Virus record (IMG/VR): IMGVR_UViG_3300042922_000577
Coordinates: 1 to 53,330 of that record
DNA length: 53,330 bases
DNA from: a virus
Direction: 5' to 3' (one strand)
The notes beneath the pieces are model-generated. The model was not told where the DNA came from, did no database searches, and was given only the letters and a program-made list of their open reading frames with translations. The position numbers were made by a program, and so were the translations under genes. Positions 1 to 53,330 of the stretch are shown here, one piece after another (positions within the stretch are counted from its first letter, which is position 1; every line of letters begins with the position of its first letter).

Positions 1-127
1 AATGTATCAGGTCTTTGGGGCGTTTTTCTTAGCGGAAAAAATTGGGTAGGGGGGCGATTTTCACCAGGGAATGGGTGGGAAAAGGCGATAGGGGGTGTGC
101 GTTTGTTCGTGCAGTTTTTTGGGGTGG
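1..127. repeat. 127-bp direct end repeat, left copy
   Basis: Identical to 53204-53330. The exact length of 127 bases equals a standard maximum k-mer of short-read assemblers, so this is more likely the overlap of a circularised contig than a biological terminal repeat. The sequence itself is G-rich and lies in the divergent control region between the two gene arms. It contains TGTGCGTTTGT at 96-106, the half-site also found in left-arm promoters. Confidence 0.95.
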
Positions 128-389
128 GATATTGGCGCGGGGGCAAGATAGGCCGGTTGTCTACATTCGAACGATTGTGCGTGATTCTTTCGCTGTCCCT
201 ATTCGATTATTCGTATATACCTTCTATGCCTGTCGCGGCATATGGGTCTGCCCCCTCCCCCTGCCAGCTGATAATCGTTCTCATCTTTTAACTTTGCTGG
301 ATTTGTCACATTTGTGTGCGGATGTGTAGTAGTGTTGAGGTATCGGCAGGGGGATAGGCCCCCGGCCACTAGCTCTAGGAGCAGAGCGC
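128..389. promoter_or_regulatory. divergent control region between the two arms
   Basis: No credible gene here: this stretch is less GC-rich than the rest and its open frames lack ribosome sites and normal codon bias. Together with 53198-53203 and 1-127 it separates the two divergent arms. A possible plus-strand promoter is TTGTCA (about 304-309) with TAGTAG about 18 bases later. The leader of the gene at 390 has a perfect 5-bp hairpin at 349-363 (GGGGG-ATAGG-CCCCC) followed by AGGAGCAGA as the Shine-Dalgarno. Promoter calls are inferred from sequence only. Confidence 0.5.
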
Positions 390-659
390 ATGTTCACTGA
401 ATACGCAGTCCACAACCTGACGCCCGAGCAGGTGGCCAACGTGCCCGCCGGACCTCACACCATGCTCAATGCGGAGCAGGTACTCCCCGCAATCGAAGCG
501 GGAGAGCGGGTCTACGCCTACATGCCCCCCGTGGATGGCCAGCGGCACGGTCAGCTGACCCGCCTCGCGTCGGCCTACTACGTCGAGAAGTACGCCGAAC
601 GAATCGCGTTCGCGTGGGCATCCGGTACCACGGTTGCCGACATGATCGGGCGTGCCTGA
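390..659 (+). CDS. hypothetical protein, first gene of left arm
   Basis: 89-residue protein that I do not recognise. ATG start with AGGAGCAGA just upstream, the same leader element seen before other left-arm genes. No membrane segment, signal peptide or metal site. The sequence is mildly acidic, with a proline-rich centre and an alanine-rich C-terminal half that should be helical. Its stop overlaps the next start (TGATG), so it begins a translationally coupled run. As the first left-arm gene after the divergent promoter region it is a candidate early host-takeover protein, an inference from position only. Confidence 0.75.
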   Translation: MFTEYAVHNLTPEQVANVPAGPHTMLNAEQVLPAIEAGERVYAYMPPVDGQRHGQLTRLASAYYVEKYAERIAFAWASGTTVADMIGRA

Positions 660-811
660 TGGGCGCCCAGCGCGACGCCAAGCGCTCCGCCGGTGCCCGA
701 GTGGCCACGGTCGCACGCCGTCAGGCCCGCGCCGCCAAAGCGCCCGCGCCCGTGTCCCTCCAGCGCCTCGCCCGTGACCTGGGCGCCGAGTACCGCGGGG
801 GTGCGCTGTGA
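659..811 (+). CDS. small basic hypothetical protein
   Basis: 50 residues, strongly basic (many Arg and Ala) and likely helical. ATG overlaps the stop of the previous gene (TGATG); an in-frame ATG 45 bases upstream would overlap the previous gene by 46 bases and is less likely. Basic charge would suit nucleic-acid or ribosome contact, but no motif supports a function. Confidence 0.6.
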   Translation: MGAQRDAKRSAGARVATVARRQARAAKAPAPVSLQRLARDLGAEYRGGAL

Positions 812-987
812 AGGGCGCGGAGAACGGCTACCGCTACAGCGGCGCCGAAAACGATTACCGCGTGACCGTGCTCCGCCGGAAGGGCGCCGCGACCCTCGTG
901 CGAGTTGAGGCCTGCCTCACCGGTGAGGGCACGATCCCCGCGGGTGCCGAGGTCACGATCCCGAGCCGGAAGCTGGCCGCGCTGTGA
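808..987 (+). CDS. small hypothetical protein
   Basis: 59 residues, GTG start inside a GTGA overlap with the preceding stop. The second half alternates hydrophobic and charged residues (LVRVEA, then AEVTIPS) and ends KLAAL, suggesting a small beta-rich fold. The N-terminal part contains two similar short stretches, GAENGY and GAENDY. No family recognised. Coupling on both sides and normal phage codon usage support it as real. Confidence 0.6.
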   Translation: MKGAENGYRYSGAENDYRVTVLRRKGAATLVRVEACLTGEGTIPAGAEVTIPSRKLAAL

Positions 988-1145
988 ACCCCTCCAGGGT
1001 GTGCGGCGCCCAGAACGGCACCTACTCGTGCCAGCGCCTGGCCCACGGCTCCCCGCAGCACCGCGCCCGCTTCTTGAGTGCCGGTACGCCCTACGTCCTC
1101 CTATGGGGGGACGGGCAGACCCGCTCCAAACTCGACCGCCCCTGA
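984..1145 (+). CDS. small hypothetical protein
   Basis: 53 residues starting at a GTG in a GTGA overlap. Two cysteines nine residues apart near the N-terminus (VCG, SCQ), then a hydrophobic stretch YVLLWG. No recognised family. It is the last gene of a four-gene coupled cluster; the 93 bases after it hold no gene but carry the ribosome site of the next one. Confidence 0.55.
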   Translation: MNPSRVCGAQNGTYSCQRLAHGSPQHRARFLSAGTPYVLLWGDGQTRSKLDRP

Positions 1146-1238
1146 GCGCGTGCGGATCGGTTCCCCTCACGGGGCGCCGGTTCGGGCATTCTCAGAATCC
1201 CCGATTGACCAATCCCTATATGCCCTGGAGGGTATGCA

Positions 1239-1886
1239 ATGCCTCGCATCGAACGCCACATTGGACTCGGTTGGACCGCGGACCGCTTCCGCGTCGTCGC
1301 CACGCTCACCCTGGAGACGCCCGAGCCGGGCGCCGTGGCCACGTTCACCGACCACACCACGGGACCGGCGCCCGAGCGCATCTCGGTCTCCTGGGAAGCC
1401 CTGAAGTACCGCGGCACGAGCCGGGAGGAGGGAAGCGCCGGACAGGTTCCGAGCGAGGACCGCGTTATCGCGCGCCGCGCCGTCGCGGGCCAGAACGGCT
1501 ACAACTACAGTGACGCCGACGCCGAGACGGCCGCATTTATCGACGCCGTTTGGCGAGACTGGCACCTCAATGACATGAACGCCGCGTGCGACCACATGAC
1601 GCCGGACGCCCTCAACCCCGACGCCGAGACCCTGGCCGCCTACCGCGCCGAGAAGACGGCCGAGCGCGGCGAATGGCGCGAGAAGACGGCCGAGCGCGGC
1701 GAATGGCGCGAGAAGTACAGCCCCGCGTTCTACGGAGACGCCGACGCCCTCCAGAAGTACCGGCTGGACCACGTGACGTGCCCCGAAACCGACTACCGCT
1801 ACGGCCACTCCTGGTTGGCCCGCACCGTCCCCGCCGACATCCTGGAGCGCTTCCGGACCCTGGTCGAGAACGGGGCTCCTCAGTGA
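1239..1886 (+). CDS. hypothetical protein with tandem decapeptide repeat
   Basis: 215 residues. ATG preceded by GGAGGG at about 8 bases. The N-terminal third looks beta-rich; the C-terminal half is charged and helical and carries an exact duplication of the decapeptide EKTAERGEWR, encoded by two perfect 30-bp tandem copies (1651-1710). No enzyme motif recognised. The duplication adds about three helical turns and looks recent because the two copies are identical at every base. Followed by an overlapping small membrane protein gene. Confidence 0.75.
   Translation: MPRIERHIGLGWTADRFRVVATLTLETPEPGAVATFTDHTTGPAPERISVSWEALKYRGTSREEGSAGQVPSEDRVIARRAVAGQNGYNYSDADAETAAFIDAVWRDWHLNDMNAACDHMTPDALNPDAETLAAYRAEKTAERGEWREKTAERGEWREKYSPAFYGDADALQKYRLDHVTCPETDYRYGHSWLARTVPADILERFRTLVENGAPQ
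1651..1710 (+). repeat. perfect 2 x 30 bp tandem repeat inside a gene
   Basis: Bases 1651-1680 and 1681-1710 are identical. The unit is in frame and duplicates ten residues of the protein encoded at 1239-1886. Confidence 0.97.
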
Positions 1887-2038
1887 ACCGGCGCCGCCAG
1901 ACGTTCCAAGCCCTCCCCGCATCCCGGGCGCCGCGCCACCTGTCCCAGACCGTGACCGTGCTCACCACCTCAGCGGCGTGCATCCTCGGCATGACGGCGA
2001 ATCTCGCCCTCGCCCTGGCCCTGGTGTCGGTCCGATGA
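1883..2038 (+). CDS. small single-pass membrane protein
   Basis: 51 residues from a GTG that overlaps the previous stop. The first about 22 residues are basic (several Arg), followed by one hydrophobic segment of about 25 residues rich in Ala, Leu and Val that runs almost to the C-terminus. This predicts an N-in single-pass inner-membrane peptide. Paired with a second membrane protein immediately downstream. Function unknown; small early phage membrane peptides can act in superinfection exclusion, but nothing here proves that. Confidence 0.6.
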   Translation: MNRRRQTFQALPASRAPRHLSQTVTVLTTSAACILGMTANLALALALVSVR

Positions 2039-2229
2039 CGTTCTACTGTCCCGGATGCCGCCGGGCACTCGGCAACCTGGAGCCCTGCCCCAACTGTGAA
2101 CCTCAGATCAAAGCCCCGGACGATTCCCGCCGCCCTCCCGGTGACCTCGTGCTGACCGTCGTCGCCTTGCTCAGCCTGGCCGCCTGGTTCGCCGTGATCG
2201 CCGCATCTTTGTTCGAAGGTCTTCCTTGA
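2035..2229 (+). CDS. zinc-ribbon plus transmembrane small protein
   Basis: 64 residues. Starts at ATG overlapping the previous stop. The N-terminus has a compact zinc-ribbon signature, CPGC then CPNC about 10 residues later, followed by a proline-rich linker and a single transmembrane segment of about 20 residues (LVLTVVALLSLAAWFAVIAA) near the C-terminus. This arrangement matches small zinc-ribbon membrane proteins found widely in actinobacteria and their phages, mostly of unknown role. It is the last gene before the AT-rich gap. Confidence 0.65.
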   Translation: MTFYCPGCRRALGNLEPCPNCEPQIKAPDDSRRPPGDLVLTVVALLSLAAWFAVIAASLFEGLP

Positions 2230-2702
2230 CCATGTTCGAATGTTGAGAACCGTTCTCACTGATGCACTCCTAGACACCGTTAGCTTTTACCCTATATAGG
2301 GTTTTCTAGGTGTTAATAGATACATAATGTTATTTATAACTAAAGTTAATGGTGTGTTAGGTGATATTAAGGAGAACGGTTCTCAATAAGGCCACAACCC
2401 CGCGCCACGACTGGGATGCCGACCCCCGACAAGCCCCAGACTGGCGAGAATCGGACATGAGACATACGCCCACCCCCTGACACACAGGCGCACACTCTCC
2501 CGAAACCCGCCCCAAAGAAACTACAAACACTACTTGCGTTTGTAGGGCGAAACACCCACAATGTTAGGTAGGGCGAATAGCCCGAAACCGGCCCCGCTGA
2601 GATATTCAAGCGGATGCTTCCCGGGACGTAGGCGGATGTTTCGCCCACCTCGCCCCGAATCTCGACCCCCGAACGACACCGAATCTTCGAAGGAGACACA
2701 CC
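2230..2702. promoter_or_regulatory. AT-rich palindrome-rich gap: candidate origin or operator region
   Basis: 473 bases without a convincing gene. Two 15-base sequences, TTGAGAACCGTTCTC at 2243-2257 and its exact reverse complement at 2372-2386, flank about 114 bases of A+T-rich DNA. Each is itself a GAGAAC-N-GTTCTC palindrome. Inside lie ACCCTATATAGGGT and several near-repeats of TTAGGTG/CTAGGTGTTAAT. Farther right, CTACAAAC (2521-2528) and GTTTGTAG (2538-2545) form another palindrome related to the left-arm promoter motif. The stretch 2387-2702 is an untranslated leader ending in AAGGAG before the gene at 2703. Origin or repressor-operator functions are inferences. Confidence 0.6.
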
Positions 2703-3053
2703 ATGTCCAACTCCGCACGCACGCAGCACGCCCGCGACGCCCTCCAGATGCGCCTGAGCACCGGCCCCAGCGCCCGCCAGACGTTCGCCCAGCGGCAGAT
2801 GGTGCACGCCATGACGATCCGCAGCCTGAAGCTCACCACCCCGCAGCGCCGCGCGCTGGACGCGATCGCCGAGCACCACACGGCCCCCATCCACCCGGGC
2901 AGCATCGTCACCGACCGGATGTTCTCCACCCTGGAGGGTCACGGCCTGGTGCGCTCCGACCCCGCCCGCCCGCACCGCGCCGCCCTGACCGACCTCGGCA
3001 TGGCCTACGCCCGCCGAACCCCCCGCACCGCCGCGAAGGGTGGCCGCAAGTGA
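2703..3053 (+). CDS. possible winged-helix protein
   Basis: 116 residues; ATG with AAGGAG about 9 bases upstream. Residues about 44-105 resemble a winged helix: a helix starting at TTPQRRALDAIAEH, a second region ending in DRMFSTLEGHGLV, and a wing-like segment with a conserved-looking LTDLGMAYA. The rest is basic and rich in Ala and Arg. This would fit a DNA-binding regulator or a small accessory factor. First gene after the palindrome-rich gap, a suitable place for a regulator that acts there. The family call is a pattern judgement only. Confidence 0.65.
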   Translation: MSNSARTQHARDALQMRLSTGPSARQTFAQRQMVHAMTIRSLKLTTPQRRALDAIAEHHTAPIHPGSIVTDRMFSTLEGHGLVRSDPARPHRAALTDLGMAYARRTPRTAAKGGRK

Positions 3054-3565
3054 CCGCCGAGCGCGTCGCCGTCCGCCTGACGGGTGAGGGCTGGGAGCCC
3101 ATCGGCTACCGCGGGCGGATCATGCCCGCCGTCCCCGCCGCCGACCACCGCCGCGTCAGCGGTCTACCGACCTACGACCTGCGCATCCCGATCACCGGCG
3201 GGGAGGGCTCCAGCCTGTATTACGGTGTGGACGACCCCGCGGGGCTGTGGGCGGTCGAGGTGCTGGAGGCGGGCACGTATGGCATCATCCAGGTGGACCC
3301 CGCCACGACCCCGCGCCTATTGACCTGCGCCGTCTGCGCTCGCAGCTGGGCCGAGGACATCACGCCCGCGGGCCGGTGCCCCTGGGAGCACATGCACGAC
3401 GACGACGAGCCCGACGACGAGCCTGCCACCCTCACCCCCGGCCAGATCGCCGCCGACGTGATGCGACGCTGGAACCTGGAGCGCCCGCAGGGCATGCCCG
3501 CTGGACAGCTTGCCGACATGCTCGCAGAGGCCGCCCGCATCGCCCGCGGGGAGGTGTCCGCATGA
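3050..3565 (+). CDS. hypothetical protein with Cys/His zinc site
   Basis: 171 residues from a GTG in a GTGA overlap. The N-terminal 90 residues look beta-rich. A likely zinc site follows: CAVC, then C about 11 residues later and HMH four residues after that. After an Asp/Glu-rich linker, the C-terminal 45 residues form a helical region. Not assigned to a family. Coupled to the genes on both sides. Confidence 0.7.
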   Translation: MTAERVAVRLTGEGWEPIGYRGRIMPAVPAADHRRVSGLPTYDLRIPITGGEGSSLYYGVDDPAGLWAVEVLEAGTYGIIQVDPATTPRLLTCAVCARSWAEDITPAGRCPWEHMHDDDEPDDEPATLTPGQIAADVMRRWNLERPQGMPAGQLADMLAEAARIARGEVSA

Positions 3566-3993
3566 CCGCCCCGGGCCAGATGGCCGCCGTCGAGGGCCGC
3601 ACGATGACGACCGCCTACGGGGACCGGATCACGTTCGAGGGGTACGAGCGGAACGGGGCGCCCGCGCACGATGAGTTCATCATGAAGATGCACGACCGCG
3701 GGATGGTCTTCCAGCTGGACCCGGCACACGTGGCACAGGCACTGAACGGGATCGTTCCCGGGCTGACCGTGAGCTACACCCCGGTGTACATCGGCGAGGA
3801 GACGCGCGCGGTGATCGACGCCGCCCGGGCGATGCTGGCCAAGTTCGTCGAGGGCCACCCGGACGCCCATCCGGCCGTGCTGAAGGCCTACCGCGCCGCC
3901 GTCGTGGACATGACCTACGCGCTGACCGCGTGGGCGGGGAGCTACGCCCCGGCGCAGGTGCGCGGCATCATCGAATCCGAGGTGAGCAAATGA
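3562..3993 (+). CDS. hypothetical protein
   Basis: 143 residues; ATGA overlap with the preceding gene. Mixed alpha/beta composition, with a long amphipathic helical region in the second half (AVIDAARAMLAKFVE and onward). No catalytic motif, membrane segment or metal site is visible. Part of the continuous plus-strand run 2703-5634. Confidence 0.7.
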   Translation: MTAPGQMAAVEGRTMTTAYGDRITFEGYERNGAPAHDEFIMKMHDRGMVFQLDPAHVAQALNGIVPGLTVSYTPVYIGEETRAVIDAARAMLAKFVEGHPDAHPAVLKAYRAAVVDMTYALTAWAGSYAPAQVRGIIESEVSK

Positions 3994-4655
3994 GCACCAC
4001 GATCCACACCCACCAGACGAGCTACAACGGCGGCGCATCCCGCAACGTCGGCGTGACCAACGGGAGTGAGCGCGTCAGCCTGGCGGTCTCCGACCCGGGC
4101 AGCCTCAGGAGCGAGATCGAGGCACTGGGGCTCTCCCCCGAGGAGGCGACCGGGCTCGGCGTGGCCCTGATCAACGCGGCGCAGAACGTCCGAGACGACC
4201 GCTGGGGCGGCCCGACCGACGACCTCGCGACCGCCGCCCGAGTGCTGGCCACCCTCGCCCAGGTGGGGAAGCCCGAGGATGCCCCTCAGGCGCTGACGCT
4301 GGCCGTTACCCGCCCCGTCGATCGTCAGGAGGTCGAGGACCTGATCACCGGCACCGGCGTCCTCTCCTACTCGTGGTGGCTGAACGTCGAGGATGCGCCC
4401 GACGCGATGGGCGGCACCGGCGATGCGTTCCTGTTCACTCACTGGGAGCCGGACACCGAGGGTGGAAGCGTTCAGACCACGGTCACCGCGCAGCAGATCG
4501 TGGACGCCGCCGCGCGGGTGATCAAGGGCGACGGCGCCAAGGTGGACGCGGCCAGCGCCCGCGACATGGCGAACGACACGCTGGGCTACGCCGACTCGAT
4601 CGCCGCCGACGCCGTGTTGCAGCTGGCCGTGTTCGGGCGGGTGATCTACGGATGA
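3990..4655 (+). CDS. hypothetical protein
   Basis: 221 residues from an ATGA overlap. The N-terminus is Ser/Thr/Asn-rich, followed by helical segments rich in Ala and Asp. A central stretch around EVEDLITGTGVLSYSWW has a beta-like pattern with three aromatic residues. No recognised family; soluble and acidic. Confidence 0.7.
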   Translation: MSTTIHTHQTSYNGGASRNVGVTNGSERVSLAVSDPGSLRSEIEALGLSPEEATGLGVALINAAQNVRDDRWGGPTDDLATAARVLATLAQVGKPEDAPQALTLAVTRPVDRQEVEDLITGTGVLSYSWWLNVEDAPDAMGGTGDAFLFTHWEPDTEGGSVQTTVTAQQIVDAAARVIKGDGAKVDAASARDMANDTLGYADSIAADAVLQLAVFGRVIYG

Positions 4656-4882
4656 GCCGTCGACTCGCCGCCCTCACTCTGGCGCTTACGGGAGCACTGG
4701 CCCTGATCGCCGGTGTCGTCGTCGGTACCCTCGGAGAGGCCGCTCAGGCGGAGGCCATCGAGACGGCGACGGTCCAAGAGGCGTTCGACGAGGGCTTCGC
4801 CGCCGGTGCCGAGTACGAGCGCTGGTTCTGCACCAACACCGTCACCCCCGCACCATCCACCCCCACGACCGAGGAGAACTGA
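4652..4882 (+). CDS. small exported or membrane-anchored protein
   Basis: 76 residues; ATGA overlap. The N-terminus has two arginines then a hydrophobic segment of about 22 residues (LAALTLALTGALALIAGVVVG) followed by small residues, consistent with a signal peptide or an N-terminal anchor. The mature part is acidic with one cysteine, and the C-terminus is Thr/Pro-rich. Function unknown. It resembles the larger anchored Ser/Thr/Pro-rich protein at 12230 in general plan. Confidence 0.65.
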   Translation: MSRRLAALTLALTGALALIAGVVVGTLGEAAQAEAIETATVQEAFDEGFAAGAEYERWFCTNTVTPAPSTPTTEEN

Positions 4883-4884
4883 TC

Positions 4885-5634
4885 ATGCCCCGTGGACCCC
4901 AGATTCTGAGCCCGCAGCAGCAGCGCATGCTGGAGGAGGCGCGCGCCGCGTTCCTCGCGTACGAGAAGGCCGAGCGCGCGGCCAAGGTTGAGTTCGAGGC
5001 GCTGATGGCGACCCGGACCCAGCAGCAGCGGATCGCCCTGGCCCGAGCGGTCGCGACGGCGGTCAACAACGGCGTGCCCAAGGCGCGGGTGAATCAGGAG
5101 GCGCTGGGCGTAACCACCCCGAACGCCTGGGTCCGATGGGCCGACCTCGCCGCCGCATTCACGCAGCAGGGCGTGCCCATGCCGAGCGCCCAGGGCGTCA
5201 CCCCGCTCCCGCCGATGGAGCACGCGCTCCCCATCCGCGTGCCCGAGACGATCCCGAGCGCGACGGACTGGCCCCTGCCCGCGACCCTCCAGGCGCACGA
5301 GCACGCCGGTGTGCTGTCGTTCATCGGCGACCCGCGCGACCGTCACCTCCGCGTGGTGTGGCCCGCGTACCCGTCCACGACTCCGGATGCCCCGGCGACC
5401 CTGGAGGGCGACGTGACCTACGACCCGTCCCTGCCCGGGCGGTGGCGCGCGACCCGTGACCCTCAGAACAAGCCCACCACGTTCGGGACCGAGACGGGTG
5501 CATTCACCTACGAGGTCGAGCAGCGCCGGGGCGCGTCGCCGGTGCGGCAGGCGTTGGACAGCTTCGTCGCCGCCGCCGAGCTCCCGCCGTACGAGGCTCC
5601 CGGCCTGGACGTGGACGAGGACGAGGGATTCTGA
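4885..5634 (+). CDS. hypothetical protein with acidic EGF-type C-terminal tip
   Basis: 249 residues; ATG with GAGGAGAAC upstream. Residues about 1-60 should form a long charged helix (QQRMLEEARAAFLAYEKAE and on). A short helix-turn-helix-like stretch follows (NQEALGVTTPNAWVRWADL), then a Pro-rich beta-type domain. The protein ends DVDEDEGF. Two other left-arm proteins (11793 and the likely SSB at 17756) end the same way, suggesting a shared docking tail. No enzyme function recognised. It closes an operon; the next gene has its own promoter. Confidence 0.75.
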   Translation: MPRGPQILSPQQQRMLEEARAAFLAYEKAERAAKVEFEALMATRTQQQRIALARAVATAVNNGVPKARVNQEALGVTTPNAWVRWADLAAAFTQQGVPMPSAQGVTPLPPMEHALPIRVPETIPSATDWPLPATLQAHEHAGVLSFIGDPRDRHLRVVWPAYPSTTPDAPATLEGDVTYDPSLPGRWRATRDPQNKPTTFGTETGAFTYEVEQRRGASPVRQALDSFVAAAELPPYEAPGLDVDEDEGF

Positions 5635-5646
5635 CCGAATCCGGAA

Positions 5647-5718
5647 ACAAATGCACATACTCATGTGCGTTTGTGTGCTAAGATCGTAGTATCCCAACCG
5701 AGCAGAAGGAGCCCTACC
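5647..5718 (+). promoter_or_regulatory. palindromic operator, extended -10 promoter and leader
   Basis: ACAAATGCACAT (5647-5658) and ATGTGCGTTTGT (5663-5674) form a palindrome with 12-bp arms, one mismatch and a 4-base spacer. TGC-TAAGAT (-10 at 5679-5684, with the TG of an extended -10) follows directly, and the leader ATCCCAACCGAGCAGAAGGAG ends at the GTG at 5719. A nearly identical unit occurs at 7342. The palindrome covers the -35 position, suggesting an activator or repressor site. Confidence 0.7.
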
Positions 5719-6303
5719 GTGCGAATCCACACCGACACCCTGACCCGCGAGAACATCCAGCAGGCGCTCATCGCCGAGATCGAGAAGGGCCGTATCGCCC
5801 GCCACGTCTCGTTCAAGGTGCTGACCGAGGGCGGCTCCCGCTCGCACCGCCGGAGCTTCGAGGTCCAGCTGGAGGCCGCCGAGCGCGACAACGGCCGCCG
5901 GGTGGGCAACTCCGGCAGCTACGGCGCCATGCGGCCCGAGCACGACGGCTACGCGGCCACGTACGACGAGTGGGGATGGCTCCTCGCCGCGCTGTACCAG
6001 ATCGACCCGGCGTTCATCGTCGGCACGGTGAAGCACCCGGTCTACGACGGTCGCGACGACTTCGACCACAAGACGGCGCTGACCTACAACCCGGAGAAGC
6101 TGATCAACACCCTGCGCTTCTACGGCGACCCGTACCCCATGGTGATCGGCCGCGCCGCGAAGACGAAGCGCGGCTACATGATCGGCCGACGCGGCGCCGA
6201 CCGTGCGAGCCACGAGGGCTACCGGTCTTACTGGGGCGGCAAGGAGCAGCCCCGCACGGTCGAAGAGGTGCGCGAGTTCGCCCGCCTGGAGGTGACCGCG
6301 TGA
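5719..6303 (+). CDS. hypothetical protein
   Basis: 194 residues. GTG start chosen because AGAAGGAGC lies about 8 bases upstream and the palindromic promoter is directly before it. Basic, with a helical N-terminus (RENIQQALIAEIEKGRIARH) and many Arg, Tyr and Gly in the C-terminal half, including KTKRGYMIGRRGADRASHEG, a pattern that could contact nucleic acid. No family identified. First gene behind one of the two strongest left-arm promoters. Confidence 0.75.
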   Translation: MRIHTDTLTRENIQQALIAEIEKGRIARHVSFKVLTEGGSRSHRRSFEVQLEAAERDNGRRVGNSGSYGAMRPEHDGYAATYDEWGWLLAALYQIDPAFIVGTVKHPVYDGRDDFDHKTALTYNPEKLINTLRFYGDPYPMVIGRAAKTKRGYMIGRRGADRASHEGYRSYWGGKEQPRTVEEVREFARLEVTA

Positions 6304-6485
6304 CCCACTCCCTCCCGATCCTGGACCCCGGCGAGGCCCGCCCGGTCCCCGCGGCGTCCGTCAATCACCGGTACGTGACCGAGGCGCTGGATCAGACCCT
6401 CGCCGCCGAGGTGGGGCGCTCCCTGGCCAAGCAGCGCCGCGGGCGCCGGAGCCTCTTCCCCGCGTTCTTCCGTTCCCGGACTTGA
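6300..6485 (+). CDS. small hypothetical protein
   Basis: 61 residues from a GTG in a GTGA overlap with the preceding gene. Proline-rich start, a central helix (EALDQTLAAEVGRSLAK) and a strongly basic C-terminus (KQRRGRRSLFPAFFRSR). No function assigned. The 62 bases after it contain an ATCCCA...AGAAGGAGC leader for the next gene. Confidence 0.65.
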   Translation: MTHSLPILDPGEARPVPAASVNHRYVTEALDQTLAAEVGRSLAKQRRGRRSLFPAFFRSRT

Positions 6486-6547
6486 CCCGGTAACGTACCC
6501 CCATCCCATAGCAGCACCCCGATTCACTGAACAGAAGGAGCACACCC

Positions 6548-6946
6548 GTGTCGAACACGCCCGCCAACATCACCCCGATCAACCCCTCCGCCGCCGACGA
6601 CCTCGCGTTCATCCGGTCGGAGGTGAAGAAGTCCAAGGGGGTGACCGAAGGCACGGTCGTCCGGTTCGACCGGGTGAAGCTCCGCCGCATCCGCCCCGCC
6701 GGAGTGCCCGAGGGTGCGCGCATCCCCCAGACCGAAGCTGTCGGCGTCGAGGAGTTCATCACCACCTACGCGGCGCTCTACGTCGGCGGCCGTTGGTACG
6801 TGACCGGCTCGCAGAGCGAGACCGCCCAGGGCCAGCCCTACACCTCCCGGCAGTTCTTCGACGACGTGATCGGCCACGCGGCCACGCGCAACGTCCAGAT
6901 CGCCACCAAGTTCGAGGCCGTCGAGCCCGAGGGCGAGGACGAATGA
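6548..6946 (+). CDS. hypothetical protein
   Basis: 132 residues; GTG with AGAAGGAGC about 9 bases upstream, after a leader containing ATCCCA (6503-6508) like other left-arm leaders. The middle region alternates hydrophobic and charged residues and reads as a small beta barrel or sandwich (TVVRFDRVKLRRI; LYVGGRWYVTG), and the end is acidic. An OB-like or nucleic-acid-binding fold is possible but unproven. Confidence 0.7.
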   Translation: MSNTPANITPINPSAADDLAFIRSEVKKSKGVTEGTVVRFDRVKLRRIRPAGVPEGARIPQTEAVGVEEFITTYAALYVGGRWYVTGSQSETAQGQPYTSRQFFDDVIGHAATRNVQIATKFEAVEPEGEDE

Positions 6947-7338
6947 CCGCGCGCCTGGCCATCTCGATCGAGGTGGACCCCGGCCGGAACACTCCCGGTG
7001 AAGCCATCCAGGCGGTGCAGGAGGCGCTGGAGGTGTACGGCCGGGTGTCCGATGGCACGACGACCCCCTGGGGCGGCCAGGCGCAGGCGCCCCGCGGCCT
7101 GATCTTCGGGACCAACACCCGCGGCGGCTCCAGCACCATCGGGACGTGGCGCCTGGTGGAGCGCGAGACGCGGCCGGAGGAGATCGCCGCCGCCGTCGTC
7201 GCCCGCCTGACCGAGGGGCGCACGCTCCCCGGCGAGGACACGGCCGGAGTCCTGGCCATCATCACCCGCGTGGCCGCCGAGGCCATTCGCGAGGACCGGA
7301 AGACCGCCGCGAACATCGTTCCCGACGACGACTTCTGA
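6943..7338 (+). CDS. hypothetical protein
   Basis: 131 residues; ATGA overlap. Begins with a beta-strand-like ARLAISIEVD, has a Gly/Ser/Thr-rich centre and a helical C-terminal half, and ends with acidic residues plus phenylalanine (VPDDDF), reminiscent of SSB-type tails. Followed by a palindromic promoter. Family unknown. Confidence 0.7.
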   Translation: MTARLAISIEVDPGRNTPGEAIQAVQEALEVYGRVSDGTTTPWGGQAQAPRGLIFGTNTRGGSSTIGTWRLVERETRPEEIAAAVVARLTEGRTLPGEDTAGVLAIITRVAAEAIREDRKTAANIVPDDDF

Positions 7339-7341
7339 GAA

Positions 7342-7413
7342 GCAAATGCACATAGGAATGTGCGTTTGTGTGCTAAGATCGCAGTATCAACTTCCCCGAC
7401 GAAGGAGCAGAAC
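7342..7413 (+). promoter_or_regulatory. second palindromic operator and extended -10 promoter
   Basis: CAAATGCACAT (7343-7353), spacer AGGA, ATGTGCGTTTGT (7358-7369), then TGC-TAAGAT (-10 at 7374-7379). The spacer differs from the copy at 5647 (ACTC) while the arms and -10 are conserved, the signature of a protein-bound operator rather than a chance duplication. The leader carries GAAGGAGCAGA before the GTG at 7414. Confidence 0.7.
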
Positions 7414-7758
7414 GTGAACGACAAGCACCCCGACGAGTACGTCGGACTGGCCATCAACGATGTGGGCGCGACCCTGCCTCCCGAGGCGAAGCTGTACGTG
7501 GTGATCGACACGCGGGACTGGGCGCACTTCGAGGAGATGGTCCAGTACCTCACCGCGCTCGAACTCCCCGGCCTGAACCCGGTCCAGATCGAGCGTCCGA
7601 CCACGATCTACGCGGTTCCCACGGCCGTCCGCCGCAACGCGGACTTCACCATCGGCATCACGGTCCAGGCGCCGAGCGTGACCCGCCCCCGCCTCCCTGA
7701 GGTGGACCCCGCAACGGCGCGCGCGGAGGAGGTGCTGGCCCGTGTCTCTGGTTCCTGA
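7414..7758 (+). CDS. hypothetical protein
   Basis: 114 residues. GTG chosen because GAAGGAGCAGAAC lies directly upstream. Alpha/beta pattern: strand KLYVVIDTRD, helix HFEEMVQYLTAL, strands TTIYAVP and DFTIGITVQ, and an acidic helical end. No recognised family. Its 3' end overlaps the next gene by 17 bases. Confidence 0.7.
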   Translation: MNDKHPDEYVGLAINDVGATLPPEAKLYVVIDTRDWAHFEEMVQYLTALELPGLNPVQIERPTTIYAVPTAVRRNADFTIGITVQAPSVTRPRLPEVDPATARAEEVLARVSGS

Positions 7759-8215
7759 GAAGCGCCTCCGCCCCCGTGTCGGCACTCCGACGATCGAGGA
7801 GGTGGCCCGCCGCCTGTATGACCTGAACCCGGACGTGCACACGCACTCCGAGGATGGCCGCGTCGACTCGATGAAGCGCCCCCACTGGACGGCCGCGCGC
7901 TCGTACAACTCGTCGCAGTGGCGCCTGGCCATGCGGCAGGCGACGAACCTCGTGGACAACCTGGAGCGCCCGCCGTACGAACTCATCCACCGATTCCGTT
8001 CCGAGATGATGTTCGACCGCCTCCAGGGCATCGGCGACACCCGCCTGATCGAGGACATCGACCGGGCCATCCAGGGCTGCATCGAGCGCCTGCGTGACGA
8101 GACGGGCATCCAGGCCGACGTGGAGAAGGACGACCACTGGGCGCGCGTCGAGCCGCTGGTGCTGGATCACCTCGACGTGAACGAGGGCCTGTACTGGGGA
8201 CCGGTGACCCGATGA
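7742..8215 (+). CDS. hypothetical helical protein
   Basis: 157 residues from GTG. Starts inside the end of the preceding gene. Helix-rich with many Arg, Asp and His; no membrane segment or recognised motif. The sequence DRLQGIGDTRLIEDIDRAIQ may form the core of a helical bundle. Confidence 0.7.
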   Translation: MSLVPEKRLRPRVGTPTIEEVARRLYDLNPDVHTHSEDGRVDSMKRPHWTAARSYNSSQWRLAMRQATNLVDNLERPPYELIHRFRSEMMFDRLQGIGDTRLIEDIDRAIQGCIERLRDETGIQADVEKDDHWARVEPLVLDHLDVNEGLYWGPVTR

Positions 8216-8529
8216 GTCTGCGCAGCATCATCGAGGCCAGCTTCTACGACGGGAGCATGGGCGCCCTTGACCGCCATCAGGTGGAGGAGCAGATCGACGA
8301 GATGGTTCGCGGGATCGAGGATGCCACCCGCATCATCACGATCAAGCTCCCGAAGAACCCGGCCCACAACCCGCATGCCAAGATCACCGGCGGGTGCGCC
8401 GTGGCCACCGAGTGCACCGACTCGACGGGGGAGCACCACACCCTGGTCATCTACGACGAGACCGGCGCCGGAGAGGCGGACGTGCGTGAGCGCTACAGCC
8501 ACATCACGCGAGTGGAGACGATCGCATGA
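8212..8529 (+). CDS. hypothetical protein
   Basis: 105 residues; ATGA overlap. N-terminal helical section, then a beta-type section with hydrophobic alternation (RIITIKLPK; HHTLVIYDETG). Two cysteines (GGCAV, TECTD) flank a short loop. Unknown function; coupled to the zinc-site protein that follows. Confidence 0.7.
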   Translation: MSLRSIIEASFYDGSMGALDRHQVEEQIDEMVRGIEDATRIITIKLPKNPAHNPHAKITGGCAVATECTDSTGEHHTLVIYDETGAGEADVRERYSHITRVETIA

Positions 8530-8768
8530 CCGAGCACATCAGCATCCGCAGCTTCTACCACATGATCACCTGTTCGATCTGCAAGAAGTCCGTCCAGTCC
8601 CGACTCGGCGGCCGGGGCGAGACGTACAAGATCGCCCGTGAGCACGCCCGTCAGCGCCTCGCCGAGGGCTGGAAGCTCTACATCGGGCGCGGGCGCCGGT
8701 GGTACTGCCCGGACCACGAACCGAGTCGTGGCCACACCATGCATCAGCTGGGGGTGGATCAGGCATGA
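8526..8768 (+). CDS. small zinc-finger-like protein
   Basis: 80 residues; ATGA overlap. Contains CSIC near residue 16 and CPDH near residue 62, a C2-C/H arrangement that would bind one zinc, separated by a basic helix (KIAREHARQRLAEGWKL). Small one-zinc proteins of this shape are common in actinophages with no assigned function. Confidence 0.7.
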   Translation: MTEHISIRSFYHMITCSICKKSVQSRLGGRGETYKIAREHARQRLAEGWKLYIGRGRRWYCPDHEPSRGHTMHQLGVDQA

Positions 8769-9025
8769 CCGACGCAACGTTCGACCTCGCATCGAAGGTT
8801 CACCCCGGCGAGGGTCGCCTCTGGCTCATCATGCACGAGCCCCGCAAGCCGAAGACGCCGCTGCGCCTGGAGCTTCGCGCGACCGTGCTCCGCGACGGCA
8901 AGCCGCCCCGCCTGGAGTTCACCGAGATGGTCACGTACGCGGAGACCCAGGCCACCCCCGAGGCGCTGGAGGAGGCCGCCCAGCGTCTCCTGGAGGCCCA
9001 GAAGTTCGTGGGGGTGTTCCTGTGA
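8765..9025 (+). CDS. hypothetical protein
   Basis: 86 residues; ATGA overlap. Beta-rich N-terminal two thirds (GRLWLIMHEPR; LRLELRATVLRDG; RLEFTEMVTYA) and a C-terminal helix rich in Glu and Ala. No recognised family. Confidence 0.65.
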   Translation: MTDATFDLASKVHPGEGRLWLIMHEPRKPKTPLRLELRATVLRDGKPPRLEFTEMVTYAETQATPEALEEAAQRLLEAQKFVGVFL

Positions 9026-9378
9026 GCATCGAGCCCAACACCGCCATCGGCCCCGCGCGCGCCGGAGACGGGCCGACCCGCCCCGGCCGCCTCACCACGC
9101 ACGAGGAGCAGCGCCAGGAGGTCATCCGCAAGATGACGACCGAGGCGACCGAGCAGGGCGTGACCGAGGTCAAGGAGCGCGTGACGTGGCCCGAGGGTGA
9201 CGAGACGGTCGTCGTCGTGAGCTTCACGAAGGAGCACATCGACGGCGAGCCGGTGTACCTGCCGGACCGCGTGGTCGAGTACCTGCCCTCCGGCGCCGAG
9301 GTTCCGCGCGACCCGGATGCGGTCCTCCGCCGCCTGCGCGCCGAGGTCGGCGAGATGTACGAGAAGGGGCTGGTCTGA
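9022..9378 (+). CDS. hypothetical protein
   Basis: 118 residues; GTGA overlap. The N-terminus is Pro/Gly-rich, then a helix (HEEQRQEVIRKMTTEA), a three-strand-like region (VTEVKERVTWPE; TVVVVSFTKEH) and a charged C-terminal helix. Unknown function. Confidence 0.65.
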   Translation: MSIEPNTAIGPARAGDGPTRPGRLTTHEEQRQEVIRKMTTEATEQGVTEVKERVTWPEGDETVVVVSFTKEHIDGEPVYLPDRVVEYLPSGAEVPRDPDAVLRRLRAEVGEMYEKGLV

Positions 9379-9716
9379 TGGGTAGCGGAGTCCCGATCCA
9401 CTGGACGTACGATTCCTACCTGCGCGCCCAGCGCCCCCGGCACTTCCGTCGTCCCGCTGGCCTGAAGCCGGTGAGCGGCGGCCGGTGGTCTATCCGGAAA
9501 TACCACGTCCGCGAAGGGCAGAAGGCCTGGCGAGCGTGGACCGAGCGCGGCACCAGGGCCAATCGCTGGTCACGTCGATTCCACACCCAGGCCGAGGCGT
9601 TCGCGTGGGCGGCATTCGTGTCCGGCATCTACGCCGACCGGACCATCCCACCCTCCCTGAAGGATCAGGTGATCCGAGGTCGGGTCCAGGATCAGCGGGC
9701 GGCAGAACGGCGATGA
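9378..9716 (+). CDS. basic hypothetical protein
   Basis: 112 residues; TGATG overlap. Very basic (about one residue in five is Arg or Lys) with many Trp, Tyr and His. The pattern GRWSIRKYHVREGQKAWRAW resembles a beta-hairpin, and the region that follows (SRRFHTQAEAFAWAAF) a helix, as in small phage-integrase N-terminal (AP2-like) DNA-binding modules. No catalytic domain follows, so an integrase is excluded. Possible DNA-binding protein. Confidence 0.65.
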   Translation: MGSGVPIHWTYDSYLRAQRPRHFRRPAGLKPVSGGRWSIRKYHVREGQKAWRAWTERGTRANRWSRRFHTQAEAFAWAAFVSGIYADRTIPPSLKDQVIRGRVQDQRAAERR

Positions 9717-9913
9717 CGGGACGCGGGCGGCCGGTGGCCGAGACGATCGAGGAGGCGACGTTCCTGTTGTCCTGCGGCGAGTCTCCGGAGCAGGTCGCCT
9801 ACATCCTGGGCGTGAAGCCCCAGTCGGTGGCGCGGACCGCGCGCCGTGGCGGCGACACTGAACTGGCCTTGATCTTCGAGGCCCTGAGAAAGACATGGAG
9901 CGAGTTCGCGTGA
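9713..9913 (+). CDS. small helix-turn-helix protein
   Basis: 66 residues; ATGA overlap. Residues about 26-47 form a clear helix-turn-helix (SPEQVAYILGVKPQSVARTA), of the kind found in sigma region 4 and small regulators. No other domain. It directly precedes the helicase gene and overlaps it by four bases. A candidate for the regulator that binds the repeated left-arm palindrome, by proximity and fold only. Confidence 0.7.
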   Translation: MTGRGRPVAETIEEATFLLSCGESPEQVAYILGVKPQSVARTARRGGDTELALIFEALRKTWSEFA

Positions 9914-11571
9914 CCCAGCTGACCCCCTACAACTTCCAGCAGGCCGACATCAACGCGCTCATGCGCGGCGGTGGAACGGGCCTGGTGGTCGCCGAGGTGG
10001 GCGCCGGGAAGACCATGATCGCCGCGGGCGCGGTCGCGCAGATGCGCCCCGCCTCGACGCTGATCCTCGCCCCCCAGGGCACGCACGAGACCGTCTGGCG
10101 GAAGACGTTCACCGGCTTCTTCGATACCGACCCGGAGAGCCCCACGTACGGCGAGTGGATCGACGGCGTGGCGCCGGACATGCCGGTGTTCCGGATCGAC
10201 TCATCGGAGCCCGGCAAGCGGGCCATGTCCGACCTGGAGTTCAACACGCCGGGCGTCTACCTGATGACCCCGCAGCTGTTCACGAGGTGGAGCCCGATTC
10301 ATCTCCGCCCGGACATGACGATCGTGGACGAGTTCCACCTGTTCGGCAACTCCGACACCAAGGGCGGGAAGCTCATCCGGAAGTTCTCCGGATCGACCGG
10401 CGCCCGGATGCCGATGTCCGGCACGATGGTGCGCAACAAGTTCGAGAATATGTGGACCGCCATGCGGTTCGCCTACCCCGAGCGCGGCAAGCCCGGCGAC
10501 ATCGCCGACGTGTCGAAGAACCGGTGGATCGACGACAACTGCGCCACCGAGTACGACTTCCACGCACCGGGTAACCGGAAGGTCGTCGGCGAACTGAACC
10601 CCGGCGAGTTCGTCGAAAAGGTGCCGGTCTACCGCCAGCACTTCAAGCGCCAGGCGTGCTGCGAGTTCCACCCGGACGGCTTCCTGTCGCACCTGCCCGA
10701 GCCGGTGCTCATCCAGGAGACCGTCGAGCTTCTGCCCGAGCAGAAGGCGGCCATCATGCAGATGGAGCGCGACTACCTCGCCTACCTGAACGTGGCCACC
10801 GAGGAGTGGCAGAAGCTCCCGCCCGAGGAGCGCAAGAAGCGCGCCCTGGTCACGAAGGTGCCGATCGTCCGCACGACCCGCATCGAGCAGATGACCCTCG
10901 CTGTCCCCTCGATCCTGCCGCGCGAGTGGAAGGGCAAGCCGGTGAAGATCGACGGCGTGCTCCAGCCCGAGCGCTGGTGGGGGACCGAGGGCGAGCAGTT
11001 CCAGTGGATCGAGGTCAACGGCGAGGACTTCATGCAGTCCCTCGACGAGAAGTTCGGCACGGCGGAGTGGGACGTGGTGTTCGCCCCCGACGCCAAGAGC
11101 CCGAAGCTCGATCGCCTCGTGGAGAAGTACCGCGAATACGACGAGCCCATGGTGGCCGCGACCTCCAGCCAGAAGTTCGCCGAGCTTGCCGTGAACCGGC
11201 TGAACGGCATGGGCATCCGGGCGTTCGAGTGGTCCGGCGTGAAGAACCAGACCGAGCGCGACGCCGCGCTGGCCGCCTTCGAGCGCGGCGAACTCGACAT
11301 CATCGTGGGCCAGACCGACGCCATCGGCACCGGCATCGACGGCCTCCAGCTGGCCAGCGGCATCCTCGTGCGCCTGAACCGCTCCGGCGATGTGGCGGGC
11401 GAGACGCAGCTGGAAGGCCGCCTGGACCGGCGAGGGCAGAAGCGCGAGACTGGCGTCATCGCCATCGAGATCATCGCCGAGGGCACCCGCGATCTCGACC
11501 GCGTGCACTCGCAGATCGAGAAGCGCCTGAAGCTGAACCGCAGCTTGCGCCGCAGCGTCACCGCGGCATAA
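9910..11571 (+). CDS. SNF2/DEAD-type superfamily 2 helicase
   Basis: 553 residues if begun at the GTG that overlaps the previous stop; an ATG five codons earlier is the alternative. The motifs of a superfamily 2 ATPase are in order: Walker A EVGAGKT (about 29-35), DEFH in the Walker B place (about 139-143), SGTMVRN as motif III, QTDAIGTGIDGLQLA as motif V and LEGRLDRRGQK as the arginine-finger motif VI (about 500). The R-x-GQ form and the spacing are typical of SNF2-like phage helicases that remodel DNA or protein-DNA complexes during replication and recombination. Its stop codon sits inside the next promoter's -10. Confidence 0.9.
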   Translation: MTQLTPYNFQQADINALMRGGGTGLVVAEVGAGKTMIAAGAVAQMRPASTLILAPQGTHETVWRKTFTGFFDTDPESPTYGEWIDGVAPDMPVFRIDSSEPGKRAMSDLEFNTPGVYLMTPQLFTRWSPIHLRPDMTIVDEFHLFGNSDTKGGKLIRKFSGSTGARMPMSGTMVRNKFENMWTAMRFAYPERGKPGDIADVSKNRWIDDNCATEYDFHAPGNRKVVGELNPGEFVEKVPVYRQHFKRQACCEFHPDGFLSHLPEPVLIQETVELLPEQKAAIMQMERDYLAYLNVATEEWQKLPPEERKKRALVTKVPIVRTTRIEQMTLAVPSILPREWKGKPVKIDGVLQPERWWGTEGEQFQWIEVNGEDFMQSLDEKFGTAEWDVVFAPDAKSPKLDRLVEKYREYDEPMVAATSSQKFAELAVNRLNGMGIRAFEWSGVKNQTERDAALAAFERGELDIIVGQTDAIGTGIDGLQLASGILVRLNRSGDVAGETQLEGRLDRRGQKRETGVIAIEIIAEGTRDLDRVHSQIEKRLKLNRSLRRSVTAA

Positions 11572-11613
11572 GATACAAACGCACATCCCATTCACCGAGC
11601 AGAGGAGAACCCC
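11569..11613 (+). promoter_or_regulatory. half-site promoter and leader
   Basis: TAAGAT (11569-11574) is directly followed by ACAAACGCACAT (11575-11586), one arm of the palindromes at 5647 and 7342, then ATCCCATTCACCGAGCAGAGG before the ATG at 11614. Here the half-site lies downstream of the -10 rather than upstream, so a bound protein would block instead of help transcription. Confidence 0.6.
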
Positions 11614-11793
11614 ATGGGTGCAACACCCACGCAGGATCAGATCGCAGACGCCGAGAACCGGGCACAGGACATCATCGACGAGGGTGGTTCGCGCTGGCCC
11701 GGGATGTCCTACGAGCAGGGGGTGGTCAACGCGATCCGCTGGATGAACGGCGACACCGACGAAGACCCGACCCGTGACGAGGACGACGCCTGA
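11614..11793 (+). CDS. small acidic hypothetical protein
   Basis: 59 residues. ATG preceded by CAGAGGAGAA. Acidic and helical, ending in a run of Asp and Glu. First gene after the half-site promoter, stop overlapping the next start (TGATG). Function unknown. Confidence 0.65.
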   Translation: MGATPTQDQIADAENRAQDIIDEGGSRWPGMSYEQGVVNAIRWMNGDTDEDPTRDEDDA

Positions 11794-12230
11794 TGGCCTC
11801 GCGTGCCGCGCTCCTGAAGCGCAACCCCCTCGTCATCGCGTCGCGTCAGTTCCTGACCGATAACGCGGTCAACCCCGACCGGGTGGACATCGACTCCCTG
11901 CGCGCCCAGGCGTTCGGCGACAAGTCGGTCCAGGTGCGGGCCGAGGTCATGCTGACCATGCCCGCCGACGACTTCTGGCAGGCCATCCGCGACGCCCAGG
12001 AGCAGATCGCCGCCGAGGCCGCCGAGGAGGCGCGCCTGGCCGACCAGGAGGCGCACGAGGTCGCCGTCGCCGAGCAGGGCGAGGCCGCGTTCCAGGCCAC
12101 CGAGGCCGAGGCGGAGCAGATCGCAGCCCTCGGCAAGCAGCTGGGCGTCGAGTCCAGCGAGACCTTCGCGGCAACCGTCGCGGAGTTCGACGGTCACACC
12201 ACGGCCGACGACGGAGACGAGGGATTCTGA
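11793..12230 (+). CDS. acidic helical protein with EGF-type C-terminal tip
   Basis: 145 residues; TGATG overlap. The middle (about 65-125) is a long Ala/Glu-rich segment with coiled-coil character. The C-terminus is acidic and ends DDGDEGF, matching the ends of the proteins at 4885 and 17756. It lies between the helicase and the exonuclease genes, so a scaffold or accessory role in replication is plausible. No enzyme motif. Confidence 0.7.
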   Translation: MASRAALLKRNPLVIASRQFLTDNAVNPDRVDIDSLRAQAFGDKSVQVRAEVMLTMPADDFWQAIRDAQEQIAAEAAEEARLADQEAHEVAVAEQGEAAFQATEAEAEQIAALGKQLGVESSETFAATVAEFDGHTTADDGDEGF

Positions 12231-12895
12231 TGACCAGTCGACAGTTCGGTTTCGCACTGAAGGTGCTCATCGTCGCGATCGTCGTGGCAGGCCTCGCCCT
12301 GTTCGGGATCGCCGCCGCCGCCATTATCAACGCCACCCCGGCCGCCGCGACCGAGGAGTGGACGCCGCCGCCCGCCGAGCAGGAGCCCGCGCTTCCTGCC
12401 GATGGCGTCGAGTCCCTGACCTACGCCGATGGCGCCTGGACCATCACCCTGTCGTCGGCCGACGCCTCCGAGGTGAAGCTGATCAACCCCAGCCCACAGA
12501 TCATCGCGTGCTCCGAGCACGACGGTCAGTCGAAGAACGGACATCCGGTATGCGACAAGACGACGTACACGTTCCCGACGACGGCGCGCTGCGTGATGGT
12601 GCAGGTGGACTGGACGGGGAACGTCTACAACTCGACGGACCCATGGAGGTGCCACGAGGGCGGCGAGCCCTCTTCATCGCCGACGCCGACGACATCCCCG
12701 ACGCCAACCACGTCACCGTCACCGACCTCGCCCGAGCCCGAGTCGTCCACGCCTCCTTCGAAGCCGAGCCCTTCCCCTTCGGAGACGACTGGGCCAGGGA
12801 GCGAGCCCGCCAGTCCCTCATCGCCTCGGTCATCGACCCCCGCCCCGGCATCACCCGCCTCACCGGCGCCTGAGCCCCTGGTGGCCACGGGATGA
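12230..12895 (+). CDS. membrane-anchored Ser/Thr/Pro-rich exported protein
   Basis: 221 residues; TGATG overlap. A hydrophobic segment at about 9-35 (VLIVAIVVAGLALFGIAAAAI) serves as signal anchor. A domain of about 100 residues with four cysteines follows (IACSE, PVCDK, ARCVM, WRCHE), suggesting two disulfides outside the cytoplasm. The C-terminal 75 residues are almost only Ser, Thr and Pro (repeats of SPTPTT type), a stalk- or wall-spanning sequence and possible glycosylation target. Unusual inside a replication cluster. A surface role such as exclusion of other phages is possible but not shown. Confidence 0.75.
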   Translation: MTSRQFGFALKVLIVAIVVAGLALFGIAAAAIINATPAAATEEWTPPPAEQEPALPADGVESLTYADGAWTITLSSADASEVKLINPSPQIIACSEHDGQSKNGHPVCDKTTYTFPTTARCVMVQVDWTGNVYNSTDPWRCHEGGEPSSSPTPTTSPTPTTSPSPTSPEPESSTPPSKPSPSPSETTGPGSEPASPSSPRSSTPAPASPASPAPEPLVATG

Positions 12896-13695
12896 GTGAG
12901 CCCACACTGGGTGAAGCCCTGCCGTCTCGGATCGGCGTGTTCGACACCGAGACGGACGGGGTGGACCTGGAGGACACGCGCATCATCACGGCCTTCATCG
13001 GCGTGATGGACACGGCCACCGGCGCGGTCATCGAGCGGCACGAGTGGGTGCTCCAGCCCGAGCGGCCGATCCCGACCGTGGCGAGCGACATCCACGGCTA
13101 CACCACGGAGCGCGCCGAGCGCGAGGGTGTGGGGCGGCGCCTGGGCCTACTTCAGATCGCCGAGCAGCTGATGCGCCTGGGGCTGAACACGCCGATCGTG
13201 GCCATGAACGCGATCTACGACTTCACGATCCTGGATCGTGAGCTAGGCCGCGTTGGTCTCGACGATGAGTTCGGCAGTCCGATCGAGCTTTGTGAGCGGG
13301 ACGAGACCGGCGCTGTCATTTGGCCGCTGGTGTTCGATCCGATGGTGTTCGACCGAGCGATCGACAAGTACCGGAAGGGCAAGCGGACGCTCGTGGACCT
13401 CTGCAAGGTCTACGGGGTGCCGGTGGAGGCGAACGCGCACGACGCCGAGGCCGACTGCCGCATGGCCGGGCGCGTCGCGATCAAGCTCATGGGCCATTCC
13501 CGGCTCCAGGACTTGACCATCGAGGAGGTCCACCGGAAGCTCATCGCGACGCACCGGTCGAACTCGCTGAGCCTGGCCGACTACTGGCAGAAGACCCTGA
13601 ACCGGCTCTCCGGCCAGGAGCGTGCCGACAAGGTGGCAGCCATCGCCGAGGTGCGCGGACGGGCCGGTCTCTGGCCGTGTCTGCCCCGCACATGA
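12892..13695 (+). CDS. DnaQ-like DEDDh 3'-5' exonuclease
   Basis: 267 residues; ATGA overlap. Exo I is FDTETDG (Asp18, Glu20). A second acidic site follows in NAIYDFTILD at about 105, and the end of the fold carries NAHDAEADCRMAG at about 180, giving the His and Asp of the DEDDh class. The length suits a stand-alone exonuclease of the DnaQ/epsilon family, which removes nucleotides from 3' ends. No DNA polymerase is present in the genome, so it may proofread with, or compete with, the host replicase, or trim ends in recombination. Confidence 0.85.
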   Translation: MSEPTLGEALPSRIGVFDTETDGVDLEDTRIITAFIGVMDTATGAVIERHEWVLQPERPIPTVASDIHGYTTERAEREGVGRRLGLLQIAEQLMRLGLNTPIVAMNAIYDFTILDRELGRVGLDDEFGSPIELCERDETGAVIWPLVFDPMVFDRAIDKYRKGKRTLVDLCKVYGVPVEANAHDAEADCRMAGRVAIKLMGHSRLQDLTIEEVHRKLIATHRSNSLSLADYWQKTLNRLSGQERADKVAAIAEVRGRAGLWPCLPRT

Positions 13696-13717
13696 ACCAC
13701 ACGAATCGGAGTACGAC

Positions 13718-14152
13718 ATGAGCGGATTCGACCAGGCCCGAATCGCCGGAGTCGTCGGGGTGGCGAAGGGAATGAGCCCATGGTTTACGAAGAAGGCCGA
13801 CGAGATCCTGATGCGGATCAAGACCGACACGCACGACGACGTGATGCTCTATCACGACGCGGTATCGGTCCTGGTGGCTGCTCGTGGCGTGCTCAACCTC
13901 GTCGCGAACCTGCCCCTCGACGAGGCCATGAAGCGCCTCAGCGAGGCGGCGCGGCCGGGCCCGTGGCGTGCGTACGAGACGGTGCAGGCCGACAACTTCA
14001 TCGTGGAGGAGTCGCAGGGACTCTTGAACGGCCCCGGCCCGGTCATGGGGCCGTCGTACGACAAGTCGACCGTCGAGTACGTGGTCGCGCTCGTCAACGC
14101 GCACCGCGCCACGCTCGACGCCGCCGAGCCGACCGGGGAGGAGAGCCGATGA
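13718..14152 (+). CDS. hypothetical protein
   Basis: 144 residues; ATG with CGGAG about 8 bases upstream. The N-terminus and centre are helical (KADEILMRIKTD; LNLVANLPLDEAMKRLSEA), the end Ala/Glu-rich. Possibly a small alpha-helical accessory protein. No motif recognised. Overlaps the next gene by 4 bases. Confidence 0.65.
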   Translation: MSGFDQARIAGVVGVAKGMSPWFTKKADEILMRIKTDTHDDVMLYHDAVSVLVAARGVLNLVANLPLDEAMKRLSEAARPGPWRAYETVQADNFIVEESQGLLNGPGPVMGPSYDKSTVEYVVALVNAHRATLDAAEPTGEESR

Positions 14153-14394
14153 GCCTCGCCGCAGCACCCCGAGATGCGAGCTGGTGGCAGCACCCCGACG
14201 TGCACTCGTTCAAGGTCGTGCACGCGGACAACGGCGACGCCTTCGCACAGTGCAACACGGGCCAGCCGCTCTGCGACTCGCCGCGCTGGGAGGACGCCCG
14301 CGAGGTGCCCGCCGGCGCGCGGTGCCGACGCCGTGCCTGCGCTGCAGCGTTCGCCGCCGCAGACTCCGGTTCGACCGGATCGGAGGATGACTGA
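14149..14394 (+). CDS. small cysteine-containing hypothetical protein
   Basis: 81 residues; ATGA overlap. Two Trp near the N-terminus (SWWQHP), then four cysteines (QCNTGQPLC and, later, RCRRRAC) that could hold one zinc. The C-terminus is acidic (GSEDD). Function unknown. Confidence 0.65.
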   Translation: MSLAAAPRDASWWQHPDVHSFKVVHADNGDAFAQCNTGQPLCDSPRWEDAREVPAGARCRRRACAAAFAAADSGSTGSEDD

Positions 14395-14425
14395 CCTCGA
14401 CTTGCACTACCCGGCCACCTGGCCA

Positions 14426-14469
14426 TAGGATACAAACGCACATCCCAACCACGAAGGAGCAGAACCGCA
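14426..14469 (+). promoter_or_regulatory. half-site promoter before the annealase gene
   Basis: TAGGAT (14426-14431), then ACAAACGCACAT (14432-14443), then ATCCCAACCACGAAGGAGCAGA up to the ATG at 14470. Same order as at 11569: the half-site is downstream of the -10. Confidence 0.6.
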
Positions 14470-15678
14470 ATGAGCGAACCCACCACCACGGTCGAAGAGG
14501 TCGAGCGCTCCGGCGCCCCCGCCGCTCTCGACCCGTTCGGCCGCCTGAACTCGACGGTCACGAACTTCATCGCCGAGAACGTCGAGGGTGACGGCATCCA
14601 CGCCGCCCTCTGGGCCGCGAAGGTCGCCCTGCCCGCGATCGAGCGCAACGGTCAGCTGACCCTCGGGTCCAACAGCGTCGCGTTCACCAAGGTCGACGAC
14701 ATCCGCAAGGCGCTCTACCCGTTCTTCGCGCAGTTCGGCATCATGGCCTACCTCGAACTCGTCTCCTCCGACGAGACGCTTCAGGTGGCCGAGGAGCCCT
14801 GGACGCAGGCGCAGGCCGTCAAGTCGGACGGCACGGTCGGCAACGGCGGCATCATCGGCAACACCGGCCGCCCGATCCGCGACGGCCGCATTCCGACGAC
14901 CCGCATGTGGGCCTGGGTCGAGTACCAGATGCGTTTCACCTTCATCCTCGACGGCAGCCAGGTCGTCGTCGGCCCGGTCAAGGGCTCGGCGTACGACACG
15001 AACTCCGACAAGGCCACCGGCAAGGCGACCACCGCGGCGATCAAGCGCATCCTCGCCGAGACGTTCGACATCGTGGACGAGAAGGAGGAGGACAACGACT
15101 CCAACAACCACGAAGACGACAACCGCGCGGCCACGACCGACCGGCGTGTCCCGCAGGAGGGTGCCGACCGTGGCACCCAGGCACGCGGTGCGGCGGCGCC
15201 CGGCGCATCCGCTCGCCCCGGCCGCCCCAGCCGCGCGAAGAAGGCCGAGGAGCCCGCAGCCCCGGCCGCACCCGTCGAGGAGAAGCCCGCAGCGGCCCCC
15301 ACGCCGCCCGCGGCGCCCGAGCCCGCTGTCGAGACCCCCGCGCCCGCCGCCGAGGCGCCCGTGGCCCCGCAGCAGCCCTCGGACGAGGCCATCGCGGCGG
15401 CCGACACCACCACCGGCGAGGTCGTCGACGAGACGCCCGCGCCCACGGTCCAGCCCGAGACGCCCCCGGCGCCGCCCACCGCACCCATGCCCGACGCACT
15501 CGCGGCGGCCAAGGGTCGCGTGAAGGCGGCCAACGGCAAACTCGGCCTGTCGTCGGCGGAGGTCGATGCCATCGCCGCCCAGGTCACGGGCATCGAGACC
15601 CGCGCCGAGTGGATCACGAAGGGCACCGCCGTCGCGAAGCTCGCCGACGCGCTGGAAGCCAAGGTCGCGGCTCTGTGA
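14470..15678 (+). CDS. erf: ERF-family single-strand annealing protein
   Basis: 402 residues; ATG with GAAGGAGCAGA upstream. Residues about 20-205 carry the ERF-superfamily pattern: an initial helix, then TKVDDIRKALYPFFAQFGI, a central beta sheet, and KATGKATTAAIKRILAETFDI near the end of the domain. After an acidic stretch (EEDNDSNNHEDD) comes a linker of about 110 residues of Ala, Pro and Glu, then a short helical C-terminal domain. ERF proteins anneal complementary single strands and circularise or recombine phage DNA. It works with the Cas4-like exonuclease and SSB downstream. Confidence 0.78.
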   Translation: MSEPTTTVEEVERSGAPAALDPFGRLNSTVTNFIAENVEGDGIHAALWAAKVALPAIERNGQLTLGSNSVAFTKVDDIRKALYPFFAQFGIMAYLELVSSDETLQVAEEPWTQAQAVKSDGTVGNGGIIGNTGRPIRDGRIPTTRMWAWVEYQMRFTFILDGSQVVVGPVKGSAYDTNSDKATGKATTAAIKRILAETFDIVDEKEEDNDSNNHEDDNRAATTDRRVPQEGADRGTQARGAAAPGASARPGRPSRAKKAEEPAAPAAPVEEKPAAAPTPPAAPEPAVETPAPAAEAPVAPQQPSDEAIAAADTTTGEVVDETPAPTVQPETPPAPPTAPMPDALAAAKGRVKAANGKLGLSSAEVDAIAAQVTGIETRAEWITKGTAVAKLADALEAKVAAL

Positions 15679-16223
15679 CCGGCATCACCAAGGGGGCGAC
15701 GGTCCGCGCTCTGAAGCGTGGCACGAGCACGATGGGGCAGGCCCGTATCAGCTACCAGAAGGGCGACGAGCTTCTGGTGACGTACGTCCGGAAGGACGGA
15801 TACCTGAAGGTCCAGCACATCCGCAGCGACCGGTTCGTCGGCCGAAGCTTCCTCATCGAATCCGAGGATGTCGAAGGACCGCTCCGCCCCCTTGGTGAGG
15901 TGCCGGAAGGCTCCATCGCCGCCGACGATCCGCGCCTCGACTGGCTGTGGGAAGACGCCGAGCGCGTCGCCAATATGTCCGGCTTCTGCACCGAGTACGA
16001 CAAGCTACTGAAGGAACTGAACCTCCCGGGCCGCCTGCGTACGCACACGGTCAAGATGCTCACCGGCGACGGCATCGAGATCGTCGCCAAGGTGAAGGCT
16101 CGCAGCCTCCGCCAGGCCGAGGAGCGCCTGCGCAAGCAGCTGCACACGCACGAGATCAACGAGACATCTATCGAGGGCCGCGACACGTCGCTCATGCTCT
16201 CGGGAAGCTACGAGGTGGAGTAA
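15675..16223 (+). CDS. hypothetical protein
   Basis: 182 residues; GTGA overlap. The first 65 residues resemble a small SH3-like barrel (TKGATVRALKRG; YQKGDELLVTYVRKDGYLKV). The middle is helical and the end beta-like, with many Arg and Lys. Possibly nucleic-acid-associated. Unassigned. Confidence 0.7.
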   Translation: MTGITKGATVRALKRGTSTMGQARISYQKGDELLVTYVRKDGYLKVQHIRSDRFVGRSFLIESEDVEGPLRPLGEVPEGSIAADDPRLDWLWEDAERVANMSGFCTEYDKLLKELNLPGRLRTHTVKMLTGDGIEIVAKVKARSLRQAEERLRKQLHTHEINETSIEGRDTSLMLSGSYEVE

Positions 16224-16438
16224 TGGGTACCGCAGAGAACGACTCCCGCACGACGACCTACACGTTCACCAAGGACGACCTCCTGAAGCTGGAGGCGGCG
16301 ATCAAGCTCGGGGGCAAGGCCCTGGTTCAGACGATGGACGTGACCGACATCGAAGGTGCCGAGCGATCCGAGGCGCTGTACGACTGGATGCTCGCGATGC
16401 TGAACGACATCACGGAGCAGCTGCGAGGTCTCCAGTGA
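16223..16438 (+). CDS. small hypothetical protein
   Basis: 71 residues; TAATG overlap. Predicted almost wholly helical after a Thr-rich N-terminus (TTTYTFTKDDLLKLEAAIK), acidic. Unknown function. Confidence 0.65.
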   Translation: MGTAENDSRTTTYTFTKDDLLKLEAAIKLGGKALVQTMDVTDIEGAERSEALYDWMLAMLNDITEQLRGLQ

Positions 16439-16695
16439 CCCACTACACCGACAACCCCGGGATGGTCCGGGTCGACTACTACAAGCCCGGCGGCAAGTGG
16501 TACATGACTGAAGCGCACGACATGAGCGAGTTCTACGACGACTCGGACATCCACGAGGCGGTGCGCCAGATGCTGAAGAAGGCCGACCGGTACCTGCCCC
16601 ACTTCACGATCGTCGTGCAGGAGCCGTACCACCGAAACGCCTACCCGGTCATGCTGATCGCTGACGACGTGCGTGAAGGGCTGGCCGCTCGATGA
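16435..16695 (+). CDS. small hypothetical protein
   Basis: 86 residues; GTGA overlap. Aromatic-rich (several Tyr, Trp) with a beta-like start (GMVRVDYYKPGGKWYM), a central helix and a beta end. Unknown. Immediately upstream of the Cas4-like gene and coupled to it. Confidence 0.65.
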   Translation: MTHYTDNPGMVRVDYYKPGGKWYMTEAHDMSEFYDDSDIHEAVRQMLKKADRYLPHFTIVVQEPYHRNAYPVMLIADDVREGLAAR

Positions 16696-17720
16696 GTCAC
16701 CCGAAGCTCGCGCGCAAGTCTTCCGGCTTCGGCGGTCGCGGCTACGGCATCCCCGGGCGCACGCACCCCAGCCCGACCACCGGCAAGCCACTCCAGACGA
16801 TCTACCCGTCCGTGACCACGATCCTGAAGTCCGTGGCCAAGCCCGGCCTGCACCAGTGGATCGCCGACCAAACGGCCGCCTACGCCGTGATGAACGTCAA
16901 CTACCTGATGCAGGTCGCCGACGAGGTGGCGTGGCGTCGCGTGCGGTTCTACTGGTCCGGGAAGCCGAAGGAGGTCGCGGCCGACCTGCGCACCTACCAC
17001 GAGGGGGTGCGCGACGACGCGGCCGAGATCGGGACCAACATCCACGAGTACATCGAGGCCGACGTGGACGAGTTCATGTCGCACCCGACGATGGACTCCG
17101 ACGAGATGGTCGAGATGGTCGAGGCGTGGGAGGAGTGGTTCTCGCAGCACCGCGTGACGATCCACGGCACCGAGTTCACGATGGTGAACGACACGCACGG
17201 CTGGGCGGGCACCGCTGACGGCGACTGGGAGATCACCTGCCTGCACGCCCCCGACGAGGATGGCCTGTACTGCCTGGGCCAGACGGTCGGCCCGCATCGT
17301 ACGCTGGTCGATGTGAAGTCCTCCCGCCACACCTGGGCCGAGCACGGCTATCAGCTGGCCGGGCTCGCAAACGGCGAGGTCGTCATGGTCGAGGCGACCC
17401 CCGACACGCCGGGCGCGCAGAAGGTGACCAAGACCGAGAGCGGCCAGAAGATCACCACGTACTGGCTGGAGCAGAAGCCCCCGACATGGGAGAGGTTCGC
17501 CCTCCTGCACATCCGTCCCGACGACCTCGACAAGGACGGCCAGCTGATTCCGTCGTTCTGCAAGCTCATCGACATGACCGAGGACATGGACCTGTATGCT
17601 GAAGGCTTCCAGGGAGCATACGCACTTACGAAGACCCAGCGGAAGCTGAAGGACCGTGCGAAGGAGCGCCGCCGCCAGACCGTCATGCTGGAGTCCCCGG
17701 ACTACCCCGAATCCAACTGA
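16692..17720 (+). CDS. Cas4/RecB-like PD-(D/E)XK exonuclease
   Basis: 342 residues; ATGA overlap. The nuclease core is visible: GTNIHEYIEAD gives the His and acidic residue of motif I (about 114), GTADGDWEI the Asp of motif II (about 172), and TLVDVKSSR the D-x-K motif III (about 205-210), followed by a helix with Q-x-A of the RecB type (GYQLAGLA). This is the common actinophage Cas4-family exonuclease. The four cysteines of true iron-sulfur Cas4 proteins are not evident. With the ERF protein it would form an exonuclease-annealase recombination pair. Confidence 0.82.
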   Translation: MSHPKLARKSSGFGGRGYGIPGRTHPSPTTGKPLQTIYPSVTTILKSVAKPGLHQWIADQTAAYAVMNVNYLMQVADEVAWRRVRFYWSGKPKEVAADLRTYHEGVRDDAAEIGTNIHEYIEADVDEFMSHPTMDSDEMVEMVEAWEEWFSQHRVTIHGTEFTMVNDTHGWAGTADGDWEITCLHAPDEDGLYCLGQTVGPHRTLVDVKSSRHTWAEHGYQLAGLANGEVVMVEATPDTPGAQKVTKTESGQKITTYWLEQKPPTWERFALLHIRPDDLDKDGQLIPSFCKLIDMTEDMDLYAEGFQGAYALTKTQRKLKDRAKERRRQTVMLESPDYPESN

Positions 17721-17755
17721 ACACCGATCCCATCACCACGAAGGAGCAGAGAATC

Positions 17756-18334
17756 ATGGCACGACGCCGCAACGCAATCTGGTACGAAGGCCGCATGGTC
17801 AACCGGGAGCCGAAGCCCGGGAAGCAGCGGCAGACGAAGCTCAGCCGCTCGAAGGCCGGGAAGTTCGTCCTGGACCTCCTGGTCGCCGAGGGCTTCCAGG
17901 AGAAGAACTCCAACGCCCCCGAGCGGTTCAAGGATGCGACCAAGGCCGCCGACGACTACGTGAACACGTACACGGCCTGGCACAAGGTCCGCATCTTCGC
18001 CGACGCCGACGACGCCGACTTCCTGGCTCTCGTCAGCGACCCGCAGTTCAACCACGGCTGCGTCATCGAGATCGACGCCTCGTACCGCGAGGAGGCGCCC
18101 TGGACCGACAACAACGGCATGCAGCACGCCGGTCGGCAGGAGACGATCTTCTGGGGCAAGGAGGACGGCGGTACGGTGAGCATCAAGGTGCTCCCCGATG
18201 GCCGCGTCCTGGGTGCGCGCGACGAGCACGCCGTTCCGCTCTACAACGGCAACTTCGACGCCCTGCCCCAGCTGGGCGGGTCGGGGGGTGGCGGCCCCGC
18301 CGCTCCCGAGTACGACGAAAACGAAGGGTTCTGA
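17756..18334 (+). CDS. probable single-stranded DNA-binding protein
   Basis: 192 residues; ATG with GAAGGAGCAGAG upstream, after a leader containing GATCCCATCACC. Residues about 60-150 alternate strands and turns with many aromatic residues, as in an OB-fold. A Gly-rich linker (GGSGGGG) and a short acidic tail ending YDENEGF follow. The basic N-terminus, core, Gly linker and acidic tail are the plan of SSB-type proteins, whose last residues recruit other replication proteins. It lies between the Cas4-like nuclease and the primase-helicase. No direct OB-fold signature can be proven by eye. Confidence 0.6.
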   Translation: MARRRNAIWYEGRMVNREPKPGKQRQTKLSRSKAGKFVLDLLVAEGFQEKNSNAPERFKDATKAADDYVNTYTAWHKVRIFADADDADFLALVSDPQFNHGCVIEIDASYREEAPWTDNNGMQHAGRQETIFWGKEDGGTVSIKVLPDGRVLGARDEHAVPLYNGNFDALPQLGGSGGGGPAAPEYDENEGF

Positions 18335-18336
18335 TC

Positions 18337-18927
18337 ATGGCTCAGACAGCAGCGCAGCGTAAGGCTGCCGAAGCGAAGGCCGCGGAGAAGGCGGCCGAGG
18401 AGGATGAGTTCGGCTCGTCTTCCGAGACGCCGCCCACCGACGCGCCGGAGGGTTCCGCCGGTGATTCCGGCGCGGCCCAGGACGACACCGCCGAGACGGC
18501 CGCGGACGACCGCAAGGCCGTCGACACCCCGCTCAGCGAGACGCCCGAGCAGGCGAAGCTGAACTCGCTCCTCTACAAGCTCGGGGATGCGCTCGGGTTC
18601 GACAAGGACGAGGACGGGACCATCACGGCCTCGCCGGATGCGATCGTCGAGGCGACCCTGGAGCAGATCGCAGAGTTCGAGCGCCAGGCCAGCGAGCCCG
18701 CTCCGGCGCCCGAGGTCAAGTCGGGCTCCCCCGCCGCCGCGGTGCGCCTCACGATCGAGGAGGTGGACGGCGCGGGCAAGGCGCTGCGCAAGTGGGGCCA
18801 GCTGGTCCCGATCGCGCAGGCGAACCCCGCCGCCGTCGCCGAGACCGTGAAGGCGACGGTCGAGGAGATCGTGGCCGTGCCGGTCGGACCGGTGCAGGCC
18901 CTGGAGCAGCAGCCCGTCGAGGACTGA
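18337..18927 (+). CDS. acidic hypothetical protein
   Basis: 196 residues; ATG two bases after the previous stop. N-terminal Ala/Lys/Glu helix, then a long low-complexity region rich in Asp, Glu, Thr and Ser, and a C-terminal helical part. Overall strongly acidic, probably largely disordered. Unknown role; operon position suggests an accessory of replication. Confidence 0.65.
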   Translation: MAQTAAQRKAAEAKAAEKAAEEDEFGSSSETPPTDAPEGSAGDSGAAQDDTAETAADDRKAVDTPLSETPEQAKLNSLLYKLGDALGFDKDEDGTITASPDAIVEATLEQIAEFERQASEPAPAPEVKSGSPAAAVRLTIEEVDGAGKALRKWGQLVPIAQANPAAVAETVKATVEEIVAVPVGPVQALEQQPVED

Positions 18928-19025
18928 TGTCTCCCCTCCCGCCGGACGAGTTCGCGGCTGCCCTGGAGGCAGTTCGCGCTCTACTCGCCGAACCGGACCC
19001 CGGGGACATGCTCCCCGGCTTCTGA
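18927..19025 (+). CDS. 32-residue peptide
   Basis: 32 residues; TGATG overlap with the previous stop. One amphipathic helix (PDEFAAALEAVRALLAEP), then an acidic turn and a GF end (GDMLPGF). Small but coupled and codon-typical. May be real or only a leader for ribosome passage into the structured RNA that follows. Confidence 0.4.
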   Translation: MSPLPPDEFAAALEAVRALLAEPDPGDMLPGF

Positions 19026-19067
19026 CCGCTCCAGGTCAGACGGATCGACCGCTCCGCAAGACGGTCA

Positions 19068-19154
19068 GCTGGTGCCCCTCCGGTGAATTCCGTACTCGGG
19101 GAGGAATCTCGCGGCTGCGCAGCACGAGACCGGTGGTTCGACTCCACCCCCAGC
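19068..19154 (+). ncRNA. tRNA-like folded leader before primase-helicase gene
   Basis: 87 bases that can close into a three-armed shape: GCTGG (19068-19072) with CCAGC (19150-19154); arm 1 CCTCC/GGAGG (19077-19081 and 19100-19104); arm 2 TCTCG/CGAGA (19107-19111 and 19125-19129); arm 3 GGTGG-TTCGACT-CCACC (19132-19148). Arm 3 is a perfect tRNA T-arm with a standard TTCGANN loop. I cannot fit a normal D-arm, anticodon loop or seven-pair acceptor, so it is not a standard tRNA. It may be a degraded tRNA, a tRNA mimic or a leader structure controlling the gene at 19195. Confidence 0.4.
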
Positions 19155-19194
19155 GCAGCGTTCCCATGCGCGTCACAACTGAGAGGAGGACCGA

Positions 19195-21587
19195 TGCCAG
19201 CTGCACCCGAAATGCCGGACCAACGAGCATTCATCACCGGCATCCTCCGGGACATGGAGGGCAATGCTGTCCTCTCGCTGGCATCGGGCCACTCGGCTCC
19301 GACCGCTACTGCCCCGAACGGCAAGCCCATCATCGACCGGCACTACTGGTTCAGCTACCCCGCCGAACTGGACATGATGGTGGGCTTCGCCGAGCAGGCC
19401 TGGCGCGACCGCCAGGACGCCTACATCTCGCCGCTCATCTACGGCTCCGAGGCGTTCCGCTCCCCGCGCACCGGCAAGATCGTCGTCCGGACCCCCGATG
19501 GCCGTCCGATCTTCGCGCGCTCGCTGAAGAATGCGATGTTTTCGCAGACCGTCTACATGGACAGCGACTCGTGCCCTCCCGAGGCCTTCCGCCTGCCGCC
19601 GTCGCGCCACGTGCAGACCTCCGAGGGTCACGGTCACGACTACTGGTTCCTGACCGAACCCGTGCCCGCATCCGTCGCCGCTCACGTCGCCCACAAGATC
19701 ACCACGGCGCACAAGGCCGAGGGCTCGGACCCCTCCGGGTGGTCGGCGAACAAGGTGCTGCGCCTGCCCGCCTGGAACACCACGTACGACGAGTTCGCGC
19801 CCTGGCCGGTCACGTACGAGGAGAACGACACCGACGAGCGCACCGGCGAGCAGTACGACGAGGCGCGCGTCTACCACATTGGCGACCTGGAAGAGGTCTA
19901 CGCAGATGTGGACGTGGAGGCGGGCTCGATCCCGGCCTACCAGACCTACGAGCCGGTGCCCGCGCTGGCGGGCCTGCCGGACCACGCAGAACTCGTGAAG
20001 CGCATTCCCTCCACGATGCGCGGACTGAGCAACCTGATCTACACCAAGCCGAAGGAAGGCCCTGGCGGCTGGCGCTCCGAGATGCGCTACAAGCTCCTCC
20101 TGGAGTTGCAGCGGTTCGGGTTCAACGACCAGGAGACGATCTCCGTCGCCTGGCACTCCCCGGCGGCGTCGAAGTGGCGCGAGGATAAGCGCGGCGTGGA
20201 CGGCCTCTGGTGGGAGCTTCAGGTCAAGGTGAAGCCGATCCTCGCGCACGAGTCCCCCGATGGCGTCGAGGCGGCGCCGGTGACGGAGATGGTGGGCTCG
20301 GGGTTCGGGCTCCTATCGCACGAGGCACGCAAACGCGTCGAGGAGCGAGACGACTTCCTGACCACGGTCATGCGCTACTCGATGTCGCGGGTGAAGGTGC
20401 CGAACGCGCCGTACCACATCATCAACGCCTGGACCTACCTGTCAGTCGCGCTCAGCGAACACATCGAGTTCCCGAAGGAGCCGAAGAGCCTCGGGACGAA
20501 TCTCTACTCGATCCAGCTGGGCGGGTCGTCGACCGGTAAGGACGAGACCTACGGCATCTACGGAGAGGAGCCTGGCGGCCTCATCCACGCGCTCGAAGAG
20601 CCGGACCTGATGCTCCCCGCCCAGACCTCCCGTGACGCCTACATCGAGCGCCTGCTGATGAAGGACCGCAAGATCAGCTACGTGCACGAGAACGAGTTCG
20701 ACGGCCTCCTGGAGACGGTGAAGGTCGGCGGCTCGGGAACGCAGGGGCTGATCTCGGTGTGGACGCGCTCCTACGACGGCGAGGTGCCGCCCCTCGGCCG
20801 CGTCGGGAAGACGGACCTCGGCAAGGGTGGCGTGCAGTCCGTGGTCGTCATGCACATGATGGGCACGCCCGAGGGCGTCATCGACCAGCTGGAGCGGAAG
20901 AACTTCTACACCGGCTGGCTGGCCCGCAACATCTGGGTGTTCGGCGAGAACATCGACACCACGAAGGAGTCGCTGGCCACGAACGTCCGGCGCGGCGCGC
21001 AGGTGCAGCGGAAGTACAACTACATGCCGCGGTACTTCGCGAGCCACCTACACCACACCATCGCGAGCCTCTACTCCAAGATTCCGTTCGAGGCCGACCG
21101 CATCCCGGTCGAGCCCACCGACGAAGCCATCCGCCTGATCGACGACGCGAAGTGGACCCTGCACGAGCACATCTCGGCCGAGTCCGACATCGGCCTGTGG
21201 CGCCCGATCCTCCGACGCATGTACGACATCATGTGGAAGATCGCAACGCTCCAGGCGGCGTCCAACGGGCGCATCGTCATCGGCGTGCGTGACGCCGAGG
21301 TCGCGCTGTACTACACCGAGATGTGGATGGCCAACGCGATGCAGGCCGCCCAGCAGGTCTCGGACTCGTACTTCGCCCGCCAGTGTGACGAGATCGAGAA
21401 GTTCATCGCGGCGAACCCGAAGGGCGAGGTCGAGATCGGCTCCGTCTACCGGTTCCGCCGGAACGAGCCGAAGCGCATCGTGGATGAGTACATGCTGTCC
21501 CTGGGCTTCCAGGGCCGCGTGGAGGAGAAGCCGAACACCGCCGGTGACAAGCGGGTATTCCGACTGAAGACCAAGGAGAAGAAATGA
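19195..21587 (+). CDS. primase-helicase (AEP/RepB-type primase with DUF3987-like ATPase)
   Basis: 797 residues. ATG at 19195 chosen because GAGAGGAGGA is directly upstream; a GTG 112 bases earlier would translate the tRNA-like element. The N-terminal part looks like an archaeo-eukaryotic primase: YMDSDSCPP at about 121 (metal acidic pair), SEGHGHDYWFL at about 143, and LRLPAWNTT further on. The C-terminal half has an ATPase site GGSSTGKDE at about 441 (Asp follows the P-loop Lys in place of Ser or Thr) and HENEFDGLL at about 497 as Walker B region. It should prime and unwind DNA at the phage fork. Confidence 0.75.
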
Positions 21588-22039
21588 TCGCCCTGACACC
21601 CCTGGAGCAGGCCCTGGTGGCCTTCAGCCGCGACCGTGACCCCGATGCCCCCGGCGACCGCCAGGGGCGCGTGGACGACGCCGTGGCGCTGGCTGAGACG
21701 GAGACGTTCTCGGTGCAGCACATCATCCTCATCACGGGCCTGCCGAAGACGTTCGCCTACGAGCTCCTGGCCGGGAAGAACCCGCGCAAGGAGGGTGGCT
21801 CGCTGAACGTCGAGCACCTGCCTCTGATCAACGATGTGGCCATCGACTGGCGGCGACACCGCTCGGCCGACCGGCGCGTGGTGGCGACGATCGTGGACGG
21901 CGGCACAAGCCCCCGCATGCTGGCGAAGCTGACCGGCATCCACTACAACACCATCTACGCCTGGATGCGCAAGAAGGAAGCAAACGCCTCGGATTCGCAA
22001 CCAAAGGTTGCGGCTGAAACGCCGAACGCGGCAGACTAG
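21584..22039 (+). CDS. helix-turn-helix protein
   Basis: 151 residues; ATGA overlap. Two helix-turn-helix-like stretches: FSVQHIILITGLPKTFAYELLAG (about 43-65) and SPRMLAKLTGIHYNTIYAWM (about 108-127), the second being strong. Basic between them (WRRHRSADRR). Could regulate transcription or load the adjacent primase-helicase at an origin. Confidence 0.7.
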   Translation: MIALTPLEQALVAFSRDRDPDAPGDRQGRVDDAVALAETETFSVQHIILITGLPKTFAYELLAGKNPRKEGGSLNVEHLPLINDVAIDWRRHRSADRRVVATIVDGGTSPRMLAKLTGIHYNTIYAWMRKKEANASDSQPKVAAETPNAAD

Positions 22040-22044
22040 GCCGT

Positions 22045-22302
22045 ATGACCCGGAGCAGAGTAGAAACAACCGCCTACGTGGCGTTCGTCCGTCGCATCCT
22101 CAAAGCGCTCGCACGCCGGGCTGGCGAAGAGGACGAGCACGAGCTTTCGCTCCTCATGGCACTGGAGGACGAGGTGCGCGAGTGCATCCGCCAGGCGGTC
22201 GCACGCCAGCGGGACCGCGGCGTCTCCTGGGATCGGATTGCGCTGTCGGCGGGGACTTCCCGCCAGGCGGTAACGAAGAGATGGAAGGGAGTAGGCCAGT
22301 GA
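22045..22302 (+). CDS. small helix-turn-helix protein
   Basis: 85 residues. The C-terminal part has a clean helix-turn-helix (SWDRIALSAGTSRQAVTKRW). N-terminal helices (EDEHELSLLMALEDEVRECI) may allow dimer formation. No Shine-Dalgarno is obvious; the start lies five bases after the previous stop. A second candidate for the palindrome-binding regulator. Ends in a GTGA overlap with the next gene. Confidence 0.7.
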   Translation: MTRSRVETTAYVAFVRRILKALARRAGEEDEHELSLLMALEDEVRECIRQAVARQRDRGVSWDRIALSAGTSRQAVTKRWKGVGQ

Positions 22303-22601
22303 CGGAGCAGCACAACGTCTACCGAGACGGCAAGATTCACGTCCTGTCCGAGAAGTGCGCCACCTGCATCTTCCGGCCGAACGAGCGCCCCGTGGATGGC
22401 GCCCGAGTGGCCGAGATGGTGCGCGACACCATGGACGAGCCCGGCGCCACCGTGGTCTGCCACAAGACCCTGTACGACCTGGATGGGAAAACCGACCAGG
22501 AGCACGCGATCTGCCGGGGCTGGTACGACCGCCTCGGCGACCGTGACCCGATCCTCCGCCTGGCCCAGGTCATGGGTGTCATCCAGGAGCAGGCCGCATG
22601 A
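22299..22601 (+). CDS. four-cysteine hypothetical protein
   Basis: 100 residues from GTG (GTGA overlap); an upstream ATG is possible. Has CATC at about 20, then single cysteines at about 54 (VVCHK) and about 72 (AICRGW). Spacing C-x2-C-x-32-C-x-17-C does not match WhiB or a standard zinc ribbon but could bind zinc or an iron-sulfur cluster. This protein type occurs in actinophage genomes as a conserved unknown, from memory and unverified. Confidence 0.7.
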   Translation: MTEQHNVYRDGKIHVLSEKCATCIFRPNERPVDGARVAEMVRDTMDEPGATVVCHKTLYDLDGKTDQEHAICRGWYDRLGDRDPILRLAQVMGVIQEQAA

Positions 22602-22996
22602 ACCTCTTCATCTGGGCCGGTGGCGAGCCGATCGACCTCGCCAAGGTGAAGGCGGCCAAGGCCGAGTTGGACGACGGCATCACCGAGGTGCCGACCGTCC
22701 GGCCGGTGAACTGCGGCGCGCTCGGCGCGCAGGGCCTCACGTTCGACGACCGCGTGCTCGCGATCGGTTCGGCTCCGCCGTTCCTGTGCGACTTCTTCCT
22801 GGTCGGCGAGGAGGCCGGTCCCGAGGAGTTTACGCGCGCGCTCGCGTGGGTGCTGAACATCGTCGAGCACGACGACCGCGCGAACGCCATGGGCGACACG
22901 CTCAAAGCCGTCTTCGGCCCCGGCACTCGCGAGGTGCCTCAGGAGGAGATCGACGCCAAGCGCCGCCTCCACGAGTACCAGAGGAACCTCGCATGA
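22598..22996 (+). CDS. hypothetical protein
   Basis: 132 residues; ATGA overlap. Starts MNLFIWAGG, with hydrophobic strands (RVLAIGSAPPFLCDFFLVGE) and helices rich in Arg/Glu at the end. No recognised catalytic motif. Two cysteines, far apart. Confidence 0.7.
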   Translation: MNLFIWAGGEPIDLAKVKAAKAELDDGITEVPTVRPVNCGALGAQGLTFDDRVLAIGSAPPFLCDFFLVGEEAGPEEFTRALAWVLNIVEHDDRANAMGDTLKAVFGPGTREVPQEEIDAKRRLHEYQRNLA

Positions 22997-23247
22997 CCGC
23001 CCTCACGACGGCTCAGGAAAAAGGCATTGAGACGCTGCGGGCGAATCAGCCACTGTCCCCGCGCGAGTTCGCGATGCTGATGTGGCCTGACTCTCCGGCC
23101 TGGCATAAGCGCACGAGGAAGTTCGGTGGCCGTGATCCCGGCGCTGTCGGCGGGACCATGCCGATGAACGGAGCACGTCTGCTCTGGCGACTCTTCGACC
23201 TGAAGCTGGCCTACCGGGACGAAACGGGACGCTGGCGGGCGTACTGA
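22993..23247 (+). CDS. small hypothetical protein
   Basis: 84 residues; ATGA overlap. Helical N-terminus (TTAQEKGIETLRANQPLSPREFAMLMW), then a basic Gly-rich loop (RKFGGRDPGAVGGTMP) and a helix plus beta end (ARLLWRLFDLKLAYRDETGRWRAY) like a small winged helix. Possibly DNA-binding. Unassigned. Confidence 0.65.
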   Translation: MTALTTAQEKGIETLRANQPLSPREFAMLMWPDSPAWHKRTRKFGGRDPGAVGGTMPMNGARLLWRLFDLKLAYRDETGRWRAY

Positions 23248-24071
23248 TGGGCTTCGATTTCGTCAGCCAGGTCGACCCTGACTTCGCCACGTCGGAGCAA
23301 TACTTCGCCGACTACGCACGCCAGCGGAAGCTCTGGCTGGCCGAGCGTGGGGGCTTCGACGCCGTGGAGGATGACGAGGGCGTCGTGACCCTCGTCGAGC
23401 GCGAGAAGGTCGAGAAGGGCCGCCAGACCACCGTGCTCGTCCCGGCGCACCGCATCGAGATCACGAGCCTCGGAACGTCCCCGAAGGGCCTGGCGAAGGC
23501 GCTGACCGCCATGGGGTGGACGGTGAACGTCTGGCTGACCGTGGGCGACGTTGCCCCGGTGTTCTTCCTGAACGACTCCAAGGAGGGCGACAAGAACGAG
23601 CACTCCGCCGGGGACGTGCGCCACGAGGGCTTCATCGCACGCCGCTACACCGTAGAGGGACGCTTCGGCGAGCACCCGGTGGCCATCCAGGCGTTCTACC
23701 TCGGGAAGGGCCAGGAGGGCAACTCGGCCTCGTTCGAGTGGTGCCGCATCCGGGACTCGGCCTACGGCATCGACGTGCCGAACGGGCTCGACTACACCTA
23801 CACCAAGCCAGATGCCGAAGCCAAGGGCTGGACCGAGGAGATGCGGATTCAGTACGGCATGCGGATGAACCGGCAGTACAACGACAAACCGATCCGCCGC
23901 GAGCACCGCGTCTACTACTGGAAGGCCGACCCCATGAACCAGTGGGTCGACTTCTACCTCGACGCGACCAAGACCGAGAATGACGGCAAGCGCCTCACGC
24001 GCAAGAAGAAGGAACCGGAGAAGCCCGCGACCGACGCGCAGCTGCTGTCCGGCGAGGAATGGACGGGATGA
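23247..24071 (+). CDS. hypothetical protein
   Basis: 274 residues; TGATG overlap. Residues about 70-190 look beta-rich (TTVLVPAHRIEITSLG; TVNVWLTVGDVAPVFFLND); the C-terminus is highly basic with a Lys/Arg cluster (KRLTRKKKEPEK) and a short acidic end. No enzyme motif recognised. Adjacent to the RuvC-like gene, so a DNA-processing partner is possible. Confidence 0.7.
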   Translation: MGFDFVSQVDPDFATSEQYFADYARQRKLWLAERGGFDAVEDDEGVVTLVEREKVEKGRQTTVLVPAHRIEITSLGTSPKGLAKALTAMGWTVNVWLTVGDVAPVFFLNDSKEGDKNEHSAGDVRHEGFIARRYTVEGRFGEHPVAIQAFYLGKGQEGNSASFEWCRIRDSAYGIDVPNGLDYTYTKPDAEAKGWTEEMRIQYGMRMNRQYNDKPIRREHRVYYWKADPMNQWVDFYLDATKTENDGKRLTRKKKEPEKPATDAQLLSGEEWTG

Positions 24072-24571
24072 TGGGTGAGACGATTCTGGGGATCGACCCC
24101 GGCGGCACGACCGGCTGGAGCCTCTGGGAGCTTCCCGATGACCTGCCCGCGATGCGGCTCCAGTACGGGGCGATCAAGGGCGGCGCGATGGGCTTCCTGT
24201 TCTGGATGGAGCGCAACCTCGGACCGCTGCGGCCGAGCCTCATCGTGTTCGAGCGGTTCAATCCGGACCTCGGCTACGGCGACGCTAAGGACTACGAGGC
24301 GCTCATCATCCAGGGCCTGGTCATGGGCGCCGCGAGCGCGCTCGGGATCGACCTCCTGCTGCACGAGACCGGCATGAAGGCGATGTGCACGGACGACGCG
24401 CTGAAGCGGCTGGGCTTCTACATCACGCCCGCGGAGGCGAAGGTCGACCCAGCGATCATGCACGAGGACGCCCGCGACGTGAACGACAGCGAGATTCACG
24501 TCCTCGCGCACGCGAAGGCGATCGAGCACCAGCCGACGCTGGACGCCTTCTGGCCGGAGATCGTCCTGTAG
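24068..24571 (+). CDS. RuvC-like Holliday junction nuclease
   Basis: 167 residues from the ATG that overlaps the previous stop; ATGs at 24059 and 24071 are alternatives. The RNase H-like acidic set is visible: ILGIDPGGTTGWS (first Asp), SLIVFERF (Glu at about 58) and the C-terminal HEDARDVNDSEIHVLAHA with two Asp. Members of this family cut branched DNA and trim replication and recombination intermediates before packaging. Last gene of the left arm; the arm ends in the bidirectional terminator. Confidence 0.82.
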   Translation: MMGETILGIDPGGTTGWSLWELPDDLPAMRLQYGAIKGGAMGFLFWMERNLGPLRPSLIVFERFNPDLGYGDAKDYEALIIQGLVMGAASALGIDLLLHETGMKAMCTDDALKRLGFYITPAEAKVDPAIMHEDARDVNDSEIHVLAHAKAIEHQPTLDAFWPEIVL

Positions 24572-24577
24572 ACACCA

Positions 24578-24636
24578 GGAAGCCCCTCGCGATCCAGCGA
24601 CAACTGGACGAGGGGCTTCCCGGGGCGACTCCCCGG
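24578..24636. terminator. bidirectional terminator between converging arms
   Basis: GGAAGCCCCTCG (24578-24589) pairs perfectly with CGAGGGGCTTCC (24609-24620). An inner TCCAG/CTGGA stem extends the hairpin. A second hairpin, CCGGGG-CGACT-CCCCGG (24620-24636), follows at once. No T run. The position exactly between two converging gene arms supports a two-way stop. Confidence 0.9.
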
Positions 24637-24653
24637 ACGAGAGCCAGTGTAGC

Positions 24654-24977
24654 TCAGAAGCGACTGGCCGGGGGATTCGGCACGCTCGGCGTGTTCGGCA
24701 TCACCAGGGCGAAGCCGAAGGCGCCGGTGCCAAGCGAGACGAGCGAGTTCACGAGCGCCACGGCGCGCGTGGGAACGTCGGTGCCCATCGCGATCTCGGG
24801 GAAGAACGCGAACAGGAGGCCCGCGGCGCCCGCCAGGAGCGAGGCGATCCAGAAGCCGACGCCGATCTTCCGGCGGGTGTTCGGGTTCGAGACCACGACG
24901 TTCGGCGTGATCTGGTCGACGCTGGCGATGGCCGCCGGGAGGCCGGGCGTGGGCAGGTTGGGGTTGACGTCGGTCAT
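24654..24977 (-). CDS. holin-like membrane protein
   Basis: 107 residues; ATG with GGAAG upstream on the minus strand. A soluble N-terminus of about 38 residues, then two hydrophobic segments (GFWIASLLAGAAGLLFAFF and LVNSLVSLGTGAFGFALVM), and a short Pro-rich tail. Two-segment topology, size and position directly after the endolysin gene suit a holin that opens the cytoplasmic membrane. Holins share little sequence, so this rests on topology and context. Confidence 0.8.
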   Translation of the reverse strand: MTDVNPNLPTPGLPAAIASVDQITPNVVVSNPNTRRKIGVGFWIASLLAGAAGLLFAFFPEIAMGTDVPTRAVALVNSLVSLGTGAFGFALVMPNTPSVPNPPASRF

Positions 24978-24978
24978 G

Positions 24979-25890
24979 TCACACTTCCTTCTCGGAGGGG
25001 TCCAGCAGTTCCTTGATGTCCGCGATGGTGCGGTTCGCCTCGGCCGTGGCCCGGTTCCAGGTCTGGCCGGTCCACCAATGGCCGGTCTCGGCGTTCAGCA
25101 CGACCAGCTGGCCGCCCTTGCCGGGGCCGACGTTGATGCCGTTCGAGGTGTTGATGAACTTGTAGGCGTCGCGCGCCACGCCGAACCGAGCGAGGAGCAC
25201 GTCGAACTCGGCGGGCGTGCACTCGGTCCAGTCGTCGCGCGAGCGAATCTGGTTCTTCACCTTGTCGGGGTCATCGCTGTCGATCATGTGCGAGAGCGTG
25301 CCGATACCGAGGGTCACGGTGTGCGCCGTGCCGCTGTCGTTCACGTGAATGGCGAGCATGTCATCCTCTTCGTCGGGTAGTTCTACGGGCTTGGGGGTGG
25401 GTGCCGGGGTCGGCGGGGTCTGGAAGATGTGGAGCATAGCGTAGTGCCACGCCTCGTTGAAGTTGTAGCCCTCGGCCACCATGTCGAACAGCGTGCACCA
25501 GTAGCGCAGCCAGTTCGCTCGGGCACTGCCCTTGGTGGCCACACCGGCGCCGGGGCCGTCGTCGTAGAGGTCGGCGGCGGCCGTGGTTCCCTGAATCTCG
25601 TGGTTCGAGGTGCTGGGCACGGCCACGGTTCCGAGCGGCGAGATGCGGTACCAGCGCACGCCGTTCCACACGCGGGTGTCGTAGACGTGGCGGCCGTTGA
25701 CCTGCGAGGCGATCCGGTAGCGCTCGGTGAAGATCGCGACCTGTTCCTCGTACGTCCGGATGCCGGAGCGGACGTGGATGTGGCATCCCCACACGCGGAA
25801 GAACTCGGCGTCGAGCCGGTCGATCTGGTAGTTCATCCACGGCGTCAGGCGCTGCCCATCGCGGTAGACGAACTCGACTGCGCCGCCCAT
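24979..25890 (-). CDS. endolysin, M15/VanY-type peptidase with C-terminal binding part
   Basis: 303 residues; ATGA overlap. The peptidase has HVRSGIRTYEEQ (about 39-50), STSNHEIQGTTAAAD giving His97 and Asp107, and NEAWHYAM with His149: the zinc set of LAS/M15 peptidases. The spacing between the first His and Asp is three residues longer than the usual S-x-H-x2-G-x-A-x-D. A linker of Pro and Thr (PTPAPTPKP) leads to a C-terminal domain of about 125 residues, probably for cell-wall binding. It would cut peptide links in host peptidoglycan. Confidence 0.78.
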   Translation of the reverse strand: MGGAVEFVYRDGQRLTPWMNYQIDRLDAEFFRVWGCHIHVRSGIRTYEEQVAIFTERYRIASQVNGRHVYDTRVWNGVRWYRISPLGTVAVPSTSNHEIQGTTAAADLYDDGPGAGVATKGSARANWLRYWCTLFDMVAEGYNFNEAWHYAMLHIFQTPPTPAPTPKPVELPDEEDDMLAIHVNDSGTAHTVTLGIGTLSHMIDSDDPDKVKNQIRSRDDWTECTPAEFDVLLARFGVARDAYKFINTSNGINVGPGKGGQLVVLNAETGHWWTGQTWNRATAEANRTIADIKELLDPSEKEV

Positions 25891-26120
25891 CAGTCCTCCT
25901 CGTCCGCCCGGTAGACGGTCGTGGCGAGGGTGACGCCGGAGACGAAGACGATCTCGCCCTCATCCCCGAGCCCGAACGCATCGACGATGCCGTCGCCGTC
26001 CAGGTCGACATCGGTCGGAAGGAGCGGGCTCTCGACGCCATTGGCGACGTGCGCGAGGAGGATGGACCGGATGGTGTTCCGGTCCTCCGCGCTGAGTTCT
26101 GCGACCTCGGGTGTGATCAT
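25890..26120 (-). CDS. small EF-hand-like protein
   Basis: 76 residues. N-terminal helix (AELSAEDRNTIRSILLAHV), then DVDLDGDGIVDAFG, an Asp-rich loop of the D-x-D-G-D-G-x-x-D kind found in EF-hands, dockerins and thrombospondin repeats, and a beta end. One calcium-binding loop is likely. Located between the last minor tail gene and the endolysin. ATG lies 7 bases after TGG-TACGAT with no Shine-Dalgarno. Confidence 0.7.
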   Translation of the reverse strand: MITPEVAELSAEDRNTIRSILLAHVANGVESPLLPTDVDLDGDGIVDAFGLGDEGEIVFVSGVTLATTVYRADEED

Positions 26121-26136
26121 GGGGCAGATCGTACCA
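26121..26136 (-). promoter_or_regulatory. possible leaderless promoter
   Basis: On the minus strand TGG-TACGAT (-10 at 26133-26128) is followed by 7 bases and the ATG at 26120. Confidence 0.45.
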
Positions 26137-26841
26137 TTACGCGATCTCGAACACCCCTTCGATCACGACACGCGAGCCCGCGAGGTAGGAGTAGTTCGAC
26201 GGCACCAGGGGGATGCCCGAGTTGTTCCCGCCGCCCGAGTTCGCGTTGCGCGCGGCCTTCATCACGGTCGAGGAGATCGACTCCACCACGCGCGGCTGGA
26301 TCGTCGTGCCGCCGGGGGAGACCAGACCGAGGCCAGTGAAGTCCCACCCGGGACCGGCGAGCGAGACCCAGCACGGAACGATCTGCTGCCCGCTCGGCGC
26401 CGCCTGCAACGGCAGGGCGAAGGCGTAGTCACCGGCGCCGCCCGAGGTCGTGTTGCCGAAGAACAGTTCGATGCGGAAGGCGATCAGCTTGCGGCCGATG
26501 TACTTGTACCGACCGAGGAGCGTGCCGTTGTTCAGCACCGGCGCCGAGTTTGCGGCCGTCCAGGTCGGGGTGTAGCTGATCCAGTCGCTGGTTTCGATGA
26601 CCCAGCCGCCCTCGTAGACCTGGGTCTGCTTGGTGTCGCGCACGTACACGCGGTCGCCATCGGTGGGGCTGGGGAAGAGGCTGTCGCGCGCGGCGTTGTT
26701 CGCGACGCTGAGCGGGAGGTCGTAGCCGTCGAGCGCGTTGGCGACGCTCTGCGCCATTTGCAGGAAGTTGTCCTCGAAGGGGATCAGGGGCGATCCGACG
26801 ATCGGGTACCAGATCGGCCAGCGGCCGTTGAGGTTGGGCAT
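26137..26841 (-). CDS. minor tail protein, possible receptor-binding tip
   Basis: 234 residues. N-terminal WPIWYPIVGSPLIPFEDNFLQMAQSV, then a region typical of phage tail fibre starts (DGDRVYVRDTKQTQVYEGGWV), and a C-terminal Gly/Ser-rich beta domain. This plan is usual for distal minor tail proteins in actinophages, where it contacts the host surface. ATG follows TAGGAT by 6 bases, without Shine-Dalgarno. Confidence 0.7.
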   Translation of the reverse strand: MPNLNGRWPIWYPIVGSPLIPFEDNFLQMAQSVANALDGYDLPLSVANNAARDSLFPSPTDGDRVYVRDTKQTQVYEGGWVIETSDWISYTPTWTAANSAPVLNNGTLLGRYKYIGRKLIAFRIELFFGNTTSGGAGDYAFALPLQAAPSGQQIVPCWVSLAGPGWDFTGLGLVSPGGTTIQPRVVESISSTVMKAARNANSGGGNNSGIPLVPSNYSYLAGSRVVIEGVFEIA

Positions 26842-26853
26842 GTCGGAATCCTA
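26842..26853 (-). promoter_or_regulatory. possible leaderless promoter
   Basis: TAGGAT on the minus strand (26853-26848), six bases, then ATG at 26841. The only gap of note (16 bases) between minor tail genes. Confidence 0.45.
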
Positions 26854-26857
26854 TCTC

Positions 26858-27451
26858 TTAGACCGGGTTGGTGAAGGTGGCGATGACGGTGAGGCTGGCG
26901 TAGTTGCCAGAGCGGGCCGGGAAGGCGTTGGAGTTCAGCGGCCGAAGCTCCAGCGTGCACGAGGTCACGCCGCCGGAGAATGCACCGACGCCCGGCAGGC
27001 CGAAGTTCGGCGAGAGGATGTTGTTGACCTGGGAGGCTGCGGCATCCTTCGCCGGGGCGAAGATGGGCGACGCGATACCTGCGATCACGATGCGAGCCTC
27101 GCAGATCGTGAGGCCGCCGGAGAGCGTGTCGACCGCCGCCGCCCCGCCCATGGCCACGATGCTCAGGTCCTGCCACTCGTCAGGGTGGCGGATGTCAACC
27201 GTGGCCACGACGTTCCATCCGGCCACGAGCCCGAAGCCGGTGGAGGAGCCCTGGCCGACGACGACGAACGGCATGCTGCGGATGGTCTTCGCCATGCGCT
27301 GGGCGGCGGCGTTCTGGCCCTTGTTGACGTTGAGGGCTTCGGCATCCTCGCGCTCGTTGCGGGCGGCCTGCTCCTCCAGGCGCTGCTCGACGTAGCGGGT
27401 CCAGGGGCGCGAGAGGCGGTCGAGGTTCGGGAGCGGGAAGCGAAGACGCAT
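26858..27451 (-). CDS. minor tail protein
   Basis: 197 residues; ATGA overlap with the large minor tail gene. N-terminal helical segment with many Arg and Glu (YVEQRLEEQAARNEREDAEA), then a C-terminal beta-rich domain (VVVGQGSSTGFGLVAGWNVV and onward) with two cysteines. Helical stem plus beta head suits a tail-tip trimer. Assigned by position and composition. Confidence 0.65.
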   Translation of the reverse strand: MRLRFPLPNLDRLSRPWTRYVEQRLEEQAARNEREDAEALNVNKGQNAAAQRMAKTIRSMPFVVVGQGSSTGFGLVAGWNVVATVDIRHPDEWQDLSIVAMGGAAAVDTLSGGLTICEARIVIAGIASPIFAPAKDAAASQVNNILSPNFGLPGVGAFSGGVTSCTLELRPLNSNAFPARSGNYASLTVIATFTNPV

Positions 27452-29697
27452 CAGTCCTCCAGGGAGAGCGGGGCGGCGCTGAACTCAGCGAAGGTGGCAC
27501 GCTCGGCGAGGAGCGTGTTGAACGACTCGAAGGTGTTCGGCAGGCCGCGCTCGGCGAACTGCTGGGTGAGCCAAGTGTTGAGGTCTCCGGCGGTGGTGTC
27601 GTTCTCCGCGGTGTAGCTGATGCTGGCCGGGGTGATGTCCGTCGTGCGCAGGCGATACCAGAGGCCATCGCGGAAGGTGCGCGCGCCCGCGACGTTGCCG
27701 AAGGCCTGGTTGACGAAGGCGTCGGCGACGGTCGCGGCCCACTCGTCATTGAACGCCCCGAAGTCGAACCCCACGTACTCGGCGTTGAAATCTGCGAATG
27801 TCGTCCAGCCCTGGTCGGCCGCGTATTCGTTGAAATCTCCGAATGTCGGGTAGGCGTACGAGCCCGACTCGCCCGACCGGTTGATGCCGGTGGTCTCGAC
27901 TCGGATGGTGTGACGGGGGCCGCCGTAGCGCGACAGCATCCAGGCCATCGCGTCGTAGAGGTCGGAGAGGTTCGTGACGAACTCGGAGTCGAGCGTCGCA
28001 CCGACCTCGACCGTGGTGTCGTCCTCGGTGGCCGAGGTGATCAGCCGGATGGGGCCGTGCTTCTCGTAGAAGACGCCGGTGCCCACGAGCCGGAGGCTGG
28101 AGTAGTTGTCGCTCGGTCCCGCGGATGCCGCGATGCGGAAGGGGGCGTAGCGCTCGATCTGGGCGCCGGTGATCCGGATGAGGAGCGAGCGCGTGTCGTC
28201 CCCGATCGAGACCTCGACCTTGCCGCCCGCCTCCAGCCACTGCGACGCGGGGACGGGCAGGCCGTCCGAGCCGACCACGGAGTAGACGCTGGTCGGGCCG
28301 ATGTACTCGCGGCTCACGTAGTTCTGGGCGATCGGCTGGGAGATCGACGACAGGCTCGCGTTGATCGGAACGTCGTACTCGATCGTCTCCCCGGCATCCA
28401 CCGTGTAGACCTGCACCTGGTCGTTCCAGCCGCCGTCCGGGTAGGCGAGCCCCGCGGTGCGCTGCGTAGTCTCGTACCAGTAGCCCTCGACGGCGAGCGC
28501 GAGGCTGGAGTCATCCATCGACCAGGAGAAGTCCTTGTCGCGTCGGTCGACCGTGATGCGCCCGCGGATGGGGCGGATGATGATGTTGTCGGACGCCTGG
28601 GTGATCTCGCCGCCCTTGATCGCGAGCAGGCGCTTCATCTGGAGCCAGACCTCGGCCTGCCAACCCGGGAAGGTTCCGGTCATGGTCGAGTACACGGGGT
28701 CGATGACGTAGCCGTCCACGATGCCGACGAGCCCGAGCAGGTAGATGAAGTAGTTCCGGAGCGTGCCGGTGAAGGGCTGGGCGGTGCGCTCGACGGACAG
28801 CGCGACCGTGCGCTGATCCAGCTGCACGCTCGTGCCGGTAAGGCTGCCGGAAGGGACACGCGCCGTCCCCGAGGTCACGCCCTGCCCGCGGTCAGTGAGC
28901 GTCATCGTCTTCCGCGAGAGGCGCTTGGCGGCCACGCGGCTGCCGCCGTTGAACAGGTCGATCGAGATGCTGCCCCCGGCGCCCGTGGTGTCGGTCGGGT
29001 CGACGCTCGTGGCCTCCTCGTGCACCGAGTAGCCCGTGTCGCCCTTCAGCACCTCGGTGCCGGGGATGAGGGTGCGCTCCTCCAGGGCGGTCGGCGAAGC
29101 GTCCTCGGCGCCCGTCCAGATCACACGCTGAAGCTCGGTGTTGAGCGCGGGGTCGAGATAGAAGCCGCCCGACCCCTCTTCGAAGTCGATCTCCTGGATG
29201 TCGACCGTCATGCCGGAGGCGCCGCCGGTCTGAATGACGGCGACGCCAGCCGAAGTCCCGGCGGTTCCGGTGATGCTATTGCCAGTGACGACAAAGTCCT
29301 GGAAGACATTCGCCTCGGTGACCGTGATCACACCAAGCGTGGATTGGCCCGTGGAAGAACTAATGGTCCCTCGGACGGCGATTGTAAGATTGCCGACCGC
29401 ACTCGCTCGAATGCGAAGCTGAACGGTAACCGTCACCCCCACCCCGCGGGGCATGCCTGGCCCGATGATAATGTCCGCCACGCGGGCGGCTGTGGTCGCG
29501 GTGGTGCGGGTGTGACGGTAGGCCGTGGGCGTGCGCCCCGGGAGTCCGGTGAGCGTGGAGCGGGTGCCGAGCGTCGCGGCTCCGAAACCGGTGAGGCTCG
29601 CTGCCCGCGGGTTCTGGAAGAGGTTCCGACGCTTCTCGACCCAGGGGGTGTAGCCGCCATTGCCATTCGTGACCTTGACTTCGATGCCGGTGGTCAC
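27451..29697 (-). CDS. large minor tail protein (baseplate hub/tip)
   Basis: 748 residues from a GTG in a GTGA overlap. Residues about 20-185 form a carbohydrate-binding-like beta sandwich starting NLFQNPRAAS. The centre is the long beta-rich region typical of actinophage hub proteins with an inner helix pair (NYFIYLLGLVGIVDGYV). Near the C-terminus a degenerate repeat occurs: FGDFNEYAADQG, FADFNAEYVG, FGAFNDEW. The repeat is visible in DNA as GTTGAAATCT-C/G-CGAATGTC-like copies at about 27783 and 27831. Works at the tail tip with the two smaller minor tail proteins. Confidence 0.75.
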   Translation of the reverse strand: MTTGIEVKVTNGNGGYTPWVEKRRNLFQNPRAASLTGFGAATLGTRSTLTGLPGRTPTAYRHTRTTATTAARVADIIIGPGMPRGVGVTVTVQLRIRASAVGNLTIAVRGTISSSTGQSTLGVITVTEANVFQDFVVTGNSITGTAGTSAGVAVIQTGGASGMTVDIQEIDFEEGSGGFYLDPALNTELQRVIWTGAEDASPTALEERTLIPGTEVLKGDTGYSVHEEATSVDPTDTTGAGGSISIDLFNGGSRVAAKRLSRKTMTLTDRGQGVTSGTARVPSGSLTGTSVQLDQRTVALSVERTAQPFTGTLRNYFIYLLGLVGIVDGYVIDPVYSTMTGTFPGWQAEVWLQMKRLLAIKGGEITQASDNIIIRPIRGRITVDRRDKDFSWSMDDSSLALAVEGYWYETTQRTAGLAYPDGGWNDQVQVYTVDAGETIEYDVPINASLSSISQPIAQNYVSREYIGPTSVYSVVGSDGLPVPASQWLEAGGKVEVSIGDDTRSLLIRITGAQIERYAPFRIAASAGPSDNYSSLRLVGTGVFYEKHGPIRLITSATEDDTTVEVGATLDSEFVTNLSDLYDAMAWMLSRYGGPRHTIRVETTGINRSGESGSYAYPTFGDFNEYAADQGWTTFADFNAEYVGFDFGAFNDEWAATVADAFVNQAFGNVAGARTFRDGLWYRLRTTDITPASISYTAENDTTAGDLNTWLTQQFAERGLPNTFESFNTLLAERATFAEFSAAPLSLED

Positions 29698-30575
29698 AGG
29701 TCCATACCCGTCTCGACGAGGCGCGCCGTCAGCGACACGCGATCGAACACAGCCGAGTAGGGCGTTTTCGCGGGCTTGCCGACGAACTGGCATCCGGAGT
29801 GGCCCTGGCCGGAGATGAAGTTCTGGGCGACGGGAGCGACGCCGGTCGGGAGAATCTGCACGACGAGACCGTACAGCGTGAAGGTGCGGGTGCTGAGCGC
29901 CTGGGTGAACCCAAGCACGATGCCCGAGGACTGGTCGCTGGTGAACTCGGTGTTGACCAAGTTCGCCTCCAGGCCCAGCGTCGTGATCGGGACCGGCGTG
30001 CCGACCGTGGTGTAGCCGTTCACCCGCTGCACCTGCATGATCCCCGAGGTGTCCGCGTGCACGCCGACCCACGCCGAGTGCCCCGGCGGGATGGGGATGT
30101 ACTGCGAATACGACAGGCTGGAGGGCTTCTGGGTGAACTGCGCCGAGCGCGCCGGGTACCGGAAGGCGTTGGCGGGGGTCGTGACGGCCTTGGGGCGGCC
30201 GGAGCCGTCCGCATCCGTGATGAGCGGCGGAGCGTCCTCACAGCCCAGCGAGGGCGTTGCCATGGCCTGATTCAGGACGTTGGCGTCCCGGGCCATCGGG
30301 TCGATCCAGTAGACGAGGTTGACGCCATCGAGCAGGTCGTAGACGCCATCGGCGAAGTCCGTGATCCGCCGGATGGCCTCACGGTCGTTCGAGATGCCCC
30401 AGTCGAGCACGTACACGTTGTGGGCGTTCTTCGACTCGCGGTAACCCGCGCCGCCGCCGGTGTACTGCTGCTCGCCGGAGGACCACCCCGCGCGGGTGTA
30501 GTCGGGGTTGATGCCCGGCGTCGGAATCCAGGTCTCGAATCCACGGGTGCCGAACCACGTCCGCTTCTTGCTCAT
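29694..30575 (-). CDS. minor tail protein, distal-tail type
   Basis: 293 residues; ATGA overlap with the tape measure gene. The first gene after the tape measure is normally the distal tail (Dit-like) protein that ends the tube. The sequence begins MSKKRTWFGTRGFETWIP and is beta-rich, with VYDLLDGVNLVYWIDPMA in the centre and a second beta domain at the end, as in a two-domain distal tail protein. Assigned from gene order and length. Confidence 0.75.
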   Translation of the reverse strand: MSKKRTWFGTRGFETWIPTPGINPDYTRAGWSSGEQQYTGGGAGYRESKNAHNVYVLDWGISNDREAIRRITDFADGVYDLLDGVNLVYWIDPMARDANVLNQAMATPSLGCEDAPPLITDADGSGRPKAVTTPANAFRYPARSAQFTQKPSSLSYSQYIPIPPGHSAWVGVHADTSGIMQVQRVNGYTTVGTPVPITTLGLEANLVNTEFTSDQSSGIVLGFTQALSTRTFTLYGLVVQILPTGVAPVAQNFISGQGHSGCQFVGKPAKTPYSAVFDRVSLTARLVETGMDL

Positions 30576-33500
30576 GCTCCGCCCCTACGGTTGTCGTCCT
30601 CGTTCGCTGCACCGGTGGACTTCACCACGTCGGTCGCTGCGATGCTCACCTGCACGGGCTTGCCGCTCGCCAGGATCATCCGGTCGACCGGGGACAGTTC
30701 CACCACCATAGACGACGGGAACTTCGTGCTGCCGCCGCCGGACTTCGGAGCGTACTGCCACGGGTTCCGGCCCTGGTTGGCCGCGTTGACGAACTGGCCG
30801 GACACCATCCGCGAGCCGCGCTCGTTGAGCACGCGCTCGCGGTTGTGCACGACACCGGCGATCTCGTCGGGGTTGCCGGAGCCCGTCCAGGCGGTGCCGG
30901 AGCGGTAGCTGCCGGACGCCAGGATCGCCGAGCGCACGGCGATGCCGGTCCGAGCGGCCACGGCCTCGAAGACGTTGCCCTGAAGGCCGTAGGTGAGGGC
31001 CTGCGCCTGGAGGACGGCGATCTCCGCGAGGAGCACGCCTCGACGGCCAAGCTTCCGGGCCGCCTCCTCGCCCGCGTTGGTGTTGAACCCGCCCGCGCCG
31101 CCGCCGAAAGCGCTGCTGAGCGCGTTGCCGACCGCCTGCCCGGCCTCGACCCCCCGGGCCTGGAACTCGTTCAGCGCCTGGATGGCGGGGTTGACGTTCG
31201 CCGAGACGGTGATGTTCCGGGGCACGCGGGAGATGGCCAGAGCTACGTCGTCGAACGCCGAAGCGTACTTCGACAGTTCGACGCTGTTGTAGCCCAGCTG
31301 CGCGGCCTGCGCCAGAAACTCTTGCTTCAGGCGCTGCGACTCGGACTGGAGGACTTCCTGCGAGGCGCCGGATGCCGCCAGCTTCTCGATGTAGCTCTGG
31401 TAGCCCTGCACGAGACCGGTGAGCGTGGCGCGGTTCTCGATGGCCGAGTCCGAGTTGCCCTCCAGGCCGCGGGAGTTCTTCTCCTGCGCCTTCGTGAGCG
31501 AGGCCGACTTCTTGGAGAGGTCGGAGTCGATGTCGGCGATCTCAGCGCGCAGCTGCCCGGCCCGGAGCGCGTCGCCGTAGTTCTCCGCGACGCTGAGCCA
31601 GTATTCGCGGATGTCGCGGTCGGCGGTCAGCTGCATCATCTCGGCGCGGTATCCGGCGATCTCCAGCGCCGTGTCGGCGACGGCCTGGCGGATCGCATTC
31701 CACGAGGAGGTGACCTGATCGAGCGCCTGCGTCGAGCCGAACCGGATGTCGAAGGCGCGAGTCATCACGCCGGACAGGTCGCTCGCGTAGTCGACGAGGG
31801 TGCGAATCTTCTCCGCGGCGCCGCCCGAGCCGCCCGCGGCGTCGCCCAGGTCGCCGATGCCGCCCGCGAAGTCCTCGACGATCGGCGTGGCCATGCTTGC
31901 GGCATCGCCGAACTCGGTGGTCTCGTCCGACATCCAGCCCATGTCCCGCGCGAAGTTGCCCCACTCCTTCTTGGCGTCGCGCCGGAAGTTGCCGAGTTCG
32001 TCGTGCGCGACCTGGAGGCCGTCCGCCCAGTCCGCGAAGACGCCGCCGCCGGGGAGAGCGCCCACGAAGTCGGAGAGGATGCGGGCGGCGGCCACGACCG
32101 ACTGCGCGATGCCGGTGAGCACGTCGATGACGATATCTCCGGCGCCCTTCATGTTGAACAGGGCCTCGGTCACCAGCTGGAGGATGCCGATGATGATGGT
32201 GGCGCGCCCGACCGCCTTCAGCGACCCGGCGAGCCCCACGAGGGACACCTTGCCGCTGTCGGCGTTGATCTTGACGAGGCCGAGAGCGACGGCGAGCGCG
32301 CGGATGTTCGCGATGATGCCCGCGCCGCCGATGCCGATGGCGGCCGAGCGGAGTGCGAGGAGGGCGGCCGTGGCCAGCGCGATGCCGCCGCGCAGCGCCG
32401 CGTAGCCCGCGACGAGCGTGAGGATGGTCGCGCCGAACCGGACGGCCCACTCGCCCGCCGGGCTGTCGACGAACGCCGTGAGCACCTGGAGCACCTGGCT
32501 CGCGCCGTCGAGGAGCGAGGAGAGCGCCGGGGCCACCTGATCGCCCACGGAGGCCGCGAAGGTCATCAGGGCGTTCAGGAACAGCTGCCAGCGAGTGTTG
32601 AGGTCGTCGAGCACGAGCGCGTACTGGCGCGCAAGCTCCGACCCCTCGGTCCAGCCCTGGCGGCCGTTCGCGATCGACTGGTTGAACACGTCGGTGTTGG
32701 CGCCGAGCCGCTGGAAGACATCCGAGACGCGCAGCTGCGAGAGCCCGAGGCGGTCGAGCGCTTCGGTGGCGCCCACGGTGTCGGTCTGTTCGAGCGATGC
32801 CAGGAAGCGCTGGAAGACCTCCAGGCCCTGACCGCTGCGGACGGCGGCGTCGAGTTCGGCGCTCGACATGCCGACGACGGTGGCGAAGTCGTTGAGCTTG
32901 TCGCCGCCCTCGGCCACAGCCGCCGTGAGCGTCTGGAAGTAGGTCGTCAGGGCGCCTCGCGCACGCTCCGGGGGCACGCGGAGCTCGCCGAGAGCGCCGG
33001 ACAGGCCGATGACCTCTTCGGCCGAGAATCCAGCCTGGGAGGCCTGCTGGCCGATCTCTCGGGTGAGCGAGAGGATTTCGGACTCCGTGGCCACCGAGCG
33101 GCGGCCGACGAGGGCGATGGCCGAGCCCAGGCGCTCATAGTCGGCCTCGGCCACTCCCAGGATTTCGCTCATCGAGCCGAAGGACTTCGCGGTCTCCTCG
33201 AAGGAGACGCCCGACACTGCGGCGAAGCGCGCGACCGTGCCGGTGAAGCCCTCGATGTTCCGCGCCTCGACGCCAAGCTGGTTACCCAGGGTGGCGATGC
33301 CAGAGAGTTCCTGGAAGGTCAGCGGGATTTCGTTCGACAGGCCGACCAGCTGGCTCCGAAGCTCCTCGACGGCGATCGAGCCGGGCTCGACCGTGCGCTC
33401 GACGTTCGTGAAGGCCGACTCGTAGCTGGCGGATGCGGTCGCCACCGCGACGCCCACGCCAGCGATCGCTGCGGACGCTGTAAGGGAGACCTGGGCCACG

Positions 33501-34072
33501 TCGTAGAGCGCGTACCGCAGGCGGGGGAGCGCGGACTCCTGATCGAGCAGGCCGCGCGTGCCCTCGCGGGTCTGGGTATTGGCCTTCGCCGCCTCGCGTG
33601 CGTAGTTCGCCTGCGCGGCCGCAAGCTCCGTAGTGGCACGCGCCGAACGGTTCGTGTTGTGGGCGAGGTCGGCCTCTTCGGAGGAGTCGAGCTTCGAGCG
33701 GGTCTCGCCGACGAACGCCTGAGCCCGACGCAGCCGCTCGCGCGCGGAGGCCAGCGCATCGGTCTCGCGCGAAATCTGGCCGTAGTCGACCTTGTTGATA
33801 GCCGCCTGGAGCCGGTCCTCGGCGTTCTCCAGCGCGCGTGCGCTCTGCGCCGCCCGGTCCTGCGTCGTCGAGGCATTCCGGAGGGCCGTCGACTGGGTAT
33901 CGGTCGCCTTGGCGGTGCCGATGAGCGCACGCTCGGCCTTGCTCGTCCGCTTCTCGACCTGATCGAACTGCGCACCGAGGTGGCCGAGCAGGGTGACGGT
34001 CTGGTTCACCGCCTTATCGACATCGGACGTGTCGAAGCCGAGGGAGGCCAGATACTCCTCGGAAGTGGCCAT
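30572..34072 (-). CDS. tape measure protein
   Basis: 1166 residues; ATG with CGGAGAG upstream. Longest gene in the window. N-terminal 200 residues are helical with coiled-coil character; a TP901-type core follows (AAIAGVGVAVATASASYESAFTN onward). Hydrophobic segments at about 540-620 (LTLVAGYAALRGGIALATAALLAL, then IGGAGIIANIRALAVALGLV) are the usual membrane segments. Near the C-terminus are helices and a Gly-rich part. At about 1.5 angstrom per residue it predicts a tail of roughly 170-180 nm. A second start is not needed. Confidence 0.93.
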   Translation of the reverse strand: MATSEEYLASLGFDTSDVDKAVNQTVTLLGHLGAQFDQVEKRTSKAERALIGTAKATDTQSTALRNASTTQDRAAQSARALENAEDRLQAAINKVDYGQISRETDALASARERLRRAQAFVGETRSKLDSSEEADLAHNTNRSARATTELAAAQANYAREAAKANTQTREGTRGLLDQESALPRLRYALYDVAQVSLTASAAIAGVGVAVATASASYESAFTNVERTVEPGSIAVEELRSQLVGLSNEIPLTFQELSGIATLGNQLGVEARNIEGFTGTVARFAAVSGVSFEETAKSFGSMSEILGVAEADYERLGSAIALVGRRSVATESEILSLTREIGQQASQAGFSAEEVIGLSGALGELRVPPERARGALTTYFQTLTAAVAEGGDKLNDFATVVGMSSAELDAAVRSGQGLEVFQRFLASLEQTDTVGATEALDRLGLSQLRVSDVFQRLGANTDVFNQSIANGRQGWTEGSELARQYALVLDDLNTRWQLFLNALMTFAASVGDQVAPALSSLLDGASQVLQVLTAFVDSPAGEWAVRFGATILTLVAGYAALRGGIALATAALLALRSAAIGIGGAGIIANIRALAVALGLVKINADSGKVSLVGLAGSLKAVGRATIIIGILQLVTEALFNMKGAGDIVIDVLTGIAQSVVAAARILSDFVGALPGGGVFADWADGLQVAHDELGNFRRDAKKEWGNFARDMGWMSDETTEFGDAASMATPIVEDFAGGIGDLGDAAGGSGGAAEKIRTLVDYASDLSGVMTRAFDIRFGSTQALDQVTSSWNAIRQAVADTALEIAGYRAEMMQLTADRDIREYWLSVAENYGDALRAGQLRAEIADIDSDLSKKSASLTKAQEKNSRGLEGNSDSAIENRATLTGLVQGYQSYIEKLAASGASQEVLQSESQRLKQEFLAQAAQLGYNSVELSKYASAFDDVALAISRVPRNITVSANVNPAIQALNEFQARGVEAGQAVGNALSSAFGGGAGGFNTNAGEEAARKLGRRGVLLAEIAVLQAQALTYGLQGNVFEAVAARTGIAVRSAILASGSYRSGTAWTGSGNPDEIAGVVHNRERVLNERGSRMVSGQFVNAANQGRNPWQYAPKSGGGSTKFPSSMVVELSPVDRMILASGKPVQVSIAATDVVKSTGAANEDDNRRGGA

Positions 34073-34088
34073 GCGCGCTCTCTCCGGG

Positions 34089-35284
34089 TTATGCAGGGCT
34101 GGTCAGGCCGTCACCGTAGTCAGCGGGGTTGTACCCGCCCTCCGGTCGATCGCGCTCGATCCCAGCTTCGCTGAGTTCTTCGTCACGATCCTGCTGTTCC
34201 TGAATGGCCGCCTCGGTGAAGCCTTGGCGCGTGAGACCACCATACTCCAGAGGCTTGCCCTCGATGTCGAGCGCCACCGCGAAACGCGAGACGCCCATCT
34301 TCTTGTCCTTGCCCGCGTTCTCCTTGTCCCACTTCGCGAGCGCGTAGTCGGCCATGTCGGTGCGCTCCTCGACGGCGATCCGGATGTTCGGATCGAGCGA
34401 ACGCGTCACCCACACGGGTAGGCCGGTGTTCGAGGAGATTTCGTCCTCGTGAATCTGGTAGGCGTGTACGAGGAGCCGGTCGAGCTTGTTCCACTTCGAG
34501 TGCGGCTGCTTGCCGAGGAGAAGGGTCGTAGGGCGGAGGTTCCGGAGAATCGCCGCTCGCAACATCGTGAGGATGTGGGCGTTCTCCCCCTTGTGGAGTT
34601 CGCCGCTTAGAAACCCGGGTCCTGCACCGACTGGAGCCGGATACCGGCGCGCAGGGTCAACTCCTGGTAGTCGTCCTTCAGAGCCTGCCAGGTGGCCGGG
34701 TGCATGTTCGAGGAGTTCGACAGCATCTCGCCGAGTTCCGCCTTCGGGCATCCGAAGTCGACGATCCGGCCGTCCGCGGTGACGACCTTCTGCACGATCT
34801 CGCCGAACAGGCGGTGCTCCAGCCACTCCTGGGTGTCCTGGTCGGTGTAGCCCTCGCGGAGGGTGCCGTCCTTCTCCAGGAAGAGCTTCCGCGCCTCGCG
34901 CTTGGCGATCTTCAGCGCCACCTCGGGGTATGCGCGCAGGTGCCACGAGAGCGCCGTCGAGAGCATCTTCTCGCGGGCCTCCTCGACGAGCGCGTCGGCC
35001 TTCTCGACCTCAGCGGCCATCTCGGCGTACGCCTTCTTGACCTCGGCGGAGGCGTTCCGCTTCGGCTTCTCGGCGGCCTCGTACATGCCTCGCAGCTGAC
35101 CGGCGTCGGCGCGGCGCTCGTCGTAGGTCTTCACGGCCTCCAGGTCGCGGAAGGTGATCCGCTTCTTCTCCGGGAGCACGCCGGGGCGCGGGGGTCCGCC
35201 GAAGAGGTCGGCGAGGGTGAAGTTCTCCTTGGCGATACGCTCTTCGTCTTCGAGGTTGACGGGGGCGTCGGCGTCGTCATTCAT
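34089..35284 (-). CDS. tail assembly chaperone, frameshifted long form
   Basis: Made by a -1 ribosomal frameshift at GGGTTTC (34616-34610 on the minus strand, read G-GGT-TTC in frame 0). The ribosome avoids the TAA at 34609-34607 and continues in the -1 frame for about 175 more residues (FLSGELHKGEN onward) to the stop at 34089. The second part is helical and basic, with a charged C-terminus, and has no start codon with ribosome site of its own. This chaperone pair wraps the tape measure during tail assembly, as in other siphoviruses. The coordinates here cover the full fusion. Confidence 0.85.
34607..35284 (-). CDS. tail assembly chaperone, short form
   Basis: 225 residues. ATG at 35284 chosen because CGGAGCAGAC lies just upstream; a longer form from 35317 is less likely. 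Helical and acidic/Lys-rich, ending QSVQDPGF. Placed between tail tube and tape measure as expected for the abundant first chaperone. Its last three codons before the TAA form part of the frameshift site. Confidence 0.85.
   Translation of the reverse strand: MNDDADAPVNLEDEERIAKENFTLADLFGGPPRPGVLPEKKRITFRDLEAVKTYDERRADAGQLRGMYEAAEKPKRNASAEVKKAYAEMAAEVEKADALVEEAREKMLSTALSWHLRAYPEVALKIAKREARKLFLEKDGTLREGYTDQDTQEWLEHRLFGEIVQKVVTADGRIVDFGCPKAELGEMLSNSSNMHPATWQALKDDYQELTLRAGIRLQSVQDPGF
34610..34616 (-). promoter_or_regulatory. -1 frameshift slippery site GGGTTTC
   Basis: GGGTTTC on the minus strand fits X-XXY-YYZ with frame-0 codons GGT TTC. It is followed at once by TAA in frame 0, while the -1 frame stays open for over 170 codons. 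Confidence 0.8.
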
Positions 35285-35326
35285 GTCTGCTCCGTTCGAG
35301 GTTGGGAGCACCAGCATACAGACAGA

Positions 35327-35368
35327 CGAACCCCCCTCGTGTCGACCCGAACGACAGAGGGGGGTTCG
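35327..35368 (-). terminator. terminator after tail tube genes
   Basis: CGAACCCCCCTC (35327-35338) and GAGGGGGGTTCG (35357-35368) pair perfectly over 12 bases with an 18-base loop. It lies just after the stop of the tail tube gene, so it likely lowers transcription into the chaperone and tape measure genes. Confidence 0.88.
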
Positions 35369-35377
35369 CGTGGGCGA

Positions 35378-36130
35378 TTACGGGCTGGTTACCGTGACCG
35401 CCGTGGAGGCGAGGCTACCCGGCATCTTGGCCGTGACGTTCGCCGTACCAGCCCCCACGATCTCGATGATGCCGTCCGTGACCCGCGCGACCGCCTGGTT
35501 GGAGGAGGTCCACTCGGCGTTGCGCGTCACGTCGTTGCCCTCGTAGGTCGCCCGGCGCAGCGCCAGGGTGCCCACGGCGCCCGTGACGGCTCCACCGGCC
35601 ACGGTGACGGCCGTGGGGGTCGCGGCGTCGACCACGATCCAGGGCGCGACGCTGCCGCGGGGCAGGAGCGACTGGATGTAGGCGTAGCCGCCGGTGCCTT
35701 CGGTGTCGGGCTCGTAGCCGTCCGTCATCACCTTGTAGAGGTTCACCCAGTCGCCCGCGGCGGCCGGGGTGCGGCGGTCGACGAACCCGATGCGCTCGAC
35801 GAGCACGAGTTCGGTGCCGCGGGTCTTCACGAGGTTGAACGCCTGGCGGAGGATCGAGGAGGTGTCGGTCGCCTTCGGGAAGAAGAACGGCACGCCGCCG
35901 CCGAACTGCATGAAGCCACGCAGCGTCTCCGTGGCGTCGTCGTCGAGCGAGCGGTCGTCTTCCTGGTCCGACGCCTGCATGCCGAAGTCGAGGCCGTCCC
36001 AGCGGACAGCCGGGGCGCACGGGAGCAGCGCGTTGATCTGGGTGGCGTTGATCTTGGTGAAGTCGGTGACTCCGGAGGCCAGGCCCAGCCACAGCTGGAC
36101 CCGCTTGTTCGAGAGGTCGCGAGTAGGCAT
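35378..36130 (-). CDS. major tail (tube) protein with Ig-like domain
   Basis: 250 residues; ATG with CGGAGAAC upstream. The first about 170 residues carry a tail-tube-like alternation (VQLWLGLASGVTDF; PFFFPKATD; TRGTELVLVERIGFV). The last about 70 residues match a bacterial Ig-like (BIG2) domain: LALRRATYEGN, EWTSSNQAVARV, GIIEIVGAGTANVTAK. Such domains decorate the tail surface. Preceded by a strong ribosome site and followed by a terminator, so highly expressed. Confidence 0.82.
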   Translation of the reverse strand: MPTRDLSNKRVQLWLGLASGVTDFTKINATQINALLPCAPAVRWDGLDFGMQASDQEDDRSLDDDATETLRGFMQFGGGVPFFFPKATDTSSILRQAFNLVKTRGTELVLVERIGFVDRRTPAAAGDWVNLYKVMTDGYEPDTEGTGGYAYIQSLLPRGSVAPWIVVDAATPTAVTVAGGAVTGAVGTLALRRATYEGNDVTRNAEWTSSNQAVARVTDGIIEIVGAGTANVTAKMPGSLASTAVTVTSP

Positions 36131-36144
36131 GTCGTGTTCTCCGG

Positions 36145-36732
36145 TCAGACCAGCGTGTAGCGGTCGATGTAGTTGCCGGTCGGGACCGGGGACTGGGTGA
36201 GCTTCAGGTTACCGCGGTCCTCCTTCACGTCCACCGGCACGTCCGTGTAGGTGTCGTAGATGGAGATGATCTGGCCCGCAGCGAACGCGGCCGTCGAGGC
36301 GAAGCCGATGCGGTCGACCCAGCCGTAGCGGGCGTCGACCGAGTTGTTCAGCTGCGTGAACAGGTTGAACACGCCGGTGTCGGCCTTGTTGCGGTCGCGG
36401 AGTCCGGTGATCTCGGCCTCGATGTTGGCGAACGTGGGGTCCGCCTCGTTGCCGATCGAGCAGATGGTCAGTTCGGTGTCGGTCTCGCTCTCGCCCATGC
36501 CGAGCGTCACGTCGTCGAGGACGGCGCACGAGATGTTGCCACCGTGTGCGGCGCCGGTGGCGTTGGTCGTGGTGACCTGGCGCCAGGCGTCGAGGATGGC
36601 CACGGACGGCGTGAAGAACGGCGTCGTGGTGCCGGTCGGCGAGACGATGACGAGCGAGCCGTCCGCCTTCTCGTAGACGGGCACCTGCATGATGGTGCGA
36701 TTGGCTCGGAGGAGCCGGTCGATGCTGGTCAC
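36145..36732 (-). CDS. second tail-tube-like protein
   Basis: 195 residues; starts ATGA-style inside the end of the preceding gene. Beta-rich, with TELTICSIGNEAD and ANIEAEITGLRDRN in the region where tube proteins carry their long beta hairpins. Length, order and general pattern resemble the tube protein that follows, but it lacks the Ig domain. Either a paralogue that caps or starts the tube or the true tube protein. Assigned mainly by context. Confidence 0.6.
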   Translation of the reverse strand: MTSIDRLLRANRTIMQVPVYEKADGSLVIVSPTGTTTPFFTPSVAILDAWRQVTTTNATGAAHGGNISCAVLDDVTLGMGESETDTELTICSIGNEADPTFANIEAEITGLRDRNKADTGVFNLFTQLNNSVDARYGWVDRIGFASTAAFAAGQIISIYDTYTDVPVDVKEDRGNLKLTQSPVPTGNYIDRYTLV

Positions 36733-37133
36733 TGCGCGTCTCCCTCAGCGCTGGAGGAGGACGCGGTGCCCTCCTGGGTCTCGGCGTCGGCGACGACCTT
36801 CTCGGCCGCGTCGATCTGGGCCTGAGCCTCCGCCTCGGCGGCCTGGACGGCGGCCTTCGCCTCGCGCGCGATCTTGGAGTTCGGCGCGTTGCCGTCTGCG
36901 ATCACGGCGTCGTAGGAAGCCTGCGCGGCGGCGACGGCATCGGTGGGAGGTTCGGGAGCATCGTGCTCTCCGACCTTGCCGGGCGTGAAATCACCCGACG
37001 CGAGGGACTTTGCATCGTCAGCGACGATCTCCAGGTAGTCCGAGAACAACTCGTACTGTTCGGGAGTGACGCGCTGCACGATGCCCGTAAGGGTGTGACG
37101 GGTGTTGACCGTCTCCGGCTCAGGCATGCTCAT
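36729..37133 (-). CDS. hypothetical helical protein in tail region
   Basis: 134 residues (or 132 from the ATG two codons later). An N-terminal domain of about 60 residues, then a long Ala/Glu helix (AREAKAAVQAAEAEAQAQIDAAE) and a Ser/Ala/Glu-rich tail. Not a known tail gene by sequence. ATG follows TAGACT by 7 bases with no Shine-Dalgarno. Lies between tail terminator and tube genes. Confidence 0.65.
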   Translation of the reverse strand: MSMPEPETVNTRHTLTGIVQRVTPEQYELFSDYLEIVADDAKSLASGDFTPGKVGEHDAPEPPTDAVAAAQASYDAVIADGNAPNSKIAREAKAAVQAAEAEAQAQIDAAEKVVADAETQEGTASSSSAEGDAQ

Positions 37134-37146
37134 GCGGCAGAGTCTA
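37134..37146 (-). promoter_or_regulatory. possible leaderless promoter
   Basis: TAGACT on the minus strand (37146-37141), 7 bases, ATG at 37133. It would give the tail tube operon its own late start site. Confidence 0.4.
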
Positions 37147-37185
37147 GCCCATGCCTCGCGCGGAATATCTCGCTTTTCGCGGAGT

Positions 37186-37641
37186 TCAGTCCAGCGCGTC
37201 GTCGATCGACATATTCACGAGGCACGAGCCCGCCACCGGCCGGAGGAACCGGACCGGCCGCCCCTGGTCGTAGTTCGCGAAGCCGCCGCCCCCGCCGGTG
37301 AGGGTGATCTCGCTGGCGTTGTTCTCGCTCGGGCGCCATCCGGTGAGGAGCTTGATCACGCCGGTGCCGCCCGCGCGCGCGTCGTTCTTCGTGGCGCCCC
37401 AGCACTCGGCGACGAACGGGAGGACGTGCGGCTGCTGCGCGGCGCCCTCGATCGACTGGTCCTGGCCGGAGGGGAAAAGCGTGCCGAAGGTGAGCACGAT
37501 GTACGGCAGGATGAGGCCGGTCACCGTGTCGCGGGCGAGGTCCGTCTCGTCGGGAAGCTCGTCGTAGACCCGGCCCGACCACAGGTTCGCCTTCAGGCGC
37601 TGGAGGATCGCATCCTCTTCGGGAACGGTGTCGAGCGCCAT
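37186..37641 (-). CDS. tail terminator protein
   Basis: 151 residues; ATGA overlap. Starts with a helix (EEDAILQRLKANLWSG), then beta segments (GLILPYIVLTFGTLFP; HVLPFVAECWGA) and RPVRFLRPVAGS near the end. Length and order (after the neck genes, before the tail tube genes) fit the tail terminator that closes the tube and joins it to the head. Confidence 0.7.
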   Translation of the reverse strand: MALDTVPEEDAILQRLKANLWSGRVYDELPDETDLARDTVTGLILPYIVLTFGTLFPSGQDQSIEGAAQQPHVLPFVAECWGATKNDARAGGTGVIKLLTGWRPSENNASEITLTGGGGGFANYDQGRPVRFLRPVAGSCLVNMSIDDALD

Positions 37642-38039
37642 CAGTCGGCATCCGAATCGGCCATGACCGAATCGTGGCGCTCGGCCCGCTCGACCTTCAG
37701 CCGCTTCGTCTCGCGGCGCTCACGGAGGCCTGCGCGGCGCTCCAGGAGAAACACGACGTACTTCGAGGTCAGGGCGAACGCCAGCGCGCCAGAGATGGCC
37801 ACGCGATACTCCTCGTCGATCTTCTGGCCGAAGACGATGCCGTAGCAGATCAGGAAGAGCAGGAGCCCCACCGAGAGGCTGTGCAGAACCGTGACCACCC
37901 CGAGCCACCCGAACTCCCTCACCTTCCACCACGGCGACGTGGTGGTGTAGGTGATGAAGAACGCCGCGGACGGGAGGAGGCAGTACAGCAGGAGCCAGTC
38001 CGAAGGGGTGTTGGCGAGGGCGAGAAATTCAGGTAGCAC
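37641..38039 (-). CDS. multi-pass membrane protein
   Basis: 132 residues from GTG. Three hydrophobic segments: LLLYCLLPSAAFFITY (about 16-32), LGVVTVLHSLSVGLLLFLIC (about 46-65) and VAISGALAFALTSKYVVFLL (about 79-98), then a cytoplasmic tail rich in Arg, Lys and Glu. Not a virion part by composition. Sits within the neck genes with two related genes upstream. Could be a second holin, a lysis timer or a membrane exclusion protein. Confidence 0.75.
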   Translation of the reverse strand: MLPEFLALANTPSDWLLLYCLLPSAAFFITYTTTSPWWKVREFGWLGVVTVLHSLSVGLLLFLICYGIVFGQKIDEEYRVAISGALAFALTSKYVVFLLERRAGLRERRETKRLKVERAERHDSVMADSDAD

Positions 38040-38259
38040 GGTTCGATCCTCGCATGATGAGTAGCATCCGGTTCGTATAGTCGTTGGCCTCGTGCAGCGT
38101 CTTGGCCGTCTTCACGAAACCACCGAAGAATCCTACGGCCTGGCGAGTGCGCTCGGCCCCGTCCTCGGCCGCGGAGACGCGCTGCTCGGCGAGGTGCTTC
38201 TCGACCTGTGCCGTCGACTCGTCGATGTCCGGCATGGGGTGTTCCCGCCACTCGGTCAC
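38029..38259 (-). CDS. small membrane-associated protein
   Basis: 76 residues from GTG (GTGA overlap); an internal ATG would give 68. N-terminal acidic helix (DIDESTAQVEKHLAEQRVSA), a short Gly/Phe stretch (AVGFFGGFVKTAK) and a helical end. The central hydrophobic part is too short for a full crossing, so it is probably peripheral or amphipathic. Coupled to the membrane genes on both sides. Confidence 0.6.
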   Translation of the reverse strand: MTEWREHPMPDIDESTAQVEKHLAEQRVSAAEDGAERTRQAVGFFGGFVKTAKTLHEANDYTNRMLLIMRGSNRAT

Positions 38260-38723
38260 GATCCGGCCTCACTCTGGGCGATCTCGACTGCACGATGGAA
38301 CGAGTTGAGGGCATGGGTGTTGGCTTCGAGCACGGCACCCACCTCCAGAACAGCGTCCGTGACATCATCGGCCCGCTTCCGCTCCGTCTGGGCGGCAATG
38401 GCGTTCGCGATGTTGGACTCCTTTAGCTCACCATAGTGCTGCTTGTCAATCTCGCGCAGGGCCTCGTAGTAATCCTTCTGCTGTGCCATGGCTTTTGCGT
38501 GCTCTTCGTCGCTCTTCTTCAGCTGACGATCGAGGTCCGCCCGGAACAGGAGGCGACCGGCGGCCAGCGCGGTGAGCCAGGGGGCGCCGGAGACGCCCAA
38601 GGCTGCTCCGATTCCCAGGACGGCCTGCCACCACTGCAAGTTGAGGAGGTCGACGTACACGCCGGTACCCCCACCGACCGCGGCGAGCGCAACCGCCGAA
38701 AGAATCATCGCGGTCGGTATCAT
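38256..38723 (-). CDS. membrane protein with coiled-coil tail
   Basis: 155 residues; ATG with CTGGAGCG upstream. Two N-terminal hydrophobic segments (AMILSAVALAAVGGGTGVYV and WQAVLGIGAALGVSGAPWLTALAAG), then about 90 residues of charged helix with coiled-coil character (DLDRQLKKSDEEHAKAMAQQ and on). Two membrane hairpins with a long cytoplasmic coil suit a spanin-, holin- or scaffold-like protein. Unusual between neck and tail genes. Confidence 0.75.
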   Translation of the reverse strand: MIPTAMILSAVALAAVGGGTGVYVDLLNLQWWQAVLGIGAALGVSGAPWLTALAAGRLLFRADLDRQLKKSDEEHAKAMAQQKDYYEALREIDKQHYGELKESNIANAIAAQTERKRADDVTDAVLEVGAVLEANTHALNSFHRAVEIAQSEAGS

Positions 38724-38767
38724 CGACGCTCCAGTCCAGTTTCAAGGGCTGGGATGCAGCATACCCG

Positions 38768-39247
38768 TTACTTCTTGTTCACGATCTCGACGACGCGCTC
38801 GCGGAACATCGAGAGGGCCTGAATGTAGGCCATGGGGAGGGCGCGCGCCGCGGGGATGTTGCCCTCGCCGAGGTCTTGGTCGCGGAAGTAGTCCTCGTAG
38901 TTCGAGCCCCACCATCCGAACACGCCGGTGACACGCCGGGCGCGGGGCGTGCGGACCTCGTGCGAGACGGAGCCCACCATGTTGCCGGTGACATGACGGC
39001 CGGGGAATGCGGACGCGGAGAAGTCCTCGCCGCCGAGCGCCATGCTCGGATTCGTGGCCTGCTCGACGCGCCGGATACCGGTCCGGGTGACGGCCTCCTC
39101 CAGGTTGTCCTGGGTGAGCATCGCACCCCGCTCGATCGAGTCCTCCAGCGCTTCGGTGAGGTCGCTCCGGAGTTCGTCTCGGCGCGTGACGAGGAGGCGT
39201 TCGGCGTGCCGCAAGGTCTTGCCGCCGTGCCACTTCACCTTGGCCAT
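38768..39247 (-). CDS. neck/tail completion protein (HK97 gp10-like)
   Basis: 159 residues; ATGA overlap. N-terminal helices (LRHAERLLVTRRDELRSDLTEAL), a centre with VRTPRARRVTGVFGWWG and a C-terminal helix (YIQALSMFRERVVEIVNKK). Size, order and the last helix fit the HK97 gp10-like family that completes tails. Confidence 0.68.
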   Translation of the reverse strand: MAKVKWHGGKTLRHAERLLVTRRDELRSDLTEALEDSIERGAMLTQDNLEEAVTRTGIRRVEQATNPSMALGGEDFSASAFPGRHVTGNMVGSVSHEVRTPRARRVTGVFGWWGSNYEDYFRDQDLGEGNIPAARALPMAYIQALSMFRERVVEIVNKK

Positions 39248-39717
39248 CAGGAGCCTCCGGCGACCACGACCGCCTCGAAGATGTAGTCCCAGGCCAGCGA
39301 AGAGTCCAGCACCTCGGGGAGGGCGTACGTGGGACCGACGAGCCCCGCCGCGTTGCCGCCGTCGAGCACGCGCACGGCGAGGCCGCCGCGCAGGCGCTGA
39401 CCCTCGGCGATCGACGCGCTCCGCTTCACCTGGAAGCGCACGCCGAGCAGGCCCGAGGGCTGGCCGCCGATCTCGCCGCGGGTAGCCGCGCGCATGGGCT
39501 GGATGAGCGCGCCGTTGGGGCCGGAGTCCAGCACGATGACCGGCTCGGTGTTCGTGCGAACGTCCGTGAAAGCATTGGCGGCGCCCGCGGCTCCGCGCTT
39601 CAGGTCGACGATCTGGATGTGGCCGGTCATCCACTGCTCCAGCGCGGGGCGCATGGCGGCGGCGATGCCGGGGATGTCGACGCTCGTGGGGCTCGGCCCG
39701 CCGCTCCAGACGCCCAT
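39247..39717 (-). CDS. head-tail stopper-like protein
   Basis: 156 residues; ATGA overlap. N-terminal helical part (IPGIAAAMRPALEQWMTGHIQIVDL) and beta-rich C-terminal part with LGVRFQVKRS and EGQRLRGGLAVRVLD. Lies directly after the connector, the usual place of the neck stopper. Matches, in my recollection, a widespread actinophage neck family (DUF6093-type), unverified. Confidence 0.65.
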   Translation of the reverse strand: MGVWSGGPSPTSVDIPGIAAAMRPALEQWMTGHIQIVDLKRGAAGAANAFTDVRTNTEPVIVLDSGPNGALIQPMRAATRGEIGGQPSGLLGVRFQVKRSASIAEGQRLRGGLAVRVLDGGNAAGLVGPTYALPEVLDSSLAWDYIFEAVVVAGGS

Positions 39718-40190
39718 CAGAGCATCCGCAGGGGCAGGGTGGGGTCCGTGTCCACCCCGCGCCACTGGAGCGGGTGGTCGGTCAGCAGGGCGGGCTGGCT
39801 GACGGCCGCGCCGGTGGGCGCGATGCCGATGAAGTCGGCGACCTCGCCCGCGGCGTCCGCGTCGAGCGACTTCTCGATGTCGGCAATGAGCGCTCGCAGC
39901 GCCGTGGTGATCGCCGGGCCGTCGACAGAGAGGTCTGCCGACGACCACTTCTTGTACTGCATGGCGGGCGTCATCGCGACCATGCGCAGGATGAAGATGG
40001 CCGCGCGCTGGGGGCTGTCGCCGTGGAGGCTGAGGTAGCCGCTGATCTCCGAGTCGGACATCCACACGTACTCGCCGACCGGGCCGGTGACGTTCTTCGC
40101 GTCGGTGTCGCCGGTCAGCAGCCGGACCTGGCCGACGAGCGAGGTCGTGTCGATCGGGACGGCGCCCTGGTTCGGTACGGGATTGGCCAT
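39717..40190 (-). CDS. head-tail connector (adaptor) protein
   Basis: 157 residues. Helical, with the sequence pattern LVGQVRLLTGDTDAKN at the start, SEISGYLSLHGDSPQRAAIFIL and a central ALRALIADIEKSLDADA: the plan of gp6-like connectors that dock under the portal. ATG follows TATACT by 6 bases, without Shine-Dalgarno, just after two terminators. Confidence 0.75.
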   Translation of the reverse strand: MANPVPNQGAVPIDTTSLVGQVRLLTGDTDAKNVTGPVGEYVWMSDSEISGYLSLHGDSPQRAAIFILRMVAMTPAMQYKKWSSADLSVDGPAITTALRALIADIEKSLDADAAGEVADFIGIAPTGAAVSQPALLTDHPLQWRGVDTDPTLPLRML

Positions 40191-40202
40191 GGGGGCAGTA
40201 TA
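40191..40202 (-). promoter_or_regulatory. possible leaderless promoter
   Basis: TATACT on the minus strand (40202-40197), six bases, ATG at 40190. It would restart transcription for neck and tail genes after the capsid terminator. Confidence 0.5.
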
Positions 40203-40206
40203 CGGC

Positions 40207-40244
40207 GAGACCCCCGGGTTCCTATACAGGTCACCGGGGGTCTC
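40207..40244 (-). terminator. hairpin upstream of connector gene
   Basis: GAGACCCCCGG (40207-40217) pairs perfectly with CCGGGGGTCTC (40234-40244). Acts with the stronger hairpin at 40315-40342. It may partly block read-through from the capsid operon. Confidence 0.8.
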
Positions 40245-40314
40245 TTCCCATGCGCAGATCGGAGCAGATCACCGCAGGGCTGAGCCTAGCATCCCCAGTA
40301 GACCGAGAACAGCA

Positions 40315-40342
40315 GAAGGCCCCCACCGAAGTGAGGGCCTTC
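40315..40342 (-). terminator. terminator after major capsid gene
   Basis: On the minus strand GAAGGCCCTCAC-TTCG-GTGGGGGCCTTC: 11 of 12 pairs and a C(TTCG)G loop, the most stable tetraloop class. Seventeen bases after the capsid stop codon. Confidence 0.88.
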
Positions 40343-40358
40343 CGTGCTGGGGTGCTGG

Positions 40359-41510
40359 TTAGGAACCGGCGCCCGTGGTGAAGCCGATCGCCGTGTTCCA
40401 CAGCGCCGAGGCGCCGGTGACGTGGCGGACCTTCGAGACCACGGAGTCCGAGTCGAAGTCGCCCTCGGCCTCGGGGTTGATCTCGCCGCCGCCGTTGGCC
40501 GACTTGGCGTTCGAGTCCTTGATCCAGAAGGACGGCTCCGGGTAGCCCTGGAGGCGGTTCCGGGTCAGGACCGGCAGGTCGTCGCCACCGGCGACGGGGA
40601 CGATGATCGCACCCTTGCCCATGTTCGGGTAGAGCGTCCGCAGCCACTTCCAGCCGATGACCTCGACCTCGGCGCCGTAGTCGACCGTCTCCTCCCAGGA
40701 GTAGCCCGTCTGCGCGCCCGGGTTGCGGACGATGCGACGGCCCTGGATACCCTGGCGCACCAGCGGCGCGTTCGGGATCGAGGTGAGGATGACGAACTTG
40801 GTGTAGTCGACATCCTGGCCCTCGACCTGCACGCCCTGAAGCTGCGCGATGGCAGTGGCGAGTTCCACCGGGTCCATGAGGTCCGGGTTGCCCGTCAGCG
40901 CCGTCGCGCCGTTCAGGCCGCCGCCGGTGCCCGTCCGGAAGCCCGAGGCGTTCACGAGCAGGCTCGCGACCTCGATCTCGTTCTGGTTGGCGGCGTGGCG
41001 GCCGAACATCGCGATGGCCTCGCGGAGGTGGTTGACGTTGGTGCCGCGGGAGTTGACGATCGTCTCCCAGTCGATACCGAACGCCTCGCCGGTCTTGGAG
41101 ACCCGACCCTTCTTGCCGGAGGCCTGGAGGCCGATCTGGGGGTACGACTCACGGCGACCGACGCGGGGCAGACCGCCGGGGACGAACTGCTTGCCCTCGT
41201 GGGAGCCCGGGATGTTGTCCTGGTTGAACCCGTAGAGGTTGTACTCCTCGTCCCGGTCGATGCCCGTGAGTTCCCACTCGGTGGTGAAGCGCTCGGCCAC
41301 CTGCGGGATTTCGCGGTAGTACGCCCGCAGGGTGCGGACGATGGCGGGCTGAAGCTGCGTCGGCAGATCACCGTAGGCGATCGACTCGGCGAACTTGATC
41401 TGGGCCTGCTCGCGCTGGCGGCGCGTGGGGAGCGGACCGTCCTTGACGGCGGCCTTTCCCTCGGCGGTCCGCCAGAGCTTGAACGCTTCCAGCTGGCGTG
41501 CGGTAGGCAT
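40359..41510 (-). CDS. major capsid protein
   Basis: 383 residues; ATG with CAGGAGATC upstream. HK97-like organisation: helical N-terminal arm (LPTRRQREQAQIKFAES), a spine-helix region (VNHLREAIAMFGRHAANQNEIEVASLLV), a central sheet (YTKFVILTSIPNAPLVR) and a C-terminal beta region (GKGAIIVPVAGGDDLPVLTRN). Order after the decoration protein and followed by a strong terminator. Self-assembles into the head, with the product at 41936 as protease and scaffold. Confidence 0.88.
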   Translation of the reverse strand: MPTARQLEAFKLWRTAEGKAAVKDGPLPTRRQREQAQIKFAESIAYGDLPTQLQPAIVRTLRAYYREIPQVAERFTTEWELTGIDRDEEYNLYGFNQDNIPGSHEGKQFVPGGLPRVGRRESYPQIGLQASGKKGRVSKTGEAFGIDWETIVNSRGTNVNHLREAIAMFGRHAANQNEIEVASLLVNASGFRTGTGGGLNGATALTGNPDLMDPVELATAIAQLQGVQVEGQDVDYTKFVILTSIPNAPLVRQGIQGRRIVRNPGAQTGYSWEETVDYGAEVEVIGWKWLRTLYPNMGKGAIIVPVAGGDDLPVLTRNRLQGYPEPSFWIKDSNAKSANGGGEINPEAEGDFDSDSVVSKVRHVTGASALWNTAIGFTTGAGS

Positions 41511-41527
41511 GTCGTTGATCTCCTGTC

Positions 41528-41932
41528 TTACGCCGAAGCGACGCTGATCTTGTCGGGGACGAGCTGGACCCAGATGTCGGTCCCGGCGACCGGCTTGGCC
41601 TCGGTGAGGTAGCCGATCGGGAAGTTGCCGGTCGCGGTGAGCGTGACCGCACCCGCGGCGGTGATGTACACCGTGGCGCCGTCCGTCGCGGTACCGGCGG
41701 TGCCGGAGATGCGGACGTGCGCGGCGGTGTCGACCTGGGCGTAGTAGTTCCCGTCCTCACGCAGACGCGGGGTGTCGACGATGACGCCGATCTTCGCGCC
41801 GACGCGGGCGATCTGGTTGATGGCGGCGGCTGCGGAGCCTCCGGGGAGACCGGCCTCGGACGAGCCGAGGTTCACCGTCTTCACCCAGATGGATGCCCAG
41901 TTCGCGCTGTCGTTGACGACCTTGGCGGCCAT
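41528..41932 (-). CDS. capsid decoration/head fibre protein
   Basis: 134 residues; ATG with GGAGGTG upstream. Beta-rich with Gly, Thr and Val and a C-terminal barrel-like stretch (GATVYITAAGAVTLTATGN, then PIGYLTEAKP), similar to DUF2190-type head proteins. Position between the protease/scaffold and capsid genes is the standard place for a decoration protein that stabilises the head. Confidence 0.72.
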   Translation of the reverse strand: MAAKVVNDSANWASIWVKTVNLGSSEAGLPGGSAAAAINQIARVGAKIGVIVDTPRLREDGNYYAQVDTAAHVRISGTAGTATDGATVYITAAGAVTLTATGNFPIGYLTEAKPVAGTDIWVQLVPDKISVASA

Positions 41933-41935
41933 GTC

Positions 41936-42334
41936 TTACACCTCCACCATCTCGTCGAAGGCCTCGTCGACCTTGGACTGGTCCAGTTCCCCCTCGGTGC
42001 CCTTCAGGGGCGTGCCGGTGAGGTCGTTCTCGGTGAAGCCGAAGTCGAGGACCGACTCCCGCTTGGCCGGGGCGGCGGATGCGGACAGTTCCTTGCGGAT
42101 CGCGTCCTCGTGCGCCTTCTCCGACTCGATCGCCTCGGCCACGGGGACTCCGCGGTCGACGCGCTCGTACACGGCCTTCCGGCCCGCCTCGGTCAGCCCC
42201 GCCGTGACGACGGCCTCGGCGATGTCGCCGAGAGAGGGCTGCTCGGGAGCGGGGGCGGCCTGGGACTCGACGTACGCCTTGACCGCGGCCGTGGCCGCGT
42301 TCTCCGCGATGGTCTGTGCCTCTTCGGCTTCCAT
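41936..42334 (-). CDS. nested in-frame scaffolding protein
   Basis: 132 residues, the C-terminal part of the protease gene. On the minus strand the internal ATG is preceded by AGAAGGAGAAGCAG, a strong Shine-Dalgarno at 6 bases spacing, better than that of the full-length start. The product (MEAEEAQTIAENA onward) is a charged coiled helix with an acidic end (DEAFDEMVEV), as in scaffolding proteins. The same nested plan is known in phage lambda (Nu3 inside C). Supported by sequence but unverified. Confidence 0.6.
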   Translation of the reverse strand: MEAEEAQTIAENAATAAVKAYVESQAAPAPEQPSLGDIAEAVVTAGLTEAGRKAVYERVDRGVPVAEAIESEKAHEDAIRKELSASAAPAKRESVLDFGFTENDLTGTPLKGTEGELDQSKVDEAFDEMVEV

Positions 42335-43078
42335 CTGCTTCTCCTTCTGGGTGTTCCGCGACGGGGCCGTCTCGGAAGTCTCGCCGAGCACCTTGCGGGC
42401 CTCGGTCTTCTCGCGCGGGTCGCCTGCGACGCCGATGGCGAACGTGGCCGCCTCGCGGATGGTCATGTGCTCGATCAGGGCCTTCGCGCTCTCGGTGGCC
42501 ACCTTGACGATGGCCCCGTCCGCGCCGGGAGCCTCCACGAAGTCGACCGCGTTGTACGGCGACTCGCTCATGGGCAAGAACCGCTTCACGATCTGGGCGC
42601 CGCGCTCGCTGCGCTTCGGGACCATGACCGGCTCGTCGTTCTCGTCGGTCACCACGTCGCCGTCAGCGTCGAGCTTGGCCACCATCTCGATCTCGGCACC
42701 GGCGGAGATGGAGGTGCCGATCACGTCGGCGAACTGCCGGATGAAGTCGCTGGGCTCGCCCTCACGCACGAGTGCGTCGGCGTACATGCCGTCCGCCTCG
42801 GCCTTCGGGAGGCTCGTGGTCTTGGCCATGATCCGGCGGACATCGCCACCGGCCTCGCAGAAGCCGTCGTGGTTGGCGCGCATGCGGGTGCCGACCGGGA
42901 AGGTGTCCGCGAAGTCGCGCTCGATGACGCTCACGGGGTAGTCCGCGCTGGAGCCCTCGACGACCTTGGAGCCCGGCTCCCAGCCCATCAGGCGAACGCG
43001 AATCTTCTGACCCTTGCCCTCCGGCACGACGGCGCGCGTGCCCTGTCGGTAGCCCGACTCCTTCACGCTGATCGTCAT
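41936..43078 (-). CDS. capsid maturation protease with C-terminal scaffold domain
   Basis: 380 residues; ATG of MTISVKE chosen over an earlier in-frame start. The N-terminal about 235 residues form the protease-like part (beta-rich, with RMRANHDGF and SAGAEIEMVAKL; the catalytic set cannot be named by eye). The C-terminal about 130 residues are a charged Ala/Glu helix with KPE-type turns, typical of scaffold. It should cut itself and capsid-protein ends during head maturation. An internal ribosome site at 42334 allows a scaffold-only product. Confidence 0.72.
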   Translation of the reverse strand: MTISVKESGYRQGTRAVVPEGKGQKIRVRLMGWEPGSKVVEGSSADYPVSVIERDFADTFPVGTRMRANHDGFCEAGGDVRRIMAKTTSLPKAEADGMYADALVREGEPSDFIRQFADVIGTSISAGAEIEMVAKLDADGDVVTDENDEPVMVPKRSERGAQIVKRFLPMSESPYNAVDFVEAPGADGAIVKVATESAKALIEHMTIREAATFAIGVAGDPREKTEARKVLGETSETAPSRNTQKEKQMEAEEAQTIAENAATAAVKAYVESQAAPAPEQPSLGDIAEAVVTAGLTEAGRKAVYERVDRGVPVAEAIESEKAHEDAIRKELSASAAPAKRESVLDFGFTENDLTGTPLKGTEGELDQSKVDEAFDEMVEV

Positions 43079-43131
43079 AGCTCTGGAGCGTACACGATCG
43101 AACGTCTGTTCATGCACCGAGCGGCATGAAC

Positions 43132-44709
43132 TTACTGATCGCGCGTGTCGTTCCCGGAGTCGCCGGTGCCGTCGCCGTCACCCTGGCCGGTCCCCGAGGT
43201 CGAGCCCGACTTCCCGAGGGTGCCCTGCTCCGAGGAGCCCTTGCGGCGCGAGAACGGCTGCCAGCCGTCCGGCACGGCGCCGGGGTCGGAGATGTCGAGC
43301 ACGCGCGAGACACCCTGCTGGATGACCTCGGGGCCGAAGACCTCGGTCTGGTCGGCGAGCGTCCAGCCCTGCATGACGCGGGCGATCGTGTCGTCGTTGT
43401 GGTCGCGCCAGGTGACGACGAGCTTCTTCTCCATGCCCATCCAGCGGAAGAACCGGACGTAGAAGTCGTTCCACTCGCCGCGCCGTACGGCCGCCGTCGC
43501 CGCCGCGATGGGGTCGACCATGATGGCCGCGTTGCTCCCCCTCTCGGCGGGCTTGGACAGGAGCGCGTGCACGCTCATGCCGAGGCCCGCGGCCATGGCG
43601 TTCGCGAGACCGTCGCCGCTCTCGAAGTCGTAGCCCTTGCCCGCGGTCGCGAGCGGGGTGAACGAGTTCCCCTCGCCCTCCAGGAAGGTCGAGCCCGCCT
43701 GGCCGGGCTTGGAGACCTCGGCGGCCTTGTCCTTCGTCTTCTTGCCGCCGAGGGTGAGCTTGAACGCCAGCCGCGCGAGCGAGCGCGACATGACGTAGCC
43801 GTTGACCAGGAACTCCTTGTAGAGCCGCGACCAGGCGATGATGGCCAGCCCGTCCGGCACGCCGAGCGGCCACCCGATCTGCCGGTTGAACCCGTGGTCG
43901 AGGAGCGTGTAGTCGACTTCGGCTGCCTCGTTCTTCCCCTCGAACTTGATGAAGTCGCGGCGCTCCTCGCGGGGGAAGATGTCGGTGTAGTACCACCGGG
44001 TGCGGACGCTCGCGTCGACCGCCGTGGCGCCCGTGACGCCGGGCAGGGTCGTGCTCTGGGGCTTCGGGTTCCAGGTGCGACGGTAGGCCCAGATTTCCTC
44101 GGAGTTGTTCGGGTTCCGGAGGTAGCCGGTGATCTCGTGAATCTGAACCCGCTGGTAGCGCTTGTCGCCGTCGCGGCCGATGAAGAGGATGTTGCCGTCC
44201 GTGAAGGCCGCGCGGTTCAGTTCGCCCCGGGCGGTGGCGCCGAAGAGGTAGCGGACGCCCCAGGGCTCCTCCATCATGGTCTGGATGCGCGCGGGGATCG
44301 GCTTCGACTCCTGCTTGCCGGTGCGGTTCCGGGAGCCGAACTCGACCCCGGCGCCGAGGATGTGGCCATTCAGCACGCGCGCGCCGTTCTCGACGAACGG
44401 GTTCCCGGCGACGAGTTCGCGCAGCTGCTCACTGGCCTCCTTGACCTGCCGGAGGGTGAGGCCGGTGATGTCGTCGTACTCCCAGATCGGCGTCCAGCCC
44501 TTGGCGTCGAGCATCATGTCGATGCTGCCCAGGGCCTCGGCCATCGACGTGCGCGTGCCGTCCGCGTTGTCGATCATCAGGTTCTCGTGGCGCATGTTCA
44601 CGTTGTCCAGGAACTCGTGGACGGCTTCGAGTTCCGTCTCCATCGCGCGACTCCGCGGCGTCTGGAGCACGCGGTCGATGATGTTGCGCTTCGGGAGGGA
44701 GTCGGTCAT
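43132..44709 (-). CDS. portal protein
   Basis: 525 residues. Helical N-terminus (RVLQTPRSRAMETELEAVHEFL), a central domain with FGSRNRTGKQESKPIPARIQTMMEEPWGVRYLFG, a stem and crown-like helical end and an acidic Gly/Ser/Asp-rich tail. Order after the large terminase and before the protease is standard. Twelve copies form the ring through which DNA enters. ATG follows TAGGAT by six bases with no Shine-Dalgarno. Confidence 0.85.
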   Translation of the reverse strand: MTDSLPKRNIIDRVLQTPRSRAMETELEAVHEFLDNVNMRHENLMIDNADGTRTSMAEALGSIDMMLDAKGWTPIWEYDDITGLTLRQVKEASEQLRELVAGNPFVENGARVLNGHILGAGVEFGSRNRTGKQESKPIPARIQTMMEEPWGVRYLFGATARGELNRAAFTDGNILFIGRDGDKRYQRVQIHEITGYLRNPNNSEEIWAYRRTWNPKPQSTTLPGVTGATAVDASVRTRWYYTDIFPREERRDFIKFEGKNEAAEVDYTLLDHGFNRQIGWPLGVPDGLAIIAWSRLYKEFLVNGYVMSRSLARLAFKLTLGGKKTKDKAAEVSKPGQAGSTFLEGEGNSFTPLATAGKGYDFESGDGLANAMAAGLGMSVHALLSKPAERGSNAAIMVDPIAAATAAVRRGEWNDFYVRFFRWMGMEKKLVVTWRDHNDDTIARVMQGWTLADQTEVFGPEVIQQGVSRVLDISDPGAVPDGWQPFSRRKGSSEQGTLGKSGSTSGTGQGDGDGTGDSGNDTRDQ

Positions 44710-44721
44710 GCGCTGATCCTA
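44710..44721 (-). promoter_or_regulatory. possible leaderless promoter before portal
   Basis: TAGGAT on the minus strand (44721-44716), 6 bases, ATG at 44709. Two ATTTTCGC direct repeats (44729-44736 and 44749-44756) lie upstream and could be activator sites. Confidence 0.5.
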
Positions 44722-44767
44722 CTGGACGATTTTCGCGAATCCTGCGCAATTTTCGCCCGAGATCGGC

Positions 44768-46396
44768 TCAAATGGGCATCCCCAGCACCTCGTCCATGTC
44801 CAGGAAGTCGTACGGGTCCACGTCTACGAGGTCGCCGTCGTTCAGTTCGGAGATGGGGTCTTCGACCAGATCGCGGGCCTTCAGCGAGTACGAGAAGATC
44901 GCGGCTTCGAGGTCGTCCGGGCTGTGGATGCCACGCTTGCGCATGTCCTTCTTGGACTCGATCTGGATGGCACCCTTCGAGTCGAAGAAGTACCGAATCG
45001 ACATCAGCTGGTCCTTCAGCGCGGCACCGACCTCGTTGCCGTTCTCGTCGATCTCGTCGAAGTCCAGGTCGATCAGGCCGTCCAGCATGCCCTGGCGGAA
45101 GGTGTCGTACCAGTAGGCCTTGGCATCGTGCCACCGGCCCGCGTTGGGGCTCTTCTCGGACGCCGCAGCGCCGATCACGGTGTAGTGCCGCTCACCGAGC
45201 GCGACGAGTTCGCCGTAGGGGCCGGAGCCGACGCCCAGGCGGTCGATGACGACGATCTCGGCGCCCCGGTTGCCCGCCTCGGTGTGGATGCGGTTCTTCG
45301 TCTCCACCGCGGTCTTGTGGTTCCACGAGGCGATGTGCCGGATGCGCCCCTCCTGGTTCCCGTAGAGCTTGTTCATGTCGACGCCCATGTCGGCGATGTC
45401 GGCGCCCAGCACGGTCTCGGCCCGCGGGCTGGGGGTGATGGTGGTGTTCTCGGCCGCGTAGAGTGCCAGCTGGCTGAAGAACGCGAGGTCGTCGGCGTCG
45501 GGGAACTCGCCCATGGCCTTCGACTTGAACCACGCCGAATCCTCGCCCCACGCGCGCCGCTTCTGCTCGACCCAGGCGCGGTCGATCATGCCGGACTCCA
45601 GCATCTGGCGCTGCATCTCGGGGTCGTCGGGGTAGACGATCTCGCCGGTGAACGTCGGCAGGTCCTCGGCCGAGATCGTGGTCGTGGCCCAGTCGGGCTT
45701 GACCCGCTTGTCCTCGAAAATCTTCTGGAAGTAGGTGCCGATGCGGTCGGGGTTCCCGATGACGGCGATCTTGTTGTCACCGGCGCCGGTCGTCACGGCC
45801 TCGGCGGCGATGTACAGGTCGTCGTGGACGGCGCCACCCTCGTCGATGAAGACCCACGTCTTCACGTCGCTGTCGGCGATGGCGCGGATACCCTGGAAGG
45901 TACCCACGATGTCTTGCTTCGGAGGCGTGCGGCCGATGGCGAGGGTCTTGGCCTTCAGTTCGCCGGGCTCGCGCAGGTTCCACTCGTTGTTGCCGGTGAG
46001 GTAGCCGGGCACGATCGCGCCCCGCTGCTTGGCACGCTGGATGTCCTTCTGGATGTAGCCGAAGAGACCGTTTTTCAGCTGGAGCGCCGAGGGACTGGAG
46101 GCGATCACGAGGAGTTCACCGGGCTCGTGCGTGACCATGCCCCAGGTGATGAGTTCGCCGTACTGGCGCGTCTTGCCGGTACCGTTGGCGCTCTTCGTGG
46201 CCGTGCGGCGGCACGTCAGGAAGTCGTGAGCGATCTCGCGCTGCTTGCGGTGCCAGCGGTAGCCGAGCACGTCCCACAGCCACGCCTCGGGGTCTTCGCG
46301 GTAGATGGCCGACTTCGACTTCGAGCGCCAGTGGGCCAGGAGTTCGTTCTCCAGGCCGGACAGGTATGCCGCGACCTCGGCCCGGTTCTCAGTCAC
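44768..46396 (-). CDS. terL: large terminase subunit
   Basis: 542 residues. ATPase: Walker A SANGTGKT (69-76) and Walker B WVFIDEGG (181-188). Nuclease: GADIADMGVD (about 331), IVVIDRLGVGSG and HSPDDLEAA, the acidic set of the RNase H-like fold. Overlaps the upstream gene by eight bases. Pumps DNA into the head through the portal and cuts it. Confidence 0.95.
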   Translation of the reverse strand: MTENRAEVAAYLSGLENELLAHWRSKSKSAIYREDPEAWLWDVLGYRWHRKQREIAHDFLTCRRTATKSANGTGKTRQYGELITWGMVTHEPGELLVIASSPSALQLKNGLFGYIQKDIQRAKQRGAIVPGYLTGNNEWNLREPGELKAKTLAIGRTPPKQDIVGTFQGIRAIADSDVKTWVFIDEGGAVHDDLYIAAEAVTTGAGDNKIAVIGNPDRIGTYFQKIFEDKRVKPDWATTTISAEDLPTFTGEIVYPDDPEMQRQMLESGMIDRAWVEQKRRAWGEDSAWFKSKAMGEFPDADDLAFFSQLALYAAENTTITPSPRAETVLGADIADMGVDMNKLYGNQEGRIRHIASWNHKTAVETKNRIHTEAGNRGAEIVVIDRLGVGSGPYGELVALGERHYTVIGAAASEKSPNAGRWHDAKAYWYDTFRQGMLDGLIDLDFDEIDENGNEVGAALKDQLMSIRYFFDSKGAIQIESKKDMRKRGIHSPDDLEAAIFSYSLKARDLVEDPISELNDGDLVDVDPYDFLDMDEVLGMPI

Positions 46397-47177
46397 TTCG
46401 GCGCACCCGCTTCTCTCGCTCGTCCACGTTCTCCTGGAGGTGCTGGAAGCCCAGCGGCATGACCTCCCCGAGGAGCGCCATCATAGCCGGACGGGTGCCG
46501 GTGAACGTGATGCCGGAGAACTCGTCGGCATTGGCCTCTTCGAGCCGCGCGACGAAGCGCTCGAACATGATCGTGATGGCCTGGAGCATGATGTGGGCGT
46601 GGGCCTCGCGGATCGACTGGCGGGAATCGGCCAAGTCGTCCTGCATGCTCTCGATGGTCGAGCGCCACTCCTTCAGGAGCCGGACCATCGCGCTCGCCCA
46701 CGCGGGGGAGAGTTCCTTCGCCGTGATCTCCCCATCCGCGCCGACGTGGATGCCGTCGCTCTCCAGTTCGTCGAAGATGATGTCGCGCAGGCGCACGAGG
46801 TCGCGCAGGAGGAGCGACTTCTGCTCGACGGCATCGAGCGTGTAGGCGGCCAGGAGGGTCCGCACGCGCGTGCCGATCGCCGCGGGACTCGTGCCGTCCG
46901 GGCATCCCAGGTCGTCGTACATCTGCTCGAAGCTCATGCGCTTCGAGGCCATGTCGAGGAGCCGGTCGTCGTAGATCGAGAGGGCCTGGAGGTCGACGCC
47001 GATGCCCTCGGACGCGGGCCGGAAGTTCATGCCGGGCTTGATGTCGGAGGCGTTGATCACGAGCGCCTTGCCGCGCGCCGCAGCGCGAAGCTCGGCGGCC
47101 TCGTCCACGTCGGCGAAGTCGGGGTCCGGCTCGCCGTGGTCCCGCTCGTAGTCGGTGCGCTCAGGACCCCGTGACAT
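46389..47177 (-). CDS. probable small terminase subunit
   Basis: 262 residues; ATG of MSRGPERTD, which overlaps the upstream gene's stop region. Helix-rich with a central part (AIGTRVRTLLAAYTLDAVEQ; LLRDLVRLRDIIFDEL) and an acidic-basic end. Directly before TerL and translationally coupled to it, the standard place of TerS. Longer than most small subunits and without an obvious helix-turn-helix, so position is the main support. Confidence 0.55.
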   Translation of the reverse strand: MSRGPERTDYERDHGEPDPDFADVDEAAELRAAARGKALVINASDIKPGMNFRPASEGIGVDLQALSIYDDRLLDMASKRMSFEQMYDDLGCPDGTSPAAIGTRVRTLLAAYTLDAVEQKSLLLRDLVRLRDIIFDELESDGIHVGADGEITAKELSPAWASAMVRLLKEWRSTIESMQDDLADSRQSIREAHAHIMLQAITIMFERFVARLEEANADEFSGITFTGTRPAMMALLGEVMPLGFQHLQENVDEREKRVRRSD

Positions 47178-47307
47178 CGTGCACCTTGATTTCCACCAGG
47201 AACTGCTGATCGTGCGTCCGCGCGGTGAATGTGCCGTCGTCATTGCGTTCGAGGTCGGCACGCTCGGCGATGATGCGGAGGATGTCTTCTGCTGTCGGGT
47301 AAGGCAT
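47161..47307 (-). CDS. small hypothetical protein
   Basis: 48 residues. A helix (TAEDILRIIAERADLER), then two strands (TFTARTHDQQFLVEIKVHDV). ATG lies 6 bases after TAGGAT, with no Shine-Dalgarno. It would start the packaging operon transcript. Overlaps the probable small terminase by 17 bases. Confidence 0.6.
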   Translation of the reverse strand: MPYPTAEDILRIIAERADLERNDDGTFTARTHDQQFLVEIKVHDVTGS

Positions 47308-47319
47308 GGCGTGATCCTA
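47308..47319 (-). promoter_or_regulatory. possible leaderless promoter before packaging genes
   Basis: TAGGAT on the minus strand (47319-47314), six bases, ATG at 47307. The upstream DNA includes CAGCT/AGCTG inverted repeats (47320-47335). Confidence 0.5.
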
Positions 47320-47328
47320 CAGCTTCGG

Positions 47329-49041
47329 TCAGCTGAAGAGTGCCGGGTCGGCGGCCATCATCGTCGTGAGCAGGTCGGCGATGGCCTGGTGGCCCGTGTC
47401 GTTCGGGTGCAGGCCGTCACCGGTGTGTAGAGCCTTCCAGCGGCCGGAGTCGAGGGAGGACTCGACCGCCGGAGCGATGTCGAGCACGCGCGCCAGCAGG
47501 TGTCGAGGGTGGCCGACGAGCAGGGCACCGGGCGTGCCGATCGCCACGCGCGTGAGCGTCGTCGGGTCGAGCGGCGCCCCAGCCCGGAAATACTGGTTCG
47601 CAGTGACCCGGCGTGGCCCCTGGGTCGCGTTGACCGTCTGGTTCGTGACGGTGGCGTAGGCGTCGGTCGAGCCCGAGTTGGGCAGTAGGGTGAACCACGC
47701 GATGCGCTGGCCCTGGTGCCGCTTCCAGATCGTGATGCAGTCGTCGATGTACTGCTCGGCGGTGCGGTTCGCCCGGATGTCGTTGATGCCGTAGTTGCCT
47801 GCGAGCCAGCCGCTCGCGATTGCCAGTTCGTACCGGCTGCGCGAGGTGGGCAGGGGGTCGGTGTGAGCCGTCGAGCCCACGTCGGTGCGGTTCACGTAGG
47901 CCTGTGCGGTCTCGCCGGAGCGGTTTGCGATGAAGAACGAGCGCCCGGCAAGCGCCCGCGACAGGAAGTTTCGCGCGGTCGTGCCGGTGGAGCCCTCGCC
48001 TCCCATGATCGAGTCGCCGAGTCCCGTCGTGACGCCCTCGCCGGACCACTCGGTGAGGATGTAGGCCGGAGCGAACATGCCACTGCCGGAGTTCGAGAGC
48101 GCGCCGCCCATGGTGATGTCGGCGAGGTCGGTGCCGCGGGCCACTCCGTCGATGTTGGCCGCCGGGAGGTGGGTGAAGTGCCACTCCGTGCCGCCACGGG
48201 TCAGGTGGGTCCAGAAGGCGATGGCGTCGCCCGCGTTGTGGGGGAAGATGATCTCGTCGGAGATCGCCCAGGAGCGCGCCGGAATGGTCACGCTGGCGGC
48301 TCCGGCCCACGTGATCTGCACGGCCTGGTTGACCGAGCCTCGGAGCGTGATGGGGCCGGGTGCGGCGTTGTAGTAGGCCGCGCGCAGGATGAGACCGGCG
48401 CGGATCATGGTGTGCGTGATCTTGCTCACCATGGTGTTGTTCGTGGTGTCGCGTCCGCTGAAGTCGAACCGCGGGTAGCGCGGAGATACCGGCACGAGAC
48501 CCGTTCCGAGAAGCCCGCGGACGGGGCGGATCACCGCGCTGTCCACCTTGGTCGCCACGGCCTGCGAACTGGCCGAGGCGGGGTCTCCGAGGATGGTGGC
48601 GACCAGCCCGTCCGCGGTGGCGACGATGCCGCTGCTGGGGTCGGCCGGGATCGCCGTGGTGAGGTCGAGCACGCTCCCGGCGGGAAGGTAGAAGCTGAAC
48701 GAGAACGGCGAGACGCCTACGAGTTCGACGGCGGCCGTGTAGGTGAAGTCGGTGGGGTCGCCGGGGCTGTTCGAGGCGATGAGGCGGACGCCCTGCTGGC
48801 CGTCAGGGCTGATGAGGTAGCCGTTGGAGTCGAGGCTGAGCGTCACCGCCTGCTGGAACATCGTCACCGGGTTCGGCGTCACGAACGGGAGCTTGACCCG
48901 CGGCGCGGTGGGGGCGATGACGACCTTCCCCTGCATCGGGAGCATGTCCGGCTCTCGATTGGGGTCGGCCGCATCGACCACCGCCTGAATGAATTGCCCG
49001 ACGACGGTGCCGTAGAGCACTCCGCTTGGAAGATCAGCCAT
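47329..49041 (-). CDS. SGNH/GDSL hydrolase tail-associated protein
   Basis: 570 residues. The C-terminal about 240 residues carry SGNH blocks: GLGDSIMGG (Ser, about 343), GNYGINDI (Asn, about 417) and DGLHPNDTGH (Asp/His, about 541). The N-terminal 300 residues are beta-rich and resemble tail-fibre or minor tail modules (FTYTAAVELVGVSPFSFSFYL). Such enzymes remove acetyl groups from host surface sugars. It is unusual in lying upstream of the terminase, apart from the other tail genes. ATG is 6 bases after TACGAT. Confidence 0.8.
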   Translation of the reverse strand: MADLPSGVLYGTVVGQFIQAVVDAADPNREPDMLPMQGKVVIAPTAPRVKLPFVTPNPVTMFQQAVTLSLDSNGYLISPDGQQGVRLIASNSPGDPTDFTYTAAVELVGVSPFSFSFYLPAGSVLDLTTAIPADPSSGIVATADGLVATILGDPASASSQAVATKVDSAVIRPVRGLLGTGLVPVSPRYPRFDFSGRDTTNNTMVSKITHTMIRAGLILRAAYYNAAPGPITLRGSVNQAVQITWAGAASVTIPARSWAISDEIIFPHNAGDAIAFWTHLTRGGTEWHFTHLPAANIDGVARGTDLADITMGGALSNSGSGMFAPAYILTEWSGEGVTTGLGDSIMGGEGSTGTTARNFLSRALAGRSFFIANRSGETAQAYVNRTDVGSTAHTDPLPTSRSRYELAIASGWLAGNYGINDIRANRTAEQYIDDCITIWKRHQGQRIAWFTLLPNSGSTDAYATVTNQTVNATQGPRRVTANQYFRAGAPLDPTTLTRVAIGTPGALLVGHPRHLLARVLDIAPAVESSLDSGRWKALHTGDGLHPNDTGHQAIADLLTTMMAADPALFS

Positions 49042-49053
49042 ACGTGGATCGTA
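49042..49053 (-). promoter_or_regulatory. possible leaderless promoter before SGNH gene
   Basis: TACGAT on the minus strand (49053-49048), six bases, ATG at 49041. A GGGGAGGG lies too far (about 20 bases) to serve as ribosome site. Confidence 0.5.
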
Positions 49054-49074
49054 GCGGACCCTCCCCGGGTTACC

Positions 49075-49323
49075 TCACTGCGACGACGCGCTCAGCTGGT
49101 CGAACTCGTTCTGCCAGTCCCGCAGCGCCTCGCGCCGGTAGTCGGTGTTCTCCCAGCGCAGCCGCCGGATGCGCTCCAGGCGCCGCCGCCCGGGGATCGT
49201 GAAGATGACGTGGACGAGCGTCAGGCTGACCACCGCGCACGCCGCCAGCATCACGAGCCCGAGTAGCAGCTGCGCCCAGAGCGGCCAGTGGGCGAGCATC
49301 CCCGGCCCCCAGTAGGTGATCAC
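49075..49323 (-). CDS. small membrane protein
   Basis: 82 residues from GTG (GTGA overlap). One or two hydrophobic segments (MLAHWPLWAQLLLGLVMLAACAVVSLTLVHVIF, read as a hairpin or one long segment), then a cytoplasmic Arg/Glu-rich helical tail. Function unknown. Confidence 0.65.
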   Translation of the reverse strand: MITYWGPGMLAHWPLWAQLLLGLVMLAACAVVSLTLVHVIFTIPGRRRLERIRRLRWENTDYRREALRDWQNEFDQLSASSQ

Positions 49324-49460
49324 GAGCGCTGCTCCCGCGGCCGATGCAGGTGGCACCGCCCGGTCGCGTGGTTCGTCAGCTTCTGGCAATGCTTCCGCCA
49401 GGCCACCACGTGACGCCCGACCTTGGGGCCATCGATTGCGTACATGCAGCGCTTGCTCAC
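49320..49460 (-). CDS. small Cys/His protein
   Basis: 46 residues from GTG (GTGA overlap on both ends). Basic, with three Cys and several His (RCMYAIDGPK; KHCQKLTNHATGRCHLH), enough to bind zinc. Short but coupled on both sides and codon-typical. Confidence 0.55.
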   Translation of the reverse strand: MSKRCMYAIDGPKVGRHVVAWRKHCQKLTNHATGRCHLHRPREQRS

Positions 49461-49996
49461 AGGTCACCCCGCAGGATGCGGTCGCCCGCCTCGACGGCCT
49501 GGGCGGCACTCAGGAGCATGATGTCGTTCTGGTCGAGCATCACGCGCGCCCGGCCGCCGGTGCGGTGCTCCCAGTGGCCTCGCGGGTCCGGAATCCACCG
49601 CCCCACGCCCGTCACGTCCTGGTCGGCGTCGTTGCGGCGGCCGTGCTGCTCGGGGTTGAACTCGGTGCGGGAGGTGACCCACAGCGTGTCGTTGCCGTCG
49701 AGGTGGACCTGGAGGTTGACGTGACGGTCCCTCTCCTGCGCCTTCCAGGCCTCGCGCAGGCTCGCCTCGACCGGCTCCGTCAGTTCGGGGACGACCTGAT
49801 CGAGCATCGCTTCGAGCGACGGCGAGCCGAACACCTTGACGATGACGGCGGGCAGAACGTCGCCCGCGCGAGGGTCGTTGCCCCGCTGGGCGGCCTGGCC
49901 AGCCTGGCGCCGGTTGTTGACGATCTGGCGCACGTCGTTGTCGTCCAGGGTGTACAGGACGTGCGCGCCGAGCAGGGGGTGGATGTTCGTGTTCAT
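49457..49996 (-). CDS. hypothetical protein
   Basis: 179 residues; ATGA overlap. Starts with a helix (GAHVLYTLDDNDVRQIVNNRR), with an extended middle and strand-rich end. No enzyme motif. Part of the continuous block of small genes 49075-52241. Confidence 0.7.
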   Translation of the reverse strand: MNTNIHPLLGAHVLYTLDDNDVRQIVNNRRQAGQAAQRGNDPRAGDVLPAVIVKVFGSPSLEAMLDQVVPELTEPVEASLREAWKAQERDRHVNLQVHLDGNDTLWVTSRTEFNPEQHGRRNDADQDVTGVGRWIPDPRGHWEHRTGGRARVMLDQNDIMLLSAAQAVEAGDRILRGDL

Positions 49997-50340
49997 GCTG
50001 AGGGCTCCTCGGGGATGTCGATGGTGCGGGTTTCGATGATGTAGGGCGGGCCGAAGCGTTCGAGATCGACCAGCACCTGAACCTCCTGGAGGAAGCCCAG
50101 GCGCCGGAGGTCGGCGTTGAATCCGACCATGAGCTTGTGGACCTCCTCGGGAGTCGCCTGCTCACCGTGCGAGCGCATCTCGTCCCAGATGAAGCCGTTC
50201 GCCCGGCAACTGGCGCATGCGCCGCAGGGCAGGTGGCCGATCAACCGCTGATCACCGATGCCCGGCGTGATCCGAACGCGGTTCGTGCATCGGTCGGAGG
50301 CTCGGATGACCTCGATCGCTTCGAGGTAGCTCAGGCTCAT
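49993..50340 (-). CDS. hypothetical protein with CxxC site
   Basis: 115 residues; ATGA overlap. GHLPCGACASC gives three close cysteines, with another Cys upstream (DRCTN), a likely zinc site. C-terminal part helical then beta. No family assigned. Confidence 0.68.
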   Translation of the reverse strand: MSLSYLEAIEVIRASDRCTNRVRITPGIGDQRLIGHLPCGACASCRANGFIWDEMRSHGEQATPEEVHKLMVGFNADLRRLGFLQEVQVLVDLERFGPPYIIETRTIDIPEEPSA

Positions 50341-50882
50341 TTCGGCACCATCTCGGGGTCGATGCGCTCCTCGCCGTCGTCGTACTCGACGCTCTCCCAG
50401 TTCGGGTCGCCCTGGAGCCGCGCGGAGACGCGCAGAGCGAGCGTCCGGGCGTCGGTGGTCTCCTCGACATGCGAGAGCGAGTCGAGGATGTCGGTCCGGG
50501 CCTGGAGGTGGGCGCCCAGCTGCTCGTGGAGCTTGTTCACGGCGCTCATCTCGCCCGCGAGGTAGGCACGCCGGGAGACGACGTGGATCGACTGGCTGAT
50601 GTCCTGCCAGCGCACGTCGGCCCACTCGGTGGCGGCGATGGCCTCGATCGCCCCGTCCGCGATGGACAGGGCCGTCTTGTCGGCGTCGCCGTCGAGGATC
50701 GGGAAGAGCCCGGGCAGGTTGTGACGCATGAACGCGACCATCGTGGGAAGGTCATCGAACAGGACGCGGGTGGAGCCGTCTCGCTCGTCTCGGGTGTCGA
50801 CCCAGAAGGCGATACCCTCCGCGCCGTCGAAGCTGAACGGCCCCATCTGGTCGCTGGGCTCGGGGATGGTGTTCTCGGTCAT
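50337..50882 (-). CDS. hypothetical protein
   Basis: 181 residues; ATGA overlap; ATG of MTENTIPEP chosen for the overlap. N-terminal beta-like (DGAEGIAFWVDTRDE), then helices (LFDDLPTMVAFMRHNLPGLF; IADGAIEAIAATE). Acidic. No motif recognised. Confidence 0.7.
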   Translation of the reverse strand: MTENTIPEPSDQMGPFSFDGAEGIAFWVDTRDERDGSTRVLFDDLPTMVAFMRHNLPGLFPILDGDADKTALSIADGAIEAIAATEWADVRWQDISQSIHVVSRRAYLAGEMSAVNKLHEQLGAHLQARTDILDSLSHVEETTDARTLALRVSARLQGDPNWESVEYDDGEERIDPEMVPK

Positions 50883-51367
50883 GCTCGTAGCTCCTTCTCG
50901 TTGGCGAGCGCCCACTGGGCGCCCTCGATGAATCGTTCTCGGGCGTCCTCGTTGTAGCCGTACGGGTCGCTCCGGGCCACGCCGGTCTCGCCGAACGGGT
51001 CGTCCACCTCGTGGTCCGGCGGGTACCGGCGCATCGCTTCCTCGGCGATGGCCTCCTGCTGCTGCGCGAAGGCCCGGGCCAGGCGCTGCACGACGGCATC
51101 GACCGTGGGCACCGGGGTGGCATTGGCGCTGTCGAACCGCTGCATCTCGGCCGCGATGTCGCCGGTCAGCTTCTCGCGGCGCGCGTCGGCGCCCTCCTGG
51201 TCCAGGGCGCTCTTGGCCTCGTCTCGCCAGCGGTTCACGGCGATGGCGGGGTAGTGCCGGGTGAACTCGCCCCAGTTCGCGGGGTAGCCCAGGTCGACGT
51301 ACAGCGCCGACTGCGCAGCCGCTTCGTAGAGCTCCTTCGCCTTCTTCTCGACCGCGCCGTCGCTCAC
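50879..51367 (-). CDS. hypothetical protein
   Basis: 162 residues; GTG in a GTGA overlap. Helical with many Ala, Glu and Arg; about 70-105 may be a coiled coil (AVVQRLARAFAQQQEAIAEEAM). C-terminal FIEGAQWALANEKEL. Function unknown. Confidence 0.68.
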   Translation of the reverse strand: MSDGAVEKKAKELYEAAAQSALYVDLGYPANWGEFTRHYPAIAVNRWRDEAKSALDQEGADARREKLTGDIAAEMQRFDSANATPVPTVDAVVQRLARAFAQQQEAIAEEAMRRYPPDHEVDDPFGETGVARSDPYGYNEDARERFIEGAQWALANEKELRA

Positions 51368-51843
51368 GAGTCCGCCTCCAGCCGCACGAGGGCGATCCGG
51401 CCCCTGGCCCAGTCGACCTGTCGGAAGGTGGCGAGGGCCTGCGTGCTGAGGGTCGCCAGGGTCTGGACGGTCGGCAGGTCGAACACGCGCGCCGCCTCCG
51501 GCCCCCAGCGCTCGTTGCGCCGCGGGTCTTCCGCCCAGTCGGCCAGCGTGTGAATGTCGACGAACTGCGCGCCGGTGCGGGTCTTGTAGCCGTCCTTCCG
51601 GAACCGGTCGAGGTACAGCCGAACGAACGGGTCGTGGCTGCGCTCGTAGTACCCCGCCTTGCGCGGATCGGGCATGGTCGACCGCGCCTCGCGCTCGATC
51701 ACCCGCAGGCTCTTTGCCTTCGCGATCGTCTGGCCGGACAGCACGCCGAGGTGCAGTTCGTCCGGGTGGATCGGGATTTCGAGGGAGCGCACCTCGACCG
51801 TGAGGAGGTTCGTGACGCCGCGGGTGAAGTCGATGACGCTCAT
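51364..51843 (-). CDS. hypothetical protein
   Basis: 159 residues; ATGA overlap; the earlier in-frame ATG overlaps more of the previous gene and is less likely. Mixed alpha/beta with many Arg and Asp (LYLDRFRKDGYKTRTGAQF). No motif recognised. Confidence 0.68.
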   Translation of the reverse strand: MSVIDFTRGVTNLLTVEVRSLEIPIHPDELHLGVLSGQTIAKAKSLRVIEREARSTMPDPRKAGYYERSHDPFVRLYLDRFRKDGYKTRTGAQFVDIHTLADWAEDPRRNERWGPEAARVFDLPTVQTLATLSTQALATFRQVDWARGRIALVRLEADS

Positions 51844-52241
51844 CGCTGACCCCCGACCGTGATGGTGTCCCACTCGACCTCATCGAACTCGTCGCGGATG
51901 TCAGCGGCCATGCGCAGCAGAGCCTCGGCCGTGTCGACGCGGAAGATGATGTTGAGGTAATCGTTCCAGCTGGAGGGATCGGCACGCACGACGCCGCCGG
52001 AGAGCGTGACCTTGTTCACGGCGCGGTATGTCTCCTCGCCATCACGGGTGAACCGGTCGACCTCGATCCAGGTGGAGAGGGGGAGGGCCATGCCGTCGAC
52101 GATCTCGCGCTGACAGATCAGGCGCTTCGGCTTCGCGGCCGACTGGCCCTTGCGGACCTGGAGCACGATGTCATCCGTAGTCAGGTGGCGCGTGATGCGC
52201 TGCACCTCTCGGGTCGTGCGGGTGGTGGTGCGGGTGGACAT
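51840..52241 (-). CDS. hypothetical protein
   Basis: 133 residues; ATG with AGGAAGGAC upstream. Thr/Arg-rich start, beta-type centre (DIVLQVRKGQ; LSTWIEVDRFTR) and an acidic helix near the end. It starts a six-gene overlapping run just after the tRNA. Confidence 0.7.
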   Translation of the reverse strand: MSTRTTTRTTREVQRITRHLTTDDIVLQVRKGQSAAKPKRLICQREIVDGMALPLSTWIEVDRFTRDGEETYRAVNKVTLSGGVVRADPSSWNDYLNIIFRVDTAEALLRMAADIRDEFDEVEWDTITVGGQR

Positions 52242-52313
52242 GGGTGTCCTTCCTGTTCGAGGGCCGTGATGCGGGTGGCCTTGCTGTTCTGATGTGGGGT
52301 GTTCAGTGGTGCG

Positions 52314-52386
52314 TGGACGAGGCAGGGATCGAACCTGCGGCCTCTCGATTTTCAGTCGAGCGCTCTGCCTACTGAGCTACTGGTCC
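52314..52386 (-). tRNA. tRNA-Phe (GAA)
   Basis: 73 bases on the minus strand. Anticodon arm CTCGA-CTGAAAA-TCGAG gives anticodon GAA. D-arm GCTC...GAGC, T-arm GCAGG-TTCGATC-CCTGC. Acceptor GGACCAG/CTCGTCC has one C-C mismatch at the fifth pair. Discriminator A; no encoded CCA, so the host must add it. Only complete tRNA found. Confidence 0.95.
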
Positions 52387-52511
52387 GTTCCTGGCGACCG
52401 AGGGCCGAGTGGGGGTGTCCTGGAAGACTCTCGGCCCCCGATCTGGCAGGGGGTGTATCTGGGGGATACGGGTGCGACGCTACCGGTTGGGTAGGCGTTT
52501 GTCTACTTGGA
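52387..52511. other. gap between tRNA and small gene
   Basis: No gene or strong hairpin is visible in these 125 bases. Probably a transcribed spacer that processes into the tRNA. The shorter gap 52242-52313 holds the ribosome site of the gene at 52241. Confidence 0.5.
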
Positions 52512-52688
52512 TTACGGGCAGCCCTCGCAGGGCGCCTTTTCGGTGAGGTGGACGGCGCTCGGCACGCTGGAGGCACGCCCGGACGGCGCGGCGGTGGCGT
52601 CGCCGACCTTCGGGGTGCTCGGGCGCTTCGGGGCCTTGCTCGGGTCGGGGAGGTCGGCTTCGGTCTGGGAGGGGAGTGGCTTCTGCAT
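52512..52688 (-). CDS. small hypothetical protein with C-terminal CxxC
   Basis: 58 residues. Rich in Pro, Ser, Ala and Lys, probably disordered, with CEGC near the end (APCEGCP), a possible metal knuckle half. ATG follows TAGGCT by six bases, with no Shine-Dalgarno. Normal codon bias supports it. Confidence 0.5.
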   Translation of the reverse strand: MQKPLPSQTEADLPDPSKAPKRPSTPKVGDATAAPSGRASSVPSAVHLTEKAPCEGCP

Positions 52689-52700
52689 GCGGGCAGCCTA
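52689..52700 (-). promoter_or_regulatory. possible leaderless promoter
   Basis: TAGGCT on the minus strand (52700-52695), six bases, ATG at 52688. Would transcribe the small gene and the tRNA-Phe. Confidence 0.4.
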
Positions 52701-52904
52701 CTCTCGCCGCTCACCCAGCGACAGCCGCTCGGCAACGCGCTCCCACAGCTGTCCCGGGGTGCGCTCCGGCACGCGGTGGAAGACGTTCACCGCGATCTCG
52801 TCGGCACGCAGGCGGCGGTCGCCGTCCGCCCACATCTCGCACCACAGGGGCATCTGGTCGTCAGGTATGGGGCCACCGGAGACCGTGAGCAGCGGGGCGC
52901 TCAT
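52698..52904 (-). CDS. small hypothetical protein
   Basis: 68 residues; ATGA overlap, ATG of MSAPLLTVS. Beta-like start (PLLTVSGGPIPDD), then WCEMWADGDRRLRADEIAVNVF and a helical end. A possible HNH- or zinc-type site is not present. Unknown. Confidence 0.62.
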   Translation of the reverse strand: MSAPLLTVSGGPIPDDQMPLWCEMWADGDRRLRADEIAVNVFHRVPERTPGQLWERVAERLSLGERRE

Positions 52905-53197
52905 CCGTGCACCCGCCGGAAGTGGGCGTCCAACACGCGAGAGATGCGGCGCAGGGTCCACCGCTCTCGGAAGGTCATGCCGCGGGGCCACCGGTGGAAC
53001 ACCTCGGGGCAGGCCCAGAGGGACGGGTCGTGCTGGCGGTAGCCGCGCAGCGTGACCGTGCCGACCTTCACCTCGTGGGAGGGGATGCGGTGCTTCGCGA
53101 GGATTTCGGCGGCCTGGTGCTTCATGGCCTTGATGACTCCGGGCTGCATGGGCCAGGGCGGGGATGGGAACTTGGGCTTGCGGTCTGATCTGCTCAT
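52901..53197 (-). CDS. small basic protein, first gene of right arm
   Basis: 98 residues, basic, with Pro-rich start, a helix (PGVIKAMKHQAAEILAKH) and an Arg-rich C-terminus (RERWTLRRISRVLDAHFRRVHG). ATG lies six bases after TGA-TACATT and has no Shine-Dalgarno. First gene of the right arm, so a candidate late regulator. Unassigned. Confidence 0.65.
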   Translation of the reverse strand: MSRSDRKPKFPSPPWPMQPGVIKAMKHQAAEILAKHRIPSHEVKVGTVTLRGYRQHDPSLWACPEVFHRWPRGMTFRERWTLRRISRVLDAHFRRVHG

Positions 53198-53213
53198 TGG
53201 GCGAATGTATCAG
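53198..53213 (-). promoter_or_regulatory. possible leaderless promoter for right arm
   Basis: On the minus strand TGA-TACATT (an extended -10; hexamer 53209-53204) is followed by six bases and the ATG at 53197, so transcription would begin at the A of the start codon. In the circular genome this promoter points away from the left-arm promoter region. Confidence 0.5.
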
Positions 53214-53330
53214 GTCTTTGGGGCGTTTTTCTTAGCGGAAAAAATTGGGTAGGGGGGCGATTTTCACCAGGGAATGGGTGGGAAAAGGCGATAGGGGGTG
53301 TGCGTTTGTTCGTGCAGTTTTTTGGGGTGG
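53204..53330. repeat. 127-bp direct end repeat, right copy
   Basis: Identical to bases 1-127; see the left copy. In the circularised molecule only one copy would exist, lying upstream of the minus-strand gene that starts at 53197 and of the plus-strand gene that starts at 390. Confidence 0.95.

What the first reader, a model, noticed from the sequence alone, without database searches (positions are those of the whole stretch)
5647..14469. A phage-wide palindromic operator family in left-arm promoters
Full palindromes ACAAATGCACAT-N4-ATGTGCGTTTGT occur at 5647 and 7343, upstream of an extended -10 TGC-TAAGAT, with different spacers but conserved arms. Half-sites ACAAACGCACAT occur at 11575 and 14432, directly downstream of TAAGAT/TAGGAT. 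A related palindrome is at 2521-2545 and a half-site TGTGCGTTTGT at 96-106. Opposite placement relative to -10 suggests one protein that activates some promoters and represses others. All sit only in the left arm. The arrangement recalls start-associated sequences with inverted repeats described in cluster K mycobacteriophages, but the sequence differs.
Basis: partly seen in the sequence, partly recalled or inferred. Interest (0 to 1): 0.65.

Follow-up and report, generated by a model that had tools for sequence, protein, structure and literature searches.

The report
Repeated phage operators at early promoters
A phage, probably of soil actinobacteria, carries the same 12-letter DNA signal at four early-gene promoters, twice as a full mirror-image pair and twice as a single half, most likely the docking sites of one regulator protein that turns these genes down; this kind of control is common in phages, but the sequence is new.

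Summary
Two 28-bp palindromes (5647-5674, 7342-7369) abut an extended -10 (TGC-TAAGAT). Two identical 12-bp half-sites (11575-11586, 14432-14443) directly follow TAAGAT/TAGGAT. The 11-mer ACAAACGCACA occurs five times, against none in 100 shuffles. All four sites lie in intergenic gaps that make up about 6% of the left arm. The general pattern TTG-N3-N16..19-TANNAT occurs in the window only at these two places. The palindrome promoters lack a -35; their two modules are 42/47 identical, with three of five differences in the N4 spacer. Both placements would occlude RNA polymerase, so one repressor can explain all four sites; activation at the palindromes is possible but unsupported. The motif was not found in IMG/VR, 84,980 bacterial and archaeal genomes or GenBank phages; the nearest relatives (Clavibacter CMP1, helicase 39%) lack it. 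It works like the ESAS promoter-plus-inverted-repeat elements of cluster K mycobacteriophages but is not a member. The regulator is unidentified, and no transcription or binding data exist. Ordinary phage regulation with a new sequence.

The parts
5647..5674 (+). type A palindrome 1, ACAAATGCACAT-ACTC-ATGTGCGTTTGT
5676..5684 (+). extended -10, TGC-TAAGAT, of type A promoter 1 (no TTG-type -35)
   Evidence: promoter function inferred
5719..6303 (+). gene downstream of type A promoter 1 (194 aa, PHROG 18547, unknown function; about 60% identical homologues in Squash-like Microbacterium phages)
7342..7369 (+). type A palindrome 2, GCAAATGCACAT-AGGA-ATGTGCGTTTGT
7371..7379 (+). extended -10, TGC-TAAGAT, of type A promoter 2
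   Evidence: promoter function inferred
7414..7758 (+). gene downstream of type A promoter 2 (114 aa, no family match)
11545..11550 (+). -35 TTGCGC of type B promoter 1 (inside the 3' end of the helicase gene)
11569..11574 (+). -10 TAAGAT of type B promoter 1; its TAA is also the helicase stop codon
11575..11586 (+). type B half-site ACAAACGCACAT (followed by CCCA)
11614..11793 (+). gene downstream of type B promoter 1 (59 aa, weak PHROG 6680 match, unknown function)
14402..14407 (+). -35 TTGCAC of type B promoter 2
14426..14431 (+). -10 TAGGAT of type B promoter 2
14432..14443 (+). type B half-site ACAAACGCACAT (followed by CCCA)
14470..15678 (+). gene downstream of type B promoter 2: Erf-like ssDNA annealing protein (402 aa)
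95..106 (-). 11/12 half-site ACAAACGCACAC followed by CCC, in the contig-end repeat (same site as 53298-53309); no -10 beside it
2521..2545 (.). loosely related palindrome CTACAAACACTACTTGCGTTTGTAG, different spacing; membership doubtful
2703..3053 (+). candidate regulator: 116-aa protein with a winged-helix-like layout by eye; unproven
   Evidence: sequence; low-confidence model, pLDDT 49; no database match

Best explanation
These are the operators of one DNA-binding regulator at four promoters read by the host's main sigma factor in the early (left) arm. Type A promoters (5647, 7342) are extended -10 promoters whose upstream part is a 28-bp dyad. Type B promoters (11545, 14402) are -35/-10 promoters with one 12-bp half-site over the start point. 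The inner hexamers GCACAT-N4-ATGTGC are centred 10 bp apart, one helical turn, and the outer ACAAA/TTTGT flank them, as expected for a dimeric helix-turn-helix protein. Shown: the sequences, their numbers, spacing and intergenic placement. Inferred: that they are promoters, that one protein binds all of them, and the sign of the effect. The protein is unidentified; candidates are the proteins at 2703, 4885, 9713, 21584 and 22045, or a host factor.
For: Repetition far above chance. All four sites fall in intergenic gaps that sum to 1,489 nt of about 24.5 kb. TTG-N3-N16..19-TANNAT occurs exactly twice in the window, both strands, and both times abuts a half-site; TGNTANNAT occurs on the + strand only at the two dyads. 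Type A modules match at 42 of 47 positions, with 3 of 5 differences in the 4-nt spacer (Fisher p 0.002). With +1 set 7 nt after the -10, leaders are 28, 28, 33 and 32 nt, the dyad spans -44 to -17 and the half-site about -6 to +6. No sigma region 4 or WhiB gene is detected. Helix-turn-helix candidates exist. Cluster K ESAS elements pair SigA-like promoters with inverted repeats, and their authors also suggest repression.
Against: No transcription or binding data. Strict sigma-70 scanning finds no promoter in 1-19,300, and the two promoter patterns taken alone are no commoner than in shuffles. A dimeric repressor should bind a half-site weakly. The missing -35 at type A would also suit an activator. 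No relative carries the motif, so conservation across phages is untested. The Fisher test rests on five differences between two copies that may be a recent duplication.
Confidence: 0.5

Rival explanations
1. Dual-function regulator: the dyad replaces the -35 and recruits RNA polymerase at the type A promoters, while the half-site at +1 represses the type B promoters. The nearest mechanism is T4 MotA, whose box centred at -30 replaces the -35 of middle promoters, about half of which have TGn.
For: The dyad centre falls at -30.5 on the assumed start; no TTG-type -35 at type A but a TGn extended -10; MotA geometry in PMC2988021.
Against: MotA is a monomer and its box is short, whereas a 28-bp dyad over -44 to -17 would cover the ground of sigma region 4. 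Extended -10 promoters need no -35. No MotA- or AsiA-like protein was searched for directly, and none was seen among the left-arm proteins scanned.
Confidence: 0.2
2. Promoter-module duplication without a regulator: the shared blocks are copies of two promoter modules, and the half-site is an initially transcribed sequence or leader element.
For: Type B blocks share 23 of 24 bases from CATARGAT to CCCA, and type A blocks 42 of 47; the leaders resemble other leaders of this phage.
Against: Does not explain why the same 12-mer occurs in two unrelated modules on opposite sides of the -10 and in inverted orientation within the dyads, nor why type A differences fall mostly in the spacer.
Confidence: 0.14
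3. RNA element: the type A palindrome works as a 12-bp hairpin in read-through RNA (processing or stability signal at the operon joint).
For: The + strand RNA folds into a full 12-bp stem in both copies; the imperfect positions are all G-U pairs on that strand.
Against: Not followed by a T run, and z-scores are modest (-2.3 and -1.7). The same 12-mer occurs as half-sites with no partner and no hairpin, beside a -10.
Confidence: 0.08
4. Sites for replication, packaging or nucleoid organisation that happen to sit in intergenic gaps.
For: One copy lies in the contig-end repeat and a loose relative lies near an AT-rich inverted-repeat region.
Against: Fixed spacing to the -10 within each of the two pairs; none in the structural arm.
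Confidence: 0.04

Closest known systems
Extended start-associated sequences (ESAS) of cluster K mycobacteriophages
   Same: Several intergenic copies confined to the non-structural arm; a SigA-like promoter overlapped by an inverted repeat; regulator unknown, repression proposed (PMC3203893, PMC11373665).
   Different: Different sequence; arms of 12 bp with fixed N4 instead of 15-17 bp with a variable spacer; no 13-bp SAS; two promoter classes; half-sites on their own; only four clear promoter sites.
T4 MotA-box middle promoters
   Same: A phage element centred near -30 replaces the -35 in front of a good (often TGn-extended) -10 (PMC2988021).
   Different: The MotA box is short, asymmetric and bound by a monomer; here a 28-bp dyad, and the same half-site also lies at +1 of other promoters.
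Repeated palindrome ATCAACCNNGGTTGAT of Squash-like Microbacterium phages
   Same: Phage-specific repeated palindrome upstream of early genes, including the homologue of gene 5719 (10-11 copies per arm).
   Different: Unrelated sequence; a 16-bp site placed mostly just before the ribosome site and start codon rather than at a recognisable -10.
Stoperators and operators of cluster A mycobacteriophage repressors (from memory, not tested)
   Same: One regulator with many dispersed sites.
   Different: Those are 13-bp asymmetric sites of a lysogeny repressor; no integrase and no HTH_3 repressor were detected here.

Membership tests
Cluster K SAS | 13-bp GGGATAGGAGCCC within a few nt of start codons | tested here: not met
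   Sites are 12-bp ACAAAYGCACAT, ending 26-44 nt before the starts; definition
Cluster K ESAS | imperfect 15-17 bp inverted repeats with variable spacer, overlapping SigA-like -35/-10 and usually next to an SAS | tested here: not met
   Dyad of 12-bp arms with fixed N4, no -35 at the dyad promoters, no SAS
Cluster K ESAS (functional likeness only) | several intergenic promoter-plus-inverted-repeat copies in the early arm only | tested here: met
T4 MotA-type middle promoter | box centred at -30 replacing the -35 in front of a -10 | tested here: inconclusive
   Dyad centre -30.5 on an assumed start, no TTG -35; start not mapped
T4 MotA-type middle promoter | MotA and AsiA homologues | not tested
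   no direct search made
Temperate-phage repressor operators | integration gene and HTH_3-type repressor in the genome | tested here: not met
   PF00589, PF00239 and PF01381 not detected; controls rang
Phage-encoded sigma or WhiB-dependent promoters | sigma region 4 or WhiB gene in the phage | tested here: not met
Promoters of a phage single-subunit RNA polymerase | RNA polymerase gene (PF00940) in the phage | tested here: inconclusive
   No match, but the control did not ring either

The most novel reading that the evidence does not exclude
One actinophage protein redirects the host polymerase: it takes the place of the -35 contact at the full dyads (a dyadic analogue of T4 MotA) while its single half-site over the start point shuts the recombination-gene promoters, making one 12-mer a two-way early switch.
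Probability: 0.15. Interest if true: 0.6.

Novelty: new member of a known kind. Interest (0 to 1): 0.3.

Why it matters
Promoters and regulators of lytic actinobacteriophages are poorly defined. This gives four defined candidate promoters of two architectures sharing one operator half-site, a compact set for finding the regulator. It also suggests that phages with related early genes each carry their own repeated palindrome (compare the Squash-like phages), so the operator system may change faster than the genes it controls.

Tried and rejected
Exact and relaxed motif scans of IMG/VR returned nothing. The single hit to TANGATACAAACGCACAT (L018) is a 38% GC contig with the match antisense inside a long reading frame: chance. 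GTDB genomes: none. blastn of the promoter regions against phages gave only weak hits, E about 3 or worse. A single-protein helicase scan found no relative; an alignment-based one found seven contigs, and these, CMP1, CN1A and Lifes have no exact copy of the half-site. Upstream of gene-5719 homologues there is no similar motif. A possible minus-strand half-site at 52491 (ACAAACGCCTAC) scores at background (8.7 bits) and was dropped. Structure prediction for the proteins at 2703 and 4885 gave low-confidence models (pLDDT 49 and 47), so no fold search was made.

Full report
What the window is. The window is a 53,330-base virus record at 67.7% GC. Its first and last 127 bases are identical. A 127-base overlap is what a k=127 assembler leaves on a circular contig, so this is probably a complete genome of 53,203 bp (inference). 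Genes run rightwards to about 24.5 kb (early, DNA metabolism) and leftwards from there (structural). The nearest named relatives are Clavibacter phages CMP1 (helicase 39%, primase 33%) and CN1A, then Microbacterium, Curtobacterium and Arthrobacter phages, so the host is probably in the Microbacteriaceae (inference). No integrase, serine recombinase or HTH_3 repressor is detected, which suggests a lytic phage.

The observation. Both palindromes and both half-sites are present, with a one-base correction to the second palindrome. Type A: [A/G]CAAATGCACAT-N4-ATGTGCGTTTGT, then GTGCTAAGATCG[T/C]AGTATC. Type B: TTGC[G/A]C-N18-TA[A/G]GAT-ACAAACGCACAT-CCCA. The pattern TTG-N3-N16..19-TANNAT occurs exactly twice on both strands of the window, at 11545 and 14402. 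Such a count alone is not unusual (shuffles mean 1.2); it is the coincidence with the half-sites that is telling.

Chance. Exact half-sites: 5 against 0 in 60 shuffles. ACAAACGCACA: 5 against 0 in 100, and no comparable 11-mer in any shuffle exceeded 4 copies. In a matrix scan the family sites score 13.9-23.5 bits and the next best 9.9. Generic palindromes of this length are about as common in shuffles (5 against a mean of 4.2), so the case rests on the shared arms, not on symmetry as such. The left arm has only 1,489 nt in gaps of 20 nt or more, and all four core sites lie in them.

Geometry. Taking +1 as 7 nt after the -10 (an assumption), the type A dyad spans -44 to -17 (centre -30.5), the type B half-site about -6 to +6, and the leaders are 28, 28, 33 and 32 nt. 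The inner hexamers of the dyad are centred 10 bp apart, one turn of the helix, with ACAAA/TTTGT outside them, the layout expected of a dimeric (winged) helix-turn-helix protein (inference). The C form of the arm (ACAAACGCACAT) is the downstream arm of both dyads and is also the form of both half-sites; the T form is only the upstream arm. Comparison of the two type A modules shows 5 differences in 47, three of them in the N4 spacer (Fisher p 0.002), which fits selection on arms and -10 but rests on few events.

Mechanism. Both placements overlap the polymerase footprint, so occlusion by one repressor accounts for all sites. That the palindrome promoters lack a -35 is compatible with an activator replacing it, as T4 MotA does at -30 (PMC2988021), but extended -10 promoters can function without a -35. 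An RNA hairpin model explains the type A stem, whose imperfections are G-U on the + strand, but not the lone half-sites.

The regulator. Weak helix-turn-helix matches exist for 9713 (Pfam HTH_29, E 0.004; PHROG 664), 21584 (HTH_Tnp_1, E 6e-5) and 22045 (PHROG 686, E 2e-6). By eye, 2703-3053 has the order of elements of a winged helix (LTTPQRRALDAI, MFSTLEGHGLVR, LTDLG), and 4885-5634, which ends just before palindrome 1, has a possible helix-turn-helix, but neither has a database match and both models are of low confidence. Nothing links any of them to the motif except position.

Relatives. No virus or bacterial genome searched carries the motif (one chance hit). The gene after palindrome 1 has homologues of about 60% identity in Squash-like Microbacterium phages, and there it follows a different repeated palindrome, ATCAACCNNGGTTGAT, present 11 times in 14.8 kb of Rudy (one copy with a mismatch) and 10 times in 22 kb of Squash. 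So the type of arrangement recurs while the sequence does not.

Known kinds. The best likeness is the ESAS of cluster K mycobacteriophages: 46-47-bp intergenic elements with a SigA-like promoter and an inverted repeat, for which repression by an unknown regulator has been proposed (PMC11373665; PMC3203893). The element here is not an ESAS or SAS by sequence or structure. I file it as a new member of a known kind: phage-specific, multi-copy promoter operators.

Noticed in passing
269-283, 2244-2258, 2371-2385: Three 15-bp boxes of 7-1-7 form (TGATAATCGTTCTCA, TGAGAACCGTTCTCA, GGAGAACGGTTCTCA) resembling Fur/Zur boxes of actinobacteria (resemblance from memory); two exact pattern matches against 0.02 expected.
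   Followed up: partly
2243-2386: A very AT-rich stretch in a 67.7% GC genome bounded by two of these boxes and forming a 45-nt imperfect inverted repeat (71%) around CCCTATATAGGG; possible replication origin or control region.
   Followed up: partly
1-127 and 53204-53330: Exact 127-base repeat at the contig ends, the size of a k=127 assembly overlap; probably circular assembly rather than a physical terminal repeat.
   Followed up: partly
L006 (Rudy) and L022 (Squash): A 16-bp palindrome ATCAACCNNGGTTGAT repeated 10-11 times, mostly just before start codons in the early arm of Squash-like Microbacterium phages.
   Followed up: partly
L007 at 6386, 7118, 7456: CMP1 has three copies of ATTGAATTTTCA, two preceded by CCTCACATA and ATCCAAT, perhaps its own promoter-linked repeat.
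   Followed up: no
52313-52386: tRNA-Phe (GAA) on the minus strand, the only tRNA found in the window.
   Followed up: no
18928-19193: A 266-nt gap of 68% GC between the gene ending at 18927 and the primase, without an obvious gene.
   Followed up: no

Follow-up and report, generated by a model that had tools for sequence, protein, structure and literature searches.

About 19% of actinobacterial genes are leaderless (Zheng 2011, PMC3160421), as are a quarter of the M. tuberculosis genes whose primary start has been mapped (Cortes 2013, PMC3898074), and mycobacterial promoters carry a TANNNT hexamer without a −35 consensus (PMC3898074). In M. smegmatis, leaderless mRNAs were translated about as well as mRNAs with the sigA leader, and an alternative model leaves a lower leaderless efficiency open (PMC7148126). 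In Deinococcus, a −10 motif adjoining an open reading frame was found by experiment to drive leaderless expression (PMC12340547). Among phages, the middle and late mRNAs of the Thermus phage phiYS40 are described as leaderless (Sevostyanova et al. 2007, as cited in PMC3594737), and leaderless starts have been predicted in Cluster O mycobacteriophages at promoters PL1, PR2, and PL2 (PMC4351075).

The virus analyzed here shares with the actinobacterial leaderless genes the same hexamer, the same ~12 bp distance, and the lack of a −35 consensus (PMC3160421, PMC3898074). However, those genes are spread over the host's genes, whereas the viral starts are restricted to one strand and to certain virion and assembly genes. 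Cluster O phages likewise have SigA-like promoters, from which transcripts are predicted to begin with the start codon's first base, but these are few, come from a −35/−10 search, and include PL2, which serves a single leftward gene within the structural operon rather than the virion genes themselves (PMC4351075). The Deinococcus-Thermus case matches in that TANNNT at a fixed spacing acts as a leaderless mRNA promoter, yet on a bacterial chromosome and in another phylum (PMC12340547). Leaderless phage mRNAs (phiYS40) and predicted leaderless phage starts (Cluster O) are already known; for a lineage-wide, gene-specific, late-strand pattern, we found no description in the literature searched, which left most subscription journals outside.

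The window, meaning the whole stretch of DNA analyzed, is a 53,330-base virus record of 68% G+C with a 127-base direct terminal repeat at its ends. Its left arm, on the plus strand, encodes a helicase, exonuclease, annealing protein, and primase, and its right arm, on the minus strand, encodes the terminase, portal, protease, capsid, and tail genes. We call the right arm late from its gene content only. Of the isolates in the phage collection, Clavibacter phage CMP1 is the nearest, and the window follows the gene order of the CMP1-like group, with homologous portal (42% identity), protease, capsid (42%), and tail genes (tubes, 53–56%). A capsid search of IMG/VR found three closer relatives, G001, G002, and G003, with capsids 68–83% identical. 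Relatives sought in IMG/VR with the portal and tail proteins were not found, nor were capsid relatives in cellular genomes. The host is probably a high-GC, actinobacterial bacterium, likely of the Micrococcales type.

The original prediction listed nine minus-strand starts at which a TANNNT hexamer ends 6–7 bases before the ATG, and at every one of them both the hexamer and its distance match the claim exactly. The spacer is 6 at seven of the nine and 7 at ATGs 37133 and 26120. At the outer end of the right arm, ATG 53197 (TACATT, 53204..53209) opens the first gene, which encodes 98 aa of no known function; its hexamer sits at the edge of the terminal repeat. ATG 52688 (TAGGCT, 52695..52700) opens a doubtful gene, a 58-aa open reading frame with a marginal coding score and a 9-bp gap. 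Neither of these two is a structural gene. ATG 49041 (TACGAT, 49048..49053) begins a 570-aa tail protein with a GDSL/SGNH esterase domain. ATG 47307 (TAGGAT, 47314..47319) begins a 48-aa frame in a 21-bp gap; the next gene, which lies upstream of the large terminase, has homologues in G001–G003 that show the TANNNT geometry themselves. As short frames, 52688 and 47307 are the weaker, least certain members of the set.

The remaining sites include the portal protein, at ATG 44709 (TAGGAT, 44716..44721), and the 157-aa gene after the capsid (phrog_18316), at ATG 40190 (TATACT, 40197..40202). ATG 37133 (TAGACT, 37141..37146) begins a 134-aa gene that directly precedes the genes for the tail tube. 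The last two sites are ATG 26841 (TAGGAT, 26848..26853), with a 234-aa gene separated from the one before it by only 16 bp, and ATG 26120 (TACGAT, 26128..26133), with a 76-aa gene and likewise a 16-bp gap. Because both hexamers fit wholly inside these gaps, there is no room for a leader. The start of the head maturation protease, ATG 43078 (TACGCT, 43087..43092, minus strand), was overlooked in the original prediction and belongs to the set as a tenth site; its spacer is 8, and a leader of 0–2 nt is expected from its position. By contrast, and as originally predicted, Shine-Dalgarno (SD) sites precede the major capsid gene (40359..41510, ACAGGAG), the decoration or cement gene (41528..41932, GGAGGTG), and the two tail-tube genes (35378..36732), all on the minus strand, and they are kept in G001–G003.

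This geometry is far more frequent at right-arm gene starts than expected. Minus-strand ATGs have nine TANNNT matches at spacers 6–7, of which eight coincide with called gene starts, and 0–3 at each other spacer; across the whole window, no plus-strand ATG has one at spacer 6–7. Comparing called starts with shuffles, a check of the kind proposed with the original prediction, gave clear enrichment: 8 of 37 right-arm starts have the geometry vs 0.32 expected, none of 5,000 letter shuffles reached 8, and a control using other spacers gave 0.25. None of the 44 left-arm called starts has it. Among eligible starts, defined as those with space for a promoter, the window holds 8/29 in the right arm vs 0/30 in the left (P = 0.002). 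Counted regardless of genes, TANNNT-N6-ATG appears 7 times vs 2.1 in dinucleotide shuffles (0 of 100 reach 7), and the spacer-7 form is at chance (2 vs 2.1). We relied on gene starts because this raw genome-wide count, dropped as the main test, is only moderately raised and is at chance for spacer 7. Starts were called with our own codon-model caller, except in G001, which it mis-called and which we read through homology instead.

The pattern recurs at orthologous starts in a comparison spanning 23–62% protein identity (23–47% for the more distant phages). The portal start has the geometry in 13 of 19 other genomes (among them CMP1, CN1A, Cassita, Alleb, DejaVu, ISF9, Lyell, Frankenweenie, Jojan60, and Pan2), the protease start in 8 of 12 (CMP1, CN1A, Jojan60, Pan2, and Yappy included), and the gene after the capsid in 9 of 14 (including CMP1, CN1A, Pan2, Jojan60, Molivia, and G004). 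Homologues of the 37133 gene have it in 3/3 cases, and those of 26841 in G003 and in two of three distant phages (CMP1 and CN1A; not DejaVu). Spacing is also kept: G001–G003 all have spacer 6 at the portal and the gene after the capsid, the two of them possessing a 37133 orthologue have spacer 7 there, and the protease spacer is 7–8. By contrast, we found the geometry at 0/26 tail-tube homologues, 0/17 tape-measure homologues at the true start, 0/4 decoration homologues, and 1/14 capsid homologues; it was also absent from the true starts of the large terminase and minor tail genes in the homologue comparison. Annotated coding starts, independent of our calling, carry the pattern in CMP1 (5556, 13130, 19832, 22313, and 34751) and Jojan60 (9304, 10779, 12335, 15409, and 27440). 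The pattern thus seems real and conserved, though phages are already known to run their late genes in this way.

Across 12 related phages, eligible starts with the geometry number 58/375 on the late strand vs 7/423 on the other (Fisher P = 2e-13, an optimistic value given that the close pairs G002/G003 and Alleb/DejaVu make the set non-independent). Most of the 12 show the bias individually; G004 does not. Their late-strand spacing profile has 31 matches at spacer 6 and 29 at 7, with a mean of ~5 elsewhere. Genomes added after the idea had formed (Lyell, ISF9, Frankenweenie, Montesquieu, LuckyBarnes, D_HF5_3, TM4, and PA6) bore out the expectation in part. Lyell and ISF9 were positive, portal included, and Frankenweenie was positive at the portal. 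The late pattern is not universal, being absent from Montesquieu, LuckyBarnes, and D_HF5_3 despite their homologous portals.

A close phage parallel is phiYS40, whose genome has a spacer-6 peak of 28, like the window virus; the Pseudomonas phage YuA has no spacer-6 peak. A restriction to middle and late genes, as in phiYS40, is also what the 58/375 vs 7/423 split indicates, with timing read from gene content. phiYS40 late promoters are said to consist of a −10 element only, and its transcript ends were reportedly mapped, whereas those of the window virus are predicted. phiYS40 differs in being a Thermus phage outside this lineage and in the initiation-factor shift proposed there, of which none is needed here.

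Alignment of 69 late sites gave a lineage consensus for the −10 of NGN-TAGRMT, with neither a −35 signal nor a conserved activator site, and we rejected both as components. Hexamer letters that played no part in selecting the sites are non-random: TAG[AG][AC]T occurs at 37/69 vs 3.9 expected from other TANNNT of the same genomes, and A occupies the fifth position at 42 of 69 vs 12. A G at −2 is present at 44/69 vs 21 expected. The sites thus combine the traits of an actinobacterial SigA-type −10 (TANNNT without a −35, G at −2 favored) with that of TA-led leaderless genes (TANNNT preceding the start codon by ~12 bp). We rejected a phage-encoded sigma factor as the late switch because no sigma-family match was found in PHROGs (30 right-arm and 20 left-arm proteins) or Pfam (~37 window proteins), searches that left out some small left-arm genes. 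The “sigma-H” of Jojan60 is rather a homologue of the CMP1 gene before the terminase and of a CN1A gene. An ATGCC-N6-GGCAT repeat stands before the protease promoter in relatives only.

We favor the reading, at a probability of roughly 0.86, that −10-only SigA-type promoters begin each late unit at the A of the ATG opening its first gene, with internal cistrons using SD sites. About 10 right-arm-strand genes would then have a minimal host-type (SigA/sigma-70-like) promoter of a −10 hexamer only, from which RNA polymerase would start on the A of the ATG or within 1–2 bases. With a start at or near the A, the first cistron of each unit would be translated by leaderless initiation on the 5′-terminal AUG, and downstream cistrons (decoration, capsid, tube, and tape measure) from internal SD sites. 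The capsid, decoration, and tube genes would keep SD sites because, within their units, they come after the protease or after 37133. The exact spacing, weak SD pairing, orthologous conservation, and non-random hexamer letters strongly support leaderless initiation at the ten starts. These features, the motif, and the strand bias are observed; transcription start at the A, use of host SigA, late timing, and leaderless translation itself are inferred. One point against this reading is that a promoter with nothing but a −10 could be weak in GC-rich DNA.

Mean anti-SD pairing at the ten sites is −2.35 kcal/mol, compared to −7.0 at other right-arm starts (P = 3e-5) and −7.3 at left-arm starts, and the start codon is ATG at 10/10 sites, with GTG at 20/69 other starts. 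The claim that the nine starts lack SD sites holds, with weak pairing at some of them: 52688 has weak GAG/AGG pairing (−5.1), and TAGGAT at 47307, 44709, and 26841 places a weak AGGA ~7 nt from the ATG, at SD distance, with pairing of −4.0 kcal/mol. These hexamers could instead be weak SD-like or re-initiation signals within one long late mRNA (AGGA in TAGGAT; TAG as a stop), and re-initiation would suit the 16–21 bp gaps at some genes. Yet hexamers without AGGA are as common as those with it, on average the sites pair much more weakly than SD-led genes do, and a T at hexamer positions 1 and 6 is unnecessary for an SD signal. In portal orthologues, the inner letters vary (TAGGAT, TACAAT, TAGAAT, TAAACT, and TATACT) while T, A, and T stay constant, and we consider this alternative very unlikely. 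It is even harder to credit that the promoters are real but start several bases off, giving short leaders or a start inside the gene with a downstream codon. Start positions at sigma-70-type promoters vary by 1–2 bases, which counts for such an offset, as does a spacer range of 6 to 8, with the protease at 8. However, the sharp late-strand peak at spacers 6–7 in 12 genomes fits a start at the A, and for several proteins homology extends to a few residues from these ATGs.

Leaderless starts on the A of the ATG might also be a host-driven default of any Actinobacteria phage, with the late-arm bias incidental; leaderless genes are frequent in Actinobacteria (PMC3160421). Giles and phiC31 do have a few such starts, but outside the structural genes (31–37 kb and 37–40 kb, respectively), save one antisense site at 1826 in Giles, and the unrelated TM4 and PA6 have almost none. 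These four genomes rule out the blanket form, that all actinophages do it. The CMP1-like lineage, moreover, has its late-strand bias (P = 2e-13) and uses the same genes. A host default is compatible with our preferred reading but unlikely to be what produced the pattern. The least probable explanation is the one offered originally, that the phage exploits a change in host ribosomes or initiation factors during infection to favor leaderless mRNAs. It has a precedent in phiYS40, where IF2 expression is described as going up and IF3 expression down (as cited in PMC3594737), but no translation-factor-like gene was found among the window proteins searched, and the SD-led capsid and tube genes need translation at the same time. 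Nor is such a change needed: ~19% of actinobacterial genes and a quarter of mapped M. tuberculosis genes are leaderless, and the ribosomes of uninfected Actinobacteria translate leaderless mRNAs. As a whole, the original interpretation is partly supported: leaderless starts and an arm split stand, one mode per arm does not, and a ribosome change has no support.

More tentatively, and with the odds against it, leaderless portal, protease, and connector genes vs SD-led capsid and tube genes could represent an old gene-specific program of a siphophage lineage kept across host phyla. This lineage comprises the Clavibacter phages CMP1 and CN1A, Microbacterium phages, Jojan60 (recorded as a Stenotrophomonas phage), and Pan2 (recorded as a Pseudanabaena phage). 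Such a program could separate low- from high-copy virion proteins. It could also depend on a phage factor that, late in infection, brings host polymerase to promoters with only a −10. A role of leaderless starts in virion copy number is only possible, given that leaderless efficiency in M. smegmatis is near that of the sigA leader, with a lower value left open (PMC7148126). Comparison, and not the eye alone, shows a phage lineage that would use leaderless messages for particular late genes. For many sequenced phages whose hosts can be cultured, it also gives base-exact predictions of late promoters. It allows gene starts to be corrected by the pattern, and it offers a testable case of how phages might translate low-copy virion proteins in one mode and high-copy ones in another.

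The proposed division of two initiation modes between the arms is real in its statistics (8/29 vs 0/30 in the window; 58/375 vs 7/423 among relatives), but the right arm is mixed. About 10 promoter-proximal starts there would be leaderless while most other cistrons are SD-led, so a single mode does not characterize each arm. At least one right-arm unit appears to be leadered: in G001, an SD-led start comes after a TATGCT near 35.3 kb. Left-arm (early) units would instead use promoters with ~28–33 nt leaders and SD sites. On the plus strand, a putative TAGGAT promoter with a ~32-nt leader containing GAAGGAGCAGA precedes ATG 14470 (14426..14470), and sister promoters at 5679, 7374 (TAAGAT), and 11569 (TAAGAT) have predicted leaders of ~28–33 nt ending in GAAGGAGCAGA-type SD sites. 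The common leader sequence originally assigned to this arm, GGAGCAGA, does occur just upstream of starts 390, 7414, 14470, and 17756, but other left-arm genes have variants of it or different SDs. Half-sites of ACAAAYGCACAT overlap the left-arm leadered promoters, twice as inverted pairs, and look like an operator.

The left-arm promoters of the window share ACAAAYGCACAT half-sites, located at positions 5647-5674, 7342-7369, 11575-11586 and 14432-14443. At two of these promoters, the half-sites form an inverted pair immediately upstream of TAAGAT, and at two they lie immediately downstream of the -10. They are probably the operator of an early-gene regulator. The gene after the primase (21584-22039), which gave a weak helix-turn-helix match (HTH_Tnp_1) slightly below the cut-off, is a candidate regulator. 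A perfect inverted repeat, GTTCATGC-N8-GCATGAAC, was also found at 43108-43131, immediately following the portal gene and ahead of the protease promoter, and in relatives the protease -10 is directly adjoined by ATGCC-N6-GGCAT or a similar repeat.

The window ATG at 35317 falls within a TATGCT hexamer, and the true start of this tail chaperone gene is probably an SD-led codon downstream, as in the closer relative G001. The conserved -10 also suggests that annotated starts be moved in the Clavibacter phage CMP1 (10374 against 10386) and in Jojan60 (13644 against 13713). The Jojan60 gene annotated as “RNA polymerase sigma-H factor” (4281-4772) has homologues in the CMP1 gene before the terminase (5556-6203) and in a gene of CN1A, another Clavibacter phage (50046), both with leaderless geometry. 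The sigma-factor annotation is doubtful, and the product is likelier a small terminase or HTH regulator.

The window also carries a tRNA-Phe (GAA) gene at 52313-52386 (minus strand).

Jojan60, whose recorded host is Stenotrophomonas, contains a WhiB-like gene (44281-44544). Such genes are typical of actinobacteria and their phages; its presence may reflect a host shift or a questionable host record.
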